From contig OY987242.1 in NCBI GenBank assembly GCA_963920765.1, positions 11,744,789-11,808,788 of the forward strand: a stretch of 64,000 nt of DNA. The letters run 5' to 3'. The DNA comes from Ulota crispa. Taxonomy: Eukaryota > Streptophyta > Bryopsida > Orthotrichales > Orthotrichaceae. This document shows, piece by piece, positions 1 through 64,000 of the stretch. The notes beneath the pieces are model-generated. The model was not told the origin of the DNA and made no database searches. It saw only the letters and a program-made list of their open reading frames with translations. Every line of letters starts with the position of its first letter. The first letter of the stretch is position 1. The position numbers and the translations under genes were made by a program.

Positions 1-704
1 ATACACTTCTTTCCAATTTTGCAACCTCCAAATCTAAAATTCAATTGATTTTTTTTGCCAAACTAACAAATTGACAATACACTAACTATTGGTTCTCCCC
101 GATTACACTTTATGTCAATCCTACTTGCCCTCAAAATTCCCTTAGAGGCAAGTAGAAAATTATAAACCAATCCAAAGGCCACATGTTACCCCTAAGCAAC
201 AAGCATTGTAGATTGACTAAGGTGTAATTGCAAACCCTTTCAAGCATCTCCACCCCAGCCGCTGCAAGCCAGCAAGCAGCCGAGTGAGGAAGCATGGGGA
301 GGGGGAGGAAGCATAGTGGGGCAGCAAAGTGGCTTGTGGAGCCCACCTTGTCCGAAACCTCAAGCCACTACCCTGATTAATCACCAAAGTGACCAAACTA
401 TTGTAATCCGCGCTTCCCACATCATTGACACGTGTTGCAATGTCATTGGATTATCCACCTGGCATTTCTCTTCTTGGCCCGCCATTTGGGAGGGACTTTT
501 TGGGGTTGAACTCCCTAGCCATGCTGGTCGCCCCTCCAACCTGGCATTGCCAGAGCCAAGTGGAGGAGGCTAGGCTCTGCTCGACCCGCCCAACCCGCTT
601 GGCCGGCGCTGCGGGCCAAGCAGCCCAAGCCCACGGCCGGGTGGAGATGGACTTATGGCATTAAAACACCATCTCCCACCATCTCCTATTTTCTCAAGTC
701 CTAA
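1..704. other. Intergenic, with GC-rich patch
   Basis: No gene was recognised. Most of the stretch is AT-rich, but about 240-660 is clearly GC-richer and CG-containing, with short open frames on both strands that resemble no family I know. It may be a degraded gene or promoter fragment, or part of an uncharacterised repeat. It ends where the outer TIR element at 705 begins. Confidence 0.4.
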
Positions 705-966
705 GGGCCGCTTTATACTACGAGTCAAGGCCACAAAAACTTGGGACCATTTTGACCAAAATTTTAGCTCAAATGGTCTTAAGAACGGCCTCAAGTGCCC
801 ATGACAATATGAATATAATGGGGGCTAACTCTCTTATTTGTAAATGCTTTAAGGCCAAAAAGTTAAGGCTGCTAGAGCAAACTATGAAAACTTCAAGAGA
901 AAAGGGATAAAAAAAAGAAACCAAGGATAATTGTTGATATTTTTACTCCATCCTACGGTGTTGAGG

Positions 967-2112
967 GCCTCTTTACACTAGTGATCAAGGCAATTTTTGT
1001 AATGTGATTGGAGGAGGAAAGCTGTCCTATCTAAGTCTACTTTATACTAGTTGAAAATAAGGAAAATGACCAAGAACACCATATTCATTAAATTGGGAAT
1101 TTTTGGACAATTTGGGACTTTTGAAGGTTTTAGTTGATCCCCTAAAACCGTGTTTGCAGCATTTTTTTAGGTACACGTGCCCTCACATGAGAGGAGGAAT
1201 TTGCGAGGGAAAAAATCTTAGTGGGTCAAACCAAATTTGATAGCTTCAAATTTGGTTTAAATTAACCTTTTGGGTTTAAGGTGAAGTTCAGTTTGGGAAT
1301 TGCAAATTCCCAATTTAATGAATATGGTGTTCAAGGGCAAAAAGGATGAGAAAATGACATGGAATTCTACATGTCATAAAGTGAATAATGTTTCATGGTC
1401 ACCAAGATTTCCAATTGAGACACTCTCAAGAGGTTCTTTGACCAAATTTTTCGAGTGACCAAACCATCCCAATTTTTTTGATTAGTCTACTTTTGTCAAG
1501 CTTTAATACTAATTATTATTGAGAATGCTATTTTACTAATGCTTTATTGCTGAAATGTTGTTTTGCTACAAAGAATGTATTTTGGTTGGTGTAGTTTTAG
1601 TTTTACCAAGGTAATCAAAGTTTATTGAAATATTTATTGTAACAAGTGAACTGTTTTTAATGTCATGTTTTTTTACATCTAATTCTATTGTAAAAACACA
1701 CCAAAATTATTCCATTGTAAAAATACATCAAAATTATTCCATGGTAAAAACACATTTAAATAATTGCATGGTTATTTACTTTGTATTTTCCACTATGTAC
1801 TATTCACTAAGGTTTTAAGAGTAGAATTTTGCAATCTTCTTGGTTACAAGTCTCCTCCTTTATTTCTTGGCATCCAAATTCTTGAAATTTTATTAAAAGA
1901 TGAGAAGAAAAGAGAGGGGAGAGAGTAAAAAAAGAGAATAAAGGAAAGAGTAGAATAACTAACCAAATCTCCAAGGGACCAGTCTAAGTTCACTTTACAC
2001 TAGTGGAGGTGACCAATGGATGGGAAAATTAGTTCTTGGTCACTAGTCTCGACCAAGAGCCATGACCAACAGATAGACATGAACTGGCTCTTGGTCACTA
2101 GTGTAAAGAGTC
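967..2112. mobile_element. TIR element, family S copy 1
   Basis: The left TIR contains CTCTTTACACTAGTGATCAA near 971. The right end at 2085-2112 is its inverted match (TTGGTCACTAGTGTAAAGAG). The interior is homologous to the element at 48857-49748: both share the ATGACATGGAAT stretch (1354; 49030) and a purine-rich GAGAAGAAAAGAGAG stretch near the right end. The 257-bp MITE at 1075-1331 is inserted here and is absent from the 49-kb copy. Non-autonomous. Confidence 0.6.
1075..1331. mobile_element. 257-bp MITE, family B copy 1
   Basis: It starts AACACCATATTCATTAAATT and ends with the inverted complement ATTTAATGAATATGGTGTT. It is flanked by CAAG on both sides (1071-1074 and 1332-1335), a 4-bp target duplication. 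The related S element at 49 kb lacks it and so gives an empty site. The interior includes a conserved segment around GTACACGTGCCCTCACATGA that recurs, inverted, in the copies at 4.3 and 54.7 kb. Confidence 0.75.
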
Positions 2113-2159
2113 CTGGAATATCTCAAAAAAATGTTTCTTATTCAAAAAACCACATTTTA

Positions 2160-3070
2160 CCCCTAAAGCACTAGACACCCTTTTTTGGCAACATAGCAAT
2201 TTTGGGCAACTCACTATCAATGGGCTTTTCATTCTTTTTTCTTTGAAATTTTCACACATGATGTGTCCAAGGAGAAGCTTTAAGGCCCAAAATTTTCATT
2301 ACTTTTGACTTCATGGTTCAAAAGTTATTGCATGGTATGTAGTTTTCTTTCCTTGGCGGGGAGCCAAAAAACTTCTTTCAAAATTACATTTTTTGAAATT
2401 TGTTTTTGAAATTTAGATTTACTTGAGAAGCTTTGAATCATTCTATTTTGATCAATGAGATGAAAGTTATGAGGAGATTTTGTTTGTGGGCAGTTATAGA
2501 TTCTCTACTCCAAAATAAACTTTGAAGTCCATTAAACTACTCAATTTTCAATGTTTTAGAAGAAAAACAAAACCAAAAGATGTAGAATGTTTATCACAAC
2601 ATTACGACCATTGGAATTGGAATGTTTCATTTCCATAATTAATTTCTTAACAATTTAGTGGTTTGAATCATTCTCTACTTCTTTTTACTTACCATTGTTT
2701 TTCCATGTGTTTTACAATTCCAAATGATTTGAAAATTTTCATATGTGTACCCAACTTGCTTTGAAGAAAAAACCAAAAAATAACAACCATTTTGGAGTTT
2801 TTTTCATACAAATATGACCTTATAAAGTGCAGCTGCCCAAATTTTTGTAGAGACAAAAAATGGTTTTTTGTCAATTCAAACTCAAAAATCTAACAATCTA
2901 CATGGTGAAAACTCTTGAATTTTTATTTTCATCTTTTGATACTAGTTTAGTACAAGATCTTACAGCTATATTTGTCAAAAAAAAGCTTTTTTTCTAAAAT
3001 TTGGCACTTGTATTAGGAATGGCAGTTTTGGAGCGGTTTTGGTGGAATATTGAGCTTAGTGCTTTAGGGG
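2160..3070. mobile_element. TTAA-flanked TIR element, copy T1
   Basis: It starts CCCCTAAAGCACTA and ends GTGCTTTAGGGG (15-bp TIR), with TTTA on the left and TTAA on the right. It is 911 bp long. The interior matches the copies at 21.7 and 25.2 kb, including the stretch around TGAGATGAAAGTTATGAGGA near 2457. It has no coding capacity and lies inside the composite element 705-3703. Confidence 0.75.
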
Positions 3071-3994
3071 TTAAATAATATTTAACAACGGTCCTGGGAC
3101 TAAGAATTAGCTTCACATTTTTAGAAAACCCAATTTTTGGAATTGGGGCCATGCCTTATCTTGTTGTTTAAATATTAAAATATGTTCACCTTGACTCTTA
3201 GTGTAAAGACCTTGGGATCATTTTCTAAACATGAACCAATCAAATTCCAATATAAGGTAGAACCACCCATTCCCAACTAGGGATCCAAACCCAACCAATA
3301 TAGGGTGTGTTATTTCTAGCCCCTATTTCCAAGCCTTGGAATGTGTATTTTTTCCCTTTTCAAAATTAAGATGAATGAGGTCATGACACGTGTCCCAACA
3401 AAAAGTAGGAAGTAGTGAGCAAGAAGTGTTTTGGCTATGATTGAGATTAAGAGAATTTAGTGATTGGGTATGGGTTCCAAACACTTTAAGCACTTTAAAA
3501 ATTTGTATATAATTCAGTTTTGGGTGAAAATTTCCGAAAAAATTTGTATTGTAATATTTTGTATGAAGCCACCAAAAAAATTTGTGCCATATTGTTGTTC
3601 TAATGTGCTATCTTGCAAAAGTTATGATTGAGGATGAGTGGTTCTACCTTAGAACGTTTCAGAGGCTGGAAACCAGTCTCGACTCATAGTGTAAAGCGGC
3701 CCCACATCTCTCAACCTCACAACTGACCTCCATTCCTCCAACTTTTAGAACCCCAATAACTATAATCTCAGATTATAATGCTAGATATTTCACAAGCAAT
3801 TTAGTTACCCGTGACCACCGATGTTCGAGAATGGGATTCTCCTCATCTCATACTTTACTATTTGGATAAATCTAAACTGATGAAAGTAAGACTCGACCAA
3901 CGACAGTAGAATTCTTGGAGGCATTGCATTGTTCTTACCTTTCCACAAAGCACTCTACTACAGCAAAAGCCCTCGAGAAGCATATAGTTTCTAC

Positions 3995-4574
3995 GGGAAA
4001 TTTCATGGTATCCTTGAAGTTTGCCATATTTGTATAGATACCTCTAGTTTTTCAGAAATTGCACAAACATCTTTGGACCATAATTTTTAGGAGTTTGTTT
4101 TGTTGAGCATGTTACTTCCTTCATGATCAATGTTAAATCAAGGAATGCAATATAACACAAAAGAAGCAGCATGCACATAAGGGAGAAAGAAGTGACATAC
4201 CCAATATAACAAATGCCTGAAAATTATGGTTTAAAAATTTTTGTGCAATTCCTAAAAAACCAAGGAACGTCATATTTGTTAATTTGGGAAAAACAAAAGT
4301 ACCATTTTGTACTTCACCTCAATCCAAAATAGTCACCTTAAACCATATTCAAAGGTATCCAATTTAGTGTGAGCCACTAAGATTTTTTCCCTTGCAAATT
4401 TCTCCTCTCAAGTGAGGACACACGTACCAAAAGGGCTTGGTTTGGGATGATCACCCCAATTTTCCCAAATTTTTGAAAGTCCAAAAATTACCATTTTGAC
4501 CCAAATTAACGAATATGATGTTAAGGATATCTATACAAATATGACAAACTGTAGGGTATCCATAAAATTTCCCC
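3995..4574. mobile_element. MITE family H, copy 1, split by a family B MITE
   Basis: The left end GGGAAATTTCATGGTATCC is matched by the inverted right end GGTATCCATAAAATTTCCC near 4556-4573. Further in, TATTTGTATAGATACC is matched by ATATCTATACAAATA. The same family occurs at 14547-14869 and 45428-45749, where it is about 320 bp. The extra length here is the 257-bp insertion at 4266-4522. Confidence 0.65.
4266..4522. mobile_element. 257-bp MITE, family B copy 2
   Basis: The ends AACGTCATATTTGTTAATTT and CCAAATTAACGAATATGATGTT (tail) are inverted partners. It is flanked by AAGG on both sides (4262-4265 and 4523-4526). It has the same length as copy 1 and is inserted within the family H MITE 3995-4574. 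Confidence 0.7.
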
Positions 4575-5816
4575 TAGTTTCAATTCAAGCACAGGAGGCG
4601 GTTTGTACAAGGAAGAGCTATAGCAGGACAAAGAACACAGTCACTATGCAATTTTCAGGCCATTTTTACTTTTGGGCCATCTCTCTCGTGTGCAAATATG
4701 TGGTTGGATTCTCTTAAAAAAAGATGTTGGGAGCAAACCCTGCAACCAGAGAACCCTCGAGCGCAACGTGCCACCACGTGGAGAATTCAAGGAGAGGTGA
4801 ATGTATCTGATGAGTTCTGGCATATGGTTGCCATGTGCCTGGTGATGTGGCCCAATGACGTGGACCCTGCAGTTGATTCAAGGGCTGTTAAGGGCAGTAA
4901 CTTTGGGGTCAGTCAGTTCTAAGTTACCGGACTTCTAGTGAAAAAAGGCTGGCCCCGGAGGAGGGTCATTGTCACCGTCCATCTGCCAACTGGGTAAGTT
5001 TAGAGACAGCACAGCAGTGGAGGAGCAACCCTTCGACCTCAACTCCCATATACTTAATTTTACTACCGTATCAATCATTTATGACGTGTTGGTTGTCACC
5101 GTCCACATCAGTTTTCACAACTGTGCTAACTGTTTAGCCAACCTTGTACCCAATTTCTTTCGATTTATTACCCTGAAAAAAAATGAAAAAGATAAACAGT
5201 AAGCCTGAAATCCTAAATGGCTCATTGAGCGTAACGAGTCCATGAGGTTCTCTAGAAGCCACAAAGATAGCATTATGCTTGCCTCTGGTAGAAACTTGAG
5301 GTGATCTTCATAACTACCGGTACTCTTAGGTGATTTTTTGGATGTATAAAATATAATATTTTCAACTTTAAAGGGATGATTTGCGGTCTTGAAGAGAGCC
5401 TTAGTTCAAGGTGTTCTAAAGAGAAATCCTATAAACACTTGAAACTTGTGGTGGGGTTAATGATAGGGTCAATAAAAATGATGCCAAAGGAAAATGACTC
5501 TCGGACATGTGGTTTCCTGCTTTGACTCAACCTCTTGATACTCAAAAAATGATTGTTGTAGACATGTACGTATCTAATTTTGAACATGTAGCTTCCTACT
5601 TTGACTCAACCTATGTTGTGGGGAAAATGGAAGAATAACTTTTGGGCATGCACCTTTCATTCTTGGACTCAACCTCACAAAAGTGTGGGAGAATATCTTT
5701 CTGAGCATGTCGCTTCCTACTTTGACTTGATGTATGAGCAATGATGCTTATGCATCCCGTTTCTTCTTCTCCTTCCATCCCTCTTACGAATGGATTACAA
5801 TTACAAAAATTTCTCT
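4575..5816. other. Intergenic
   Basis: A GC-richer patch at about 4730-5060 contains ORFs of up to 77 codons, none recognisable. The remainder is AT-rich. Three loosely repeated phrases of the form GCTTCCTACTTTGACTCAACC at about 5510-5735 form an irregular direct repeat of about 60-80 bp spacing. Nothing else can be supported. Confidence 0.35.
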
Positions 5817-6115
5817 ACATTGAAGATTGCGTTTCGGTTGACCCACACTGATTTCAACATTTTACTCTATATATGTTTATTTATTGTTGTTTCAGTAATT
5901 TTCATCAATTACTACAATAATCAAAATTTAAAGGTCTTGGCAACAACAATGATGTTGTGGAAAAATAAATTAACAATGTTGAAGTCCTAGATCATGTAAA
6001 ATCCTAGAATTTAGAGAGTTCCATATGCCTCCAAGTGGCCAAATGATGAGACATGAGGTAACTTTTCAAGATAAAGCAACCTAATTGTTAAGGCAACCTA
6101 AATGCAATGTTTAGT
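5817..6115. mobile_element. MITE family G, copy 1
   Basis: An element of about 300 bp whose right end reads AACCTAAATGCAATGTTTAG and whose left end is the inverted counterpart (TGAAGATTGCGTTTCGGTTG). Related copies lie at 26507-26812, 43747-45357 (interrupted) and 51355-51893 (interrupted). All share the AACCTAATTGTTAAGG-type subterminal stretch and a GAGTCATGAGGTAACTT-like motif in one orientation or the other. Confidence 0.5.
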
Positions 6116-7231
6116 GTAAGTACCGTTTGTTTGTTGTATAGTTATAAGGCTGATTCCACTTCAAATAGTATTGGGCTATTAGTACATTTGCCCTCAACAT
6201 TCTTGAATGCCCTTGCTTCATTACAATGGAGATTTTTCTTTTTTTGAAAATGAAGGTGTTGCAAAGAAAAGTTGAATTGTCTATTTCAAGTTGAGAATAA
6301 TATTATTTATTTTATTTAGAAGTTATCTATTTTTCAAATTTATTCTTGACATGGCTCTTTCCCAACATTTGTGTAGGTTTAGTATTAGCGTGGAAATGTT
6401 GGCAAAAATATTGCACAATAATGATATGTTTGCACTATTTTTGTTTTTTATGTCTCAAAAAACGATGGATTTTATATTTCAGTTTTGCCTTTGCATGTTG
6501 TAGGGGCAGAATTTTTTTAGATATTTAAAATGAAGCATTACAATCCTCATATAGTGTTGCAACGTATGTGAGGCAAAAAAATTGGAACTAAATGACTTGA
6601 AATGCCTTCCATTGTGAACTATTCTTCAAATATTTGTGGTTGAGAGTCTCGTTGAGAGTAGAGTTGAGAGAGCAAGGAAATTGAATTTTTTTGTCCTTTG
6701 GCAAACTAGAAAGCAAAGCAAGCACTTAGCCTTCAACTTGAATGGCATGTTGAGAATTTAATCAGGGAATTGGCAACCATTGCTATGCAACTGTATTTTC
6801 ATCTACATTTACGTACACTAAATGTTATTTTGACTTCAAACTACCATGCATATCCATAAGGAATAAATGTCCATTTGATGCGCATTGCCAAAACATGCAT
6901 GTGCCTTTCATACTTGTTGATCATGAATGAATGTTTCTCTAATGTATTTGGGGTTGTTTGTTCAAGAAATCCCATGAAGTCATAGGAAATTGTAAACAAA
7001 AATAGCAAAGCCTAAGTAAGTAGAAGACTTGTCAAAGTAAAGGCCAAAACATTGCAAAATTTCAATAGGTTCTTTGCTCTCAAGTGGATGTAATTTGATA
7101 AAGTCACTTTATACCATTTCCTTGCATTTTGGGCCTTCTCATGCAGATAGAGATTATTCTTTACTTGTATATTGATGTCCACATAATTATGAACTTCATC
7201 ATGCTATGCCAAGTACATTTTTTTAATACAA
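6116..7231. other. AT-rich intergenic, nothing recognised
   Basis: Open frames here are short (up to 70 codons), low in complexity and without family resemblance. No repeat pairing beyond the neighbouring MITEs was found. Confidence 0.5.
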
Positions 7232-7672
7232 TAATATTAATGGGAAATTACAAATAGGGGCATGAAAATGAAAAGTATTACATATAGGGGCATAGTTTCA
7301 AAATAAATACAAATTGGGGCGCAATTTCAAAATAATTTGTAAATTTTTGAATTTTTTTGCTTTGGACATTGTTTGATTTAGACAAATCATGATGTGATTT
7401 TAGCTAACTTTTAAAAAACTCAAAGGTCTTTCTAAAAATTGCCATCCTCTTTACTATAATCTCTTTATTTAGGCTTGATTTGGAGAGACCTTTAAGTTTT
7501 TTGGAAGTTAACTAACATTTAATGTGATATATCTAAATCAACCAATGTCCAAACCAAAAAAATTTACAAAAATTTACAAATAATTTTGAAATTGCACCCC
7601 TATTTGTGATTATTTTGAATCTGTAATATTTTTCATTTTCATGCCCCTATTTGTAATTTCCCTAATATTAAT
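7232..7672. mobile_element. Mutator-like MITE with 10-bp target duplication
   Basis: The element proper is 7242-7662 (421 bp), starting GGGAAATTACAAATAGGGGC and ending GCCCCTATTTGTAATTTCCC. It is flanked by TAATATTAAT on both sides (7232-7241; 7663-7672). A 9-11 bp target duplication and a G-initial TIR fit Mutator-like elements. Pairing continues inward: the phrases around GACATTGTTTGATTTAGACA and its complement near 7525-7550 show that the whole element folds into one long hairpin. Confidence 0.75.
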
Positions 7673-8547
7673 GTATCAATTACAAATTTTGAACCCTTTA
7701 TGCAAGTCTTTGTATCCAAACTATTTCTCGCATGCCAAAAGTGAACAATATTACTGACTACTCAGGGATTAATTTGAAAATTTGGCATGTTGGGCTCTAC
7801 GGCTTAAACTTAAGAATGTCCTACACAAAACTCAAAATTGTAGAAAGTAACATTTTTTCAATAAACACCCAAAACAACAGAATTGATCCTACATAGAAAC
7901 AACAGGAAAAAACAGATACATAAGCTTACTAATTTGACCTTATGGGCTTAAATATTATTGTCAAGCTTTTTCTCGACCAATGTAGGTTAGGTGAGGAGGA
8001 AAACTACTTGCCAAAACTAAAAATTGCAGGTACGTTGCAAACAAGCAAGACATTTGAGATGAGAAATCCCGAACATGCATAATCGTGATGAAACAATGCC
8101 TACAGGGTCCAATGCATCGATTTTAATGCAGGATTTTACTACCCAAACCAAAAACTGATTCAACAAAACAAAAATTGTTTCAACATGATAAAAACTGAGC
8201 CACACTGGTGATACATTTTTCTTACTTTGAATCCTCCCCTCCACCACCTGCTAGGACGGTGTCTCAACATACAAAAGCGGCAGAGAACAGAAATCAAAAT
8301 ATTAAGAAACAAGAGATCTTGTCAACATGGACCTTCAAACGCACTTGCTGTACATTTTTCCATAAAACCCCAAACCCTGTCAAACCTCGACCTCCGACGT
8401 CGGACACAAGAGGGACCTTCAAAACCCTAAACGAAGTAGAAAGATCCTCAAATCAAAGAAACTATCTCTGATGATAAGAAGTTTGAACTGCACTGCTGCT
8501 GCAGCAAAAAGCCTCGGCACTGAAACCTGCTTACATGAGCAAGAGGC
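7673..8547. other. Downstream flank of the F-box gene
   Basis: No separate gene is seen. The part near 8210-8547 is GC-richer, lies just past the stop codon of the minus-strand F-box gene, and is probably its 3' untranslated region. A poly(A) site could not be fixed. Confidence 0.4.
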
Positions 8548-10582
8548 TTACGGTATTCCATCCAGACGCATTTCAAACATGATTTGTGACCAAGGGCAGT
8601 AGTCCAAATTGATGTCGTAAATGTCAATCCACGTCTCTTGAGATCTGTCGAGCATCCAGAAGTAGGGATTCCCCGGCTCCTCAGAATATAAATCTGTCGG
8701 GACTTCCATAGTGTCGTCATGGTTCCAGCGTTGGTCGCCGAATATGATGATCGCATCCGTAGAGACGATGAGCGAGAAGAGGTAGTATTTGAGGAGCTCG
8801 GGATTCGGGACAGAGTAGAGCTTTTCCCACGCGTGGCTGGAAGTGCGCAACACCCAAACTCCGCTTTTCGCTTCCTCCGTACGCAACACGTAGACCTGCC
8901 CTTGATGCTCTGCCATAGGACAGAAGCCCTTCATCTCAGAGAAGATGATGTCGTCAAAGAAGTCAAAAGGTATGCTTGTGGAGTAACCTGTGGTCTTGTT
9001 GTAGGCTCTTATTCCAACAAACTTCTCCTCCACGTATTTCTTGTAGTAGAAGAGATTGTTCCCACCCGACTGGAAGACACCATTGCTGCTCGCACTCCAC
9101 GTCTTTGCTGCGGAATCATAAACCTCCACGACTGCTTTCGCGCTCCTGCTGTGATGCTCGTTTTGTTGTAAATCGCTTACAACCGTGATGGTGTAATGCT
9201 TGGTTTGTCTGTCTGTGACAAGGTGTACAAGATCAAATCCTCGCACTTGCAATGGTAGGGAAAGCTTTCTCCATGCTCGCGTCAACGGATTGCACACGTA
9301 CAAGCTCTGTGGCACAACATCCGAAACATGCAAAAAATTACAAAGACTGTCAAATGATGAAGAATTAGGTAGGCCATATAGGACTTTCCTGTTTAATTTT
9401 TGTTTGTTTGTTTTGTCTTATTGACCGACACGTGCAGTATTGTATACCAATTATGGTGATATAAAGTTTGGCATCAGCTATTCTCACAATATGGTCCAAT
9501 TGAAAATTCATCTAGGAAAAATCTAGTCGATTAGGGCTTCAAAGGAAATATATGTGTGCAAGATTACTTAATATCATTTGACAACATAATGTTGTTGTTG
9601 ATATCTTATGGAGAGAAGAAGATACTCACTTTGGTGCCTTTTCTTGAAAATTGACGTCGACAACACAACAATCCTCCATCTTCAGCAACTGGATAATCAC
9701 ATCGAATTGGTAGGCAATCAAATGGAAGCCCGTACCATTTCATCTCCTTGGTTCCAAAACTCCAGAGTCTTAGTCCATTCATTTGATAAGTTACAATGGC
9801 AAACCTGTGAAACAAGAATTCGTGTTAGACAAAAAAAAACACACAAGAAGTTTTTTGATCCTTGAGGAGTCAAAGATCAAGGGAATGCAAGAAGACCTGC
9901 GTGACGTAGTTGTGCCGAAAGCGTGTTGAAAGGACGGTGACATGATTGAAGCTTGCCAATGCTTTGATAAACCCCGCATCTGAAAGATCTGGTGTAGGGG
10001 TAGCCGAGCAAACACCAATTCCATTAACGTTGGTGGCGTAGTACACCACACAGCGCTGTCCATGTCGACCTTTTCATAGACACAAACGCGACTGCACCAC
10101 AAAAAGTTGTCATCTCCAACTATCGCCGGATGCTTGGGCTGGACAAGCATATCATCAAGCATGTCTGATTCCGCAAGCCTGGATTCGAGCTCAACAAGAG
10201 ATTTGCTAAACAAAATCTCAATGGAATCAGCTACCTCGTCAAGCTCTCTTCTCCTCTTCCATTTGGACTCCCCATAGTTGTTCACACAGATGCACTGAGG
10301 GTCCACTTCCAGCATTTGCCGCGTCTTGTGTACCACTTGTAAGCAATTCCTGAAGGAGAGGATTACCTGCTTGAGATTTTGTTTTGCTTCGCTGACAATT
10401 CTATCTGCCTCCGCATCTATGCAATCGAATACCTGATTGAGATTTTGTTTTGCTCCGCTGGTAACTCTATCTGCCTCCGCCTCGATGCAATCGAATACCT
10501 GATTGAGATTTTCTTTTGCTACGTTGGCAATTCTATCTGCCTCCGCCGCGGACCTGGCGGCATCGATGTAATCCTGCCCCAT
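8548..10582 (-). CDS. F-box/kelch-type protein
   Basis: A putative SCF ubiquitin-ligase substrate receptor of 539 residues, read from three exons on the minus strand: 10582-9897, 9804-9630 and 9306-8548. Splice sites fit in phase: CGCAG|GTCTTC to TTTCACAG|GTTTGC, and CCAAA|GTGAGT to GCCACAG|AGCTTG. Residues 17-82 are three 22-residue repeats of the type AKQNLNQVFDCI-EAEADR, probably helical or coiled coil. The F-box is at about 179-222 (TLMELVFARLPLHQIFQMRG; an SKHW follows). The C-terminal part has phrases usual for plant F-box/kelch proteins (LRLWSFGTKEMKWYGLP, SLYVCNPLTRAWRKLSLP) and forms the likely propeller. The ATG at 10582 is the first in-frame one after a stop. An N-terminal extension by upstream exons (10870-11280) cannot be excluded. 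The substrate is unknown. Confidence 0.85.
10337..10534 (-). repeat. Three in-frame 66-bp tandem repeats
   Basis: Three consecutive 66-bp units encode the 22-residue repeats in the N-terminal part of the F-box protein (units 10534-10469, 10468-10403, 10402-10337). Units 1 and 2 share NLNQVFDCI and EAEADR/DAEADR nearly intact. Unit 3 diverges after NLKQV. This is a recent in-gene expansion. Confidence 0.85.
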
Positions 10583-10605
10583 TCTTCCTTACAAGCTCAA
10601 TCAAA

Positions 10606-10712
10606 AGTACACAACTAGTCGGATTCTGTACTGCAATGCTGGCGATTCTATCGGTCTCTCGTCGCAGCCTCAGACGAGTCCATGTATTTCTGCCCCGTTT
10701 TCCTTGCAACAA
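10606..10712 (-). pseudogene. Decayed duplicate of the F-box gene's first coding segment
   Basis: On the minus strand this stretch reads GTGQKYMDSSEAATRDR-like codons and then, one base out of register, RIASIAVQNP. It aligns with the start of the F-box protein (MGQDYIDAARSAAEADRIANVAKENL). One extra base relative to the intact copy shifts the frame, so it does not continue openly. It lies immediately upstream of the intact copy and marks a local tandem duplication. Confidence 0.6.
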
Positions 10713-11280
10713 TCATGTCTGTCGTTGTTGCAGAGCTTATACTGCATTCTCTGCTCCTGCTAATCCCTGCAGCAAGCACACACCAGTTCAAAGTGAATAC
10801 ACGTAAACCAAGCCACTGATTGTGGGGTTCTAATGAGCTACAATACGCCTCCAAAATCAAAGTACTGAGATGTGCATAATACTTGATCAACAGCGTCCAT
10901 TGCACCGAGAAGCGCATCGAGTTGCGCCTTGGAAACTCCGCGACACACAGTTGAATCTGATTCTCCGAAAAACCTGTTCCAAGACCTGCTTCTTCCACTT
11001 TGCTGCTTGGAGCCTTCGAAGCGTACAACTCCAGTCTCAGCATAGGCTTGTTAACAGCTGCAATCGTCTTCATACTGCAACATTACAAAGGGGCTCAGAA
11101 ACTAAGTAGACCGTCTAGGCTAAACCCCTCAAAACCCTAGAAACTCGCCAATTCAAAAGGAAAGGAAAAGAACAGACAGGCCTTAAGCTTGCAGTCGAAG
11201 TTGACGAGGGGCAGGGCGCAAGCGTTGCGGAGAGTAAGCTTAAGCTTAGCGTCGTGATGATTCGCTTCCTGCACCGCCAT
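10713..11280 (-). CDS. Possible 5' exons of the F-box gene or a truncated neighbour
   Basis: An ATG at 11280 opens a GC-rich frame beginning MAVQEANHHDAKLKLTLRNA and running to about 11183. A well-formed acceptor (TTTGTAATGTTGCAG) at 11074 leads into a frame that reads KTIAAVNKPMLRLELYASK and stays open to 10648. A second good acceptor (TGTGCTTGCTGCAG) lies near 10766. I do not recognise the protein. It could be an N-terminal part spliced onto the F-box exons, an alternative first exon set, or the remains of a duplicated gene. The donor after the first exon is ambiguous. Confidence 0.35.
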
Positions 11281-12150
11281 TCTCAGTCCACTGCCGATGG
11301 AAGAAACGGAAGAAACTCTCTTCTCGCAGGTGCCTCAACTGATGTCGCCATAGCCGTGGCGTGATTCTCAAGATCAGAGTGGACGAGTGCATCAATTCCT
11401 GCGCCTCTCACCACATTGGAACGCTGCAACCAATTCGATCCATCTCTCAGAAATGTGGTACAGTAGTAGAGTGATGTACCAGGGCCATTACAGTATTAAG
11501 GTAGAAGGCTCGAAAACCGACCATCTAAGGGCTGAAACTGAATTTTGGGGAGGTAGAACTTCTTGAAATAATTTTCAGTAAAATTTCCTTGAACGACGAG
11601 AAGAATTGACATCTAACCCAAATTGTTTCATATTTTTTGGAATTTTGTAAAATTAGTTGTGAAATTTTGAAGTGAAAAGGTCATAGGCTCTAAAATGATG
11701 CATCTCCTCAAATGTACATTTGCTATATATTATACAAATCTATGAAAAAATACATGTACAAAATAAGAACATTTTGGAGGGTGAGCAATTTTTGAGCTTG
11801 AACAGTTTTCGAGCCTTCTACCTTAGGTGACAAAACCCTAAGTGAAAGGTGACCGCAGCTGTATTTTGAGTTTATTAACCCCTAATCTAGGGTTTTTTTT
11901 TTCATTTTACTAGGGTAAATCAACCCGCACCCAACAATGCAAGCAGGTAGAGAAAAAAATGGACAAACTTGGATAGAATCATCAACATGTGGATGTTTAT
12001 CCATAAACTATACTAATAATTTGGCAAATTTGGTGTTGACTCAGGGAAAGATTTGGCAATTTTATTGATTTTTCCACCATATCTTTTTAGTTTTATGGTA
12101 GTTAGTGACCATCTGAGGTAAGATTTAGGTGAATTTTTGCTACAAAGAAA
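11281..12150. other. Upstream region of the F-box gene
   Basis: GC-richer to about 11470, consistent with a promoter or leader, then AT-rich. Two stretches around 11500 (GGTAGAAGGCTCGAAAACCG) and 11805-11825 (inverted, TTTTCGAGCCTTCTACCTTA) form a TIR pair bracketing about 320 bp (11500-11825), so another MITE is likely here. Nothing coding was found. Confidence 0.45.
11500..11825. mobile_element. Short TIR element (MITE)
   Basis: TAAGGTAGAAGGCTCGAAAA at the left end is matched by the inverted TTTTCGAGCCTTCTACCTTA at the right. The length is about 325 bp. There is no coding capacity. The outermost TAAGGTAG resembles the ends of the family E elements at 33.0 and 41.9 kb, so a distant relation is possible. 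Confidence 0.6.
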
Positions 12151-12159
12151 AACCTTGCC

Positions 12160-12430
12160 CCTAAACATTGAGGAGAACATTTTTCATCCTTTGACTGTGA
12201 AAAAACATTATGTACTACAAAAAAAGTTATTTTTATTTGAGTTTTTTCAAAAGTGATCATAAACACATGGTCCATCATGTAAGGCAAAAGATTACCTCAT
12301 TAGATGCACTCATATTTTTAGGTAATCCAAATTGTGAGAAGATTCAAAAACACAATGTTAGGTCTCAAGCTACCCTTCTTGCAATTTTCATGAGGACACC
12401 ATGCACTATTGGCTTCTGCAATTTTAGAAA
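12160..12430. repeat. Family D repeat, copy 1
   Basis: A stretch of about 220 bp (containing CATAAACACATGGTCCATCA and CTTGCAATTTTCATGAGG) recurs in direct orientation at 12575-12785, partly at 20850-20985, and inverted at 29990-30120. It begins near CCCCTAAACATTGAGG, which resembles the end of a TTAA-type element, so it is probably a truncated member of that group. Confidence 0.6.
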
Positions 12431-12514
12431 ATAATATCATAATCATTGGACACTTGCCAAAATATGATAGACTACTGTAGTTGGGCTAGTCATGGTGACC
12501 AATCCACCGTTTAA

Positions 12515-12872
12515 CCCCTGTACGTCGAGGAGGACAAAAAATGTCCTTTGGCTCTAAAAAAAATCTTTTAAATTAAAAAAAAAGTCGTTTTTCATCTGAA
12601 TTTTTTTCAGAAGTGACCATAAACACATGGTCCATCATGGAAGACAAAAAATTACCTCTCAAGATGCATTTTTTTTTATGTAACCCAAATTGTGATAAGA
12701 TTCAGAAACATGGTGTTAGCTCCCAAGCTGCCCTTCTTGCAATTTTCATGAGGGCACCATGCACTGTTGACTTTTCCAACTTTTTGAAGCAATACTACTG
12801 GTGCCCATGTGCAAAACACTATAGAATGCTACAGGCAAGGCAAGCCACAGTGATCCATTTGTCCTTTAAGGG
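12515..12872. mobile_element. TTAA-flanked element, family D copy 2
   Basis: TTAA at 12511-12514 is followed by CCCCTGTACG. The right end reads GTCCTTTAAGGG and then TTAA at 12873-12876. The interior is the family D repeat. TIR agreement is weak beyond the terminal CCC/GGG, so the boundaries are less certain than for the 0.92-kb family. Confidence 0.5.
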
Positions 12873-12876
12873 TTAA

Positions 12877-14146
12877 GGATTATTGTATTTTGTTTATCAA
12901 AGTGACAATCAATAGTTCTCCTCAGGTGGAATTTGTCCAAGTCATCTTTGTCTTTCTCTCCATTGGAGTAAAAGCCCACATTTCCTAGGTTTTCACTTTC
13001 ATTACATCATAACTCAAGCTACAAACATGTAAAACCAGTGTGTTTTTTAAAGAATAGTCAACTCTTTTTGAAATTCCTTACGAAATCTACCCGGTCAACC
13101 CCCTTGTCAACCAAAAGAATGGAGGTGATACACTTCTAATACACCGTCCGTATTAGTCCGTTGAGCAAAGAATCCATGCACATACACTTGCTAACAAATT
13201 CTTCAGTGTCTCAAGAAAAGCACGACACCGACAACGGATTCTCCCTTTGACAATATTTAGAATTTTACCATAATTTATCAAAAAAAAAACAAGCACACCA
13301 AAAGACTGATAAATTATCATTGCACATATTAAACGAGTATTTTAAAATCATATGATTCTTACCTCTACAAGTATTTGCAAACGAATCAGCCCACCTTATC
13401 CAGAAAATGTGAATTCCATATGAACAAACTTGAATTTTCAGAGCATTTACCAATATTTTTAGCTACTTGAGCTAATTACGAAAATTATATTTAGGATCAC
13501 TGCAATCTACGTACACCTACAAAAAGCTTTCTGCTTACATACAATTACGTGAAGTACTCCCGAACTGCTAAAGCACAAAGTTAATGGAGTATGTAAGGTT
13601 CAACATAATCCCGGAATTAACGCAAAAAGTCTCACATTAACAGCTGCCGAACACTCATCGTCCAGGATTGGACTTAGTAGGACCTGCGGGAATACTATTG
13701 TACACCAGTAGATAGAAAAGATTGCTGTGAGCCGGATTGCAACGGCGCAGGGAAGCTTGGGCAATAGCCAACAGGGCGATAATCAGCAACGATCAACGCA
13801 GCAGAGAAACAGAGTTGAGGGCGGGTCTCCGGCTTTATTTTCCTGTGAACAGGTGGTCAGATCACGCAAGAATACGTCAGGACCATTCCGATCACACGAC
13901 AGGAAATGGCCCCATGCAGATCCCATGCAAATTTCAGATTTCTCTGTGGCGATCGCTAGCTACAAGTTGCCACTGCAATTCGGAGCTGTCACTGCAGCCA
14001 ACGCAACAAAAAGCTGCCGCATGCAGTTTGCCTGATCAAGCCAGCGGGGCCTGATTTCGATCTCATGCGTGAGTGGTCACCACAAGATTGCAAGACTCGA
14101 GATGACTCGTACCGGAATGGCATCAATATTTCTCTTCATGGTCACT
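12877..14146. other. Downstream flank of the O-fucosyltransferase-like gene
   Basis: AT-rich to about 13560. From there to 14146 it is GC-richer and contiguous with the last exon, most likely 3' untranslated sequence of the minus-strand gene. Open frames on the plus strand here are shadows without family resemblance. Confidence 0.45.
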
Positions 14147-17100
14147 TCATGGTCTCTTCAGCAGGCGTCGGCTGTGAGGGTCCTTCTTGCAAATGCAACC
14201 TGGGTAAGGATTGGAGTAGAAATTTTCCTCCAGCTTGGGGATCTCCCCTACTTGTCGCCAACGCGGACTTCCTGTCCGGGTAGCATGGATCTTTAACACC
14301 TGACTTTCAAAGTCTTTCCACGTTATGGCTTTCGCTTCGTAGTCATCAATCAGATTCACCAGCCGCTGTCTGCCGTTCCAGCAAACACACACAACAATTC
14401 AATCCTGAGGACCAAACGTTGATACCATTTACAACAGCAAATTTATCGATGCCACTCATAGTACAGCAGTTAAAACGAAGGTGTTGAAATGCACTTTAAA
14501 ATGTTAGTGTAATGCAAATGATGCTAGTATTCTGTAATATCATTAAAGAAAATTTTCAGAGATACCCCTGAAGTTTGCAATATTTACAGAAAGACCCCTG
14601 CTTTTTTATAAATTACACAAATACCCTTGGACCCAAAAATTTCAAGCGTTTGTTTTGTTGTGCTCGTACTTCCTTCATGACCAATGTTGAAGAAAAGAAT
14701 GTAATGAAACAAATAGAAGCAACGTGCACACAAAGGAAGAAAGGAAGTGGCAAGCACAGCAAAACAAACAGCTAAAACTTTTGGTCCAAGGATAATTATA
14801 CGATTTCTGAAAAAGCAAGGATATCTACGCAAATATTGCAAATTTTAGGGGTATCCATGAAATTTTCCCTACCATTAACATATAACAATTATGGTAGTCT
14901 CAGGTGAACGTTATCTCGACATTAGCTAAACAATGTTTTGAGATTGTTCTAATGTCGTACAGGATTAAGACTGACTTAGTATTGAAGACTCTTTGTCAGT
15001 TTGATGGGATACATGTATGGCGAGGAAGCTCCGGCTATTTCCTCAATGAGGACATACCTGTCTGGGCTGATGGTTTTTCGGTAACCTTCAAAGCGCCGAT
15101 GCCCCATGACAGCCTTGGCCATGTTGCCATCGTAAGTATAAACGAAGACATCACTCTCGAGGGCAACCATGTAGTCCAACCCCGCCAGCCGGTTCTGAAA
15201 GTCCTTGAGAGGAGCCAACTCCGCCGCCGTGGCAAGGGTACCATGATCGTACACCTGCGGAAACTCCTTGTAAAGACTATCCATAGCCCCCCGGCCATAA
15301 ATCTCGCCAGCCACGATGTAGATCTTCGTTGAAGCCGGGTAGCCTAACGCTTTCAACATCAGTGCTGTTTCATGCGGAGTGAGCGGGCACCCCCCGAGCT
15401 TGCGCTTCGCCTCGCCGTCAATCTCCTTCTCCTTCCAATGCTTCACATCGTACCGCATCTTCTTCAGCTCCTCCGCTTCTTTACTGGAAAGCCCGTGCGC
15501 ACATCCTGTGAAAGCAAGCATGTCCTTCTCATACCTGCCAGCCCATGCAGATTCCATGTCAGCTTGCCAAGTTGTGCAACAGCTTAGCAGCACAGCTTCC
15601 AAAAAAAATTCGACACATTCTCAAGAAGCCCGAGTTGTGATCAAAACTATTCAGAGCTATCTTTAAAAGGTTTTTCGGGGGCTTTCTTTAGTTAAACTTT
15701 GTGAAGTTTAAGATGAACACTTGCAATGCTCTGCAATGACTTCAGATTTGGACTCATCTGATCAATCGAATCAATCGTTCTAAAACTCTAAACCCTTGAT
15801 ATTGTGGGTGTTATTGATGGTAGATTTGTAGAGCTCTAACCGTGACATACCTCAGATGCAAAGCTACGTAAGGGCCGTCTTCTCGCAAGCGGTTGGAGAG
15901 AGTGTGCGCCAGTCGTCGAATGGGCTCAGAGTACCGGAGCGCCCGGTAATTGACCCGACATCTGAGCTGCTGGATACTGTCCGGCAGATCGTTGTTTGCC
16001 AACCTTGAATCAGCGTGAGTGAAATACATGACCTTGCTCTTTGTAAGCAGGGGCCCCAAGTTGGTCTCATAGTAAGGTGCCTGTTTCGTATTAATCGACA
16101 AAGAGTATGAGCAGCCTATTCATGACCAGTGGAAAAGTCCTTGACTGCCGCAAACAACGGAAACAACGGATTGGACTACTGCACATACGTGTTTACGGGG
16201 CCAGGGTGGAAAATCTCAGTTATATTTACAAAGAAGAGTAACAGTAATGATCTGCACCCTACTATGGCATTGATCAGTTGTATCCTCCTCCGCAGTTCAA
16301 GACTAAATCAGGGTCTCTAACTCCAAATGTGAATTCGAAATTCCCTAATTCAATCACCTGATGGCAAATATCTAAGCACTTGCACTTTCTAGCGGGCGAA
16401 AAATCAGAGCTATTTTTCACCCTGGCCCAACATCGACGTATAGTGCAGCAAACCAAGCCGCAAACAACGAGTACTTCTGCACTTCTACTTTTATTAACCC
16501 CCACGTGCAGTGGCTGCTTCCATGAGATAAGCATTGAAAATAATTCATTTAGGACGCACCACGGAAGTCAACAAAATATACAAATAGAAAGAACAATGGA
16601 TGCCATAAAGTATTAATAAGAACAACGTATGTTTTAAATTTCCTATATTTGGCGGAGAATCCCTATTATTAATTCATGTATTAAGGGGGTTAGCAAGTAC
16701 TTCATAGCTTGGCTGCCCAGGCATCAATAATTGCCAAAAAATAAAATCTTCACATAAACATTTGAAAGATATCTCACCTTGGACCAAGAGATGGGTGCTT
16801 TGAGCATGGGCTTAACGCTGGAGAGATGCGGTGGTAAAGCCTCAACAATCTTCACATCTTCTTGGAGTGCTTCAATGAAGTATTTCAAGTCAAAGATGTC
16901 CTTAAATTCACTGCAAGCCAAAAAAAGAAGAAGCTGTCACGTGTACATTTCTGCGCTTCATTAACAAAGAACTTCATTTAGTAGCCATCTATTTGACTGC
17001 GACGCACAGTAACGCCGTGAGAGGAGAATGTGGGCAAACCTTGGATCCGCCCAGAAAGAGCTGTTATCAAGTTTGGGGACGACAAGCGTAGCTTTCATCA

Positions 17101-18629
17101 GTTTTGCAACGGCCACCATGTCACATATCTGACACAAATTTCTACGATGGTGAGTAAAACCTCATCAAGGAAAAAAACTGACAACGTTGAAGCTGAGCAA
17201 AAGTTGGGGACTACAATTCTGTTAGATTAAATTTCATGCTCACCCCTGCTCGCATTTGATTCAAGCCGCCGTTCGCGTTCACAATAATGTAGCCATTGGT
17301 ATGGACTCCAGGAACTGTAAGCAAATAACCAACAATGAGGTTCATGCTAGAATTGGCCCCTGAGTGCCAAGATGGCTAGTTCCATAAGAACTTGAAATAA
17401 AAGCTTCAAGAAAGGGTCTAAAACTGTACCCATAGCTTTAAAATCGGACTTTCTAATTTAGGTCTGAGCCCTTCAAAATTAAACAACTCACGTAGACAAA
17501 CACCCACGGAAGAACAAAGAACATTCTAGCAAACCCCATCTACCGACGTTTATACTGCTCCCGTGACAAATCTAGCCTTGAAGATCCGAACATAACATAA
17601 CCTCAACGAAGATAAGCATCAACTTACTCTCTGCATTCTTTGGACGGTCAATACACTGGCCGTACTTCTCGCTCTCTGGCTTCTGCCACAACTCAGAAGA
17701 CAAGTCCCGAGCATGTGCCTGCCATACAAGAGACAACGAAAAAATTAGGTCAAAGCAAAAAGCTTCAACTTGTCCGCAAAAAATCACTAGTTTCAAGTGA
17801 CACAGAGTAGGCACGGCCATATAGCAAGTCTCTTCACCTGATGATGATCCCGGTGGTGGTGCTTGCGATGCGCCTTCGGATTAAGTGAGTCGTCAAGCAT
17901 GCTGTTATCGTCAATGGCGAGTCTAGATGCAAGCCCAGTCTCTTCTCCATGGTACTGCACGAAGAAGTGCAATGTTGGTCAAATGTACCACCAGGACAAT
18001 CCAAATGACCCGCAACCGCACACTCAAATCAACTCAAAATTGCACAAGATAGCATAAAATGAACCAAAGAATACTAAAAGTCTGGCATTGCACCAACTTT
18101 TATACTACGTACTCTATATTCAAGTGAACCACTACGATGTGCGCATTAGGCAATGCTGGGAGAAAAACAGTACCTGCGAGACTTGCGTAGATCGATGCGG
18201 AATAGGAAACACCCCAAGGTACAAAATTTTGAGCAGCATGAAGGTGATAACCAGGAGGATACAGACGAAGAAAACGGAATGTCGCCAGCTCCGCTTGGCA
18301 ATGGAAAAGAAGGAGGTGAAAAGAGAATGATTAGACTCCGTGTGGTTGTCGTCTAGGAACCTAGACTTGTGCACTTTCACAGTGTCATGGTCGTCGTGGA
18401 GGTAAGGGTTGGAGGCATCGCGAGAGGAGGTGTCCTCACCCTTGAGCAGCTTGAACAGGAGAGTGGACGATTCGGAAACGCCCATGCGCTTCTGGGAGAG
18501 CGACCTCCTGCTCATGGGGTGGAACGGACTGTGCGAAACGCCCCCACCCACTCTAGGGCTCAACACCACTTGCGCGTAGTCCCGGTTCACGGCCACGGTA
18601 TCGGCATTAGGGCCCCGTAACGAGCCCAT
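14147..18629 (-). CDS. O-fucosyltransferase-family protein, type II membrane
   Basis: A complete gene of 628 residues in nine exons: 18629-18174, 17954-17838, 17718-17628, 17314-17244, 17128-17040, 16910-16778, 16080-15851, 15534-15058 and 14369-14147. Every junction is GT-AG and keeps phase. Residues about 118-141 ([20 protein letters not shown]) are a single membrane anchor behind a cytosolic tail, as in Golgi type II glycosyltransferases. Family marks follow in order: [20 protein letters not shown] (donor-binding GGLNQ-R), [82 protein letters not shown], and the C-terminal [14 protein letters not shown]. Plant members of this large family include fucosyl- and rhamnosyltransferase-like proteins acting on cell-wall glycans. 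The sequence does not show which sugar or acceptor applies here. A MITE sits in the last intron. The ATG at 18629 is the first in frame. Confidence 0.93.
14547..14869. mobile_element. MITE family H, copy 2, inside an intron
   Basis: The left end AAAATTTTCAGAGATACCCC and AAGTTTGCAATATT are matched by the inverted AATATTGCAAATTTTAGGGG and GAAATTTTCCC at the right. It is about 320 bp long. It lies in intron 8 (14370-15057) of the O-fucosyltransferase-like gene. It has a palindromic inner part around the two TTCCTTC/GGAAG stretches. Confidence 0.7.
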
Positions 18630-20570
18630 CCCGCCTTCCAAAACCGTGTTACAGTCTGTACAAACCAGGGGGTAGTCACTCACAGTCGTCTGCTACTACT
18701 GCTTTATGAGTCAGCTTTGTTCCCCTAGGGTTCCACGCCTATTGCTTTTGGATGGACGGGCATGGGTATGTGCTACACTTATAACCCTGGATCTAAATAC
18801 GTTGACTTGCTTGCACAATATGCAGAGTAAACTTGCTGGTTCGTCGTCGTCGCCGTTTTCGTCTTCTTCCTCAGTATGTGAACGGGGTTTCAAGTGGTTG
18901 TGAGAGCATGAAGAAGCCACAGCACAGGACGTGCTTCCTGTTCTGACGTGAGCTTCTACAAGGACCATCTGACTACAGTTCAGGGTCACGCCTTCAAAGC
19001 AGGGTAATACTGACGAATGTTGGTCGAGCACGCACAATTTCGGTCTGCGTTTATCCCAATGTACCGAGCTTTCTATGCAAAACGATGCTCATTGCTTTTC
19101 CACTGCTGTCGATCTGTCTTAACAGGGATAAGAAAAACCTGATCGAACAGACACGATTAGAATAGTACTAATTTTGCAAGCAGAACCCACTTACAACATA
19201 GTTAAGGCGGTGCTAAGGATCGGCTTCATGTACCCTGTAGAAAACTCTCAGCCCTATTCGCCGGTGAGCTACCCAACTGATACAACTATGCCATGAATGT
19301 ACGTTTTCCAGCTTGGAAACAATGAATCGGCCATGCGCAACTACTGACAACGGCGTCAACTCCAATTCTGGAAGCTAAGCGCAACTAGAGAATAAAGACA
19401 GCAGCCAGGGACTTCCGTTCGCACAAAATATCAACCCACGGTCTCATCCATACCAGAAATCTTCGCCAAGCGTGCAATAAATCTCAGAACGAGTAAGATC
19501 CAAGGCTGTCAATGTGGGTTGACGCCTTTGTCACTCTGATAGGGCATGAGGATTTCGGTTAATCCATGGCCACCACTAGACTACCCGAAATCGCGAACAT
19601 CTGGACCTGGAAAAAAATTCATAATGCCAAAGCTCCTCAAACAAAAGACCCTTACTCAGTCCTGAAAAAATTCACGCTGTTTTTCCTGCAGCGACACTTC
19701 CAAGAGCCTCACGAAATAAAACTAGCCACATGCCTATCGCGCATTCCGGGCCGACATTTCCCAATCACAAGCCATAGCCATCACACCGCTGACTAGTTCA
19801 GATCTCCCAAAACCTCCGCTTAACGGTCGCTTCACTTCTGACGCTCGAGCTACTTTTCACCGACTCCCCCTCCAACCCATAACAAGCCCAGAATCGCCAA
19901 TGTAACCCCTTTCTAAACATTACCAGACCTCACCTGAACTCAAATCAGAACCTTTCGCCGTCAGTTGCGAGCAGAGTGAAAGCGAGCAAGCTGAGGATGT
20001 CGTGCTGCGAGACTAAGGTAGAGAATCCAATTGAGCAGATATATTGAGCACGAGGGTATTACCAACGTGCTTGGAGACAGTGAGCTGGCTGGCTCATCAG
20101 GTCTGACCGAGCCAGTCGAAGGAGTGGGATCCAGTAAGGTTCGTGCTGGATCAGGTGAGAGGGATTCCCGAGAGTACTAGGAGATGCGAGGATTGACCGC
20201 AGGCAAACTTGCATTTTCCCAATGATATTCGAGAAGGGAACGAGACGATATCTAGCTTGTAGGCACAAAAGCGCAGGCCTTGTACGTAGAACTACTAGTA
20301 GCAATCCGAAGTTCGGACGTTGCAGCGAGACGCGGAGTTCCTACAAATTTAAGCAGCAGGCCTGCAAATTCGGAGGTTGCTTGCTGGCTGGACACTGGCG
20401 GCCAGGCAGAGCCCCCGGGGGACGCGCTTCGGGACTGGACTGAAACCAGCTGGAGCCGGTGCCTAAATTTACCAGGGCCAGAAACTTCCTCACTCAGAAT
20501 TGCATGCCTTCAAATGGACTGTATGTTGCTTCTGTTGCTCTCATAGGGTACCTTTGCCCTTTGGGGTTCA
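18630..20570 (-). promoter_or_regulatory. Probable leader and promoter of the O-fucosyltransferase-like gene
   Basis: Upstream of the ATG the sequence stays GC-richer than the surrounding intergenic DNA to about 20570, then turns AT-rich with transposon ends. Open frames are short and unrelated to any family, so a long untranslated leader (possibly with a leader intron) plus promoter is the simplest reading. No TATA box could be assigned with confidence. Confidence 0.4.
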
Positions 20571-20761
20571 TGCAGAAAAAAATGGTGATTATTCTCAAAT
20601 ATGGACCGCCAAAAGCGGCCATAACAGTCTTGAGCAAATCACGGAGTTCCCTCCATAACTTCGAGCAAAAATATTCTAAAAATTCATAACCTCAGCCCAA
20701 AAAAAGCTACACTTTTATACACTACATTGGTCACCAACGACGACTCATCTCCATGGGTTAA

Positions 20762-21327
20762 CCCTTAACCCCGAGCGCCCAGAGTTATTTTAGGGTTTAG
20801 GAGAAAATGGGGTTTAACCCCTAAACATCCAGAATGACGTTTCTTGTCGTTTGTCTTTGAAAAAACATTGTGTATGGTAAATGAAAGCAGATTTTCATCT
20901 GTTTTTTTTCCTAAAAGTGATCATAAACACATGTTTCATCATGGAAGGCAAAAGATAACTTCATCATGGAAGGTAAAAGATAACTTCATACCTTCTCTAC
21001 TGATGGAGACCAGCCATGAGTGTTTTCACCGTACAAATTAAGAGAAAAAGTGAGATAAAGTTGTGGGCCCAATGACAAGATCATGTCGCTAGGGCGCTTA
21101 AGGGTTAAACGTCACAAAGGCCCATTGCAACTAGTACAATATAGGGTATTTTTCTTGTATTTGGAATGGATCCATACCTCTACTACATTTGAGATCAACA
21201 AAGAAGTTGGAATATAGATAAACGTGGTTCTAGTGAGCTATTTGAGATCCCAAACTAAAATTTCTTGTTGGTAGCAAATGCCAAATATACAACAACTTAT
21301 CTACTATGCCCATGTGACGTTTAAGGG
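20762..21327. mobile_element. Composite TTAA-type element, family D copy 3
   Basis: Four TTAA-linked ends are seen. TTAA followed by CCCTTAACCCCGAGCGCCC begins at 20758. TTAA followed by CCCCTAAACATCC begins at 20814. GGGCGCTTAAGGG then TTAA ends at 21104. GACGTTTAAGGG then TTAA ends at 21327. The first and third pair (GAGCGCCC with GGGCGCTT), and the second and fourth may pair, giving two overlapping or nested units. The interior carries the family D phrase near 20930 (CATAAACACATGTTTCATCA), with a local duplication of CTTCATCATGGAAGG. Confidence 0.5.
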
Positions 21328-21658
21328 TTAATACTATTATAGTAAGTTGCTCATTTTGTAATTGGTGTCTAAGGCTCAGTTTAGACTACAGTACACTATT
21401 AATGGTATTTAGTGTTGGCAACACTAATTACGAACCCCAACACTAAATGTCAACAATCCCTTAATGTTACCAACACTATTTGTCAACTATTGTAATTTTT
21501 GGGAGTAATTGTTTTTTGCAAGTTTACATTTAGTGTTAGAAATTTGTTCATTTCTGCTACAACAAAAAAATACAAATTCAATTCATGAGTTAATATCTAA
21601 ACAACTATTTGGCCCAAACTACAAACTTGGAACGGATTGAGTTTGTCCATTAGATTAA
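21328..21658. other. Gap between TTAA elements
   Basis: AT-rich. It contains AAGGCTCAGTTTAGACTACAG near 21371, which resembles one end of the MITE at 50341-50668, but I found no partner end here. Confidence 0.35.
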
Positions 21659-22577
21659 CCCCTAAAGGACCAAACCCCCTTTTTTAGAAACATAGCAATT
21701 TTGGGTAGGTACCTGTGATTGGAGCTTTTCATATTTTGGGCTGAAATTTTAACAAAATGTGGGGACAAGGTTTATCTTTTATATGCACTAAATTTCATGA
21801 CATTTGGAATTATGAGTAAAAAATTATGGCCTAATATGTTGTTTTTTGTATTCATCAGGTAGCTTGGGCAGATTTTTAAAAATCATTTTTTTCCAAAACA
21901 AAAGTTTCATATTGGTTTAGGAGATTTATGTGAATGTAGGGAGCTACAAATCATTATGTTTGGATCAATGAGATGAAAGTTGTGAGGATTTTTTGTTTGC
22001 AAGCAGTTCTAGATTCTCTACTCTAAAATAAACTTTGAAGTCCTATATTTTACTCAATTTTCAATAATTTGGAAAAAAAATCAAACAAAGGAAAGTAGAT
22101 GGTTTATCACAACATTATCACTGTTGGGGTTTGCATTATTCATTTCCATAATTAAATTCTTAACAATTTAGTGTTTTTACTCACTCTACTTCTTTTTACT
22201 TACTATTTTTTCCCATGTCTTGTAAAGTTCCAATTGATTTGAAAATTATCCCACACACACCTAATTTGATCTCCTACATAGGAAAAATAAAGCGCAACTT
22301 TGGGTAGAGCAATTTTTTTGTTAAATAGTGGTCAAACGCTTTTGAAATTTTTGGGCAACATGGAAAAATACTTTTTTTCTCAATTTAGATGTACATATCT
22401 CACTCCTTTCCTTTTGGAATGAGCTGATTTTTTTCCCACAACTACCTCTTCTAGTTTGGGGCAAGATCCTATGATTGGATTTCCCAAAAACAAAACACAA
22501 AATCCTTTTTTCTAAACCTCCTAAAAGTGGCAATTTTTAGTGATTTTCAGAGAAAAAAGGCCATGGTCCTTTAGGGG
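21659..22577. mobile_element. TTAA-flanked TIR element, copy T2
   Basis: TTAA (21655-21658) is followed by CCCCTAAAGGACCA. The right end is ATGGTCCTTTAGGGG and then TTAA (22578-22581). The length is 919 bp. It has no open frame above 70 codons. It is homologous along its length to T1, T4 (inverted) and T5. Confidence 0.85.
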
Positions 22578-22946
22578 TTAAAATTTCAAATTTGTCCACA
22601 AGTGTTCACACTTAGGGTTTGATTTACCATGTCACCAACCAATGTAGCCACATCAGCATACAAGATAGTGAAGTTTTGGAGTTTGCTATGAAGGTGGCTC
22701 TAAACTTGTCCAGCAAATGAATACTCTTGTTTTGTAGTAACTATTTTCTCCAACACTCTTGGAGGACTTGGAAGTGCTTTGTAGAATGAAAGATTAGTGG
22801 GTTGCCACTTTTTGTGTTTTGCAATTGGGCCTAATGTTCCTTTACTATAAATCATTGTTTACCATACTCTCAAATTACATAATGCACCAATTTCTCCCAA
22901 TTTTTGTAGGGCCTAAACATAGTGTGAATAGAATTTTTGGTGTTAA

Positions 22947-23855
22947 CCCCTAAAGGATCACTTGTCCGTTCAACGAACAAATGGGATTTCGGGCAGGTAC
23001 CTACGGCCTCAATTTTTTTCCTGATTTTTTGAAACTCTTTTTGAAGTTAGAAAAACACATTAGCATTTGGGGAATATAATTTTTATTCCAATTGATGCCA
23101 TGGAGCAAAAGTTATGCCCAAATAAGCACAAATTTGGGGACTCTGGGTAGCAAAAAAAGTTATTGTAAAAACTTGATTTGTTTTTCTGAGAGATTATATC
23201 TTTGTCTACATCTTAAGCTTTGATTCATTCCATTTGGACTAGTTATGAGAAAGTTATGGACAATTTGGCAATTCAAGCATCTTCTTGAAAAAATAACTTA
23301 TAAACTTCATTTTTGAATGCAAGTTTAACATTTTTTCAAAGAAATTTTTTTGAGAGTGTGAAGTTTGCTTTCTAGAACAATCTCACTATTGGGATTATTG
23401 CGTTTCAATTCCATTGCAAGGTTATTAGCAATTTAAGTTTTTATTCAATCTCATACCTTCTTCTACCTAATGTTTTTTTTAAAGAATGATTTTGTTTTTT
23501 TTTGTTTTTTTGTTTTTTTGTTTTTCCCAAGATTACCAACTCAACTTCCCACCATGCAAAAATAGAATTCCAAACTTTGTGGTGTAAAAAAATTATGTTA
23601 AAACAATTCAAAGTCAAATAATCTTGTTAGGCAAGGTACAAAAAAAGCTATTTTGTACACTTTAAACGCAAATTTCTTGCAATCTGTGTGATCAAAGTTC
23701 TTGAGTTTTGTATGACACACTCCTATACTAGTCTAGTACAAGATCCTACGGTCAAACATGCAAAAAGATTAATTTTCAAACTTTTTTACTCTTTTCCATA
23801 GAAGTGATAATTTTGAGTTTCTTTTGACAAAATAAAGGCCATGGTTCTTGAGGGG
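22947..23855. mobile_element. TTAA-flanked TIR element, copy T3
   Basis: TTAA (22943-22946) is followed by CCCCTAAAGGATCA. The right end is TGGTTCTTGAGGGG and then CTAA (23856-23859), one base off TTAA. The length is 909 bp. The interior is a more diverged relative of T2 and T5, so it is likely an older copy. Confidence 0.75.
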
Positions 23856-24265
23856 CTAATAATAGCATATTGAAGTAACATCTTCAGACGCACTAATTTC
23901 TGTACAGTACAAACAATCGTGGCTTTTGTAAACTGTGTCACACGCAACTTATGAGGAAATCAATGTGATGCATTCTATTTTGATTTACCATGTTAGAACA
24001 ATACGCATGGGGTAATTTTACATTGACATGAGCTTTTTGGAATGGTATGTACATTGTGTGAATCTGCACTTTTCAAGGTTTTGGATTCTAATATAACATT
24101 AAGCAATTTTAGATTGTTTCATACCTTTTTCTTGAAACCTCACACTTATCTACATAGCCTGTCAAAATAAAAAGGTGGCTTCTTGAACGCAACCAAGGTA
24201 TCTTGTAAAGGTTTCAAAAAGAAAGCCTACAAAGAAAAAGATAGACCGCTACATTCTTTTGTTAA
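23856..24265. other. Gap between TTAA elements
   Basis: AT-rich single-copy-looking sequence. No gene or repeat was recognised. Confidence 0.4.
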
Positions 24266-25184
24266 CCCCCAAAGGCCCAAGCCCTTTTCTGTAAAAATTC
24301 ACTGAAAACTGTCACTTTGGGGGAATGAGTAGAAAAGTAGGAAATAAAATTTGATTTGCAAATTCAATCATAGGATCTTGTTTTAGATTACAAGAGGTAC
24401 TTGTGGGAAAAAAATCAGGTCATTTTATAGGGAGAGGAAGGAGATATTTACATCTGAAATATAATAAAGGGTTTTTGTCCTGTACTATCCAAAAGATTCA
24501 TAAGTCTTTGACCACTCTTACATGAAAAAAAGTTGTTTTACACAAAGTTGAGGTTTATTTTTTCCATGTAGAAGACCAAGTTAGGTATATGTGGGAGAAT
24601 TTTCAAATCAATTGGAACTATACAACACATAGGAAAAAAATAGTAAGTAAAAAGAAGTAGAGAATGAGTCAAATCACTAAAGTGTTAAGAATTTAACAAT
24701 TGAAATGAAAAATACAAACCCCAATGGTTTTAATGTTATAATAAATAATCTACTTCCGTAGGTTTAGTTTTTTCTCCAAAATATTGAAAATAAAGGACTT
24801 TGAAGTTTAATTTAGAGTAGAGGATCTGTAATTGCTCACAAACTAAAACGTCTCATAACTTTCATCTCATTGATTGAAATTGGATGATTCAAAGCCTCCT
24901 ACATATGAAAAAATCTAGAGAACCAATTTCAGATTTTCATTTTTTTTTAAAACAATTTTTTAAAAAGTTTTTGGGTTGCATGGATTGCCCTCCCTCTCCC
25001 GGGTTGCAGAAATTCTTACATAACTTCTTTGTCAAATGTCATAATGAAGAAAAAATGAAATACATGCGTAGGTCTTGGAATCCCCCACCTTCAATAAATG
25101 TTTTAAAAATCACACATCATAGTTTAGCTATAGGTACATGCCCAAAATCCATTTGTCCATGGGGGACAGTTGGGCATTTAGGGG
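24266..25184. mobile_element. TTAA-flanked TIR element, copy T4 (inverted)
   Basis: TTAA (24262-24265) is followed by CCCCCAAAGGCCCAAG. The right end is TTGGGCATTTAGGGG and then TTAA (25185-25188). The length is 919 bp. The interior is the reverse complement of T2/T5, for example GGAAAAAAATCAGGTC near 24409 against GAGCTGATTTTTTTCCC. It shares its right-hand TTAA with T5. Confidence 0.8.
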
Positions 25185-25188
25185 TTAA

Positions 25189-26121
25189 CCCCTAAAGGAC
25201 CATTGTTCCTTTGAGAGACACGTTGGACTTCAAGCATGTACCTATGGCTAAACTACTTTGTGGGATTTTCTAAAACTTTTGTTGAAGGTGGGGAATTCAA
25301 AGATCTATGTGGGTATCTAAAGTTTTCTTCATTCCAACATTCGATGAAGAAGTTATGCATGAATTTATGAAAATTTGAGGAGGACTGCCCATCTGGGCAG
25401 CCCAAAAAATTCTTTAAAAATTACATTTTTTTAAAATAAAAGTTTGAAATTGGTTCTTTAGGTTTTTTTATATGTGATAAGCTTTGAATCATTCAATTTC
25501 AATCAATGACATGAAAGTTATGAGGAGTTTTTGTTTGCAGGCAGTTATGGATTCTCCACTCTAAAATAAACTTTGAAGTCCTTTATTTTACTCGATTTTC
25601 AATATTAGAAAAAAAAAAAAAAAAAACTAAAGGAAGTGGATTGTGTATCACAACATTGTAACTGTTGGGATTTGCATTTTTCATTTCAATTATTAAATTC
25701 TAAATGATTTAGTGTTTTGACTCATTCTCTACTTCTTTTTACTTATTGATTTTTCCCATGTGTTTTGTAGTTCCAATTGATTTGAAAATTCCCCCACACA
25801 TACCTAACTTGATCTCCATCATGAAAAAAATAAAGCGCAATTTTGAGTAGAGCAATTTTTTTGTTGTAAGAGTATTCAAAGGCTTCTGAAATTTTTGGGC
25901 AGTATGGAAAAAAACTTTTTTTTTTACTTTAGATGTAAATATCTCACTCCTCTCCATCTAGAATGAGCTGATTTTTTTCCCACAAATACTTCTTCTAGTC
26001 TGGGGCAAAATATTTTGGTGAATTTTCCACAAACAAAACACAAAATTGCTTTTTACTAAACCTCCTAGAAATGACAGTTTTTAGTGGTTTTCATAGAGAA
26101 ATGGGCTTGGTCCTTTAGGGG
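25189..26121. mobile_element. TTAA-flanked TIR element, copy T5
   Basis: It begins CCCCTAAAGGACCATTG directly after the TTAA that also closes T4, and ends TTGGTCCTTTAGGGG followed by TTAA (26122-26125). The length is 933 bp. It is closely similar to T2. Confidence 0.85.
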
Positions 26122-26506
26122 TTAACCAGTCATCTTCTCAATCTAAAATGTGGATATTGGAATCCACTGGTGTAGTCTGTACTGAGTGTAAACTTAGTAG
26201 AACAAGCCATGGGTTCTTTTCTTCAGTCCCGGCCCCCAATAAATCACGAACACTAAAATTTAGTAACTACACAGTAGGACAATAAAATGATTTGTAGATT
26301 ATAGTGCACACGTAAGCGTACTACACAGATATGGAGGCCTGTATTATTGGCTGATATCTGGTTGTTGGATGAGGCAACCCAAGTATGGAGCAATCAAAAC
26401 TGTGTCTCAAATCCCCACTAATTTCTTAAAACTCATTGGTTAAGAATTTGACAAATTGAGATGTATAGTTTTGTACTGTGCCCAAGTCCAAGTTCAACTA
26501 CCTAGT

Positions 26507-26812
26507 ACATTGAATATTGCATTTAGGTTGCATTAACAATTAGGTTGTCTTATCTTGGAAAGTTACCTCATGACTCATTCTTTTACCACTTAGAGGTGCA
26601 TGTAACTATCTATATATTTAATTTTCACATGGCTTACAACTTGGATTCTGCTAGTTTATTTTTATGAAGCTTTATTGTTGTTACCAAGCTCTTTAAATAT
26701 TTTTTATTGCAATAACTATTCATGAAAATGATTGTAGTATTAATAAGTTGTATTTTGTGTAAAATGTCAAAAAATTAGTGTGGGGCAATCTGAATACAAT
26801 ATTTAGCGTAGT
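26507..26812. mobile_element. MITE family G, copy 2
   Basis: The left end ACATTGAATATTGCATTTAG is matched by the inverted right end CTGAATACAATATTTAGCG. It is about 305 bp long. Inside are AATTAGGTTGTCTTATCTTG and AAGTTACCTCATGACTCATT, shared with copies at 43.7 and 51.4 kb. Confidence 0.6.
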
Positions 26813-27527
26813 TAACAATACTTAGTAACCTTACCCATACCCGAGCAACACTCAATTTGGCATCCTAGATTTGGGGGTTTCATAGTACACTAATGAACCC
26901 AAAGTGAAATAGTAATTGTTGCTTGCAGAAGCAAATTCTACCACATGTTAGTTGTTAAGTTGCTTTGGGAGGGTTGGGATTGGGACCATCAAGTGCCATT
27001 ATAAGAACATATCCAAGCAATTTCAAGATTAATCTAGAATTGCATTTAGGGACCTTATGAGTTGTATTTTTGCTCTTTAATACAAAATATTCTACAATAC
27101 TTTTTTTCACAGAAATAACATTCCATGAGAGCTTATTGAGAGGCTAACCATACAGATTCTTATCTAGAATTTTCCAAGACCTTGAAGTACCCTAAACCCT
27201 TACACGCTCGGGTACGGGTAATGTTACCTTAGGAGATTTCCCAGCTTTCTCTTGTCCCTATTTTCAAACATCGCACCCATGCCCGCACTCTTCTGCACCT
27301 CATTAGGTGCACACCGTTTTCTCCTGACTGACCTTGGAAATTTGGAATTTATATTTGGATTCATTAACCTGTTTTAGTCCGGAACAGAGAAAGGAGGGAA
27401 AACATGGCCGGCCCAAAAATACGAATAGATTTTTCACTTTTATCCTTGTTTGCTTGTAACTAAATATGAGCTTTTCCACCGGAAACCTATAAACACGTGT
27501 GTGTAGTATATTTAAACCGGATAGTGG
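26813..27527. other. AT-rich intergenic, nothing recognised
   Basis: No supported gene or repeat pair was found. The last 300 bases are GC-richer leading into the palindrome. Confidence 0.4.
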
Positions 27528-28598
27528 GGCTCGGTTTACGTCGATCTGGGCCCCGCTCCTGTCAGGGCCGAAAATAAACTGTCTCCCTGTCTGCCCTGCT
27601 GCCCCTTGTGCCTGAACTGCCCAGAGTGACTTAAGCTTCCGTCGAGCTTCATGTGGTCAAGTTAGGAAGTGGAAATCAAAATATTGACATAAATTTTATA
27701 ATCACAAGCATTTGGTCACAGTAATTTTTCAAGTCCAAAATCACTAAAATTGTATAGTTGTGAGTAGGAGATGCTACAAACAACTCTTAGTGAAGTCTTT
27801 AGTGTGCTCATACGCTCATAACACTAACTTGAGGAGTTCTTAAATAGTGAGATAGGGCACTCAAAACCATCATGTCAATCACCCAAAACCATCACTTTGT
27901 CACCCAAAACCATCACTTTGTCACCCAAAACCATCACTTTGTCACCCAAAACCAATTCTTTTCTACACCTAGAAATGACTGACAAAATTATGTGTCACAC
28001 TTGCTTGTAGGCAATGCCTTTGGGGACACCCATGGAGAGGGATGACGCTACCTTACAAAAAAATCAATTTAGACACATTTAGTCAATTTGGACCTGATTT
28101 TTTTGTAAGGTAGCGTCATCCCTCTCCGTGCGTGTCCCTAAAGGCATTGCTTACAAGCCAGTGTGACACATGATTTTGTCAATCATTTCTAGGTGTAGAA
28201 AAGAATTGGTTTTGGGTGACAAAGTGATGGTTTTGGGTGATTGACATGATGGTTTTGAGTGCCCTATCTCACTATTTAAGAACTCCTCAAGTTAGTGTTA
28301 TGAGCATATGAGCACACTAAAGACTTCACTAAGAGTTGTTTGTAGCATCTCCTACTCACAACTATACAATTTTAGTGATTTTGGACTTGAAAAATTATTA
28401 TGACTAAATGCCTGTGATTAGAGTTTTGAAATTTATGCCAATATATTGATTTCCTCTTCCTAACTTGACCACATGAAACTCGACCGAAGCTTGAGACACT
28501 CTGGACAGTTCAGTCGCAAGGGGCAGCAGGGCAGCCAGTTTATTTTCGGCCCTGACAGGAGCGGGGCCCAGATCGACGTATGTGCAGTAAACCGAGCC
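27528..28598. repeat. 1.07-kb near-perfect palindrome (foldback element)
   Basis: The left arm (27528-28066, about 539 bp) and right arm (28095-28598, about 504 bp) are reverse complements separated by a loop of about 28 bp. The outer ends read GGCTCGGTTTACGTCGATCT on the left and the inverted AGATCGACGT...AAACCGAGCC on the right. The arm-length difference is explained by two extra 21-bp units in the left arm and an 8-9 bp insertion in the right. The segment around GAGCACACTAAAGACTTCAC also occurs in the element at 43940-45283. Transcription would give a long hairpin RNA. No protein is encoded. Confidence 0.9.
27880..27952 (+). repeat. 21-bp tandem repeat in the palindrome's left arm
   Basis: Three full units of CACCCAAAACCATCACTTTG (+T) plus a partial one. 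The right arm holds only one full unit, so the array changed copy number after the inverted duplication formed. Confidence 0.85.
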
Positions 28599-29989
28599 GA
28601 ATAGTGGGACTTCTTCAAGGAATTAGGTCCATCAAAATGATAACAGCCAAGTCTCAATAATTTTTGGTATTAATTAGGCCAGCATGTTTATAGTAGACGT
28701 CTTTGGGTCCTTGACGACCAAGATGGGATCTGGCGTTCAGCTGGGACCCGTAGGGTTGGGACGTGGGACCAGCTCGAAAAGCCCCCGTCAAAGGGCAACT
28801 TGAAAAACCGAGCTGTGGCTGTACCTCCAGGTACTACCAGCGTTCCCTAAACTGGTTAATTTTAGCTGGATTTTTACAAAATTAAATGGTGCGCTAAATT
28901 TGTATGGGGAAAGTTTTGAAAAAAATGGAGATTTGAGCAAAAAATTACACTTAGAAAATGTTGGATAGCAACTTATTATTTCCTCTTGCTCCATAATTAG
29001 CATCCATTCCTTCCATCAACTTCACGAATGTAGCTCCTTAGTTATATTGAGCATGCATGTATCGCTGCGGTAGTAACATCTCCACTGTCCAAATCACAAC
29101 CTCCACTTTGTTCTTGTGCAAATAAAGCAAGTTGAAGTTAGTAGAGGAGTTAGTTGAATCAATGGAGTTTAGGTTTAGTGATTTACTTGTTTAGGCATTG
29201 ATCTTTGTTGCAAACTTGCAACAACACAATGCCTCCAATGTCTCCTCTGGCCCTCTCATTCATGGCAATCACCGCCAAATTGTGAAAGCTCTTTACTTGC
29301 GTACTTGCCATTGTCCATAGAATTGTGTGGCCCAATGCTCCATTGCTTGTTATTGTGCATATTAGGTTCAATTGCACAGAATGAGCGCATGCACAGTTGA
29401 ATTGCAGCAGAGATTAAGCATGCTCTGCATTTCTAAAGTTGAACCTTAACTTCAATAGCCTCCACTAGATTTTACTTGAACTTGCAAAGAAATTTGGAGC
29501 ACAAAGTCTAAGACGGGTGCAATTGCAACTTTACATTACTTCTGTCAATTCTAACCAATACTAGCGTGGCTTATCTTTGTTATTGTGCAAATTACTAATG
29601 TTGCAAAATGGGCAATCTTGCTACGCAAATTGAGTTCAACTTCCAAATTAGTGACATAATATTTGTTACAATGTTTGTCTTAGAACATTTAAAATTTTGC
29701 ACCACAATTGTCAATATTTTACATTTTCCAAGATTGGTTAGCAATTCCAACAAATTGATTAACCAAAAGTAGCCATTAATAAGCTCCACAATTTCCTTCA
29801 AGCTAGCAAGTTGTACTCTACTTTAGAAAATATATATATCCAAATTTCTACATTTTTTTCCATAAGTTAGCTACCGTGATTTTACCATTTGCCTTCCATA
29901 TCGCGTTAATAGCTCCTTTCTACACATGGTTATAGCCATTTGGCTAAAAAACCCAAAACCAATTCTGATAACTGTGCATGGGATCTAAT
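28599..29989. other. Intergenic, nothing recognised
   Basis: Mixed composition, GC-richer to about 28850 and AT-rich after. Open frames stay under 72 codons and resemble no family. Confidence 0.4.
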
Positions 29990-30200
29990 TCAATGTCTAT
30001 GAGTTTTCTCACAATTTGAGTTACCTAAAATATGAGTACATTTGGTGAGATTTTTTTTTGCTTTCCTTGATGGACCATGTGTCTTTTTATCAAATTTGAA
30101 AAAAACAAATGAATAACTACATTTTTCCACCCTATTTGAGATTTTTTTTGTTATAAAGGGGACAGAAAAAATTTCTCTTGCGCGTTTAAGGGTGAATCGC
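29990..30200. repeat. Family D repeat, inverted partial copy
   Basis: It contains TGATGGACCATGTGTCTTTT and CACAATTTGAGTTACCTAAA, the reverse complement of phrases in the copies at 12.2 and 12.6 kb, and ends near TTTAAGGG. Only one end is recognisable. Confidence 0.5.
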
Positions 30201-30897
30201 TTCAAAAAATAAAGCTTGTTTTTATCCAATTCATTCAAATTTCAATTGGCTTTCTTGACGTTTCATCCGGTTGACTTTGTATAATATTTTGGACCTCCCC
30301 TTTCACTAGTCGGTCTTCTTTGCCTTAAGCTTACTATTTTTTGTTTTCTTCCTTCTGCTTCTTTTTTGTCTTGGTTTTGTTCTTGAATCTGTCTCATGCC
30401 GTTTTCAGCTAATGGCTTGTGTTTCTACTTCCGCAATGAATCTTCTTGCATTTGTGCGAAAAAAGAAAGAAAGAAAAAAAGCAAAAAAAATCCTTGCCAA
30501 GTCTCATGTTTATGCAAATGGGGGTAATCTATTTCGTGCCTAAGTATCTATGGCTTTTTGCAAAAAAGTTTTTCTACTAGTAGCTATGTTGTATTGCAAT
30601 GGAAGTAAGCATCTATCATGCAAGAAAATCTGGTTGCCAATTGATAACCATATGTAGAAATGTTTTTCAATACAATGCAAGGAATATGCATTTTTGTACT
30701 ATAGCAACCGTAAGGCCGGTCATTAAGAGTAAGTCAGTTTAGGGGTATTTGACCGTTTTCTATAAAAGAATCGATCCTTTCTCAAAAATGCATTAACCAA
30801 TATCTTTATGGTCATGCTACCTGAAAAAGAAATGGTAATGATAAAGTAATGGTAAAATTGTATAAAATTAGAGACGTCACATTCTTTTATGGGTAAT
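30201..30897. other. AT-rich intergenic, nothing recognised
   Basis: T- and A-rich runs (for example around 30460-30490). No gene or paired ends. Confidence 0.4.
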
Positions 30898-31701
30898 GGC
30901 ACGATCAGGGTACCCAAAAAGTACTACTTAACTCCAATTTGGTCATATCTGTGATACTTCTTCTATTTATTACGTCCTACTAGATAGTGCTATGCTCTTG
31001 ATTTTTTGACAAGAAATTGCTCATACTTGTAGATTAGTAAAAAAAAAAATGTACACTCTTTCAAACAATGAATCTTATCATGTCCAAATGAGCAATTTTG
31101 TGAGAAGTTCTGGAACTGTCTCATTTCATAAAAATGAAGTAAAGGATTAATCTAGACTACAAATTTGGTTAGTAAGGATTAGGTTAATACAATTATAGTT
31201 GTGCAAGCTTCTATGGTCCATGATTTTAAAGTGTATTAGTCCATACATTATTAAAATTAGTTGTTATGAATTCTTTTAGGGACAATTTCACGCAAGTTTT
31301 TCCACTTCCAATAAAGAACAATAAAAATATGCGATTTTTTTAAAAGTGGCAAATGCATGCACATATACTTGTTTCTAGGTGCACATATGGTCAAAATTAT
31401 CAAAATGTTAATAATTTGTTTTTGGGAGCCATTACAAATTACAAGTCAAAAAAAGTCTAGATCAAGACATTTGGGCTCTAATCACTTTTATGGTGTGAAA
31501 AAAAATCAAGAAAGTCCTTTTGATGGAAGGAACACTTTCTAAATGAATGTCTTAATGTAAGGAAAGCTTAAGAAAAATGTATCATCACTTGCAAGTTCAA
31601 ATTTTTCCCTAAACAAAAATAATCTAGACTCACTAGTGCAAGTGAGGTAAGAGTCATGTTTGGAAGTTTGGCAATCTCTTTCAAGGGTACTTGATCGTGC
31701 C
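30898..31701. mobile_element. 0.8-kb TIR element, family N copy 1
   Basis: It begins GGCACGATCAGGGTACCC and ends GGGTACTTGATCGTGCC (inverted partner). An inverted relative of similar length lies at 48001-48780. The two share, for example, GGAACACTTTCTAAATGAAT near 31529 and its complement near 48150. No transposase is present. Confidence 0.7.
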
Positions 31702-32559
31702 AACACCCTCATGAGGAGTTGCAATAAGACTCTACTAGAAATCTCAAGACTAAAATGATCCAAGTTGACCAATATTGCCAACTTGAGTTACCAAAAGGGA
31801 GAGACAATCTTGAAAATTCCAGTTCTCTATTCATAAAGCATCCAAAAAACTTGAACTTTCTTGATAATAAGGAAGTACATGCTAGAATCTCCTTTGTCCC
31901 TTGTAGGGACTATGGTACTTTAGGGGTTAAGTGTTTTCTTTTCCAAAAACTTAAAATTCATATCTCACATTTTTATCAATTATTGGTGTAAGTGTACTTC
32001 TATAGATTGTTTTACTAATTTTGTCACATGAATCTAAATGAGAAGTACTTTTCTTTAATTGATAATTAGAGTTAAATCATGTTAATATATATAGTACCTA
32101 GTATACATGCAGGTGCTTTACGCAATCTAGATGTGCATGATTGTTGCAATAATCTAAAATTTGATTTATGGTCACAATCAATATAGGAACATTTTGTAAA
32201 CATCCACTATGGTATCTGAATATTTTGTTGGGTTTTCTCACACATGGGATTGCTTGGTTTTCTATATGTGAGGTGTCCTTTCTTGCTTCAACTTACATAG
32301 GAAACCATTAATTTTTTTTGAAAAAGGATCAGTACAAAGCAGAGGGAAATCCTTCCACTTAGTAGTATAGGTGTGCGAATCACAAAATTGGAGCAAAAGT
32401 TTGATGTCTTTTACGCTGTCTTTCAATTCAACAAACATAAGGATCCATTTATTTATTCCAAATGCTATTTCTACTTTAATTGTAAATCAATTTTGTACAA
32501 GTCTACCTTAATTTGACAGCTTTCTATTTGAAATGAAATCATATGTATACCTTATATAA
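31702..32559. other. Downstream flank of the SABATH gene
   Basis: AT-rich. A lone GGTACTTTAGGGGTTAAG at about 31915 looks like the right end of a TTAA-type element, but no partner was found. The part nearest 32559 should contain the 3' untranslated region of the minus-strand gene. Confidence 0.35.
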
Positions 32560-35500
32560 CTACTTTCGAGAAAGCACAATCAAAACATAGTTTGCGCCAG
32601 GCATGGTTAGACAAATATTTTGAGTCCTTGTTACATAAGCAATGACATTATGTTCCAAACGCTCCCACAGCTTGCGTGCTTGAGGAAGGCTCAAATGGGC
32701 CTTCACAAGAGGGTTGAAGATGGCTTTCACAAAGTTCTTTGCCCATAAACCACACAAGGAAGGATTTTCCTTGAATTGTAGTGCTTGGATGCTACTTTCA
32801 GCAAACCAACGGTAATCTTGTTGCACTTCTAGACTCTTAATGTTGTAAGCCCCTGTTTTGTTGATAGCTTCTTCAATTTCAGCTTTGCTTGGATGGAATA
32901 TTGGAATGTTGAAGGAATCTCTTTCATGTGGTTGTATTACACCCTACGTAAGTGAATAGGAGAAAAAATGTGAGTTAGCTTCTGATCACAACAACAAAAG
33001 TTAATACACTAAGGTAGGAACACCCATAAGCGTTAGTTTAAGGGTTTTGAACATGATGACTATTAATAGACATCTAGCAAAATATAGGATCCTATTAGCA
33101 ACAATAAAATAATGAGTTTGCACTTTCAAATGTATTATTTGGATACTATGAGAATAAGTTGTGAATTTTTAAAAAGCAAATTGCCATTGTACCCATAACA
33201 AACACTAAGGTCTCATGTTCACATGTTGTACATCCTTGTAATTACATCTATTGATTTCTATAAATTTTCCAAGATTTTAGAGGTGACAATTATGGGGACA
33301 CTAGCGCTTATGGGTATTCTTACCTTATTGTTACTATTCAAGATTGAGGAAAACAATATTCCATCTTTAGTTGTTGAAACATCTAAACAAATTCCAGTAC
33401 ACTATGTCTAGCTTCATTGAAATTCCATTTGTTGGAAACAAAACTGTTTGGATCCTGAATTTGGAGAAGGTTAGAGGTACTTAATCAACCCAACTAGACT
33501 TAACTTACTTATTTTAAAAATTCCATGAAAAGGAACTAAACTTGACAATAATTTGTCTCTTCAAGTTATTGGATTACAAAGTTGTAGTTTCCTTGAAGCA
33601 ATCAACTCTCAACATGTCAACAAAATCAATATAGAATGTCACAGTGAAAGATGTCGTTCAACCTGTTCACCATTTCTACTTAACATTGAAAGAAATCTTT
33701 TTTGTTGGTGTAATTCATACAATAATTTCAGGTGTGTGAATATTGCCCTACTTTAAAATCACCCTTAAACACAGGGGTTCATATTGGATACTTTTATGTT
33801 TCTAACTGTAAGCATTCCACAATGAGGATGCATCTAAAGACGACTCTACTAATTCCAACTTCAGAAGCACACAGTTCAATAAGAGTCTGAAAAAGTATGA
33901 GCAAAAATTCAACATTTACTCGTTCTTTATACTCGTTGATCATGATAATTTGACTGTATGAAAATCTCAGTGTCACAGCAAACTCTTGTTGATTTCCCTT
34001 TGTCAGTTTCAGAAATTCTTCACAACATTTTCCCTGTGAGTATTCAAAAATTTGTGGTTTTCTCTGCTTCCTACTATCCACTTCAAAGGAATTGTTAAAC
34101 ATTTCTGTCTATTTCTTCTATGATTTTTCCAACATATATTCCCGACGTTTTGTATAATACACAGGGAATGCTTATCCAAATCCCTACAGGGAAATCGAAA
34201 AGAGTTTCTCCGATCGGAGAGCTGCGCTGTGGAAGGCAGGCTGACTCCACAGGAAGACATTGCAATATGCACTGCACCTAACATTCCACAACAGAGTGTA
34301 GTACATACACAACAGGGACTCGGGATTTCCCCCAAAATGTGATTTCGCCTTACATCGCAACAACTTCTTCGCAATTCTGACGGTGTTAGAGCCATTGAAT
34401 CTCGGTGACAACTGACGAGCGACACAAAAGCAGTGCGTGTTTTCGAGGAATCACCTGAGCAACGAGGTCGTCCCAGGAGTCTTCGAACATGCCACCGCAC
34501 GGATTTGCCTTCTGGAATTCTCCTCGGGTTTGCAGATCTGGTCGTCCAGGCTCCGCTCGACACATACACACCGCAAACAAAAGACCCCCCGGGGCCAACT
34601 CGTACGCACGATGCGTGAAGAAGTTGAGCAGATCTTGCCTCGCCACTTCCGCATACGCTTCCGCCACAGCTGGATTTCCCCCTTCGATCCACACTCGGCC
34701 TTTGTTGTACGCCGGCGAGGAGGCGTCCAGAACCGTCTCCGGAATCTGCATTTACGTACACTCAATTGATAGTTAGATGTATGATACCGAACTCATTCGA
34801 GGTCCCTGATCCCGTCTCCTGTAAATTAATTCGAGAAACTCAATTACTCGTAGTTACACCTGGCAGGAATTTAATGAGGCAAGTTGGTGCAACCTCGACT
34901 TGGCGTTCCTGATTTTTGAATAAGCGTGGGGTTGTCCTCTGTCACTGATTGTGGTCTAGTACGACCTCCTATTTTGTAATTGCATAACAAACATTATGAT
35001 CTCAACAGAATCACCTCATTTTCTCGAAGGTCTATCCTCTGACTAATATCACTTCCCTACACATGGGTTAATTTACATGCTTCATCAGTGACGGGACGGT
35101 ATCCTCAACAATTTATTGTTTATATTTGCATCTCTAACATAATACCTGCCGAGCAGTGAAGATGGAAACAAAGCAAATTGTGTTACGTACGAGAGCGTGA
35201 TGATAGACATATGCAACGACATCCTGGAATGAGATCGAGTGAGTGAAGGGTACCTTGGACATCCAATGCAAGGAAAAGGTAGAGATGGCAATATGCAAAG
35301 CACCACGCGGGAACAAGCGATCATGGAAGGACCCGCCCACAGCAGCTGCAAAATAGGGGGGCCTGGCTTTGCCATCCGCACCAAGCAGATCCCGGAAGAG
35401 CGAGCTGAAGTCGTTGGAGGGAAGGTCCGAAAAGAAGTACTGGATCTCGGGAGAAGGTGAGGAAGTGAAGCGGACGTTCTGGAGCACACTCTGGGCCGCG

Positions 35501-35769
35501 AGGTGAGCCCACGCAAGGGCGTTGGCGCCCACGGAGCAGCCGAAATCCGCCACTCGAATGGGAGATCCATCGAGTACGCGAAGCTGGCGAATGGCTTCCG
35601 CGAGATGAGCGCCTGTCTCGTGCAACATGGCGCCTTGGATTCTGTCGGAGTTGTGCGAATAGCTGGCTTCTCCGTCGCCGGTCTCCATGCTTAAGCCGAT
35701 TCGAAGCTTGTCCGGGGGTGCAAGATGGAGCGGGACTGGGGTAGCTGGTGCAACCTCATGGCTGGCCAT
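32560..35769 (-). CDS. SABATH-family carboxyl methyltransferase
   Basis: An S-adenosylmethionine-dependent methyltransferase of 396 residues in three exons: 35769-35254, 34745-34455 and 32943-32560. Junctions are in phase (TCCAAG|GTACCC to AAATGCAG|ATTCCG; GCTCAG|GTGATT to TTACGTAG|GGTGTA). SABATH marks in order: METGDGEASYSHNS (28-41; SAM and carboxylate contacts), VADFGCSVGANAL (73-85; SAM loop), EIQYFFSDLPSNDFSSLF, AVGGSFHDRLFP, STFSLHWMSK, GGLLFAVCMCRAEPG, then GVIQPHERDSFNIPIFHPSK and FVKAIFNPLVKAHL near the C-terminus. The length matches the family (about 360-390). Members methylate salicylate, benzoate, jasmonate, indole-3-acetate, gibberellins or purine alkaloids. The substrate cannot be read from the sequence, although HW in the STFSLHW motif is common in hormone-type members. 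The second intron (about 1.5 kb) carries a MITE. Confidence 0.93.
33007..33327. mobile_element. MITE family E, copy 1, inside an intron
   Basis: TAAGGTAGGAACACCCATAA at the left is matched by the inverted TTATGGGTATTCTTACCTTA at the right. The length is about 320 bp. It sits in intron 2 of the SABATH gene. An inverted relative, itself interrupted, lies at 41917-42488. Confidence 0.75.
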
Positions 35770-35875
35770 AGCTAGAAACAGAACCGTGCCAACCTGTGAT
35801 CTGTGAACGGTCGATGTCAGCGTGAGCAGGACTTAATTGCGGATGAGCATGCACAGCAAGCAATGCAAGAGGAGA

Positions 35876-35902
35876 GAGAAGAGAAGAGAAGAGAAGAGAA
35901 GA
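35876..35902 (+). repeat. GAGAA microsatellite in the SABATH leader
   Basis: Five perfect GAGAA units plus an impure flank (GAGGAGAGA before it) lie between the TATA box and the ATG, that is TTCTC repeats in the transcript's sense strand, a pyrimidine-rich leader. Confidence 0.85.
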
Positions 35903-35936
35903 CCCAGTGGTGCATGTGTCCTGACGGAGTTGTTTG

Positions 35937-35944
35937 CCTTTATA
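35937..35944 (-). promoter_or_regulatory. TATA box of the SABATH gene
   Basis: TATAAAGG on the minus strand, about 170 bp upstream of the ATG at 35769. A transcription start about 30 bp downstream (near 35905-35912) would give a leader of about 140 bases that includes the TTCTC repeats. Confidence 0.65.
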
Positions 35945-35999
35945 GCATTCTCAAGAGCTCCTTATTACAATTTTCAAGGTAAAGCTTTGTTCTAAAAGG

Positions 36000-36404
36000 T
36001 ACAGTAATGGGATAGTTCGTTAACAGTCAGCGCCGCCAATTTGAGAGGGTGTTCACTGTTCAGTTCGAGCTTCCGGTGTAATCGAAGGGAAACGCCGCCA
36101 TCCAACGGTGGGGGAGTTTTTGAGCTCTCCCGGTAATCTTACTCCTTTCAGTGCACCTGTTTTTTTCGGCGCTCCACCGGTTTCATCTTCCTACCTCCAA
36201 AAGCTTCCGGTCACTTTTTTTCAAAAGCATTATAATCGCACCAGCCAATTACCTTCAAAAAGAAAAATGTGATACAAATGCTGGCGTGAAGCTAAAATAT
36301 CGATTTTTGTTCCCATCTTGGTTAGAATTAAACGTGGCATAGCATTTGTCTAAACAAAGTTGATGGATCCTTCAAAGTTGCAAACTTCAAGGTGAGGTTA
36401 ACGG
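36000..36404. other. Upstream region of the SABATH gene
   Basis: GC-richer sequence to about 36190 that probably includes promoter elements, then AT-rich. No further gene is seen. Confidence 0.35.
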
Positions 36405-36408
36405 TTAA

Positions 36409-37274
36409 TACCTGAAGGACTAAGAAGTACACTTTTGGCTTTGTGGATATTTGGGCATTGCCAAACATTTCCCCTGTAAATACTTGAGATACAATTGTGC
36501 AAAAAAAAAGATTGTATGTGCTCGTATTGAAATTCTTACTCCCCTCCCACACGGAGTTTGGAATTCAATGAATTTTTAGTGAGATATGGTATCATGTGTA
36601 ATTTGGGCGTCAATTTGGGCATCCTAAAAAATAGAAATAAAGGGATTGTGGAATTGTGTTGCCCACAACTTGTTCAAATGTACTTTATTATGGTTTGGTC
36701 AATGAGTAAAATTTGCAATCAACAATCCTTGGCTATATGTTTTTTTTATTTTTTGTTCAACAATGTTTTCTTTTGGCAAGTATTTCACATGATGTTTTAG
36801 GTTTACACTGCAAAAACATTGTAAGACTTATTACTATAAAAATCACTTCCATGAAATTTCTTTAGTGTATTGACTATTTCAAAAAAGTAGTTCCAATTTC
36901 TAACTTATTTGACTTTGTTTTAAGTATTGGATGGTCATGATATTTGTGAAGCATAGAGCCAACTTCATGCTTTAAAAGAAAATCAAATTGGGCAAGAAAC
37001 TCACAAATTGGAAGGTATCAATTTGAATGACCAAAAAAGATAATGACACCTTGGACAAGCTCCAAAAAGAAGTTTTAACTATATTTTGAGTATTATGATC
37101 TAATGATGTTTGCCCTTACAAAGTTTAATTAGAAGGTTGTACATAAGTAAAATACAAACTAGATCTTATATTTAGATTAGTGAGAAAGTTTCATAAATTT
37201 GATCCACTAATATTTTTATTGAGAGATGTCAATTCAAACCATTTGAACATGTGAACCTGCAAGAATTTTAGGGG
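36409..37274. mobile_element. Probable TTAA-type element, degraded copy
   Basis: TTAA (36405-36408) is followed by TACCTGAAGGACTAAG. The right end is GAATTTTAGGGG and then CTAA. The length of 866 bp fits the 0.9-kb class, but the ends agree only in part, so it is an old copy or a chance pairing. Confidence 0.4.
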
Positions 37275-37364
37275 CTAATAATGAAAAGTTTTTTCACAAT
37301 CATATAATAAGAACAGGTTTTCTACACCTATTGTACCAACGAGATGGTGTGACATCCCCATGCC

Positions 37365-38100
37365 ATCCCTCCCTCCCCTCCCCCATACCATCCCTCTCCC
37401 ATACCATCCCTCCCCCATACCATCCCTCCCCCATACCATCCCTCCCTCCTCCCCTCCCCCATGCCATCCCTCCCTCCTCCCCCCCACACCATCCCTCCCT
37501 CCTCCCCCCTACGCCATCCCTCCCTCCTCCTCCCCCATGCCATCCCTCCATCCCTCCCCCCATGCCATCCCTCCCTCCCTCCTCTCCCCCATGCCATCCC
37601 TCCCTCCCTCCTCTCCCCCATGCCATCCCTCCCTCCTCTCCCCCATGCCATCCCTCCCTCCCTCCTCTCCCCCATGCCATCCCTCCCTCCCTCCTCTCCC
37701 CCATGCCATCCCTCCCTCCCTCCTCTCCCCCATGCCATCCCTCCCTCCCTCCTCTCCCCCATGCCATCCCTCCCTCCCTCCTCTCCCCCATGCCATCCCT
37801 CCCTCCTCTCCCCCATGCCATCCCTCCCTCCCTCCTCTCCCCCATGCCATCCCTCCCTCCCTCCTCTCCCCCATGCCATCCCTCCTTCCCTCCTCTCCCC
37901 CATGCCATCCCTCCCTCCCTCCTCGCCCCCATGCCATCCCTCCCTCCCTCCCTCCCCCCCATGCCATCCATCCATCCCTCCCCCCCATGCCATCCCCCCC
38001 TCCCCCCATGCCATCCCCTCCTCCCCCCATGCCATCCCCCCCTCTCCCCATGCCATCCCTCCCTCTCCCATGCCATCTCCTCCCCCCCCCCTTCCCCCAT
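37365..38100 (+). repeat. 30-bp pyrimidine-rich minisatellite
   Basis: About 735 bp of tandem units, most of them CCCCATGCCATCCCTCCCTC plus CCTCCTCTCC (30 bp). The centre (37560-37930) is most regular, with some units shortened to 26 bp, and shorter derived units lie at both edges. The plus strand is almost purely C and T apart from one ATGCCA per unit. No stop codon occurs in most frames, so long false ORFs appear on both strands. These are not genes. Confidence 0.95.
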
Positions 38101-41100
38101 GTCATCCTAGTATGTGAAATCCCTATCCCAACCCCACTAAAATTCCAACCTAATCAAGCTTGACACCCCAATCTCAATCCCAACTTGAAATCCTGATCCC
38201 CATCCCAACCAATGAAACAAATTCAATTATAGGAACAATTAATCATCCAAACACTTTTCATCCAAATGATTGACCAAGATAGACATAAATGAAAATCATG
38301 TTCAATAATATTTATACTAGTGGATTTGTGCACCCGCCATTTCAACGAAAGGCTATTTGCTTACAATCTACCTTATTTTTGAACATTGGCTTTCCATCGT
38401 GCACTTGGTTCCCAAACAATTGAGTTTTTATGACAATTTCAAAGGTTTCAAATGAGAACTATGAATCACATAACCAAAAACAATATTATATGAAGACTAA
38501 TTTACTCCCTGCTGCCACACAATTTACATTTCATTGCTACTCTTCAAAACCCTAATTTACTCTACATTGCCCTACACGCCCGTTGTACCAATGGGTTCAT
38601 GCCCTCCATGGCCCCCATAGCATGACTTCCATGCTATCCCCATGCCATCTTGATGCCATCCTCTCATGCCACCCCATGCTCATAAAAAATATTGCATGGG
38701 ATAATATAAACTCAATTTCAATTTTAGATTCAAATCAATTTGCCACTTCATCTCCCTCCCCACCCCTTTATACGTGAATTTCAAATTCAAGTTTGAAAAG
38801 ATTCAATAGGGTCCACCAAAGATGTCATCTCACAGATAACGCCTATGTTCATCACTTTGCCCCTTGGCCCTCAATCAATCACAATTTTTTCACTTTGCCT
38901 CTTGGCCCTTGACCAATGGCAAATTTTTAAATTATACTTTGCTTGCAACTACCCAACTAATAGAAATAAGACTATTATAAAAATAAGATTTAGAGTTTAT
39001 GAAGCAAGATAACATCTTGCCTATGTGGCTTTAAAGTATGAGCTTCACATAAGACCCTCCATCCTATATCTTAAATCTATTCATGCCCATCCATACTTCT
39101 TTTTGCATCCATACTTCTTTTTGCATCCATACTTCTCTATATATACCTGTCTATCCATATTTGTCCACTTATACATGCATGCCATCTATTGTCTATTCAT
39201 ACTTCCCTAATTTGATATCAACCTTGAAAGTTTGCCACTTTATAAGTCACTAATGTGTCTTGCACACAATTTGTGTAATTTCACTTGCTTTTTTTAGTAT
39301 CTTTTAGCTATTTGTCTTGTTCTACTTGTTTCTACCTTCCTTTGTTTCCCTCCCTTTCCTCCTTTTCCTCTTCCTCTCCACCAAAATTCAAGTGACTTTT
39401 CACTTTCCCTTTCACTGATTTTTCCTCCCCTTCTCCCCATTCTAAGAGAGAATTTCAAATTTCTTGTGCTAATAGAGAATTTGAATTTTCTCATGATGAA
39501 AAAACATTTGATGCTTTATGATAGAGATTTGATCAACCAAAATCCCACGTTGTGAGAGATATGCCAATCAAAATTTGCCCCATTTAGAATTGTAAACATA
39601 TAAAAGTTTTTCAAAATCACCTATCTTACCTCTCACCTCTTTTGGATTTGGTCTCTCAGAATTCCCTCTAATTTTTCATCCTTCCTATTCAAAATCCAGT
39701 TAGTTATTTGACCATTTCCAACAATTCACTTCTTGTTTGAAGTTGATTCTCTTTGATCCATTTTTCCATCTGTATGTTTTATATGAAAAAGAAAGCTATT
39801 GATGCTTGGATCCACCTTTGAAGTAAATTTTCCCTTTGAGTTAGACATCTCCAATTGAATATGGAAATTGAAAAATAACTACAGTTTAGTACATGGGTTT
39901 AGATAGTGATTTGCTTTTGTATTGAATTCGTGCAACAAGATTCTACAGAAGTTTTCAACCAATTGCAAGTGTTTTAGTTAGTAAGATAAAAAAACGCCAA
40001 CATTTATAATGACAAAATATCAATCGTTATTCTCTACATATGGAACGCAAGCATTGTTAGCCGTTTTTTCAAAGACCACTTCCTAACATGGGTCTGTGTA
40101 TCTGAGCTGTGTATCTGAGTGCATAGTGAAGGCATGCGCAAAAAATCAATTAGAATCATGTAACTTACATATCAAACAAATTAATACAAAAGGAAAAAGG
40201 GGTACACATGCCATTTGGTCAAAATTGAAAGGGATACATGTGTCACTATATTAGTGGTTCAAAAATGGGATTAGTGTTTGGGACCCATCAATGTCATATT
40301 TGTATTTGTGTGAAATTAATTTGACTTACAAACGATAAGGGACATTTGAAATCTTATTTCTTTTATTCTTAACTAAGTTGGATGGTTGGCCTCTGGTTGC
40401 TTTTTTTGTTTTGTTTTTTAATCTCTTGAGTTGGGTGGTTAGACTTTTTCAAGGGATAGTTAGTTATATAGTGGATCCAACTAATACTATATTTATCTCG
40501 GGGAGGTGACTCTCCAATTTTTAATAAACTACGTGAGATAAAAAATAGAGTCAATATTATTCATTGGAGGTAAATTTTATATTTTTGTTAGAAATATCAT
40601 AGTACCAAAAATATGTCTATTACTTCATTATATGTAATATAGGGTGGTGAATAATGCCTTCATTTTAGAATTCCATAGAAAAAAATAGGGTAGGAAACAT
40701 AGGATCCTCTAGAAAGTGTTTAGTAGGATGAGTTTGATTATTATTGTTTGACGAGTTTGAATGAAAAATTAATAATGTTATGTCCAAGTTTTGAAAAGAA
40801 TGGAGGGAAATTTGTTCAAAATTACTTCGACATTTAGGCTGGAGTGTGCAAGCTTGTGTGTGATGTGGGATTGTGATAGTTTCTTTGCTTAAGCTTACGT
40901 GTGGTGGGGAACTATAATTGGTTGTTTGCATAAAATTGTGTGTGGTGTAGGACTAATTGGTTGTTTGGTTTAGCTTCATGTTCTTTGCTGCGTTTTCTCA
41001 TTCAAATTGTTATTTTTGTAATTCAGATGCTTGTAAGGGCCAAAATCTTTTATAAACCCATTGTATACACATAATTTTTTCTTATGATACTTTTGTGTTT

Positions 41101-41916
41101 GTAAAAAAAATAGGGTCTAAAAAATTATGTCATATATCCATTTAGAAATAAGCATAGGGTACACTAAAATACACTAAAGTAACTTTTTATGTAAAGAAAA
41201 GGAGGAAAAAATTACCTTAAAAAATCTAAATATCCCCCATTATTGCAGGTGGTATCCAATTGTAAAAGGGTGTGACCCCCAAGATCTTTATTCAATTGAG
41301 ACAATCTTAGCATTTTGGGATTGTTGAAAATCAAGTTCAAGGTTTGCAAATCATGATATAAAGTTTCTTAATTGCATTGTGTATGTGTTGATTTCTTGGG
41401 GATGTGTGAATTTGTTAGTTAAATTTCCATATACTAACTTGTACAAACACAATCAACGATAATAGTGGCAAATTGGCAATTGGCATCGAGTATGAATGAA
41501 GTTGAATTTCATATTTGAAACTTGCAGATTTTCCAATTGAGTGAGCATGTTTGGCATTGCCGACAAAAACCCCATAGAGTTTCCAAATCCAAATTTCATA
41601 TGAAATGGTGCACCTTCAATGTTTAAACCCACCTTTTGATCTCCCTTTCTTTTCCAAATAAACAAGTTCTGGCAAAACCCGTTAACTGATCAAATGCCAT
41701 TGTTTCACTTACATTAGGAACATATCATTATAATGGTGACTAAAATTTTGTGCTTTTGCACTACAGAAAATTTATAATCACCTGATAGTTCAACCCGAAA
41801 AATAAATGGGTGGGTAGCATGTGTAGTTCTTGCCCTTTCAAATTAGAACAAGTTAAGACTGAAAAGGATACCAAAAATGAGATCTTCAATTTTTCGATTT
41901 TTTTTTCTTCCAACGC
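38101..41916. other. Long AT-rich gene-free stretch
   Basis: No coding sequence was recognised and the longest open frames are under 90 codons without resemblance. A pyrimidine-rich segment lies at about 39330-39440. A scattered CATGCCATCC-like phrase near 38600-38670 may be a remnant of the neighbouring minisatellite. Confidence 0.45.
39091..39137 (+). repeat. 18-bp tandem repeat
   Basis: CCATACTTCTTTTTGCAT occurs twice in full (39091-39108, 39109-39126), followed by a partial third copy. Confidence 0.85.
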
Positions 41917-42488
41917 TGAACACCCATAAGCGTCAGTGTCCCCATAATTGTCACCTCTAAAATTTCAGAAAACTTGTGGAAGTGAATAGATGTAATAACA
42001 AAGATGTATAACATGTGAACATGAAATCTTAAAAGTGGTTATGGGTGCAATTGCAGTTTGCTTTATAAAAATTCACAGCTTATTCTCACAATATCCAAAT
42101 AATACATTCAAAAGTGCAAACTTTTTTTTTTTTCTGTTCCTAATAGAATGCCATATTCATTAAAATGGGAAATTTCCATTGAATTGAGAGGTAATTGAAA
42201 GGAAATTCAACAAAAGGTTTTATTTCAATTTAGCTCAAGTTGAGCTAAATTGCAATAAAACCTTTCAAAATTGACCTAAAATTAGAAGGTTTTATGTCAA
42301 TTGAAAACTCTACTTTTAATGGAAATTTCCAATTCAAGTCGAGAATCAACTTGGTTATTTTGAGAGGTGCCCAATCTTCCATTTTAATGAATATGGTGTT
42401 AATTAGGATCTTATAATTTGCTAGTTGTTTATTTATGGTCATCATGTTCAAAACCCTTAGTTTGATGTATATGGGTGCTTCTACCTTA
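41917..42488. mobile_element. MITE family E, copy 2, interrupted by a family C MITE
   Basis: The left end AACACCCATAAGCGTC (near 41928) and the right end TATGGGTGCTTCTACCTTA (to 42485) match, inverted, the intronic MITE at 33007-33327. The block TTGAACATGATGAC is among the shared phrases. The 255-bp insertion at 42146-42400 accounts for the extra length. Confidence 0.7.
42146..42400. mobile_element. 255-bp MITE, family C copy 1
   Basis: It starts AATGCCATATTCATTAAAAT and ends ATTTTAATGAATATGGTGTT. A central palindrome around AGCTCAAGTTGAGCT recurs in the copy at 60694-60923. The ends are nearly the same as family B ends, so the two are related by their termini. Confidence 0.75.
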
Positions 42489-42610
42489 TGTGAACTTATT
42501 CAAAGTGTTGCACAAATCATATGAATCATGAATGCATTGGAATCTTCTAGAATCTACTAAAAAAGCTACTGATCAGTGAGCAAAAATTTGTAAAGGCTAC
42601 ATGAGCTTAA

Positions 42611-43554
42611 CCCCTCATCGCCTAAGGCCCAAAGAGGGTTTAGGGCTTCTTTGTTGTTCAAGTGTTGTAAGTCTCAATGCTAGTGGAGTATGAAAATCTC
42701 AACCATACAATTTTGTAGTGTGCATGCTGTAAATGATGTGGATCTAATTTGGGATCATTTGACTGCATAGATTGGAAGATTATAATGTTCTAGTGCTGAA
42801 AAAAGATGCTGAAATTTCCTAAAAACACATTTGGAGGTGAAATTTGATTCCTAGACCTACTCAAATGAAAAAAAGTTAGAATGCCAAGTGATTCAAACCA
42901 CTATATACTCATTTTGTGTGCAAAATTGTTTGAAATGTCAAAAAAAAATGAAAAAAGTAGCAAAAAACCACATCTATGGCTAAACCTCTCTCAACTAAAA
43001 TGCTTCTCATTCACTCATAAGTTCATAACTTCTTGGATTGATATGAAATGTTAACCACATGAACTAGACTAGTAAATGCAACTTTTCTAATAACAAATAT
43101 TGAAAAAAAAGTTCCTATGAAGAAGTTGTAAGCCACCAAAGTTCACTATACTACAAAAATGTGTGGATTTTGAACTTTGAGTTGCTCCCAAACACTCAAG
43201 AAAACTTGGATTGATATGAAAATTTTGTCACAATTACTAGACTTTAAGGGAAACAAAACACAACAAATTTTGTTGAAAAAAAACATTTGATGAAAAAGAT
43301 ACAAGCCCTCAAAATTTCAGCCATCACAATTTAGTGTGGTGGACTCAAATTGACCCTATGAACTTTGAATGACTTTCACAAACTCCATATATATTAAATT
43401 GATCTGAAAATTTATCCATAGAAATTAGACTCGTATGCACAACTTTGCCAACAAATTTTACTAAATTTGGATAATCAGCGCAAAAGTTACAACAATTCTA
43501 GTAGCAACAATGGATTTCTAGAGGACGAAAATCATCCCGTTAGGCGATGAGGGG
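42611..43554. mobile_element. TTAA-flanked TIR element with a different TIR, copy T8
   Basis: TTAA (42607-42610) is followed by CCCCTCATCGCCTAAGG. The right end is CGTTAGGCGATGAGGGG and then TTAA (43555-43558). The length is 944 bp. The TIR shares only CCCCT with the CCCCTAAAGGACCA family, but size and target are the same. The interior has no coding capacity. Confidence 0.85.
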
Positions 43555-43939
43555 TTAACCTTCCCACCTGCCGTGCGTTCGGCTAATATGATGAGATGTG
43601 TGCCCACGTGGCAAAGCTGGTAGAACTACCCTCAACAACCCTTTTTTCACGTTTCAGAGAGTTCTAGAACGTCCGAAGTAAAAATATCACGATGAAGCCA
43701 AGTAATTAAACAAACAAGTATATTCTGGATAAAATAATCAGTCAGCTACCCTAAAGATTGCATTTGGGTTACCTTAATAATTAGGTTACCTTATCTTAAA
43801 AAGTTACCTCATGATTCATTGTTTGAGTATATGAAGATGCAAATATATAAGGATTTCACATGGGTTACAACTTAGACGCCACTATTTTGTTTCTTAGCAA
43901 GTTTGTTGTTATTGTCATGCTCTTAAAATTTTGTTTAAA

Positions 43940-45283
43940 GTAGGAACACCCCTCACTATTGTTGTCCCCATCCCTAACACCTACTAGTTTTTGTGATGTC
44001 AATCACTGACAATTACAAAAAAATAGTTATGGGTGACAAAGTGATGGTTATGGGTACTTGGCATGACAATTTTGAGTGCCCCATCTCACTATTTATCCCC
44101 TAAAGGACCAGGTGGATGTTCAACACCCACTTGAGAACTTGGGTAAGGTCATATGGAGTTAATTTTTATTGGATGTTCTCAAAATTGTTGCACAAGGTGC
44201 AAATATGTATCCTCCACGTGGAATTATAAAATTTTCCCCAATCGGATGCCCCCAATTCAAAAGGTATGTTGCTCAAAAGAAATTGGACAGCTTGGGCATC
44301 TTTGGAGAATATTATGCTAAAACTCTCATCAACTTTTGATATTTTGGCAAGTGTGTAATCAAAAAAACATGGTGTTCAATTGTCAAAAAAAAAAAAAAGC
44401 TCTCACATCAGAGTTTGAAGGGAGGCAAACTTTATTAACTATATTGGGGCAATTTCAAGAAAAAAAATCCTCTAACTTTAGGGCCAATTATCTTTCAATT
44501 TATAATTCCAAAACTTTTGAATTTTTTTTTCACATATTCCAAGTGTTTATCTCTAAATTTTCGCTGTTCAGATTTCAAATAAATGCCTTCCTCATTGCAC
44601 AAGAAATTATGAAAGAATGACTAATGTATTGCCAATTCACTTCATCTCCTTACATTCCGCAGTGATTTAGAATAAGCTAGATTCTAGAATTATTGCATCT
44701 GAACATTTTCATGAGTGAACCTAACATCAAATACTTGTGAATGGTCAAAAAGCTCATTCTCATGTAGAGCAAAGATTTTATTCTAGGAAGGCTCAAAGTT
44801 TGCTGACCTTGTTTTGGAGGCATGAAAAAAAGTTTTTCTCACTTCAAACATTATAATCTTACAATCTGCTCTGTCAAATGGGCAAAATATTTTTGCACAT
44901 ATTCATTTATCTATTTTACACTTTTGTACAGTTGAAATTGAGAAAAAGAAGTTTTTATTTTCAATTTTTTGCATTGCACAAAAAGTTGGCAGTTTTTGAG
45001 AATTTTTCTCAAAAAACACCCTTGGTCCTTTAGGGGTTAAGAACACCTCAAGTTAGTATTATGACCATATGAGCGCACTAAAGACATCTCCTACACACAA
45101 CTATACAATTTTAGTGATTTAGGACTTTGAAATTTTTTTGTGAAAAAATGCTTAAAATTAGAACTTTCAAATTAATGCCAATATTTTTTATTCTCTCTGG
45201 CTAACCTAGAAATATTCATGCTTATCTAACCGGGCTTTATGTCCTAAACTCTTTAAACTCACGCATATGGGTGCTGCTACCTT
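43940..45283. mobile_element. Element related to family E ends and to the palindrome, split by T6
   Basis: The outer ends GTAGGAACACCC and GGGTGCTGCTACCTTATT are inverted partners and resemble family E ends. The internal arms (44000-44096 and 45037-45200) match the right arm of the palindrome at 28.2-28.45 kb, including GGGTGACAAAGTGATGG and ACTATACAATTTTAGTGATT. Confidence 0.65.
44097..45036. mobile_element. TTAA-flanked TIR element, copy T6
   Basis: TTAT (44093-44096, one base off TTAA) is followed by CCCCTAAAGGACCAGG. The right end is TTGGTCCTTTAGGGG and then TTAA (45037-45040). The length is 940 bp. The flanks TCTCACTATT and GAACACCTCAAGTTAGT match the uninterrupted palindrome arm at about 28267-28298, which reads CTCACTATTTAAGAACTCC, so the original site was a single TTAA. 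Confidence 0.85.
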
Positions 45284-45427
45284 ATTGCTAAAATTTGCAA
45301 TAGTGTAAAATGTTGAGAAATTAGTGTAGGGTAACCCAAATGCAACCTTCATCAGTGTACATATTATATTAGTTTCTTCTAAATATGACAAAGTCATTTA
45401 GTGCTCATTAGAAAGGGAGTTAATTAG

Positions 45428-45749
45428 TCCATGAAAAATTTCATGGATATCCCTGAAGTTTGCAATAATTTCATAGATACCCTTGCTTTTTCAGAAATTT
45501 CACAAATACCCTTGAACCAAAATTTTCAAGCGTTTTTTTGTTGTGCATGGCACTTCTCTTCTTCCTTTATGGACACACATAACAAGAAAGAAATAATGTG
45601 CACACAAAGGAAAAAGGGAAGTGGCATACACAACAAAAAAATGCTTGAAAATTTTGGTCCAAAGGTATCTGTGAAATTTCTGAAAAAGCAGGGTACCTAT
45701 GAAATTATTGCAAACTTCAGCGGTTCAAGGGTATTCATGAAATTTTCCC
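45428..45749. mobile_element. MITE family H, copy 3
   Basis: The left end AAATTTCATGGATATCCCTG is matched by the inverted GGGTATTCATGAAATTTTCC. AAGTTTGCAATAATTTCATA is matched by TATGAAATTATTGCAAAC. The length is about 320 bp. Confidence 0.75.
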
Positions 45750-45913
45750 ATTAGTTAATACAATCCTCGCGGTTTGGCCCATTTGTAAGGACATTTTATT
45801 TCACTCATGCAATTTGGCACTATAATGCTTTTGGAAAAAACCGGATTGACCCCAATAAACCTTGAGAATTATCTGGGAGAATAAAAGGGTTTGCAATAGT
45901 ATTTGAGGGCAGG

Positions 45914-46244
45914 TTAGAGCGTCTCCTGTAACCTGCCAAATGTCCAGTCTCGTTTAAATCTGGATGAAAAGCAATTAATTCTAGAGGTGTCAGTCTCTAC
46001 ATTTATCTTCCCCTTTCAAATAAGCTATATTTGAAAGGGGCCTCTAAACCCTCTACAAGTTTTATTTTTTGATGATCATAACTTATTTTATTACTTTTGG
46101 AAGTTCTTTGACTTGTGGTTAGTTGGCACTATACTTGACAAGTTGCACTGCTAGGGATACAAGTGGCCTCTCCCTCTAAAACAAATAGAGAGGAATTGGA
46201 GGGACTTGGATGTTTGGCGGGTGGCAGGAGAATGATGCTCTTAG
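45914..46244. mobile_element. MITE family L, copy 1
   Basis: The left end TTAGAGCGTCTCCTGTAACC and TGCCAAATGTCC are matched by the inverted GGATGTTTGGCGGGTGGCAG and GATGCTCTTAG. The length is about 330 bp. Confidence 0.65.
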
Positions 46245-47692
46245 TGAGTTTTGTCACCTAGTATCCCCATTTCCATCTTCAACCAAATTTTCACGAGTCC
46301 ACACCTAAAATTCCCTACTTTTGTGCTATATAACTAGACAAGTTTAGGAAAGTTGGCTGATTTGTCATCTTATACGGGTGAGAGTACACTAGAGGTATAC
46401 CACTTTGGGTGTCACAACCCAAAAATGGAGGTAAGCATGATTTTGTATTTGAAATTGCTCAAAGTTTTAAGGGTTTTTTTAGATATATATATTTTTGTTT
46501 TCCTATTAACTATATGAGTTAAGTACATAGGATCATAATTAAAATTGTTAACGAAAGCATTTTAAGTTTTTAAATTTGTACTTTTGTAGACCACTATTAA
46601 AATGTCACAAAACTAGAAAAGTACTAGAAAATTATGGAAAAGTACAAAAATTTTGGACTTAGAGAAATTATATTCTTCCACCACCCTTACTTCACAAGAG
46701 ACATCCATGGCTCTTCTATTTAAATCTACATTCAAATTTCTAAAAACATCACAAATTTTTCAAATATCTACAAAAATAATCTGATTTTTTGCTGATTTTT
46801 TGGCAATGGATGATTTTGTGAAAAAGTATGTTTTCCTTAATTGTGTTTAAGATTCCAAATGATTGCAACTAGGTCTAGAATAGCTCAAAAAGAAATTCCA
46901 AAAAAATGCTTTTCACAAAATTTATTCAATATTTTAGTGTATTTGATGTGTTTTTGTACACTAAATATAGTAAAAATTGTGCCAAAAGTGGTACACCTCT
47001 AATGTACTTTCACCCATACAATGAAACCTCCCATAATGCAAATTCCCTATTTGAAAAAGTGATTGTAGTTCTTAAATTGCATACTCCCTATGTGCATAAA
47101 GTGTGGTCCAATAACCATGAATAGAGTTATTTTTGTCTGAGTGGGACCACTTGCAAAGTACGTCTATAATCCCATTGGTGACTCATTTTATGAATTATTT
47201 TTAATAGAAGGCAATCAACTACAAGTGAATTTTTTAAATGTGCCACTTATCAATTATGCAACATGCGTATGTTGAAATAAATGCCTTATGGCATTTGAAC
47301 CTCTTTGTGTGCATATTACTAGAACACACCCCCATTGTTCCCTTTCACTGTATTTTCAAAGATCAATTGGTTTTTAGCATATTCACACGCTAACAATACA
47401 GTAACAGTGGTCGGCGAAGGCGATTGGCTCGTAAACAAGAACGTTTCGACCATTGAAGTGTTCGTTGAGAGACGGGGGCAGCCATAGGGACCCTAGCACG
47501 TTGTTGGTTGTCGAACAAAATAACAAGGGTTGGAAACTTGTAAAACGAAAACGAGGTGGTTGCTACTGGCAGTCAGTGCAATGGACCGCCAGTCGGTAAA
47601 TTCAGTTACTGCTCCAAGAGTGCGCTGAACCAGCAGCGACCATCAGAAAGTGACTTGGGAAATATTTCAGCGCAGCTGTGGGGATGACAGCC
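46245..47692. other. Intergenic, with GC-richer end
   Basis: AT-rich to about 47390. From 47395 to 47690 it is GC-richer with CG dinucleotides and short frames, unrecognised. It abuts the family L element beginning at 47693 and may be a captured gene fragment. Confidence 0.35.
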
Positions 47693-48858
47693 TTAGAGCA
47701 TCTCTTGTCACCAGTCAAATGAAGCCCTTGGAAATTAGGTTTGGAGGGGATGGGAGTAGCAAGTAGTAGAACATGGTGTGAAGATCTCCTATAGCTGAGA
47801 CGGTTTCAAGTCCTGCACTTGAGTTACAATAAATTGCATTAGTATAATTGACTACATAGTAATTTCGCAACGTGAACAATGCTTGGCAGGGACCGTGAAG
47901 GAGGCCTGGAGAAAGCTCGAATTTGAAAGGAAGGGTCTCTCAACTTGAAGGCCCCGCGCCTGCGTAAGGATAAGTAGAGTGTTGTTGGGGACTAGGTGAT
48001 GACACAATCAGTTGGGTACCCCTAAAAGGGCCTGTTGGACCTCTGAACAAGACTATTATTTCACTTGCACTAGTGACTCTTGATTACTTTTGTTTAGTGA
48101 AAAAATTGAACTTGCAAGTGATGAGACATTTTTCTTAAACTTTCCTTACGTTAAGACATTCATTTAGAAAGTGTTCCCTCCATCAAATGGACTTTCTTGA
48201 TTTTTTTCACACCATAAAAGTGATTAGAACCCAAATGTCCTGATCATGACTTTTTTTGACTTGTAATTTGTAATGGCTCCCTAAAATGAATTATTAACAT
48301 TTTGATAATTTTGACCACATGTGCACCTAGAAACAAGTATATGTGCATGCTTTTGCTACTTTATAAAAAAATCACATATTTTTAATGTTCTTTCTTGGAC
48401 ATAGGAAAACTCACATGAAATTGTCCCTCAAAGAATTCATAACAACTAATTTTAATAATGTACGGATTAATACACTTTAAATTCATGGACCATAGAAGCT
48501 TGCACAACTATAAATGCACTAACCTAATTTTCTACTAACCAAATTTGTAGTCTAGATGAATCCTTTACTTCATGTTTATGAAATGAGACAATTCCGGAAC
48601 TTCTCATAAAATCACGCATTTGGACATTATAACATTCATCTAATCTACAAGTATAAGCAACTTCTTGCCAAAAAATAAACAACAAAGCACTATCTAGTAA
48701 GATGTAATAAATAACAAAAGTATATTGGGTATGGCCAAATTAGGCCTAAGCAGTTCTTTCTTGTTATCCCGATCGTGCCATCACCTAAATTAAAACAAGG
48801 AAGCCGTTACGGCTTGGGAGCGCATGGCTCCAATGGCGGGTGGTAGGAGATGCTCTTA
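47693..48858. mobile_element. TIR element, family L copy 2, carrying a nested family N element
   Basis: The left end TTAGAGCATCTCTTGTCACC is matched by the inverted GGCGGGTGGTAGGAGATGCT and CTTAA at the right. Removing the family N element (48001-48780) leaves about 390 bp, close to family L copy 1. Confidence 0.6.
48001..48780. mobile_element. 0.8-kb TIR element, family N copy 2 (inverted)
   Basis: The left end GACACAATCAGTTGGGTACC and right end GTTATCCCGATCGTGCC correspond to the reversed ends of the copy at 30898-31701, with long interior matches. Confidence 0.65.
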
Positions 48859-49748
48859 AGGCCCATTTACAATTTTACACTAACTTACTACAAACTTACT
48901 ACAGTGCTGACCAAGGGCTCTCACCAAGGCATTTGGAGCATTGTGATTGGAAGAGAAGAAGGGGTTGATCCAAGTTTACTTTGCACTAACCCTCATATAT
49001 GAAGTGACTTGAACTCAAAATGGATGAAAAAATGACATGGAATCTTACATATCTTTAAAATGGATACAGTTTCATGTTCACTTAGATTTTGCAGGGAGGC
49101 AACTGATCTTTAGGGTGATCAAACCATCCTAAGAAAGTTAATTGGTTTGTTTCTGTTGATCTTTAATGCAATTTTTTAATTGAAATGTTGTTTTACTATT
49201 GTTTTATTGTATTGAACATAGCTTTTATTATTAAAATGTTGTTATATCGTATTGAATGCATCTTTGTTGCAATAAATGCAATTTCCATGCAATAAAAAAA
49301 CCTGATAAATTTTTGTATTGTAGTAAATGAATTTTAGTATTCATTATCATGTTTATGTTAATTCCGCTGTAAAAATACACTAAAGTAGTGACATGGTCAT
49401 TTGTATAGTATTTTCCTTTTTATACTATTGACTAAAGCTTGAAGAGTAACTTTGGACTCTTATTAATAACAAGTTTCTTCCTATATTTGTTGACATCCTA
49501 GTTTTTGAAGCTTTACTAAGAGGTGAGAAGAAAAGAGAGAGGAGAAGAAGAAAAAAAAGTTCAGAGAGAATAGATTAAATGATGAGCCTATTTTTTTAGT
49601 CTCTAATACACGTGTATGAGTTCATATTTTATTATTAGAGGTGACTAATTAATGATAGAATTGGCTCTTTGTCAACAATTCTTGACCAAGAGCCATGACA
49701 TAAGAATCATTTCAGCGAGCTCCTAGTCATCACTGTAAAATGGCCCTC
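48857..49748. mobile_element. TIR element, family S copy 2
   Basis: The left end is AAGGCCCATTTACAATTTTA and the right end CATCACTGTAAAATGGCC. It is homologous inside to 967-2112 but lacks the family B MITE, so it serves as an unfilled comparison for that insertion. It directly abuts the family L element. Confidence 0.6.
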
Positions 49749-50340
49749 ATAGCAAACTTCTATGGGGCTCACAGCAAAAAAACCAGTAAACAAAAAACAG
49801 GTTAATAATGTAACGCATTTTGTTGTTTTTGAGTTTTACAATCCCCAACTGATATAAAATTGAAGATGAACTGAACAGTATTAAATAGGGGCAAATTTTT
49901 CTTTCTAATTTGATTGCATAACGAGTTGTACTCGAATCAATTATCATTTTCTTTTGCTTCTTCTTAGAGACATTTCACACATTTCAAGTCTCAAATTCTA
50001 CTAAATTTTCAAATCACTTGGTTGAGAGGTCGAAAAGTTGGACACAAGGTGTATGTTGTGTCCAAGTTCACTGAGTTTACTTCGAGATGCATACATGACA
50101 GTATCTTTTGAAAATTTGGCTTCATGAAAGTTAAGCTTTGTCTTCAGGGCTGGGTCTTGCTAAAACACAAATCCAACTTGGGGGCAAGGTCCAATTGTTT
50201 TTGTTGGATACAGTATTTATAAATTTCTTTATTATGTATTTTCATATATTTTTCACTCATTACAGCCAAAGAAAACTGGGATCTTTTGACTTAGGACTTG
50301 TAGAGCTTAAACATGATTTACTTTGTTTTGTGTTATCTAT
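49749..50340. other. AT-rich intergenic, nothing recognised
   Basis: No supported gene or repeat. Confidence 0.4.
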
Positions 50341-50668
50341 TAGGCTTGGTTCAAACTACCAGCTAGACAAAGTTTTGCAACGAAGTGGCAAAACTGGGAC
50401 CCTTGCTGGTGATTTGGCTGCCAGAAAAGTTTTTGTGTAATTGTGTGTCATCCAAGAGTGTGCCCTTGCTAGACAAGTTTGGTAAGACCCTTGGAGCAGG
50501 CCCTAGAATCTGCATCTTGGTTGCTGACGTGACTATATTGATTGGTGAAGATGGATGTAAAAGTATTGTACAAACCTACAGTCTAAACCCAACAACAATC
50601 AAAACTCAAATTTCAACCAATGACGTTCAAGAATTTTTTGGCCAATCGCTAGTCTGAATTGGGCCTTA
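50341..50668. mobile_element. TIR element of about 330 bp
   Basis: AGGCTTGGTTCAAACTACCA at the left and the inverted partner TCTGAATTGGGCCTTA at the right give an imperfect TIR (AGGC-CA-TTCA-ACTA). The interior is GC-richer than the flanks. The open frames over it (up to 100 codons) look like by-products. Confidence 0.45.
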
Positions 50669-51354
50669 TACATCAACCAAAGATTGAATCATATGATATT
50701 TTTACTGTAAACTTGATGGAAAGCCTAAAGTACTCTGCTTTTTGAGCTCTTCTCGTAATTAGTGTTTACTAGAAGAATTAACTTAGTTGTATTCATTTTT
50801 AATACATTCCGAAGTCAATACTCCAGGTTGATACCTTCAAGTGGACTTGGTATTGTTAACAAAATCCACGTCAACCTTTCTTGTCATATGTGTAGTATAC
50901 AAATTGTGATATTCATCTCCGCCAATTTCAATGTTTATGGGTTGATGGCAGTGGACCAGTGGCTATAAAGAACACTCAGATTCAATTCACAGAATTTACA
51001 AACATTTCACTACCCTTTGAAAGCAGTCAAAGTGCTCTTCGTACACAAAGTTCTAACTCTAAGCATTTTGGCATCAAAGAGGGAACTTGAAAGGAATTTT
51101 TGAAGAGGCAAAAAAATATGAAGGACAAAATCGTTTAGTACGGCCACATCACTTCCTGGAGATTCCCACTATTAAAACAATGACATGTCAATTGTCAATA
51201 CACCAGTATTACTCCCGCTTTGTGGCAGGAGTGTGGGACACCTTGGTTTCCAACGATGATGTTTCAAGCGGAAACTAGTGTGAAAGAGGCTGGACATCTA
51301 CATGGGATCAGAAAGTGTGAACGCCTTTCGCATGACATCGTTGATGTCTCTAAT
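50669..51354. other. Intergenic, nothing recognised
   Basis: Short frames only, with no family resemblance. Confidence 0.4.
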
Positions 51355-51893
51355 TCTCTACCCTAAATAAGGTTACCTTACCCAAATAATTTACCTCATG
51401 ACTCATTGCTTGGCCACTTGTAAGCGTATGCAACTATTTTAATACTAGGATTCACATGGTTTACAACTTGGATGGTGTCAATTTGATTTTTTACAACTTT
51501 GTTGTTGTTGTCAAGCCCTTAAAATTGATTTATGACAATAAATAGTTATAAAAACTACTGTAAATATCAAATTTATTAAATTGGGGAAAAGATACATTTT
51601 GGGACTTCTAAATTTTACATTTTTTAGATTATTTTGGTGATGTAGAGTGAATTGTATGATTATTTCTTCAAGATTTTACATCAATGATACATGATTTTGA
51701 AGAAATTATACTAAAACTCACTTTAAGTTGCCAAAATTCTCTCACGAATGCAATATAATTTAATAATCCCAAAATGTATATTCTTCCCCATTTAACCGTT
51801 TGTAGTAGCAATATGTATTTATTTAGTGTAAAATGTTTAGTGCAAAATGTCAAGAAATAAGTGTGGGGCAATCTAAACGCCGTAGTCAGTTGT
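51355..51893. mobile_element. MITE family G, copy 4, split by a family B-like MITE
   Basis: The left part shares AAGGTTACCTTACCCAAATA and TTTACCTCATGACTCATTG with copies 2 and 3. The right part shares AATAAGTGTGGGGCAATCTA. The interval 51562-51797 is a separate TIR element. Confidence 0.55.
51562..51797. mobile_element. Family B-like MITE, nested
   Basis: The left AAATATCAAATTTATTAAAT and TGGGGAAAAGATACATTTTG are matched by the inverted AAAATGTATATTCTTCCCCA near the right end. It resembles the copy at 60431-60683. Confidence 0.55.
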
Positions 51894-53005
51894 GTAGCCG
51901 CAAGCTGCTTCGATTCCATGGATAGACATGCGCAAAGAATCTAGTTAGGGAGATACCGACGATCTTCGAGCTAGCCTGGCTGCATCGCAACGATGATGAC
52001 GCTGCATGTCTTGGTAGTCGGACAAGGCCCAACTCCGAGACCACCTTGCACTATAAATTCTTCTCTTCATGTTCCACGAAGACCTTTCTTGCCCGTTTCT
52101 TTGCGCTGTAGTGGAGGAGAGCGCACTTCTGGACTGAGAGGTTGTCATGTGCATTGTTGTGGCTGACTCTGTAATTCTGCTTTTGGATTCAGCTAGGTCT
52201 TCAGTACGTCTACCTAGTTTGTGACCTTGCCTTTTGAAGTCAGAGCTAGTAAGGGCATTGAAGTGCGTCTATGAAGGAGACAGTACCAGCGACGCACCAA
52301 GTAGTTTGCTGCTAGAGAGATGCGTCGCTGCCATGTTGCATGGCGCTTTTTTAAAATTAAGCCTTACTGAATCTTGCGAGAAGAGGCTGCGTGCGCGGAG
52401 GGTGATCGTGGACTTAATCAGCGCGCCGATGGAGGGTCTTTCCGGGAGTCCGAAATTGCGAATGCCTACTCATCTGTATGAAATCATTAAAATCCATGAC
52501 TTTAATACCGTAATGTGCCGGTTTGATAATTATGTTGCGTTTTAGAAGAGTTTTCGGGGCCTTGCCATCTCGGTCATGAAGTCGTGTACAAATTTGTAAT
52601 AACTTGTGACTGTGTCTTAAGAATATGCAGAATTGCAAATCCCGTGTTGCTTTAACGCAGACGGCTTGTGGGTGGTATATAGGAGACACCGTAATCCGTT
52701 TCTGCTTGCACGTTAGACCTAAACGAGGGATCTTGAGAAATGCCTTTAAACATTCGTGCCAGTTACTAACAGTCACATTGATTCGGTTAAAACCTACAAT
52801 GCTGCGAGAATAGAAAATTGTAATTGTGTTTCAGTACTTAAGTCTATATCAAATGCCGGTTAAAAGTTTGCTCTCTCGTGCGAAAAGTCGGTGCATTAAA
52901 GTCAGCTGGCCCATTGTTTTGCTTGCGAAACGTTCCCGGATCGTTTTCATGCTATAATGTAACCGATGAACATTGGCATTCATTTGATTCGAGTAGGCCC
53001 CCCTT
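51894..53005. other. GC-richer, gene-like stretch without recognisable product
   Basis: From about 51900 to 52560 the sequence is GC-rich with CG dinucleotides. The plus-strand frame 52234-52545 (103 codons) and others resemble no known protein. It may be leader or promoter sequence of the small gene downstream, a non-coding transcript, or an old gene. The 16-bp phrase CATTTGATTCGAGTAG at 52981-52996 recurs at 53336-53351. Confidence 0.35.
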
Positions 53006-53256
53006 GCATATCACAGGGAGCGTATATAAATCCCCGTGAGCATCGAATTACAGTGGTTCCTCTGTGAGGTTCAACTTTTTCTTGTGTAAATTTTTTCTTA
53101 GTCTCAACTTTTTCAGTGTCAAATCTTTTGTATTTCAACACTAAAAAAGTTGAGACTAAAAAAAGATTTATACTAGAAAAAGTTGAACCTCACAGAGGAA
53201 CCACTATAATTCCCCATGAGCATCACGGGGATTAATATACCCTCTCTGTGTATGAT
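53006..53256. repeat. 250-bp hairpin-forming insertion in a promoter
   Basis: The outer arms GCATATCACAGGGAG and CGTATATAAATCCCCGTGA are paired with the inverted TCACGGGGATTAATATAC and CTCTGTGTATGATA. The inner arms from 53052 (AGTGGTTCCTCTGTGAGGTT) pair almost perfectly with those ending at 53205. The unit lies about 60 bp upstream of the TATA box of the small gene and carries its own TATATAAA. A MITE is the simplest explanation. Confidence 0.75.
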
Positions 53257-53316
53257 ACCATTGTCATATGAGATAAAACACGTGACTATCTCCGGACGCT
53301 CCAGTAGTTTTTCCCC

Positions 53317-53324
53317 TATAAAAA
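53317..53324 (+). promoter_or_regulatory. TATA box of the small two-exon gene
   Basis: TATAAAAA within CCCCTATAAAAAGGGG, itself a short palindrome, 175 bp upstream of the ATG at 53492. The predicted start of transcription is near 53345-53355, at the second copy of CATTTGATTCGAGTAG. Confidence 0.75.
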
Positions 53325-53491
53325 GGGGTTTCTCACATTTGATTCGAGTAGAATAAAGCAGATTCTAAAGGTTTCGTTGTCCTCTAAGCTCACTCTAGTG
53401 AGATTATTGGAGAATTCATCGACAAGCGGTACACAATATCTTCGTCCGAGTCCCTCTTTTTCTAACTTACCCTGAAAGATTTCCGGAGTAC

Positions 53492-54068
53492 ATGACTAGT
53501 CTTTCGCAGCTCGAGAATAGGTAATTGTGAGGATTTCTTAATGCATTTGCGCTTGGCTGACATATAATCCTCACTGCGTGCTCACTGTCCGTGCAGCTAT
53601 TCCAGGGAAATCGAACGGCCGAATGTGGGACGGAGGCACGGGTACCTCGTGCTGATGCCAACCATATGCGAACACAAGGAGTTTCACCAGGAGGAGTATT
53701 ACCAGAGGACCATCTGCCATTCAAAGCTTCTCAATACTCGTCGGTGCACACCCAGCATCCACACCAAGCTCATCCAACGCTTTGAAGAAGACGAGGGCCC
53801 AGAGGAGGAGCGGCCACTCCTAAGCGATTCTAACAAGCAGGCGAAGGAGAAATCGAAGCATAAACGGAGCAAGATATGGAAGATGCGGGTGAGAATCGCA
53901 TGGCTACCACGTACTCGTCATCGAGCGAGCCTCAGAGCAGGCGTTAAGCTCTTCTCGCCCTTCTTTCTGATGAGGAAAATGCGAGATGTGTACGTCCGAG
54001 CTCTAAAGAATGTGGGGGCGAAGGTCAACCACGGAGCTTGGCATTCCGTGGGCGCTCGGGCCATGTAA
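53492..54068 (+). CDS. Small basic protein of unknown function
   Basis: Two exons: 53492-53520 (MTSLSQLEN-) and 53597-54068, joined in phase by GAATAG|GTAATT and GTCCGTGCAG|CTATTC, giving 166 residues. I do not recognise the family with confidence. The N-terminal third contains GRRHGYLVLMPTICEHKEF. The middle is acidic (FEEDEGPEEERPLL), followed by a lysine/arginine-rich stretch (KQAKEKSKHKRSKIWKMRVR) that could be a nuclear signal. The C-terminal part has LFSPFFLMRKMRDVYVRALK, faintly like a motif (KMRDAYV-type) of short plant-specific proteins. No signal peptide or membrane segment is visible. A TATA box sits 175 bp upstream. GC content is higher than the surroundings. A start at the in-exon ATG 53655 (138 codons including stop) is possible if the upstream exon is untranslated. 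Confidence 0.7.
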
Positions 54069-54701
54069 CTAAATGCGAGCTCCTCCCGAACAAAGACCGA
54101 GGATCAGATGAAGGACTGTTGTGCCTCCCAACAGAGACTTACTGCAGGAGCTGGTTTTACTGCATCCCAATCCGTATGGTTTTAATATAGTTTCCTGCAA
54201 TCTTTTTGTGCATGGCTTGGATTTCCGTCGTCTCACCTGAGAGTTTTGCGTCTGGCGATGGTGAGCGGAGATCGGTGAGATGACGACAGCGTTAGTTATG
54301 GATGAGAATTGTGGATGCATGCTAATTGCCATGTACGCACAAGGATGTTGCCATGTTGGTGGTGCGGCATTAGGGTTGTCAGACTTTGCGATTCCTGCAT
54401 TGCAATTTGCAGGGTTGTTTCTAGATACAGTGGGCACTATGCCATTGATTTTGGTCCAGACCCCATTGCAGAGTTTTGGAACGCAGGTCTCAAATTGGCT
54501 TCTTGTAAGTTTCAAAATTGCAATTTTTCCAATCTTATTGAATATGGTGTTCTTAACTTCTTATTAGATTATACTTCCGTTTCCATGAATATGGATATGG
54601 GAGTTTCTTGCAGACTAATATACCTGACTCCTTCTTTTTAACTTGTAAATTCATTCTACAGAAACGGATGTGGAAATGCAACATGTGCCTAATTCTCCTA
54701 T
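54069..54701. other. Downstream flank of the small gene
   Basis: GC-richer to about 54480 and probably its 3' untranslated region. Overlapping frames on both strands (up to 148 codons) contradict each other and resemble nothing. Confidence 0.4.
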
Positions 54702-54962
54702 AACACCATGTTCGTTAAATTGGGAAAAACGGAGGACTGGTACTTTGTACTCCACTTTAAATCCAAAAATTTACCTTAAACCAGACTAAAAAGTATCATA
54801 TTCAATCTAAGTCACTAAGATTTTTTCCCTTTGCAAATTTCTCCTCTCAAATGAGGCCACATGTACCAAAAAAACGCTGTGAGCTCAGTTTTAGGTAAAT
54901 CACCTAAAACTTTCAGAAGTCCCAAAATGTACTCTTTTGCTCAATTTAGCAAATATAATGTT
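54702..54962. mobile_element. MITE family B, copy 3
   Basis: The ends AACACCATGTTCGTTAAATT and CAATTTAGCAAATATAATGTT (tail) are inverted partners. The interior GCAAATTTCTCCTCTCAAAT matches copy 2 and, inverted, copy 1. The target duplication is no longer clear. Confidence 0.7.
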
Positions 54963-55324
54963 CGATTCTATGCCTTGTGATTCATATTGACAAAATCAGA
55001 ACTCGAGGTAGAGTATGTGGTCAATCCCACTCCCCCTCAATCCCCTCCCCCTCCTAATGTTTATATCCACTTTTATAAAATATATACACTTTTGCATAAA
55101 AAGTTGTAGAGATTGGATAATGCTGCTTCACTACCTCATGTAAGAAAATGCAAACAAATAAACAAGGCATCTACTTCCGGTACACGTAGTGTTGTCACTA
55201 GAGTTTCTCTTTCACTACTCGTGCTTCCCACAGAAGGCATGCCTGTTTGGCACAACCAGATGAGTGTATAAGCAGTACCAACAAGATCAGTCTGACTATT
55301 TAAACTCGCTAATCGTCATATTAA

Positions 55325-56227
55325 CCCTTTAGAGACCACCAAACCATATTTTGGTTCGGGAGACTAGTTTTTGGCCAGTAAAATCGCTCAACAATCTGGA
55401 AAATGATTTTGAAGAATGCTTGTGATCACAAGAATTTTGCATTCAACCCAAAAAATGACAATAGAATCGGATATGGGAGTTAATAAATAATGGTGTTTAT
55501 ACATCATGGCCTCAAAATACGTATCTATATTTGATCAAAGATGGATCAAAGCAACAACACAATACATCAAACATCTAAGAAGAATGCCACATTTTAATTG
55601 TGCAATCTTAAAAAACTTCAAATTATTCAAGAACTATGCTTTTATTGTTTCTCTATACAGTAGTTGTACAATTGTACTATTTGAGAATCCATTGAAATGA
55701 TGCTATCATTTTATTTAAACAAAAGTTCATCCTACATTTAAGGCCAATTTTTGATTGCTTTCACCGATTGGATTTTCAATAACAAATTTCAAATTTCTTG
55801 TAGAACCATTTTAGGGTAGCAAAGAAAATGAGATTTTTGACCCTTTTTGTCCACTTAGTTACACCTTGTGATTGCTATTTTTGTTTATTTTGAGTGAAAT
55901 TAGTCTTGTTGAAAAGGTGGGAAACCCTGCTTTCTAGAAATGTAAGGCTCTTTTCAATCAAAACTTGCATGAAGCGCTACCATTCAAAACTACACAAGCA
56001 TGAAAAACTAAAGGTTTTCCATATACGGCTCATTCAATCATTATAATATTTCACCTTCAATGATAAATCTAGTTGAAATTTTGATGCATTGCAGCAAACA
56101 AGGTGTCCTTCACATTTATACAATTGGATTATTCAAATTGGGTCCATATTTGTTTCAAATGCACATCTAATCTTACTGCCCCGGTTTCTAGTGGATTTTG
56201 GGAAAATGCGTGTTGGTCTTTAAAGGG
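55325..56227. mobile_element. TTAA-flanked TIR element with a variant TIR, copy T9
   Basis: TTAA (55321-55324) is followed by CCCTTTAGAGACCACC. The right end is TTGGTCTTTAAAGGG and then TTAA (56228-56231). The length is 903 bp. It has no coding capacity. Its interior does not match the main family, so it is a separate subfamily with the same target rule. Confidence 0.75.
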
Positions 56228-56231
56228 TTAA

Positions 56232-57828
56232 TCAGTTCCTAACATAAACTCAAGGGAAGTTTTCTGTTTCTTTATCTTCCAATGTCCAACATGACATTGC
56301 CTCTGCAAGGCTGAGTTGAAAACATATCACAATTTCCAACACCTCATCATAATGTCTTCTCAACTTTTAGTTTCACTTACACAAAAAAAGATGTAGGGAA
56401 TGGACAAATGCTAAGCCTCCTCTCAACTTCTAATCTCATTTTCATAAAAATTCATGTGGACGTAAAGCATGCGTCCAACACTCAAACCTACATGGCAACC
56501 TCCTTCCCTCTTGAATCTCTGTTTTTTTATTCATAAAAATGAATATCACTACATGGAATCAAGCATGTGCCCACCTCCACCTTGGTCTCTAATTTCAGTT
56601 TTACAAAAATTATATGTAAAATCATATATATACACGCCATGGTTGTCACATTGGGCCACCCATCCATCTGCCTGATGAGGTCATGGTTTGTTTGATGAAG
56701 AGAACTCATAATTGACTTTTAAAAATGGTACAAAATGATATAAAAAACTTACTTTGTACATGCTAGCAACACTCATTGTTGCCAACATGAAGTCAAAATG
56801 TGGATTCAAAAGCCATATCACTTAATAAAAATGAAAATGAAAAATTGATTCTTCCAATTTTATGGGGAAAAACTCTAAAACTAACCAGCGGGTGGACATG
56901 TCTTTTTAGGGAATTTGGGCGGTCCGCATGTGTTATCCAACAGCCTAAAGTTGCCCAAAGTAACAACCCTAATTATATGCTTAGCTTTTTTCAAATTAGA
57001 TAAAAGGTGCCATATTGTCATCAACAATTATTCAGTGTTTTTTAACATTGAAAGTTTAAAACCGTAGAATACTAAAATATATCTTAATTCATATTATAAG
57101 TATTTATTTAAGGTGGCCAATATTAACTGTTATCTTTATTAACAGTATTTTTCTTTTTCATTCACCATGCAAATCTTTACAATCCATTCAACATCTTGCT
57201 CAATTAAAACAAAACTCAAATAAGCACAAGATGTATTTAAAATATATAGAGTAGCAACAAGTACAAGGATTAGAATTCAAATCCTATCTTTGTTTTTGTT
57301 TTTGTTTTGTTTTTTTTTGCCATATCCACAATATTTATCCACCTCCAAGGCTCCAACGGCTTCCCTCAGTAGATGCCTTTCTGAAATAAATCCTCAATAT
57401 CTTTCATATTTCTCAACAAAAAAATTTGCATCATATATTCATATCAGCGTATGCATTGAAAAGATATTTTTTTTTTGCGTCTAACGACTTAAACTTGCCT
57501 TCTTTCTCTCAACACTGAATCCATCCACAACGTGGAATTGAAGATCAAGATTGCCATTCGAAAGGGAGCAACTGTCTTGTTGCAATTTTAAAATCTAACG
57601 GAAGTTTTTGTAATTTCATGACTGCATGACTTTGATTTCATTATACGAGTGTCAAAAAAAAATTGCTTGAAAACAGCAGAGAATCAATTAAACACGATTT
57701 GGAATATTTTTTATTTATGAATTGTGTATAAGAAATATGTAACATTCACTGCAAAGTGCAAACATGCTATTCATTTCAAAAATATGAAATTGTGTTTTCA
57801 TATATATTTATCAATGCCACAAATGATT
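56232..57828. other. AT-rich intergenic, nothing recognised
   Basis: Short frames only. A T-rich run lies near 57280-57320. Confidence 0.45.
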
Positions 57829-57832
57829 TTAA

Positions 57833-58547
57833 CCCCTAAAGGACCAACTGTCCCCTCGGGCGACGAATTGATTTCGGGCATGTACCTAGGGTTAATTTAC
57901 TTTTTGTGATTTTTTGAAACTTTTATTGAAGGTGTGGAACTCAAATATCTACGTGGGTATCTATTTTTTTCTTCATTCTGACATTTATTAAAGAAGTTTA
58001 AAATGAATTTCCAAAAATAAGCAAGATCGGGTAGTCCAAAACTTCTTTAAAATTGCATTTAAAAAAAATTAAAAAATGAAATAGGTTCTTTAGACTTATA
58101 TATACATAGGAAGCTTTGAATTATTCAATTTTGATTGATGAGATGAAAGTTATAAGAAGTTTTTGTTTGCGGGTAGGTAAGGTTTCTCTCAAAACCACAC
58201 CTACCCACAAACAAAAACTTCTCATAACTTTCATCTCATCAATCAAAATTGAATGATTCAAAGATCTCTATGTATATATAAGTCTAAAGAACCTATTTCA
58301 TATTTTTATTTTTTTCAAAAACAATTTTTAAAGAAGTTTTTGGGTTGCCCGATCTCGCCCGTTTTTTAAAAAGTCATTTTTAACTCCTTCAATAAATGTC
58401 AAAATGAAGAAACTACAGATACCCACATAAATCTTTGAATTCCCCATCATCCATAAAATTTTCAAAAAATCAGACAAAGTAGTTTAACCATAGACACATG
58501 CCCAAAACCCCATTTATCCCCAAAACGGGGGCTTGATCCTTTAGGGG
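57833..58547. mobile_element. TTAA-flanked element, foldback form, copy T7
   Basis: TTAA (57829-57832) is followed by CCCCTAAAGGACCAACTG. The right end is TTGATCCTTTAGGGG and then TTAA (58548-58551). The length is 715 bp. The two halves are reverse complements meeting near 58185, where AACTTTCATCTCAT and its complement lie either side of the short loop. It is thus an inverted pair of left ends of the main family. Confidence 0.85.
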
Positions 58548-58551
58548 TTAA

Positions 58552-59460
58552 TACAACATACCTTTATCATTTTTGTTGTTCATCCCCTCCGCAACTTTTG
58601 GATTACCTCCTGTAGCAGAGGTAATTACTTACAACACGTGCCTAGTAAATGTAAGACCTTCAAACTTACACAATAAACACATGCCCTTTTTGAGAATTTT
58701 CAATCCTTCAACACGTTACACAAGCACTCGGGTTGGTTATATTTATCGGCCTTTATAACTTAAAAAATCTTATAACTACTGCATTGTCCAAATAGGACCT
58801 TCTTTGGTACATTTGAAGCCTCTTTCACTTTTTTAACAAAAGAAAAATCTGTGTTTTACGTTTTATTATAATAACCACATTGAAGGGTAGTCGTACGAAA
58901 CATTTCACTCTATTTAGTTTTAGATTATTCTAAGTTGTTTGTTGGAGCACTTTTAAAGCATAAAGTTTGGAGTAAATATTCATTGCAGCCAAAATACACA
59001 GAGAAGGTACAAATGCCGGATTCTAAGCATATCCTGGTTTTAGATTTAGATAGAAAATCATGTAAGGTGAGAATTTGTTGCTTTCTAAACTTTCCTACTT
59101 AGTGATCTATTCTAGGCTTGATCTTTCAAAGCTACAATCTTTCTAGGAGTGGAATCGTTTATCAATTTTTATGTATTTGAAAACAATCTTTCTAATTTCA
59201 AACATTCACAAAAAATATAATCTAGAAAATGGAACAAACGATACAATTATTTATTTTTGAAACCACCTTCAAATTTTTGTGTTAGTTTTAAATGTTACTA
59301 CCTTAGTGTGTTATTCTAAGTAGCATGCAGTAGCTAGAAATTTAACACATTTGTCAAGTCTTGAACAAGGAGATTGTTGATTTACCTTGGTTCTAGAAAG
59401 AAAATGAAACTCTTCTTCTTGTTGTATATTTTTGCTAGATTGGCCCTAATTGCATTTTTG
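58552..59460. other. Downstream flank of the CER3-like gene
   Basis: AT-rich. The part nearest 59460 is expected to hold the 3' untranslated region. No other gene was recognised. Confidence 0.4.
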
Positions 59461-62400
59461 CTAAAGGTCATGGCCATGGCTCTTGCAAATCTTGTCTAGG
59501 AATCTGCCCCCTAAATTCACAGGCCTAAACCCAAGTGCCATGGCTCGTGTCCACACTGTTTCTAAACGGGCCACGGGAATTGGCCCCATTTCATGATGAG
59601 TCCAACCTTCCATGGCATGTACTAATCCTCCAGCATGACAAGCATGTACCACATTTCGATCCAACGAATGCTGCACCATACCATAGCCACATACTTAGGA
59701 ATTTATTTAGGAATTAATTTGCAATTCACTTTTACAAGATAGGAAGATGGTATGTTATAAGCATCCAAGTTTGTCACTTTTTGCAATTAAAGAACAAGTG
59801 AAATGGAAGTTAGATGCAAGAATAACTTGTGCTCCTTAGCAGAAGGAAAACTTTGATCAAAAAACATTTTTTTATATCAAAGATTATTATAGTAGAGTAC
59901 TAATCATTAGAGTAGAGCACTAATTACTGAGAGAAGGTTGACTTGTGAGATAAGCAAATTACATGTTTAAAAGAATGTAAATGAGCACATAAAAATAATG
60001 CATTCACATAACATATCATGTTCAAAGAACTTTTCTAGTTTACCTTGCCCTTTTTCATTTTCATATTTGAGGGGTCAACATTTTGATAAGGTCAATTATA
60101 GGTGATTGCTCCTTAGTGCTTAATTTAACCAAATTGCACAAATTTTCATATGTTTTACCTCACAAGCATCCATGCCTTTGGTATGCTTTGGAAGACGCAT
60201 GGCGGCAAGTGCTCCATAAGTGCAATCCTTCCGCACCTTTGGCACAGTAGGAACCACAAATTGATGCATTTTGGTCCCTGGAGATGCCCACTGCTGGTTT
60301 TTGGCTGATGCTTGCTTGCCTAGCACCCAAGTCTACATAAATTCCAAATGTTGACCCAAATTTTAGCTTGTTGCTTGCATGTGGATGATTATCATGAAAT
60401 GTATTATCTGGAACATACATCTTTGTAGAATAAAATATTTGTTAATTTGGGAAAAAGTCTTTCCCAAAACCCATTGTTGAGGATACTAAATTTTGCATTT
60501 ATGAGAATATTTTGGTGATTTCAAGTGAGTTCTTTTAAAATCCTTTGAAGATATTTCATCATTTTGTAAGATCTTGAAGAAATGATTATAAAATAAACAC
60601 TTAAAACCACCAAAACTCTCTTAAAAACATAAAATTCAAAAAACCCAAAAGTATATTTTTTTTCCAAATTAACAAATATCACATTGTAGTTAGAACACCA
60701 TATTCATTAAAATGGGAGATTTCCATTGAATTGAGAGGTAATTGAAAGGAAATTCAACAAAAGGTTTTATTGCAATTTAGCTCAAGTTGAGCTAAATTGC
60801 AAAAAACCTTTCAATTCAACTAAAAACTCTACTTTTAATGAAAATTGCCAATTTAGGTTGAGATCAACATGGTTATTTTGAGAGGTGCCCAATCTTCCAT
60901 TTTAGTGAATACGGTATGGTGTTTTAATTTGTATTATGAAAGATATGTCTTCATAATTTTTTGTTATAAGAGCATATTTTAAAAAATTTGGCAAAAGTGA
61001 AAATTGTTTGACAAAAACCTCAAATCTCTTTTGGCCATGGGTTTCATTCATTAATATTCTCAAAATTCATTGTTATATATTCTAAAGCTTTTTGATTTAA
61101 TAAACATGACTCTACATGGAGGAAAAAATCTTATAAAATATAAGATTTTAACTTGAAGACTACACAAGTAATATCCTCCAATCTTAGATTTTTATTTTCA
61201 GGTTGCTCTTTGAAAAGTTTCAAACATCATAAAATGTATGGAATGAACTAGGTAGAGTTTATTATAAGCAAAAAAAAGGGATGTTGGATCATACAAGCCC
61301 TCCTACTTAGGGTTCAACAAAAACTTTACCCAATACAAGTATCCTTAGGCTTAACCTTTAGTTTTTTATTGTTTTAAACCAACTACACTTAAACTAATAT
61401 CTATGGAACACCTTTTCATACTTTTGAAAGCAAAATAGACATTCAAAATACCAAAACATCATAAGCAGTAGAAGAACAACAACATTGTAAAACTGGTGAC
61501 CTTTTACTAACGAATCAATCCATTCATTATACTGACTTGGAGCAAATCTGTAAAGAAAATGTTCTTGGAGCAGCTTATTTTGACTTAGCTTCTTACAAAG
61601 AAAATGTTTTGATACTATATGTGTATTTTCTTAGTGTGCCGAAAAAGAGCTTTGAACTCACTTGGATTAAACTTACACTCTCTTCCAACCAGTATCTTTG
61701 AAAGGTTGTATTTAAATCATCATTTCTTTAAAAATTATGCAAATAATTACATGTTGCTTCATAAGCATTTGCCAATCTGAAAATATTCTTCACAATTTTC
61801 TTCTATATGCCAATGGTGCTTACAAGATTGCATTGAATTTGGGAGTAATTTTTGCATAAATGTTATCCATGTTTTTATAGGAATTTGTGGCAATGAATAT
61901 TTTATACAACATTGCAAGTATGCAATAGATCCCCCATGACTTTAAAAAGAATCATTTCAAGAGTAAAAAAGAGATAGAAGTACCTTGCAATGTTGTGCAT
62001 CTTGGTATTTGGTGATGTGAACAAGATTGTGCTTGAATTCTTCTGGGCAATCCTTCACAATTGTTTCAAATCTGCTTGAAGATGTTGTCAACATCTGCAA
62101 TTTTTCACTCCTTTAATTGAAGTGCAAGGTTATGAAGGTGCTATACAAAAACAACACTTCTATGTATTCTCTTCAAGATTGCTCAACGCTAAGCTTTCCT
62201 AGTATTTAGAAGCATTGCTTACCAAAACTCGCACTCCATGTGTAGCTAGATAGATAGATATTGCTCGGCCTAACTTGGAAGTAGCCCCAGTTAAAAAGAT
62301 CTCATGTACATCTATAGGAAGTCCATTGAGAATGACGCCAGCCGTGAGCGTGTTGCCGTGACAAAGTCGCATTCTAAGGTTGGGTTGGCGCTTAAGGAAA

Positions 62401-63971
62401 AGCAAGCCTCCTTCATTGAGCTCCTCCATCTTACAATCATGAATTTTGTCATGGCATTATTCATGTTTAGCACATTTTCTACCAAGTAGCCAATGTTGCA
62501 TCTATAATTGGTCTATGAATTCATGGCAATACCCAAGCCATTTATAATTTAGAACATCAGCATTCTACAAAACTAGCAATCACAAAAACCTCCATGCCAG
62601 TTCTGAATTCATGCATTGGAGCATATTAATTTTTGAGCGTGTGCTTACTTTGTTCAATGCACCAAGAGCAAGAACTTTGGTGCCCATCTTGTCGGCTTCA
62701 ACAATAGCATTCTCAATCATCTTGTTGATGTTCTCCCGTCCATAGCCAATAAAATACTGCAAGTCCCCTCAATACATGATGTTGAATATATTAGTGCATG
62801 AAAGAGTGTGGTGATGAATGTAGCAAAGACTGCTCTCATAGGGTGACCAAAGAGTTCAAGTAATACATCAAATGTCATGCTTGGCTAGTTATGGATAGTG
62901 CAAAGTCTTCGAAAAAAAAGTACTGTTTCAAATAAAAGAGAAATTTGAAGTTTTGATCAGAACCCCTAAAATTTGTACAAAGATCCTAAATTAGGGTGAG
63001 TACATGTTTGGAAAAAGTAGGTCAATTCATGCTTGGAGAAATAGATCAAGAGAATGTACACAGTTTTGGATTATGTTTTGATCACCATACCCTTATATAG
63101 TCCACGTTTGTTTAAATATAAAATATTGTAAGAATGGAGGAAACATACGGCACAAAATTTGCTTCCAGAACCTCACTTGGAGTCGTTGGAGAGTCATGTA
63201 TGGAGAACCCAACGTCACATTGCTCATACAGATAGGAGAGGTGTGAGGACCACTAGTCGAATGACCACTCACTTAATTTCAGTGACCAAATTTCTCAAAA
63301 AACACGGGATAATTGGGTGGGAGAAAGACTTAGTGATTCGCAAATAGCATAATACAGTAAAAAGTGGGTTCATTGAGATGCTTGAAGGTCGAGATTGAGA
63401 ACAGGAGAAGCACACATCAGTTAAATATAGTTCTCACCTGGAATCCGAAGCGGGGCATGAGCCAGGTTTGAGCCGCGATGTCATCAACGCTGTATTCCGA
63501 GGCCATGAATGGAGTTCCGAACGCCCACAATGCAAGCACGATGGGGATGGTCATCGGTAAAAAGAGAGGAAAATACCACCGGTGCTGAAAAGCATTAGCA
63601 TGAAGCCCGATTAAGCCCGTACTTAAGTGCAACAGGGAATCATGCCCTAATGCATGCACAAGAAACACATGCTCTGGTGGTGGGGCAGCAGAAATTTCAG
63701 TGTGACCTGCAATCAACCCAACCACGAGCACATACAATCAGGTGATAAAGAGCTCTGTAACTCTAGCCTATCTGTGATCCAAGAGATCGACAGCAATTCG
63801 AACAGTTCCTGAGTGCATGGCTGCACCAGCGTCTATTACATACCTTGACGCACTCGTGCATGCTCTGAAGTTGTGGCCTTGTTGACGGTGCCCCCGAGGT
63901 AGTCGTAGAGTGGCATCGAGAAACAGTAATTAGTATTATGCTCCACTCCTTTGTGGTGTAGCGAATGATAC
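59461..63971 (-). CDS. CER3: CER3/WAX2-like cuticular wax protein (3' part)
   Basis: Seven exons of a minus-strand gene whose 5' part lies beyond the window: 63971-63844, 63706-63438, 62756-62649, 62429-62223, 62094-61984, 60332-60159 and 59670-59461. All junctions are GT-AG and in phase. The first begins with YHSLHH, the last histidine motif of the fatty-acid-hydroxylase-like domain, then [21 protein letters not shown] hydrophobic segment follows ([20 protein letters not shown]). The WAX2 C-terminal domain then runs [108 protein letters not shown] and [20 protein letters not shown]. The GATSKLGRA segment is more like CER3/WAX2 than CER1. In Arabidopsis CER3 works with CER1 in the endoplasmic reticulum to make alkanes from very-long-chain acyl-CoA. 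The first exon's upstream edge is tentative because the frame continues open to 64000. Confidence 0.92.
60431..60683. mobile_element. Family B-like MITE in a CER3-like intron
   Basis: AATATTTGTTAATTTGGGAA near the left is matched by the inverted TTTCCAAATTAACAAATATC at the right. The length is about 250 bp. It lies in the intron 60333-61983, 10 bp from the next MITE. Confidence 0.65.
60694..60923. mobile_element. MITE family C, copy 2, in a CER3-like intron
   Basis: It begins AACACCATATTCATTAAAAT and ends with a slightly duplicated GAATACGGTATGGTGTT. The central AGCTCAAGTTGAGCT palindrome matches copy 1 at 42.2 kb closely over most of the length. Confidence 0.75.
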
Positions 63972-64000
63972 CTGCGTTGGTTGAACCCATTCGATCCAGT

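Follow-up and report, generated by a model that had tools for sequence, protein, structure and literature searches.

TTAA-flanked short elements of the piggyBac superfamily in the moss Ulota crispa

Nine short elements in one stretch of moss DNA

The window, a stretch of 64,000 nucleotides from Ulota crispa (contig OY987242.1, positions 11,744,789 to 11,808,788), carries nine elements whose terminal inverted repeats give them CCC(C)T at the 5' end and AGGG(G) at the 3' end. All nine were confirmed at the places given in a preliminary description of this DNA. In the following list, the flanking tetranucleotides are included in the coordinates and excluded from the lengths.

2156..3074, unstranded: non-autonomous piggyBac-type element, 911 bp, flanks TTTA/TTAA
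21655..22581, + strand: non-autonomous piggyBac-type element, 919 bp, TTAA on each side
22943..23859, unstranded: non-autonomous piggyBac-type element, 909 bp, flanks TTAA/CTAA, right end decayed
24262..25188, - strand: non-autonomous piggyBac-type element, 919 bp, inverted relative to the adjoining element
25185..26125, + strand: non-autonomous piggyBac-type element, 933 bp, termini homologous to the PF13843 element E17
42607..43558, unstranded: non-autonomous piggyBac-type element, 944 bp, ends CCCCTCATCGCC
44093..45040, unstranded: non-autonomous piggyBac-type element, 940 bp, flanks TTAT/TTAA, inside a repeat family
55321..56231, unstranded: non-autonomous piggyBac-type element, 903 bp, ends CCCTTTAGAGACC
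57829..58551, unstranded: fold-back (palindromic) piggyBac-type element, 715 bp, TTAA on each side

Eight of the nine elements measure 900-945 bp, where seven had been counted before, and the ninth measures 715 bp. Exact TTAA stands at 15 of the 18 flanks, the exceptions being the left flanks of 2160 (TTTA) and 44097 (TTAT) and the right flank of 22947 (CTAA). The earlier statement that T always precedes and A always follows the central TA was therefore slightly too strong. A single TTAA (25185-25188) is common to the abutting elements 24262-25188 and 25185-26125.

We scanned the window for end pairs with at most 4 mismatches per 16 bases inside TTAA. The scan recovered eight of the nine elements and no other pair, and it gave 0 pairs in each of 20 first-order Markov windows matched for composition. 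Element 22943-23859 was missed because its right end is decayed. A possible tenth element at 20758-21331 was dropped as poorly paired: its motifs fail the strict scan and pair only when the test is relaxed, as in 20814-21331, where 2 of the first 16 bases mismatch.

The genome searched comprises 274.8 Mb and looks like that of a moss: a LEAFY exon agrees with Physcomitrella LEAFY at 60 of 61 residues. Ends within one mismatch of TTAACCCCTAAAGGACCA occur 18,030 times in the genome, against 0 for the reversed control, and a search for the 14-bp end CCCCTAAAGGACCA that excluded G at position -20 gave 7,398 hits, with none for the reversed pattern. Tabulation of the flanks, which the preliminary description had proposed as a check, covered the first 100 of the exact 14-bp ends listed and gave TTAA at 83 of them and a one-base variant at 12 of the remaining 17.

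Transposase genes and the elements that carry them

A profile search of the genome for the piggyBac transposase domain (PF13843), in which 116 of 528 candidates were scored, returned at least 120 matches above the threshold (best E value, 1.3e-73). None of the 120 matches listed lies in the window. The domain was found in 0 of 14 control genomes, a weak control, since all of these may be microbes. Of the 120 stretches listed, 110 contain stops. Among 32 transposase domains, the median pairwise identity was 35%. Aspartate occupied the three positions of the DDD triad in 29, 24, and 26 of the 32 translations, and the triad was complete in 20; of 16 substitutions, 13 were D to N, and one row had a gap. 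Downstream of PF13843, C-terminal Cys-rich blocks (CxxC...CxxC...C...CF..H) were recognized by eye in 11 loci, several of them decayed. One locus, X36, retains an open frame of 476 aa with N at the third catalytic position; its only matches among solved structures were piggyBac 6x67 (E value, 4.1e-20) and piggyBat 9c0f (E value, 5.8e-17).

At seven of 17 assembled transposase loci (E1, E10, E6, E4, E19, E17, and E18), clear CCC...GGG end pairs surround PF13843. These elements span 5.0-8.8 kb, partly through nested insertions, and 13 of their 14 flanks are TTAA, the other being TTCA. E14 has an end pair with a one-base-variant flank and E3 has a probable pair. No clear end pair was found at the other eight loci, for some of which the fetched flank was perhaps too short: E30, E26, and X36 have a right end only, the ends of E20, X35, and X37 are ambiguous, and E11 and X40 showed no ends in the fetched flanks. 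Likewise, TTAACCCCTAAAGG / CCCCTAAAGG ends (at most 2 mismatches) were found within 1.5 kb of none of the 30 best PF13843 loci (L001-L030), because the elements extend farther.

E17 (C5:24506226-24515054; 8,829 bp) and E18 (on C9; 8,530 bp) both contain PF13843 and have the ends TTAA-CCCCTAAA(G/A)GA. The window element 25185-26125 is 81.5% identical to E17 over 200 bp at the left end and 75.5% identical over 359 columns (about 355 bp) at the right end; the corresponding values for E18 are 78.7% over 188 at the left end and 78.4% over 199 just inside the right end. Since both termini of E17 are common to 25185-26125, the window family is tied to a piggyBac transposase by more than TTAA alone. 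Thus, the longer element with the same ends and a DDD transposase that had been called for exists in E17, and in E18 for most of the same parts.

Other window elements share termini with transposase elements as well. The last 353 bp of 21655-22581 are 77% identical to the right end of E17, and its last 345 bp are 70% identical to that of E18; the right ends of 21655-22581 and 24262-25188 are also shared with E30 and E26. The end type of 42607-43558, CCCCTCATCGCC, is that of the PF13843 elements E1, E10, and E6. A 91% identical copy of 55321-56231 adjoins E6, and the end type of this element, CCCTTTAGAGACC, is close to that of X36 (CCCTTTAGCGACC). In E17, E18, E30, E26, and E3, a right end of the type seen in E17 and E18 follows the PF13843 match at a distance of 1,632-1,940 bp, and the transposases of these five form a single clade (support, 100/100). 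For the loci with ends found, the end type tracks the transposase tree.

Empty sites and alternative readings

We joined the flanks of 16 insertion sites, the two abutting elements counting as one site, and searched them against the genome. For three sites (44093-45040, E19, and E4), matches were fetched and aligned; for the other 13, including those of E17 and E18, which yielded no empty copy, matches were one-sided, to the site itself, weak, or absent. A search for empty sites within the fetched sequences yielded only trivial self-matches. The joined flanks of 44093-45040 match intact repeats elsewhere with an overlap of exactly four columns, TTAA, which is present in 8 of 10 fetched empty copies. 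TTAA was likewise present in 8/8 empty copies of the E19 site, from 7 places, and in 2/2 of the E4 site, giving 18/20 for the pooled copies. TTAA was therefore single before insertion of these three elements. Because their joined flanks match empty sites, E4 and E19 each inserted as one unit of 5.6-5.7 kb.

The tabulated flanks, the four-base overlap at the empty sites, the presence of PF13843 in E17 together with both window-type termini, and the DDD triad with the Cys-rich block bear out the piggyBac assignment proposed earlier. Almost certainly, the window elements are MITE-like, non-autonomous copies belonging to several families of the piggyBac superfamily. Given what is known of piggyBac biochemistry, the ends of these short elements would have been bound by a transposase from a full-length relative; the bound elements would have been cut out at TTAA and joined to TTAA targets, and they would have spread in trans by cut-and-paste.

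It is very improbable that these are PIF/Harbinger (Tourist-like) MITEs whose TWA target resembles TTAA by chance. Such elements share the MITE size range and A/T-rich targets with ours, Tourist MITEs with TAA/TTA target repeats are common in plants (PMC10004981), and the PF13359 transposases of this superfamily are plentiful in the genome (150 matches). However, TTAA stands at both flanks, symmetrically about the element, the empty sites show a four-base TTAA overlap rather than a 3-bp TWA duplication, and PF13843 elements carry these ends and subterminal sequences; the shared termini contradict this reading. In a Tc1/mariner-like alternative, TA would be duplicated, the element would end in A...T, and TTAA would merely be the preferred context. 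Flanks and empty sites alone cannot discriminate here, because an element with A...T ends that duplicated TA within a preferred TTAA should leave the same letters as a TTAA duplication. Nevertheless, TTAA is the known target of piggyBac (PMC10140906), and the examined elements with the same ends encode PF13843, of piggyBac type. We regard this as the least probable of the alternatives.

PiggyBac shares the TTAA target with other superfamilies, Kolobok among them. The window elements could thus be members of one of these superfamilies, for example Kolobok, and the PF13843 elements would then merely have acquired such elements at their edges; E17 and E18 are without a recorded empty site. This explanation is hardly credible, given the placement of the right end 1.6-1.9 kb past PF13843 at five loci whose transposases form one clade, the entry of E4 and E19, which have other end types, as single 5.6-5.7 kb units, and the agreement of end type with the transposase tree where ends were found.

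Age, known relatives, and scale

The families look old, because all but ten of the 120 transposase stretches are broken by stops and the best scored relatives of 25185-26125 are only 88-89% identical to it. The copies thus appear to be mostly old and most transposase genes appear to be broken.

PiggyBac is best known from animals. The moss elements share a TTAA target, CCC...GGG ends, a DDD transposase, and a C-terminal Cys-rich domain with piggyBac of Trichoplusia ni (6x67). That element is 2,472 bp long and encodes a 594-aa transposase (PMC10140906), whereas the seven clearly two-ended moss elements span 5.0-8.8 kb and apparently carry coding blocks upstream of the main domain, and the protein similarity is distant (E value, 4.1e-20 for X36). 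The piggyBat transposase of bats (9c0f) belongs to the same protein family by sequence, and its third catalytic region can be aligned with the equivalent part of X36, but its sequence is distant and its host is an animal. The angiosperm piggyBac-class MITEs (PMC10004981) are also short, non-autonomous, and assigned to PiggyBac in plants; that review just names the class, whereas in the moss, empty sites are documented together with a transposase-bearing partner that has the same termini.

The earlier remark that the superfamily is not firmly established in land plants is a fair one, although it does not hold absolutely, since reviews and repeat tables mention plant piggyBac in general terms. 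A limited full-text literature search found no description of piggyBac in a moss; the moss genome paper PMC10619864 was rejected as a mention, the word there being "piggybacking." What is new is the host and the scale, the mechanism being already known: short elements and much longer transposase-gene elements are both plentiful in this moss. On a broader reading we are evenly divided: piggyBac would be old and diversified in moss genomes, with well-separated transposases and at least four end types, would have spread at least ten thousand non-autonomous copies in this species, and would be one main DNA-transposon class of a land plant rather than an occasional animal or fungal visitor.

Such deep diversity, together with many short elements, raises the question of whether land plants inherited the superfamily or gained it by transfer, and it makes this moss a natural system, within plants, for asking how many short elements follow a single transposase. 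Moss repeat libraries may misfile elements of this kind as unknown or Tourist-like.

Short elements in the window and across the genome

The window contains nine elements that start with CCC(C)T and end with AGGG(G).

piggyBac-type elements in the window (coordinates include the flanking tetranucleotides)
2156-3074, piggyBac-type element
21655-22581, piggyBac-type element
22943-23859, piggyBac-type element
24262-25188, piggyBac-type element
25185-26125, piggyBac-type element
42607-43558, piggyBac-type element
44093-45040, piggyBac-type element
55321-56231, piggyBac-type element
57829-58551, piggyBac-type element, fold-back

Eight of them are 903-944 bp long and one is 715 bp, and their summed lengths (∼8.1 kb) amount to 12.6% of the window. 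TTAA forms 15 of the 18 flanks, the remaining three being TTTA, CTAA, and TTAT. A paired-end scan of the window recovered 8 of the 9 elements and no others, whereas none of 20 random windows yielded a single pair. Motifs at 20758-21331 were paired only by a looser scan and were excluded from the set. The 715-bp element (57829-58551) is a relative, ∼80% identical, of a 726-bp stretch elsewhere in the genome (locus L031, 2043-2768) that is self-complementary at 96% and has the same TTAA-CCCC ends. Separately, a minisatellite-like stretch at 37247-38163 has several open frames whose translation is a repeating proline/histidine-rich sequence, and it is probably not a gene.

We counted the 14-bp end CCCCTAAAGGACCA together with 20 flanking bases, accepting any base except G at -20, and obtained 7,398 occurrences in the genome (reversed control, 0). 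We tabulated the flanks of the first 100 places, which all lie on contig 1 and are not a random sample. TTAA lay immediately outside the end in 83 of these 100 (82 of 96 once identical flanks were merged); among the other 17, 12 were one-base variants and 5 were more divergent. No comparable base preference was seen farther out in the same 100 ends. Both ends were exact in 16 listed copies, of which 11 had TTAA on both sides and 12 measured 908-941 bp. With at most one mismatch, TTAACCCCTAAAGGACCA gave 18,030 matches (control, 0), and TTAACCCCTAAATGCCCA gave 9,496 (control, 1), two counts that may overlap via intermediate forms. Allowing up to three mismatches in TTAACCCCTAAAGGACCA raised its count to 51,902 (control, 232), which partly takes in the TTAACCCCTAAATGCCCA type. 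As a rough estimate, the elements would occupy ∼3-8% of the genome if two ends make one ∼0.9-kb element, some being much shorter. Among the places listed for TTAACCCCTAAATGCCCA, four on contig C1 (241512-241590, 531562-531640, 3362792-3362870, and 8113088-8113166) carry facing TTAACCCCTAAATGCCCA ends 79 bp apart and are very small palindromic piggyBac-type elements.

Transposase-bearing relatives and their ends

The piggyBac transposase domain PF13843 matched the genome at least 120 times above cut-off (best E value, 1.3e-73), a lower bound since 116 of 528 candidates were scored. It was found in 0 of 14 control genomes, which are possibly all microbial and so carry little weight. One locus, X36, has an open frame of 476 amino acids that matches PF13843 at 8e-60 and, in the PDB, only Trichoplusia ni piggyBac (4.1e-20) and piggyBat (5.8e-17). 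Across an alignment of 32 domains, D occupies the three catalytic positions in 29, 24, and 26 rows, respectively, with all three retained in 20; 13 of the 16 substitutions are D to N, a pattern that would fit decay by C-to-T change. X36 has N at its third position. Of the 30 best matches, 29 carry in-frame stops, as do 110 of the 120 matched stretches overall. A Cys/His-rich block, judged by eye and decayed in several cases, lies downstream of the domain in 11 loci. Some 1.6-4.3 kb upstream of the PF13843 domain, E17, E18, E30, E1, E6, and X36 contain conserved protein-like blocks that may be exons encoding the N terminus of the transposase. Pairs of equally scoring matches on opposite strands, ∼15-20 kb apart (C7:18203169/18223004 and C2:36765124/36779670), suggest inverted segmental duplications. 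The PIF/Harbinger domain PF13359 is also plentiful genome-wide (at least 150 matches, 150 of 278 candidates scored), many matched stretches lacking stops.

We assembled 17 transposase loci with their flanks, and 7 showed clear CCC...GGG ends on both sides.

Ends of the assembled transposase loci
E1, 5,027 bp, two clear ends
E10, 5,026 bp, two clear ends; left flank TTCA
E6, 5,102 bp, two clear ends
E4, 5,746 bp, two clear ends
E19, 5,556 bp, two clear ends
E17, 8,829 bp, two clear ends
E18, 8,530 bp, two clear ends
E14, two-ended; one flank a one-base variant
E3, probably two-ended
E30, E26, X36, right end only
E20, X35, X37, ends ambiguous
E11, X40, no CCC...GGG ends found

TTAA forms 13 of the 14 flanks of the seven clearly two-ended elements. 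E1 and E10 are 90% identical from left end through right end, the alignment running to one base past the right TTAA, and two nested ∼415-bp palindromes add to the length of E17. Outside the part of the transposase tree that holds E17 and E18, other end types were distinguished: CCCCTAAATGCC in E4 and E14; CCC(C/T)T(C/G)A(C/T)(C/T)GCC in E1, E10, and E6, which occupy neighboring tree branches without forming an exclusive clade; CCCTCTAACG in E19; and CCCTTTAGCG in X36. The type of E1, E10, and E6 resembles the ends of window element 42607-43558, and that of X36 resembles those of window element 55321-56231.

Window element 25185-26125 matched E17 at its left end (81.5% over 200 bp) and right end (75.5% over 359 columns), and E18 at its left end (78.7% over 188 bp) and just inside its right end (78.4% over 199 bp). 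We consider this comparison decisive in tying the window elements to the transposase. Window element 21655-22581 matches as far as the right end of E18 itself (70% over 345 bp). E30 and E26 have the same type of right end, as does E3 over a stretch of about 57-61 bp; in these three loci and in E17 and E18 it lies 1,632-1,940 bp past the PF13843 match, and the five transposases form one clade (100/100 support).

Empty sites and target duplication

The flanks of 16 insertion sites were joined round a single TTAA and searched against the genome (40 scored of 6,448 candidates and 40 of 638). Among the candidates scored, at least 33 matches ran continuously across the junction for 44093-45040. In ten that were fetched and aligned, the flanks of the filled site overlap by exactly four columns, which read TTAA in eight empty copies and TTTA and TTAT in the other two. 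For E19, at least 11 matches crossed the junction; eight were retrieved, representing seven places since one repeat contributed both of its arms, and every one had TTAA. Among the candidates scored, E4 gave two matches, both with TTAA. E4 and E19 therefore each inserted as one unit. No usable empty copy was found among the candidates scored for the other 13 sites, E17 and E18 included.

Duplication of TA at a preferred TTAA, in place of duplication of TTAA, would yield the same letters at flanks and empty sites, but the identity of the transposase, which is of the piggyBac type, decides for piggyBac. The short elements share their ends and TTAA targets with longer relatives that contain a piggyBac-type transposase. 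Going by piggyBac biochemistry, this transposase would mobilize the short copies in trans, cutting them out and reinserting them at TTAA. The best relatives of 25185-26125, among 40 scored of 8,856 first-look candidates, are only 88-89% identical, so that its family looks old.

Previous reports and host genome

In earlier publications, piggyBac is stated, without detail, to occur in plants (PMC10140906, PMC10813416); PiggyBac is one of seven angiosperm MITE superfamilies (PMC10004981) and is among those present in every group studied, land plants included (PMC4438587); and repeat tables list 1,230 PiggyBac copies in a fern (PMC6890710) and 1 in feather grass (PMC8319324). Among the open-licence papers listed by our searches, judged mostly by titles and abstract openings, we found no description of piggyBac in a moss. 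The moss elements are notable for their host, scale, and diversity; the kind of element is already known.

The assembly containing the window spans 274.8 Mb. Two stretches of it matched the DNA-binding domain of LEAFY and are interpreted as exons. One of them, L054, agrees with chain 4bhk, which we take to be the Physcomitrella LEAFY protein, at all but 1 of 61 aligned residues, and its scores against the four other LEAFY chains that it matched were lower; we therefore read the genome as that of a moss other than Physcomitrella itself. Between the two matched stretches, in what appears to be an intron of this LEAFY gene, lies a 239-bp element with ends TTAACCCCTAAAGGAT and TTAACCCCTAAAGAAT (C4:16278428-16278674; locus L053, 991-1237).
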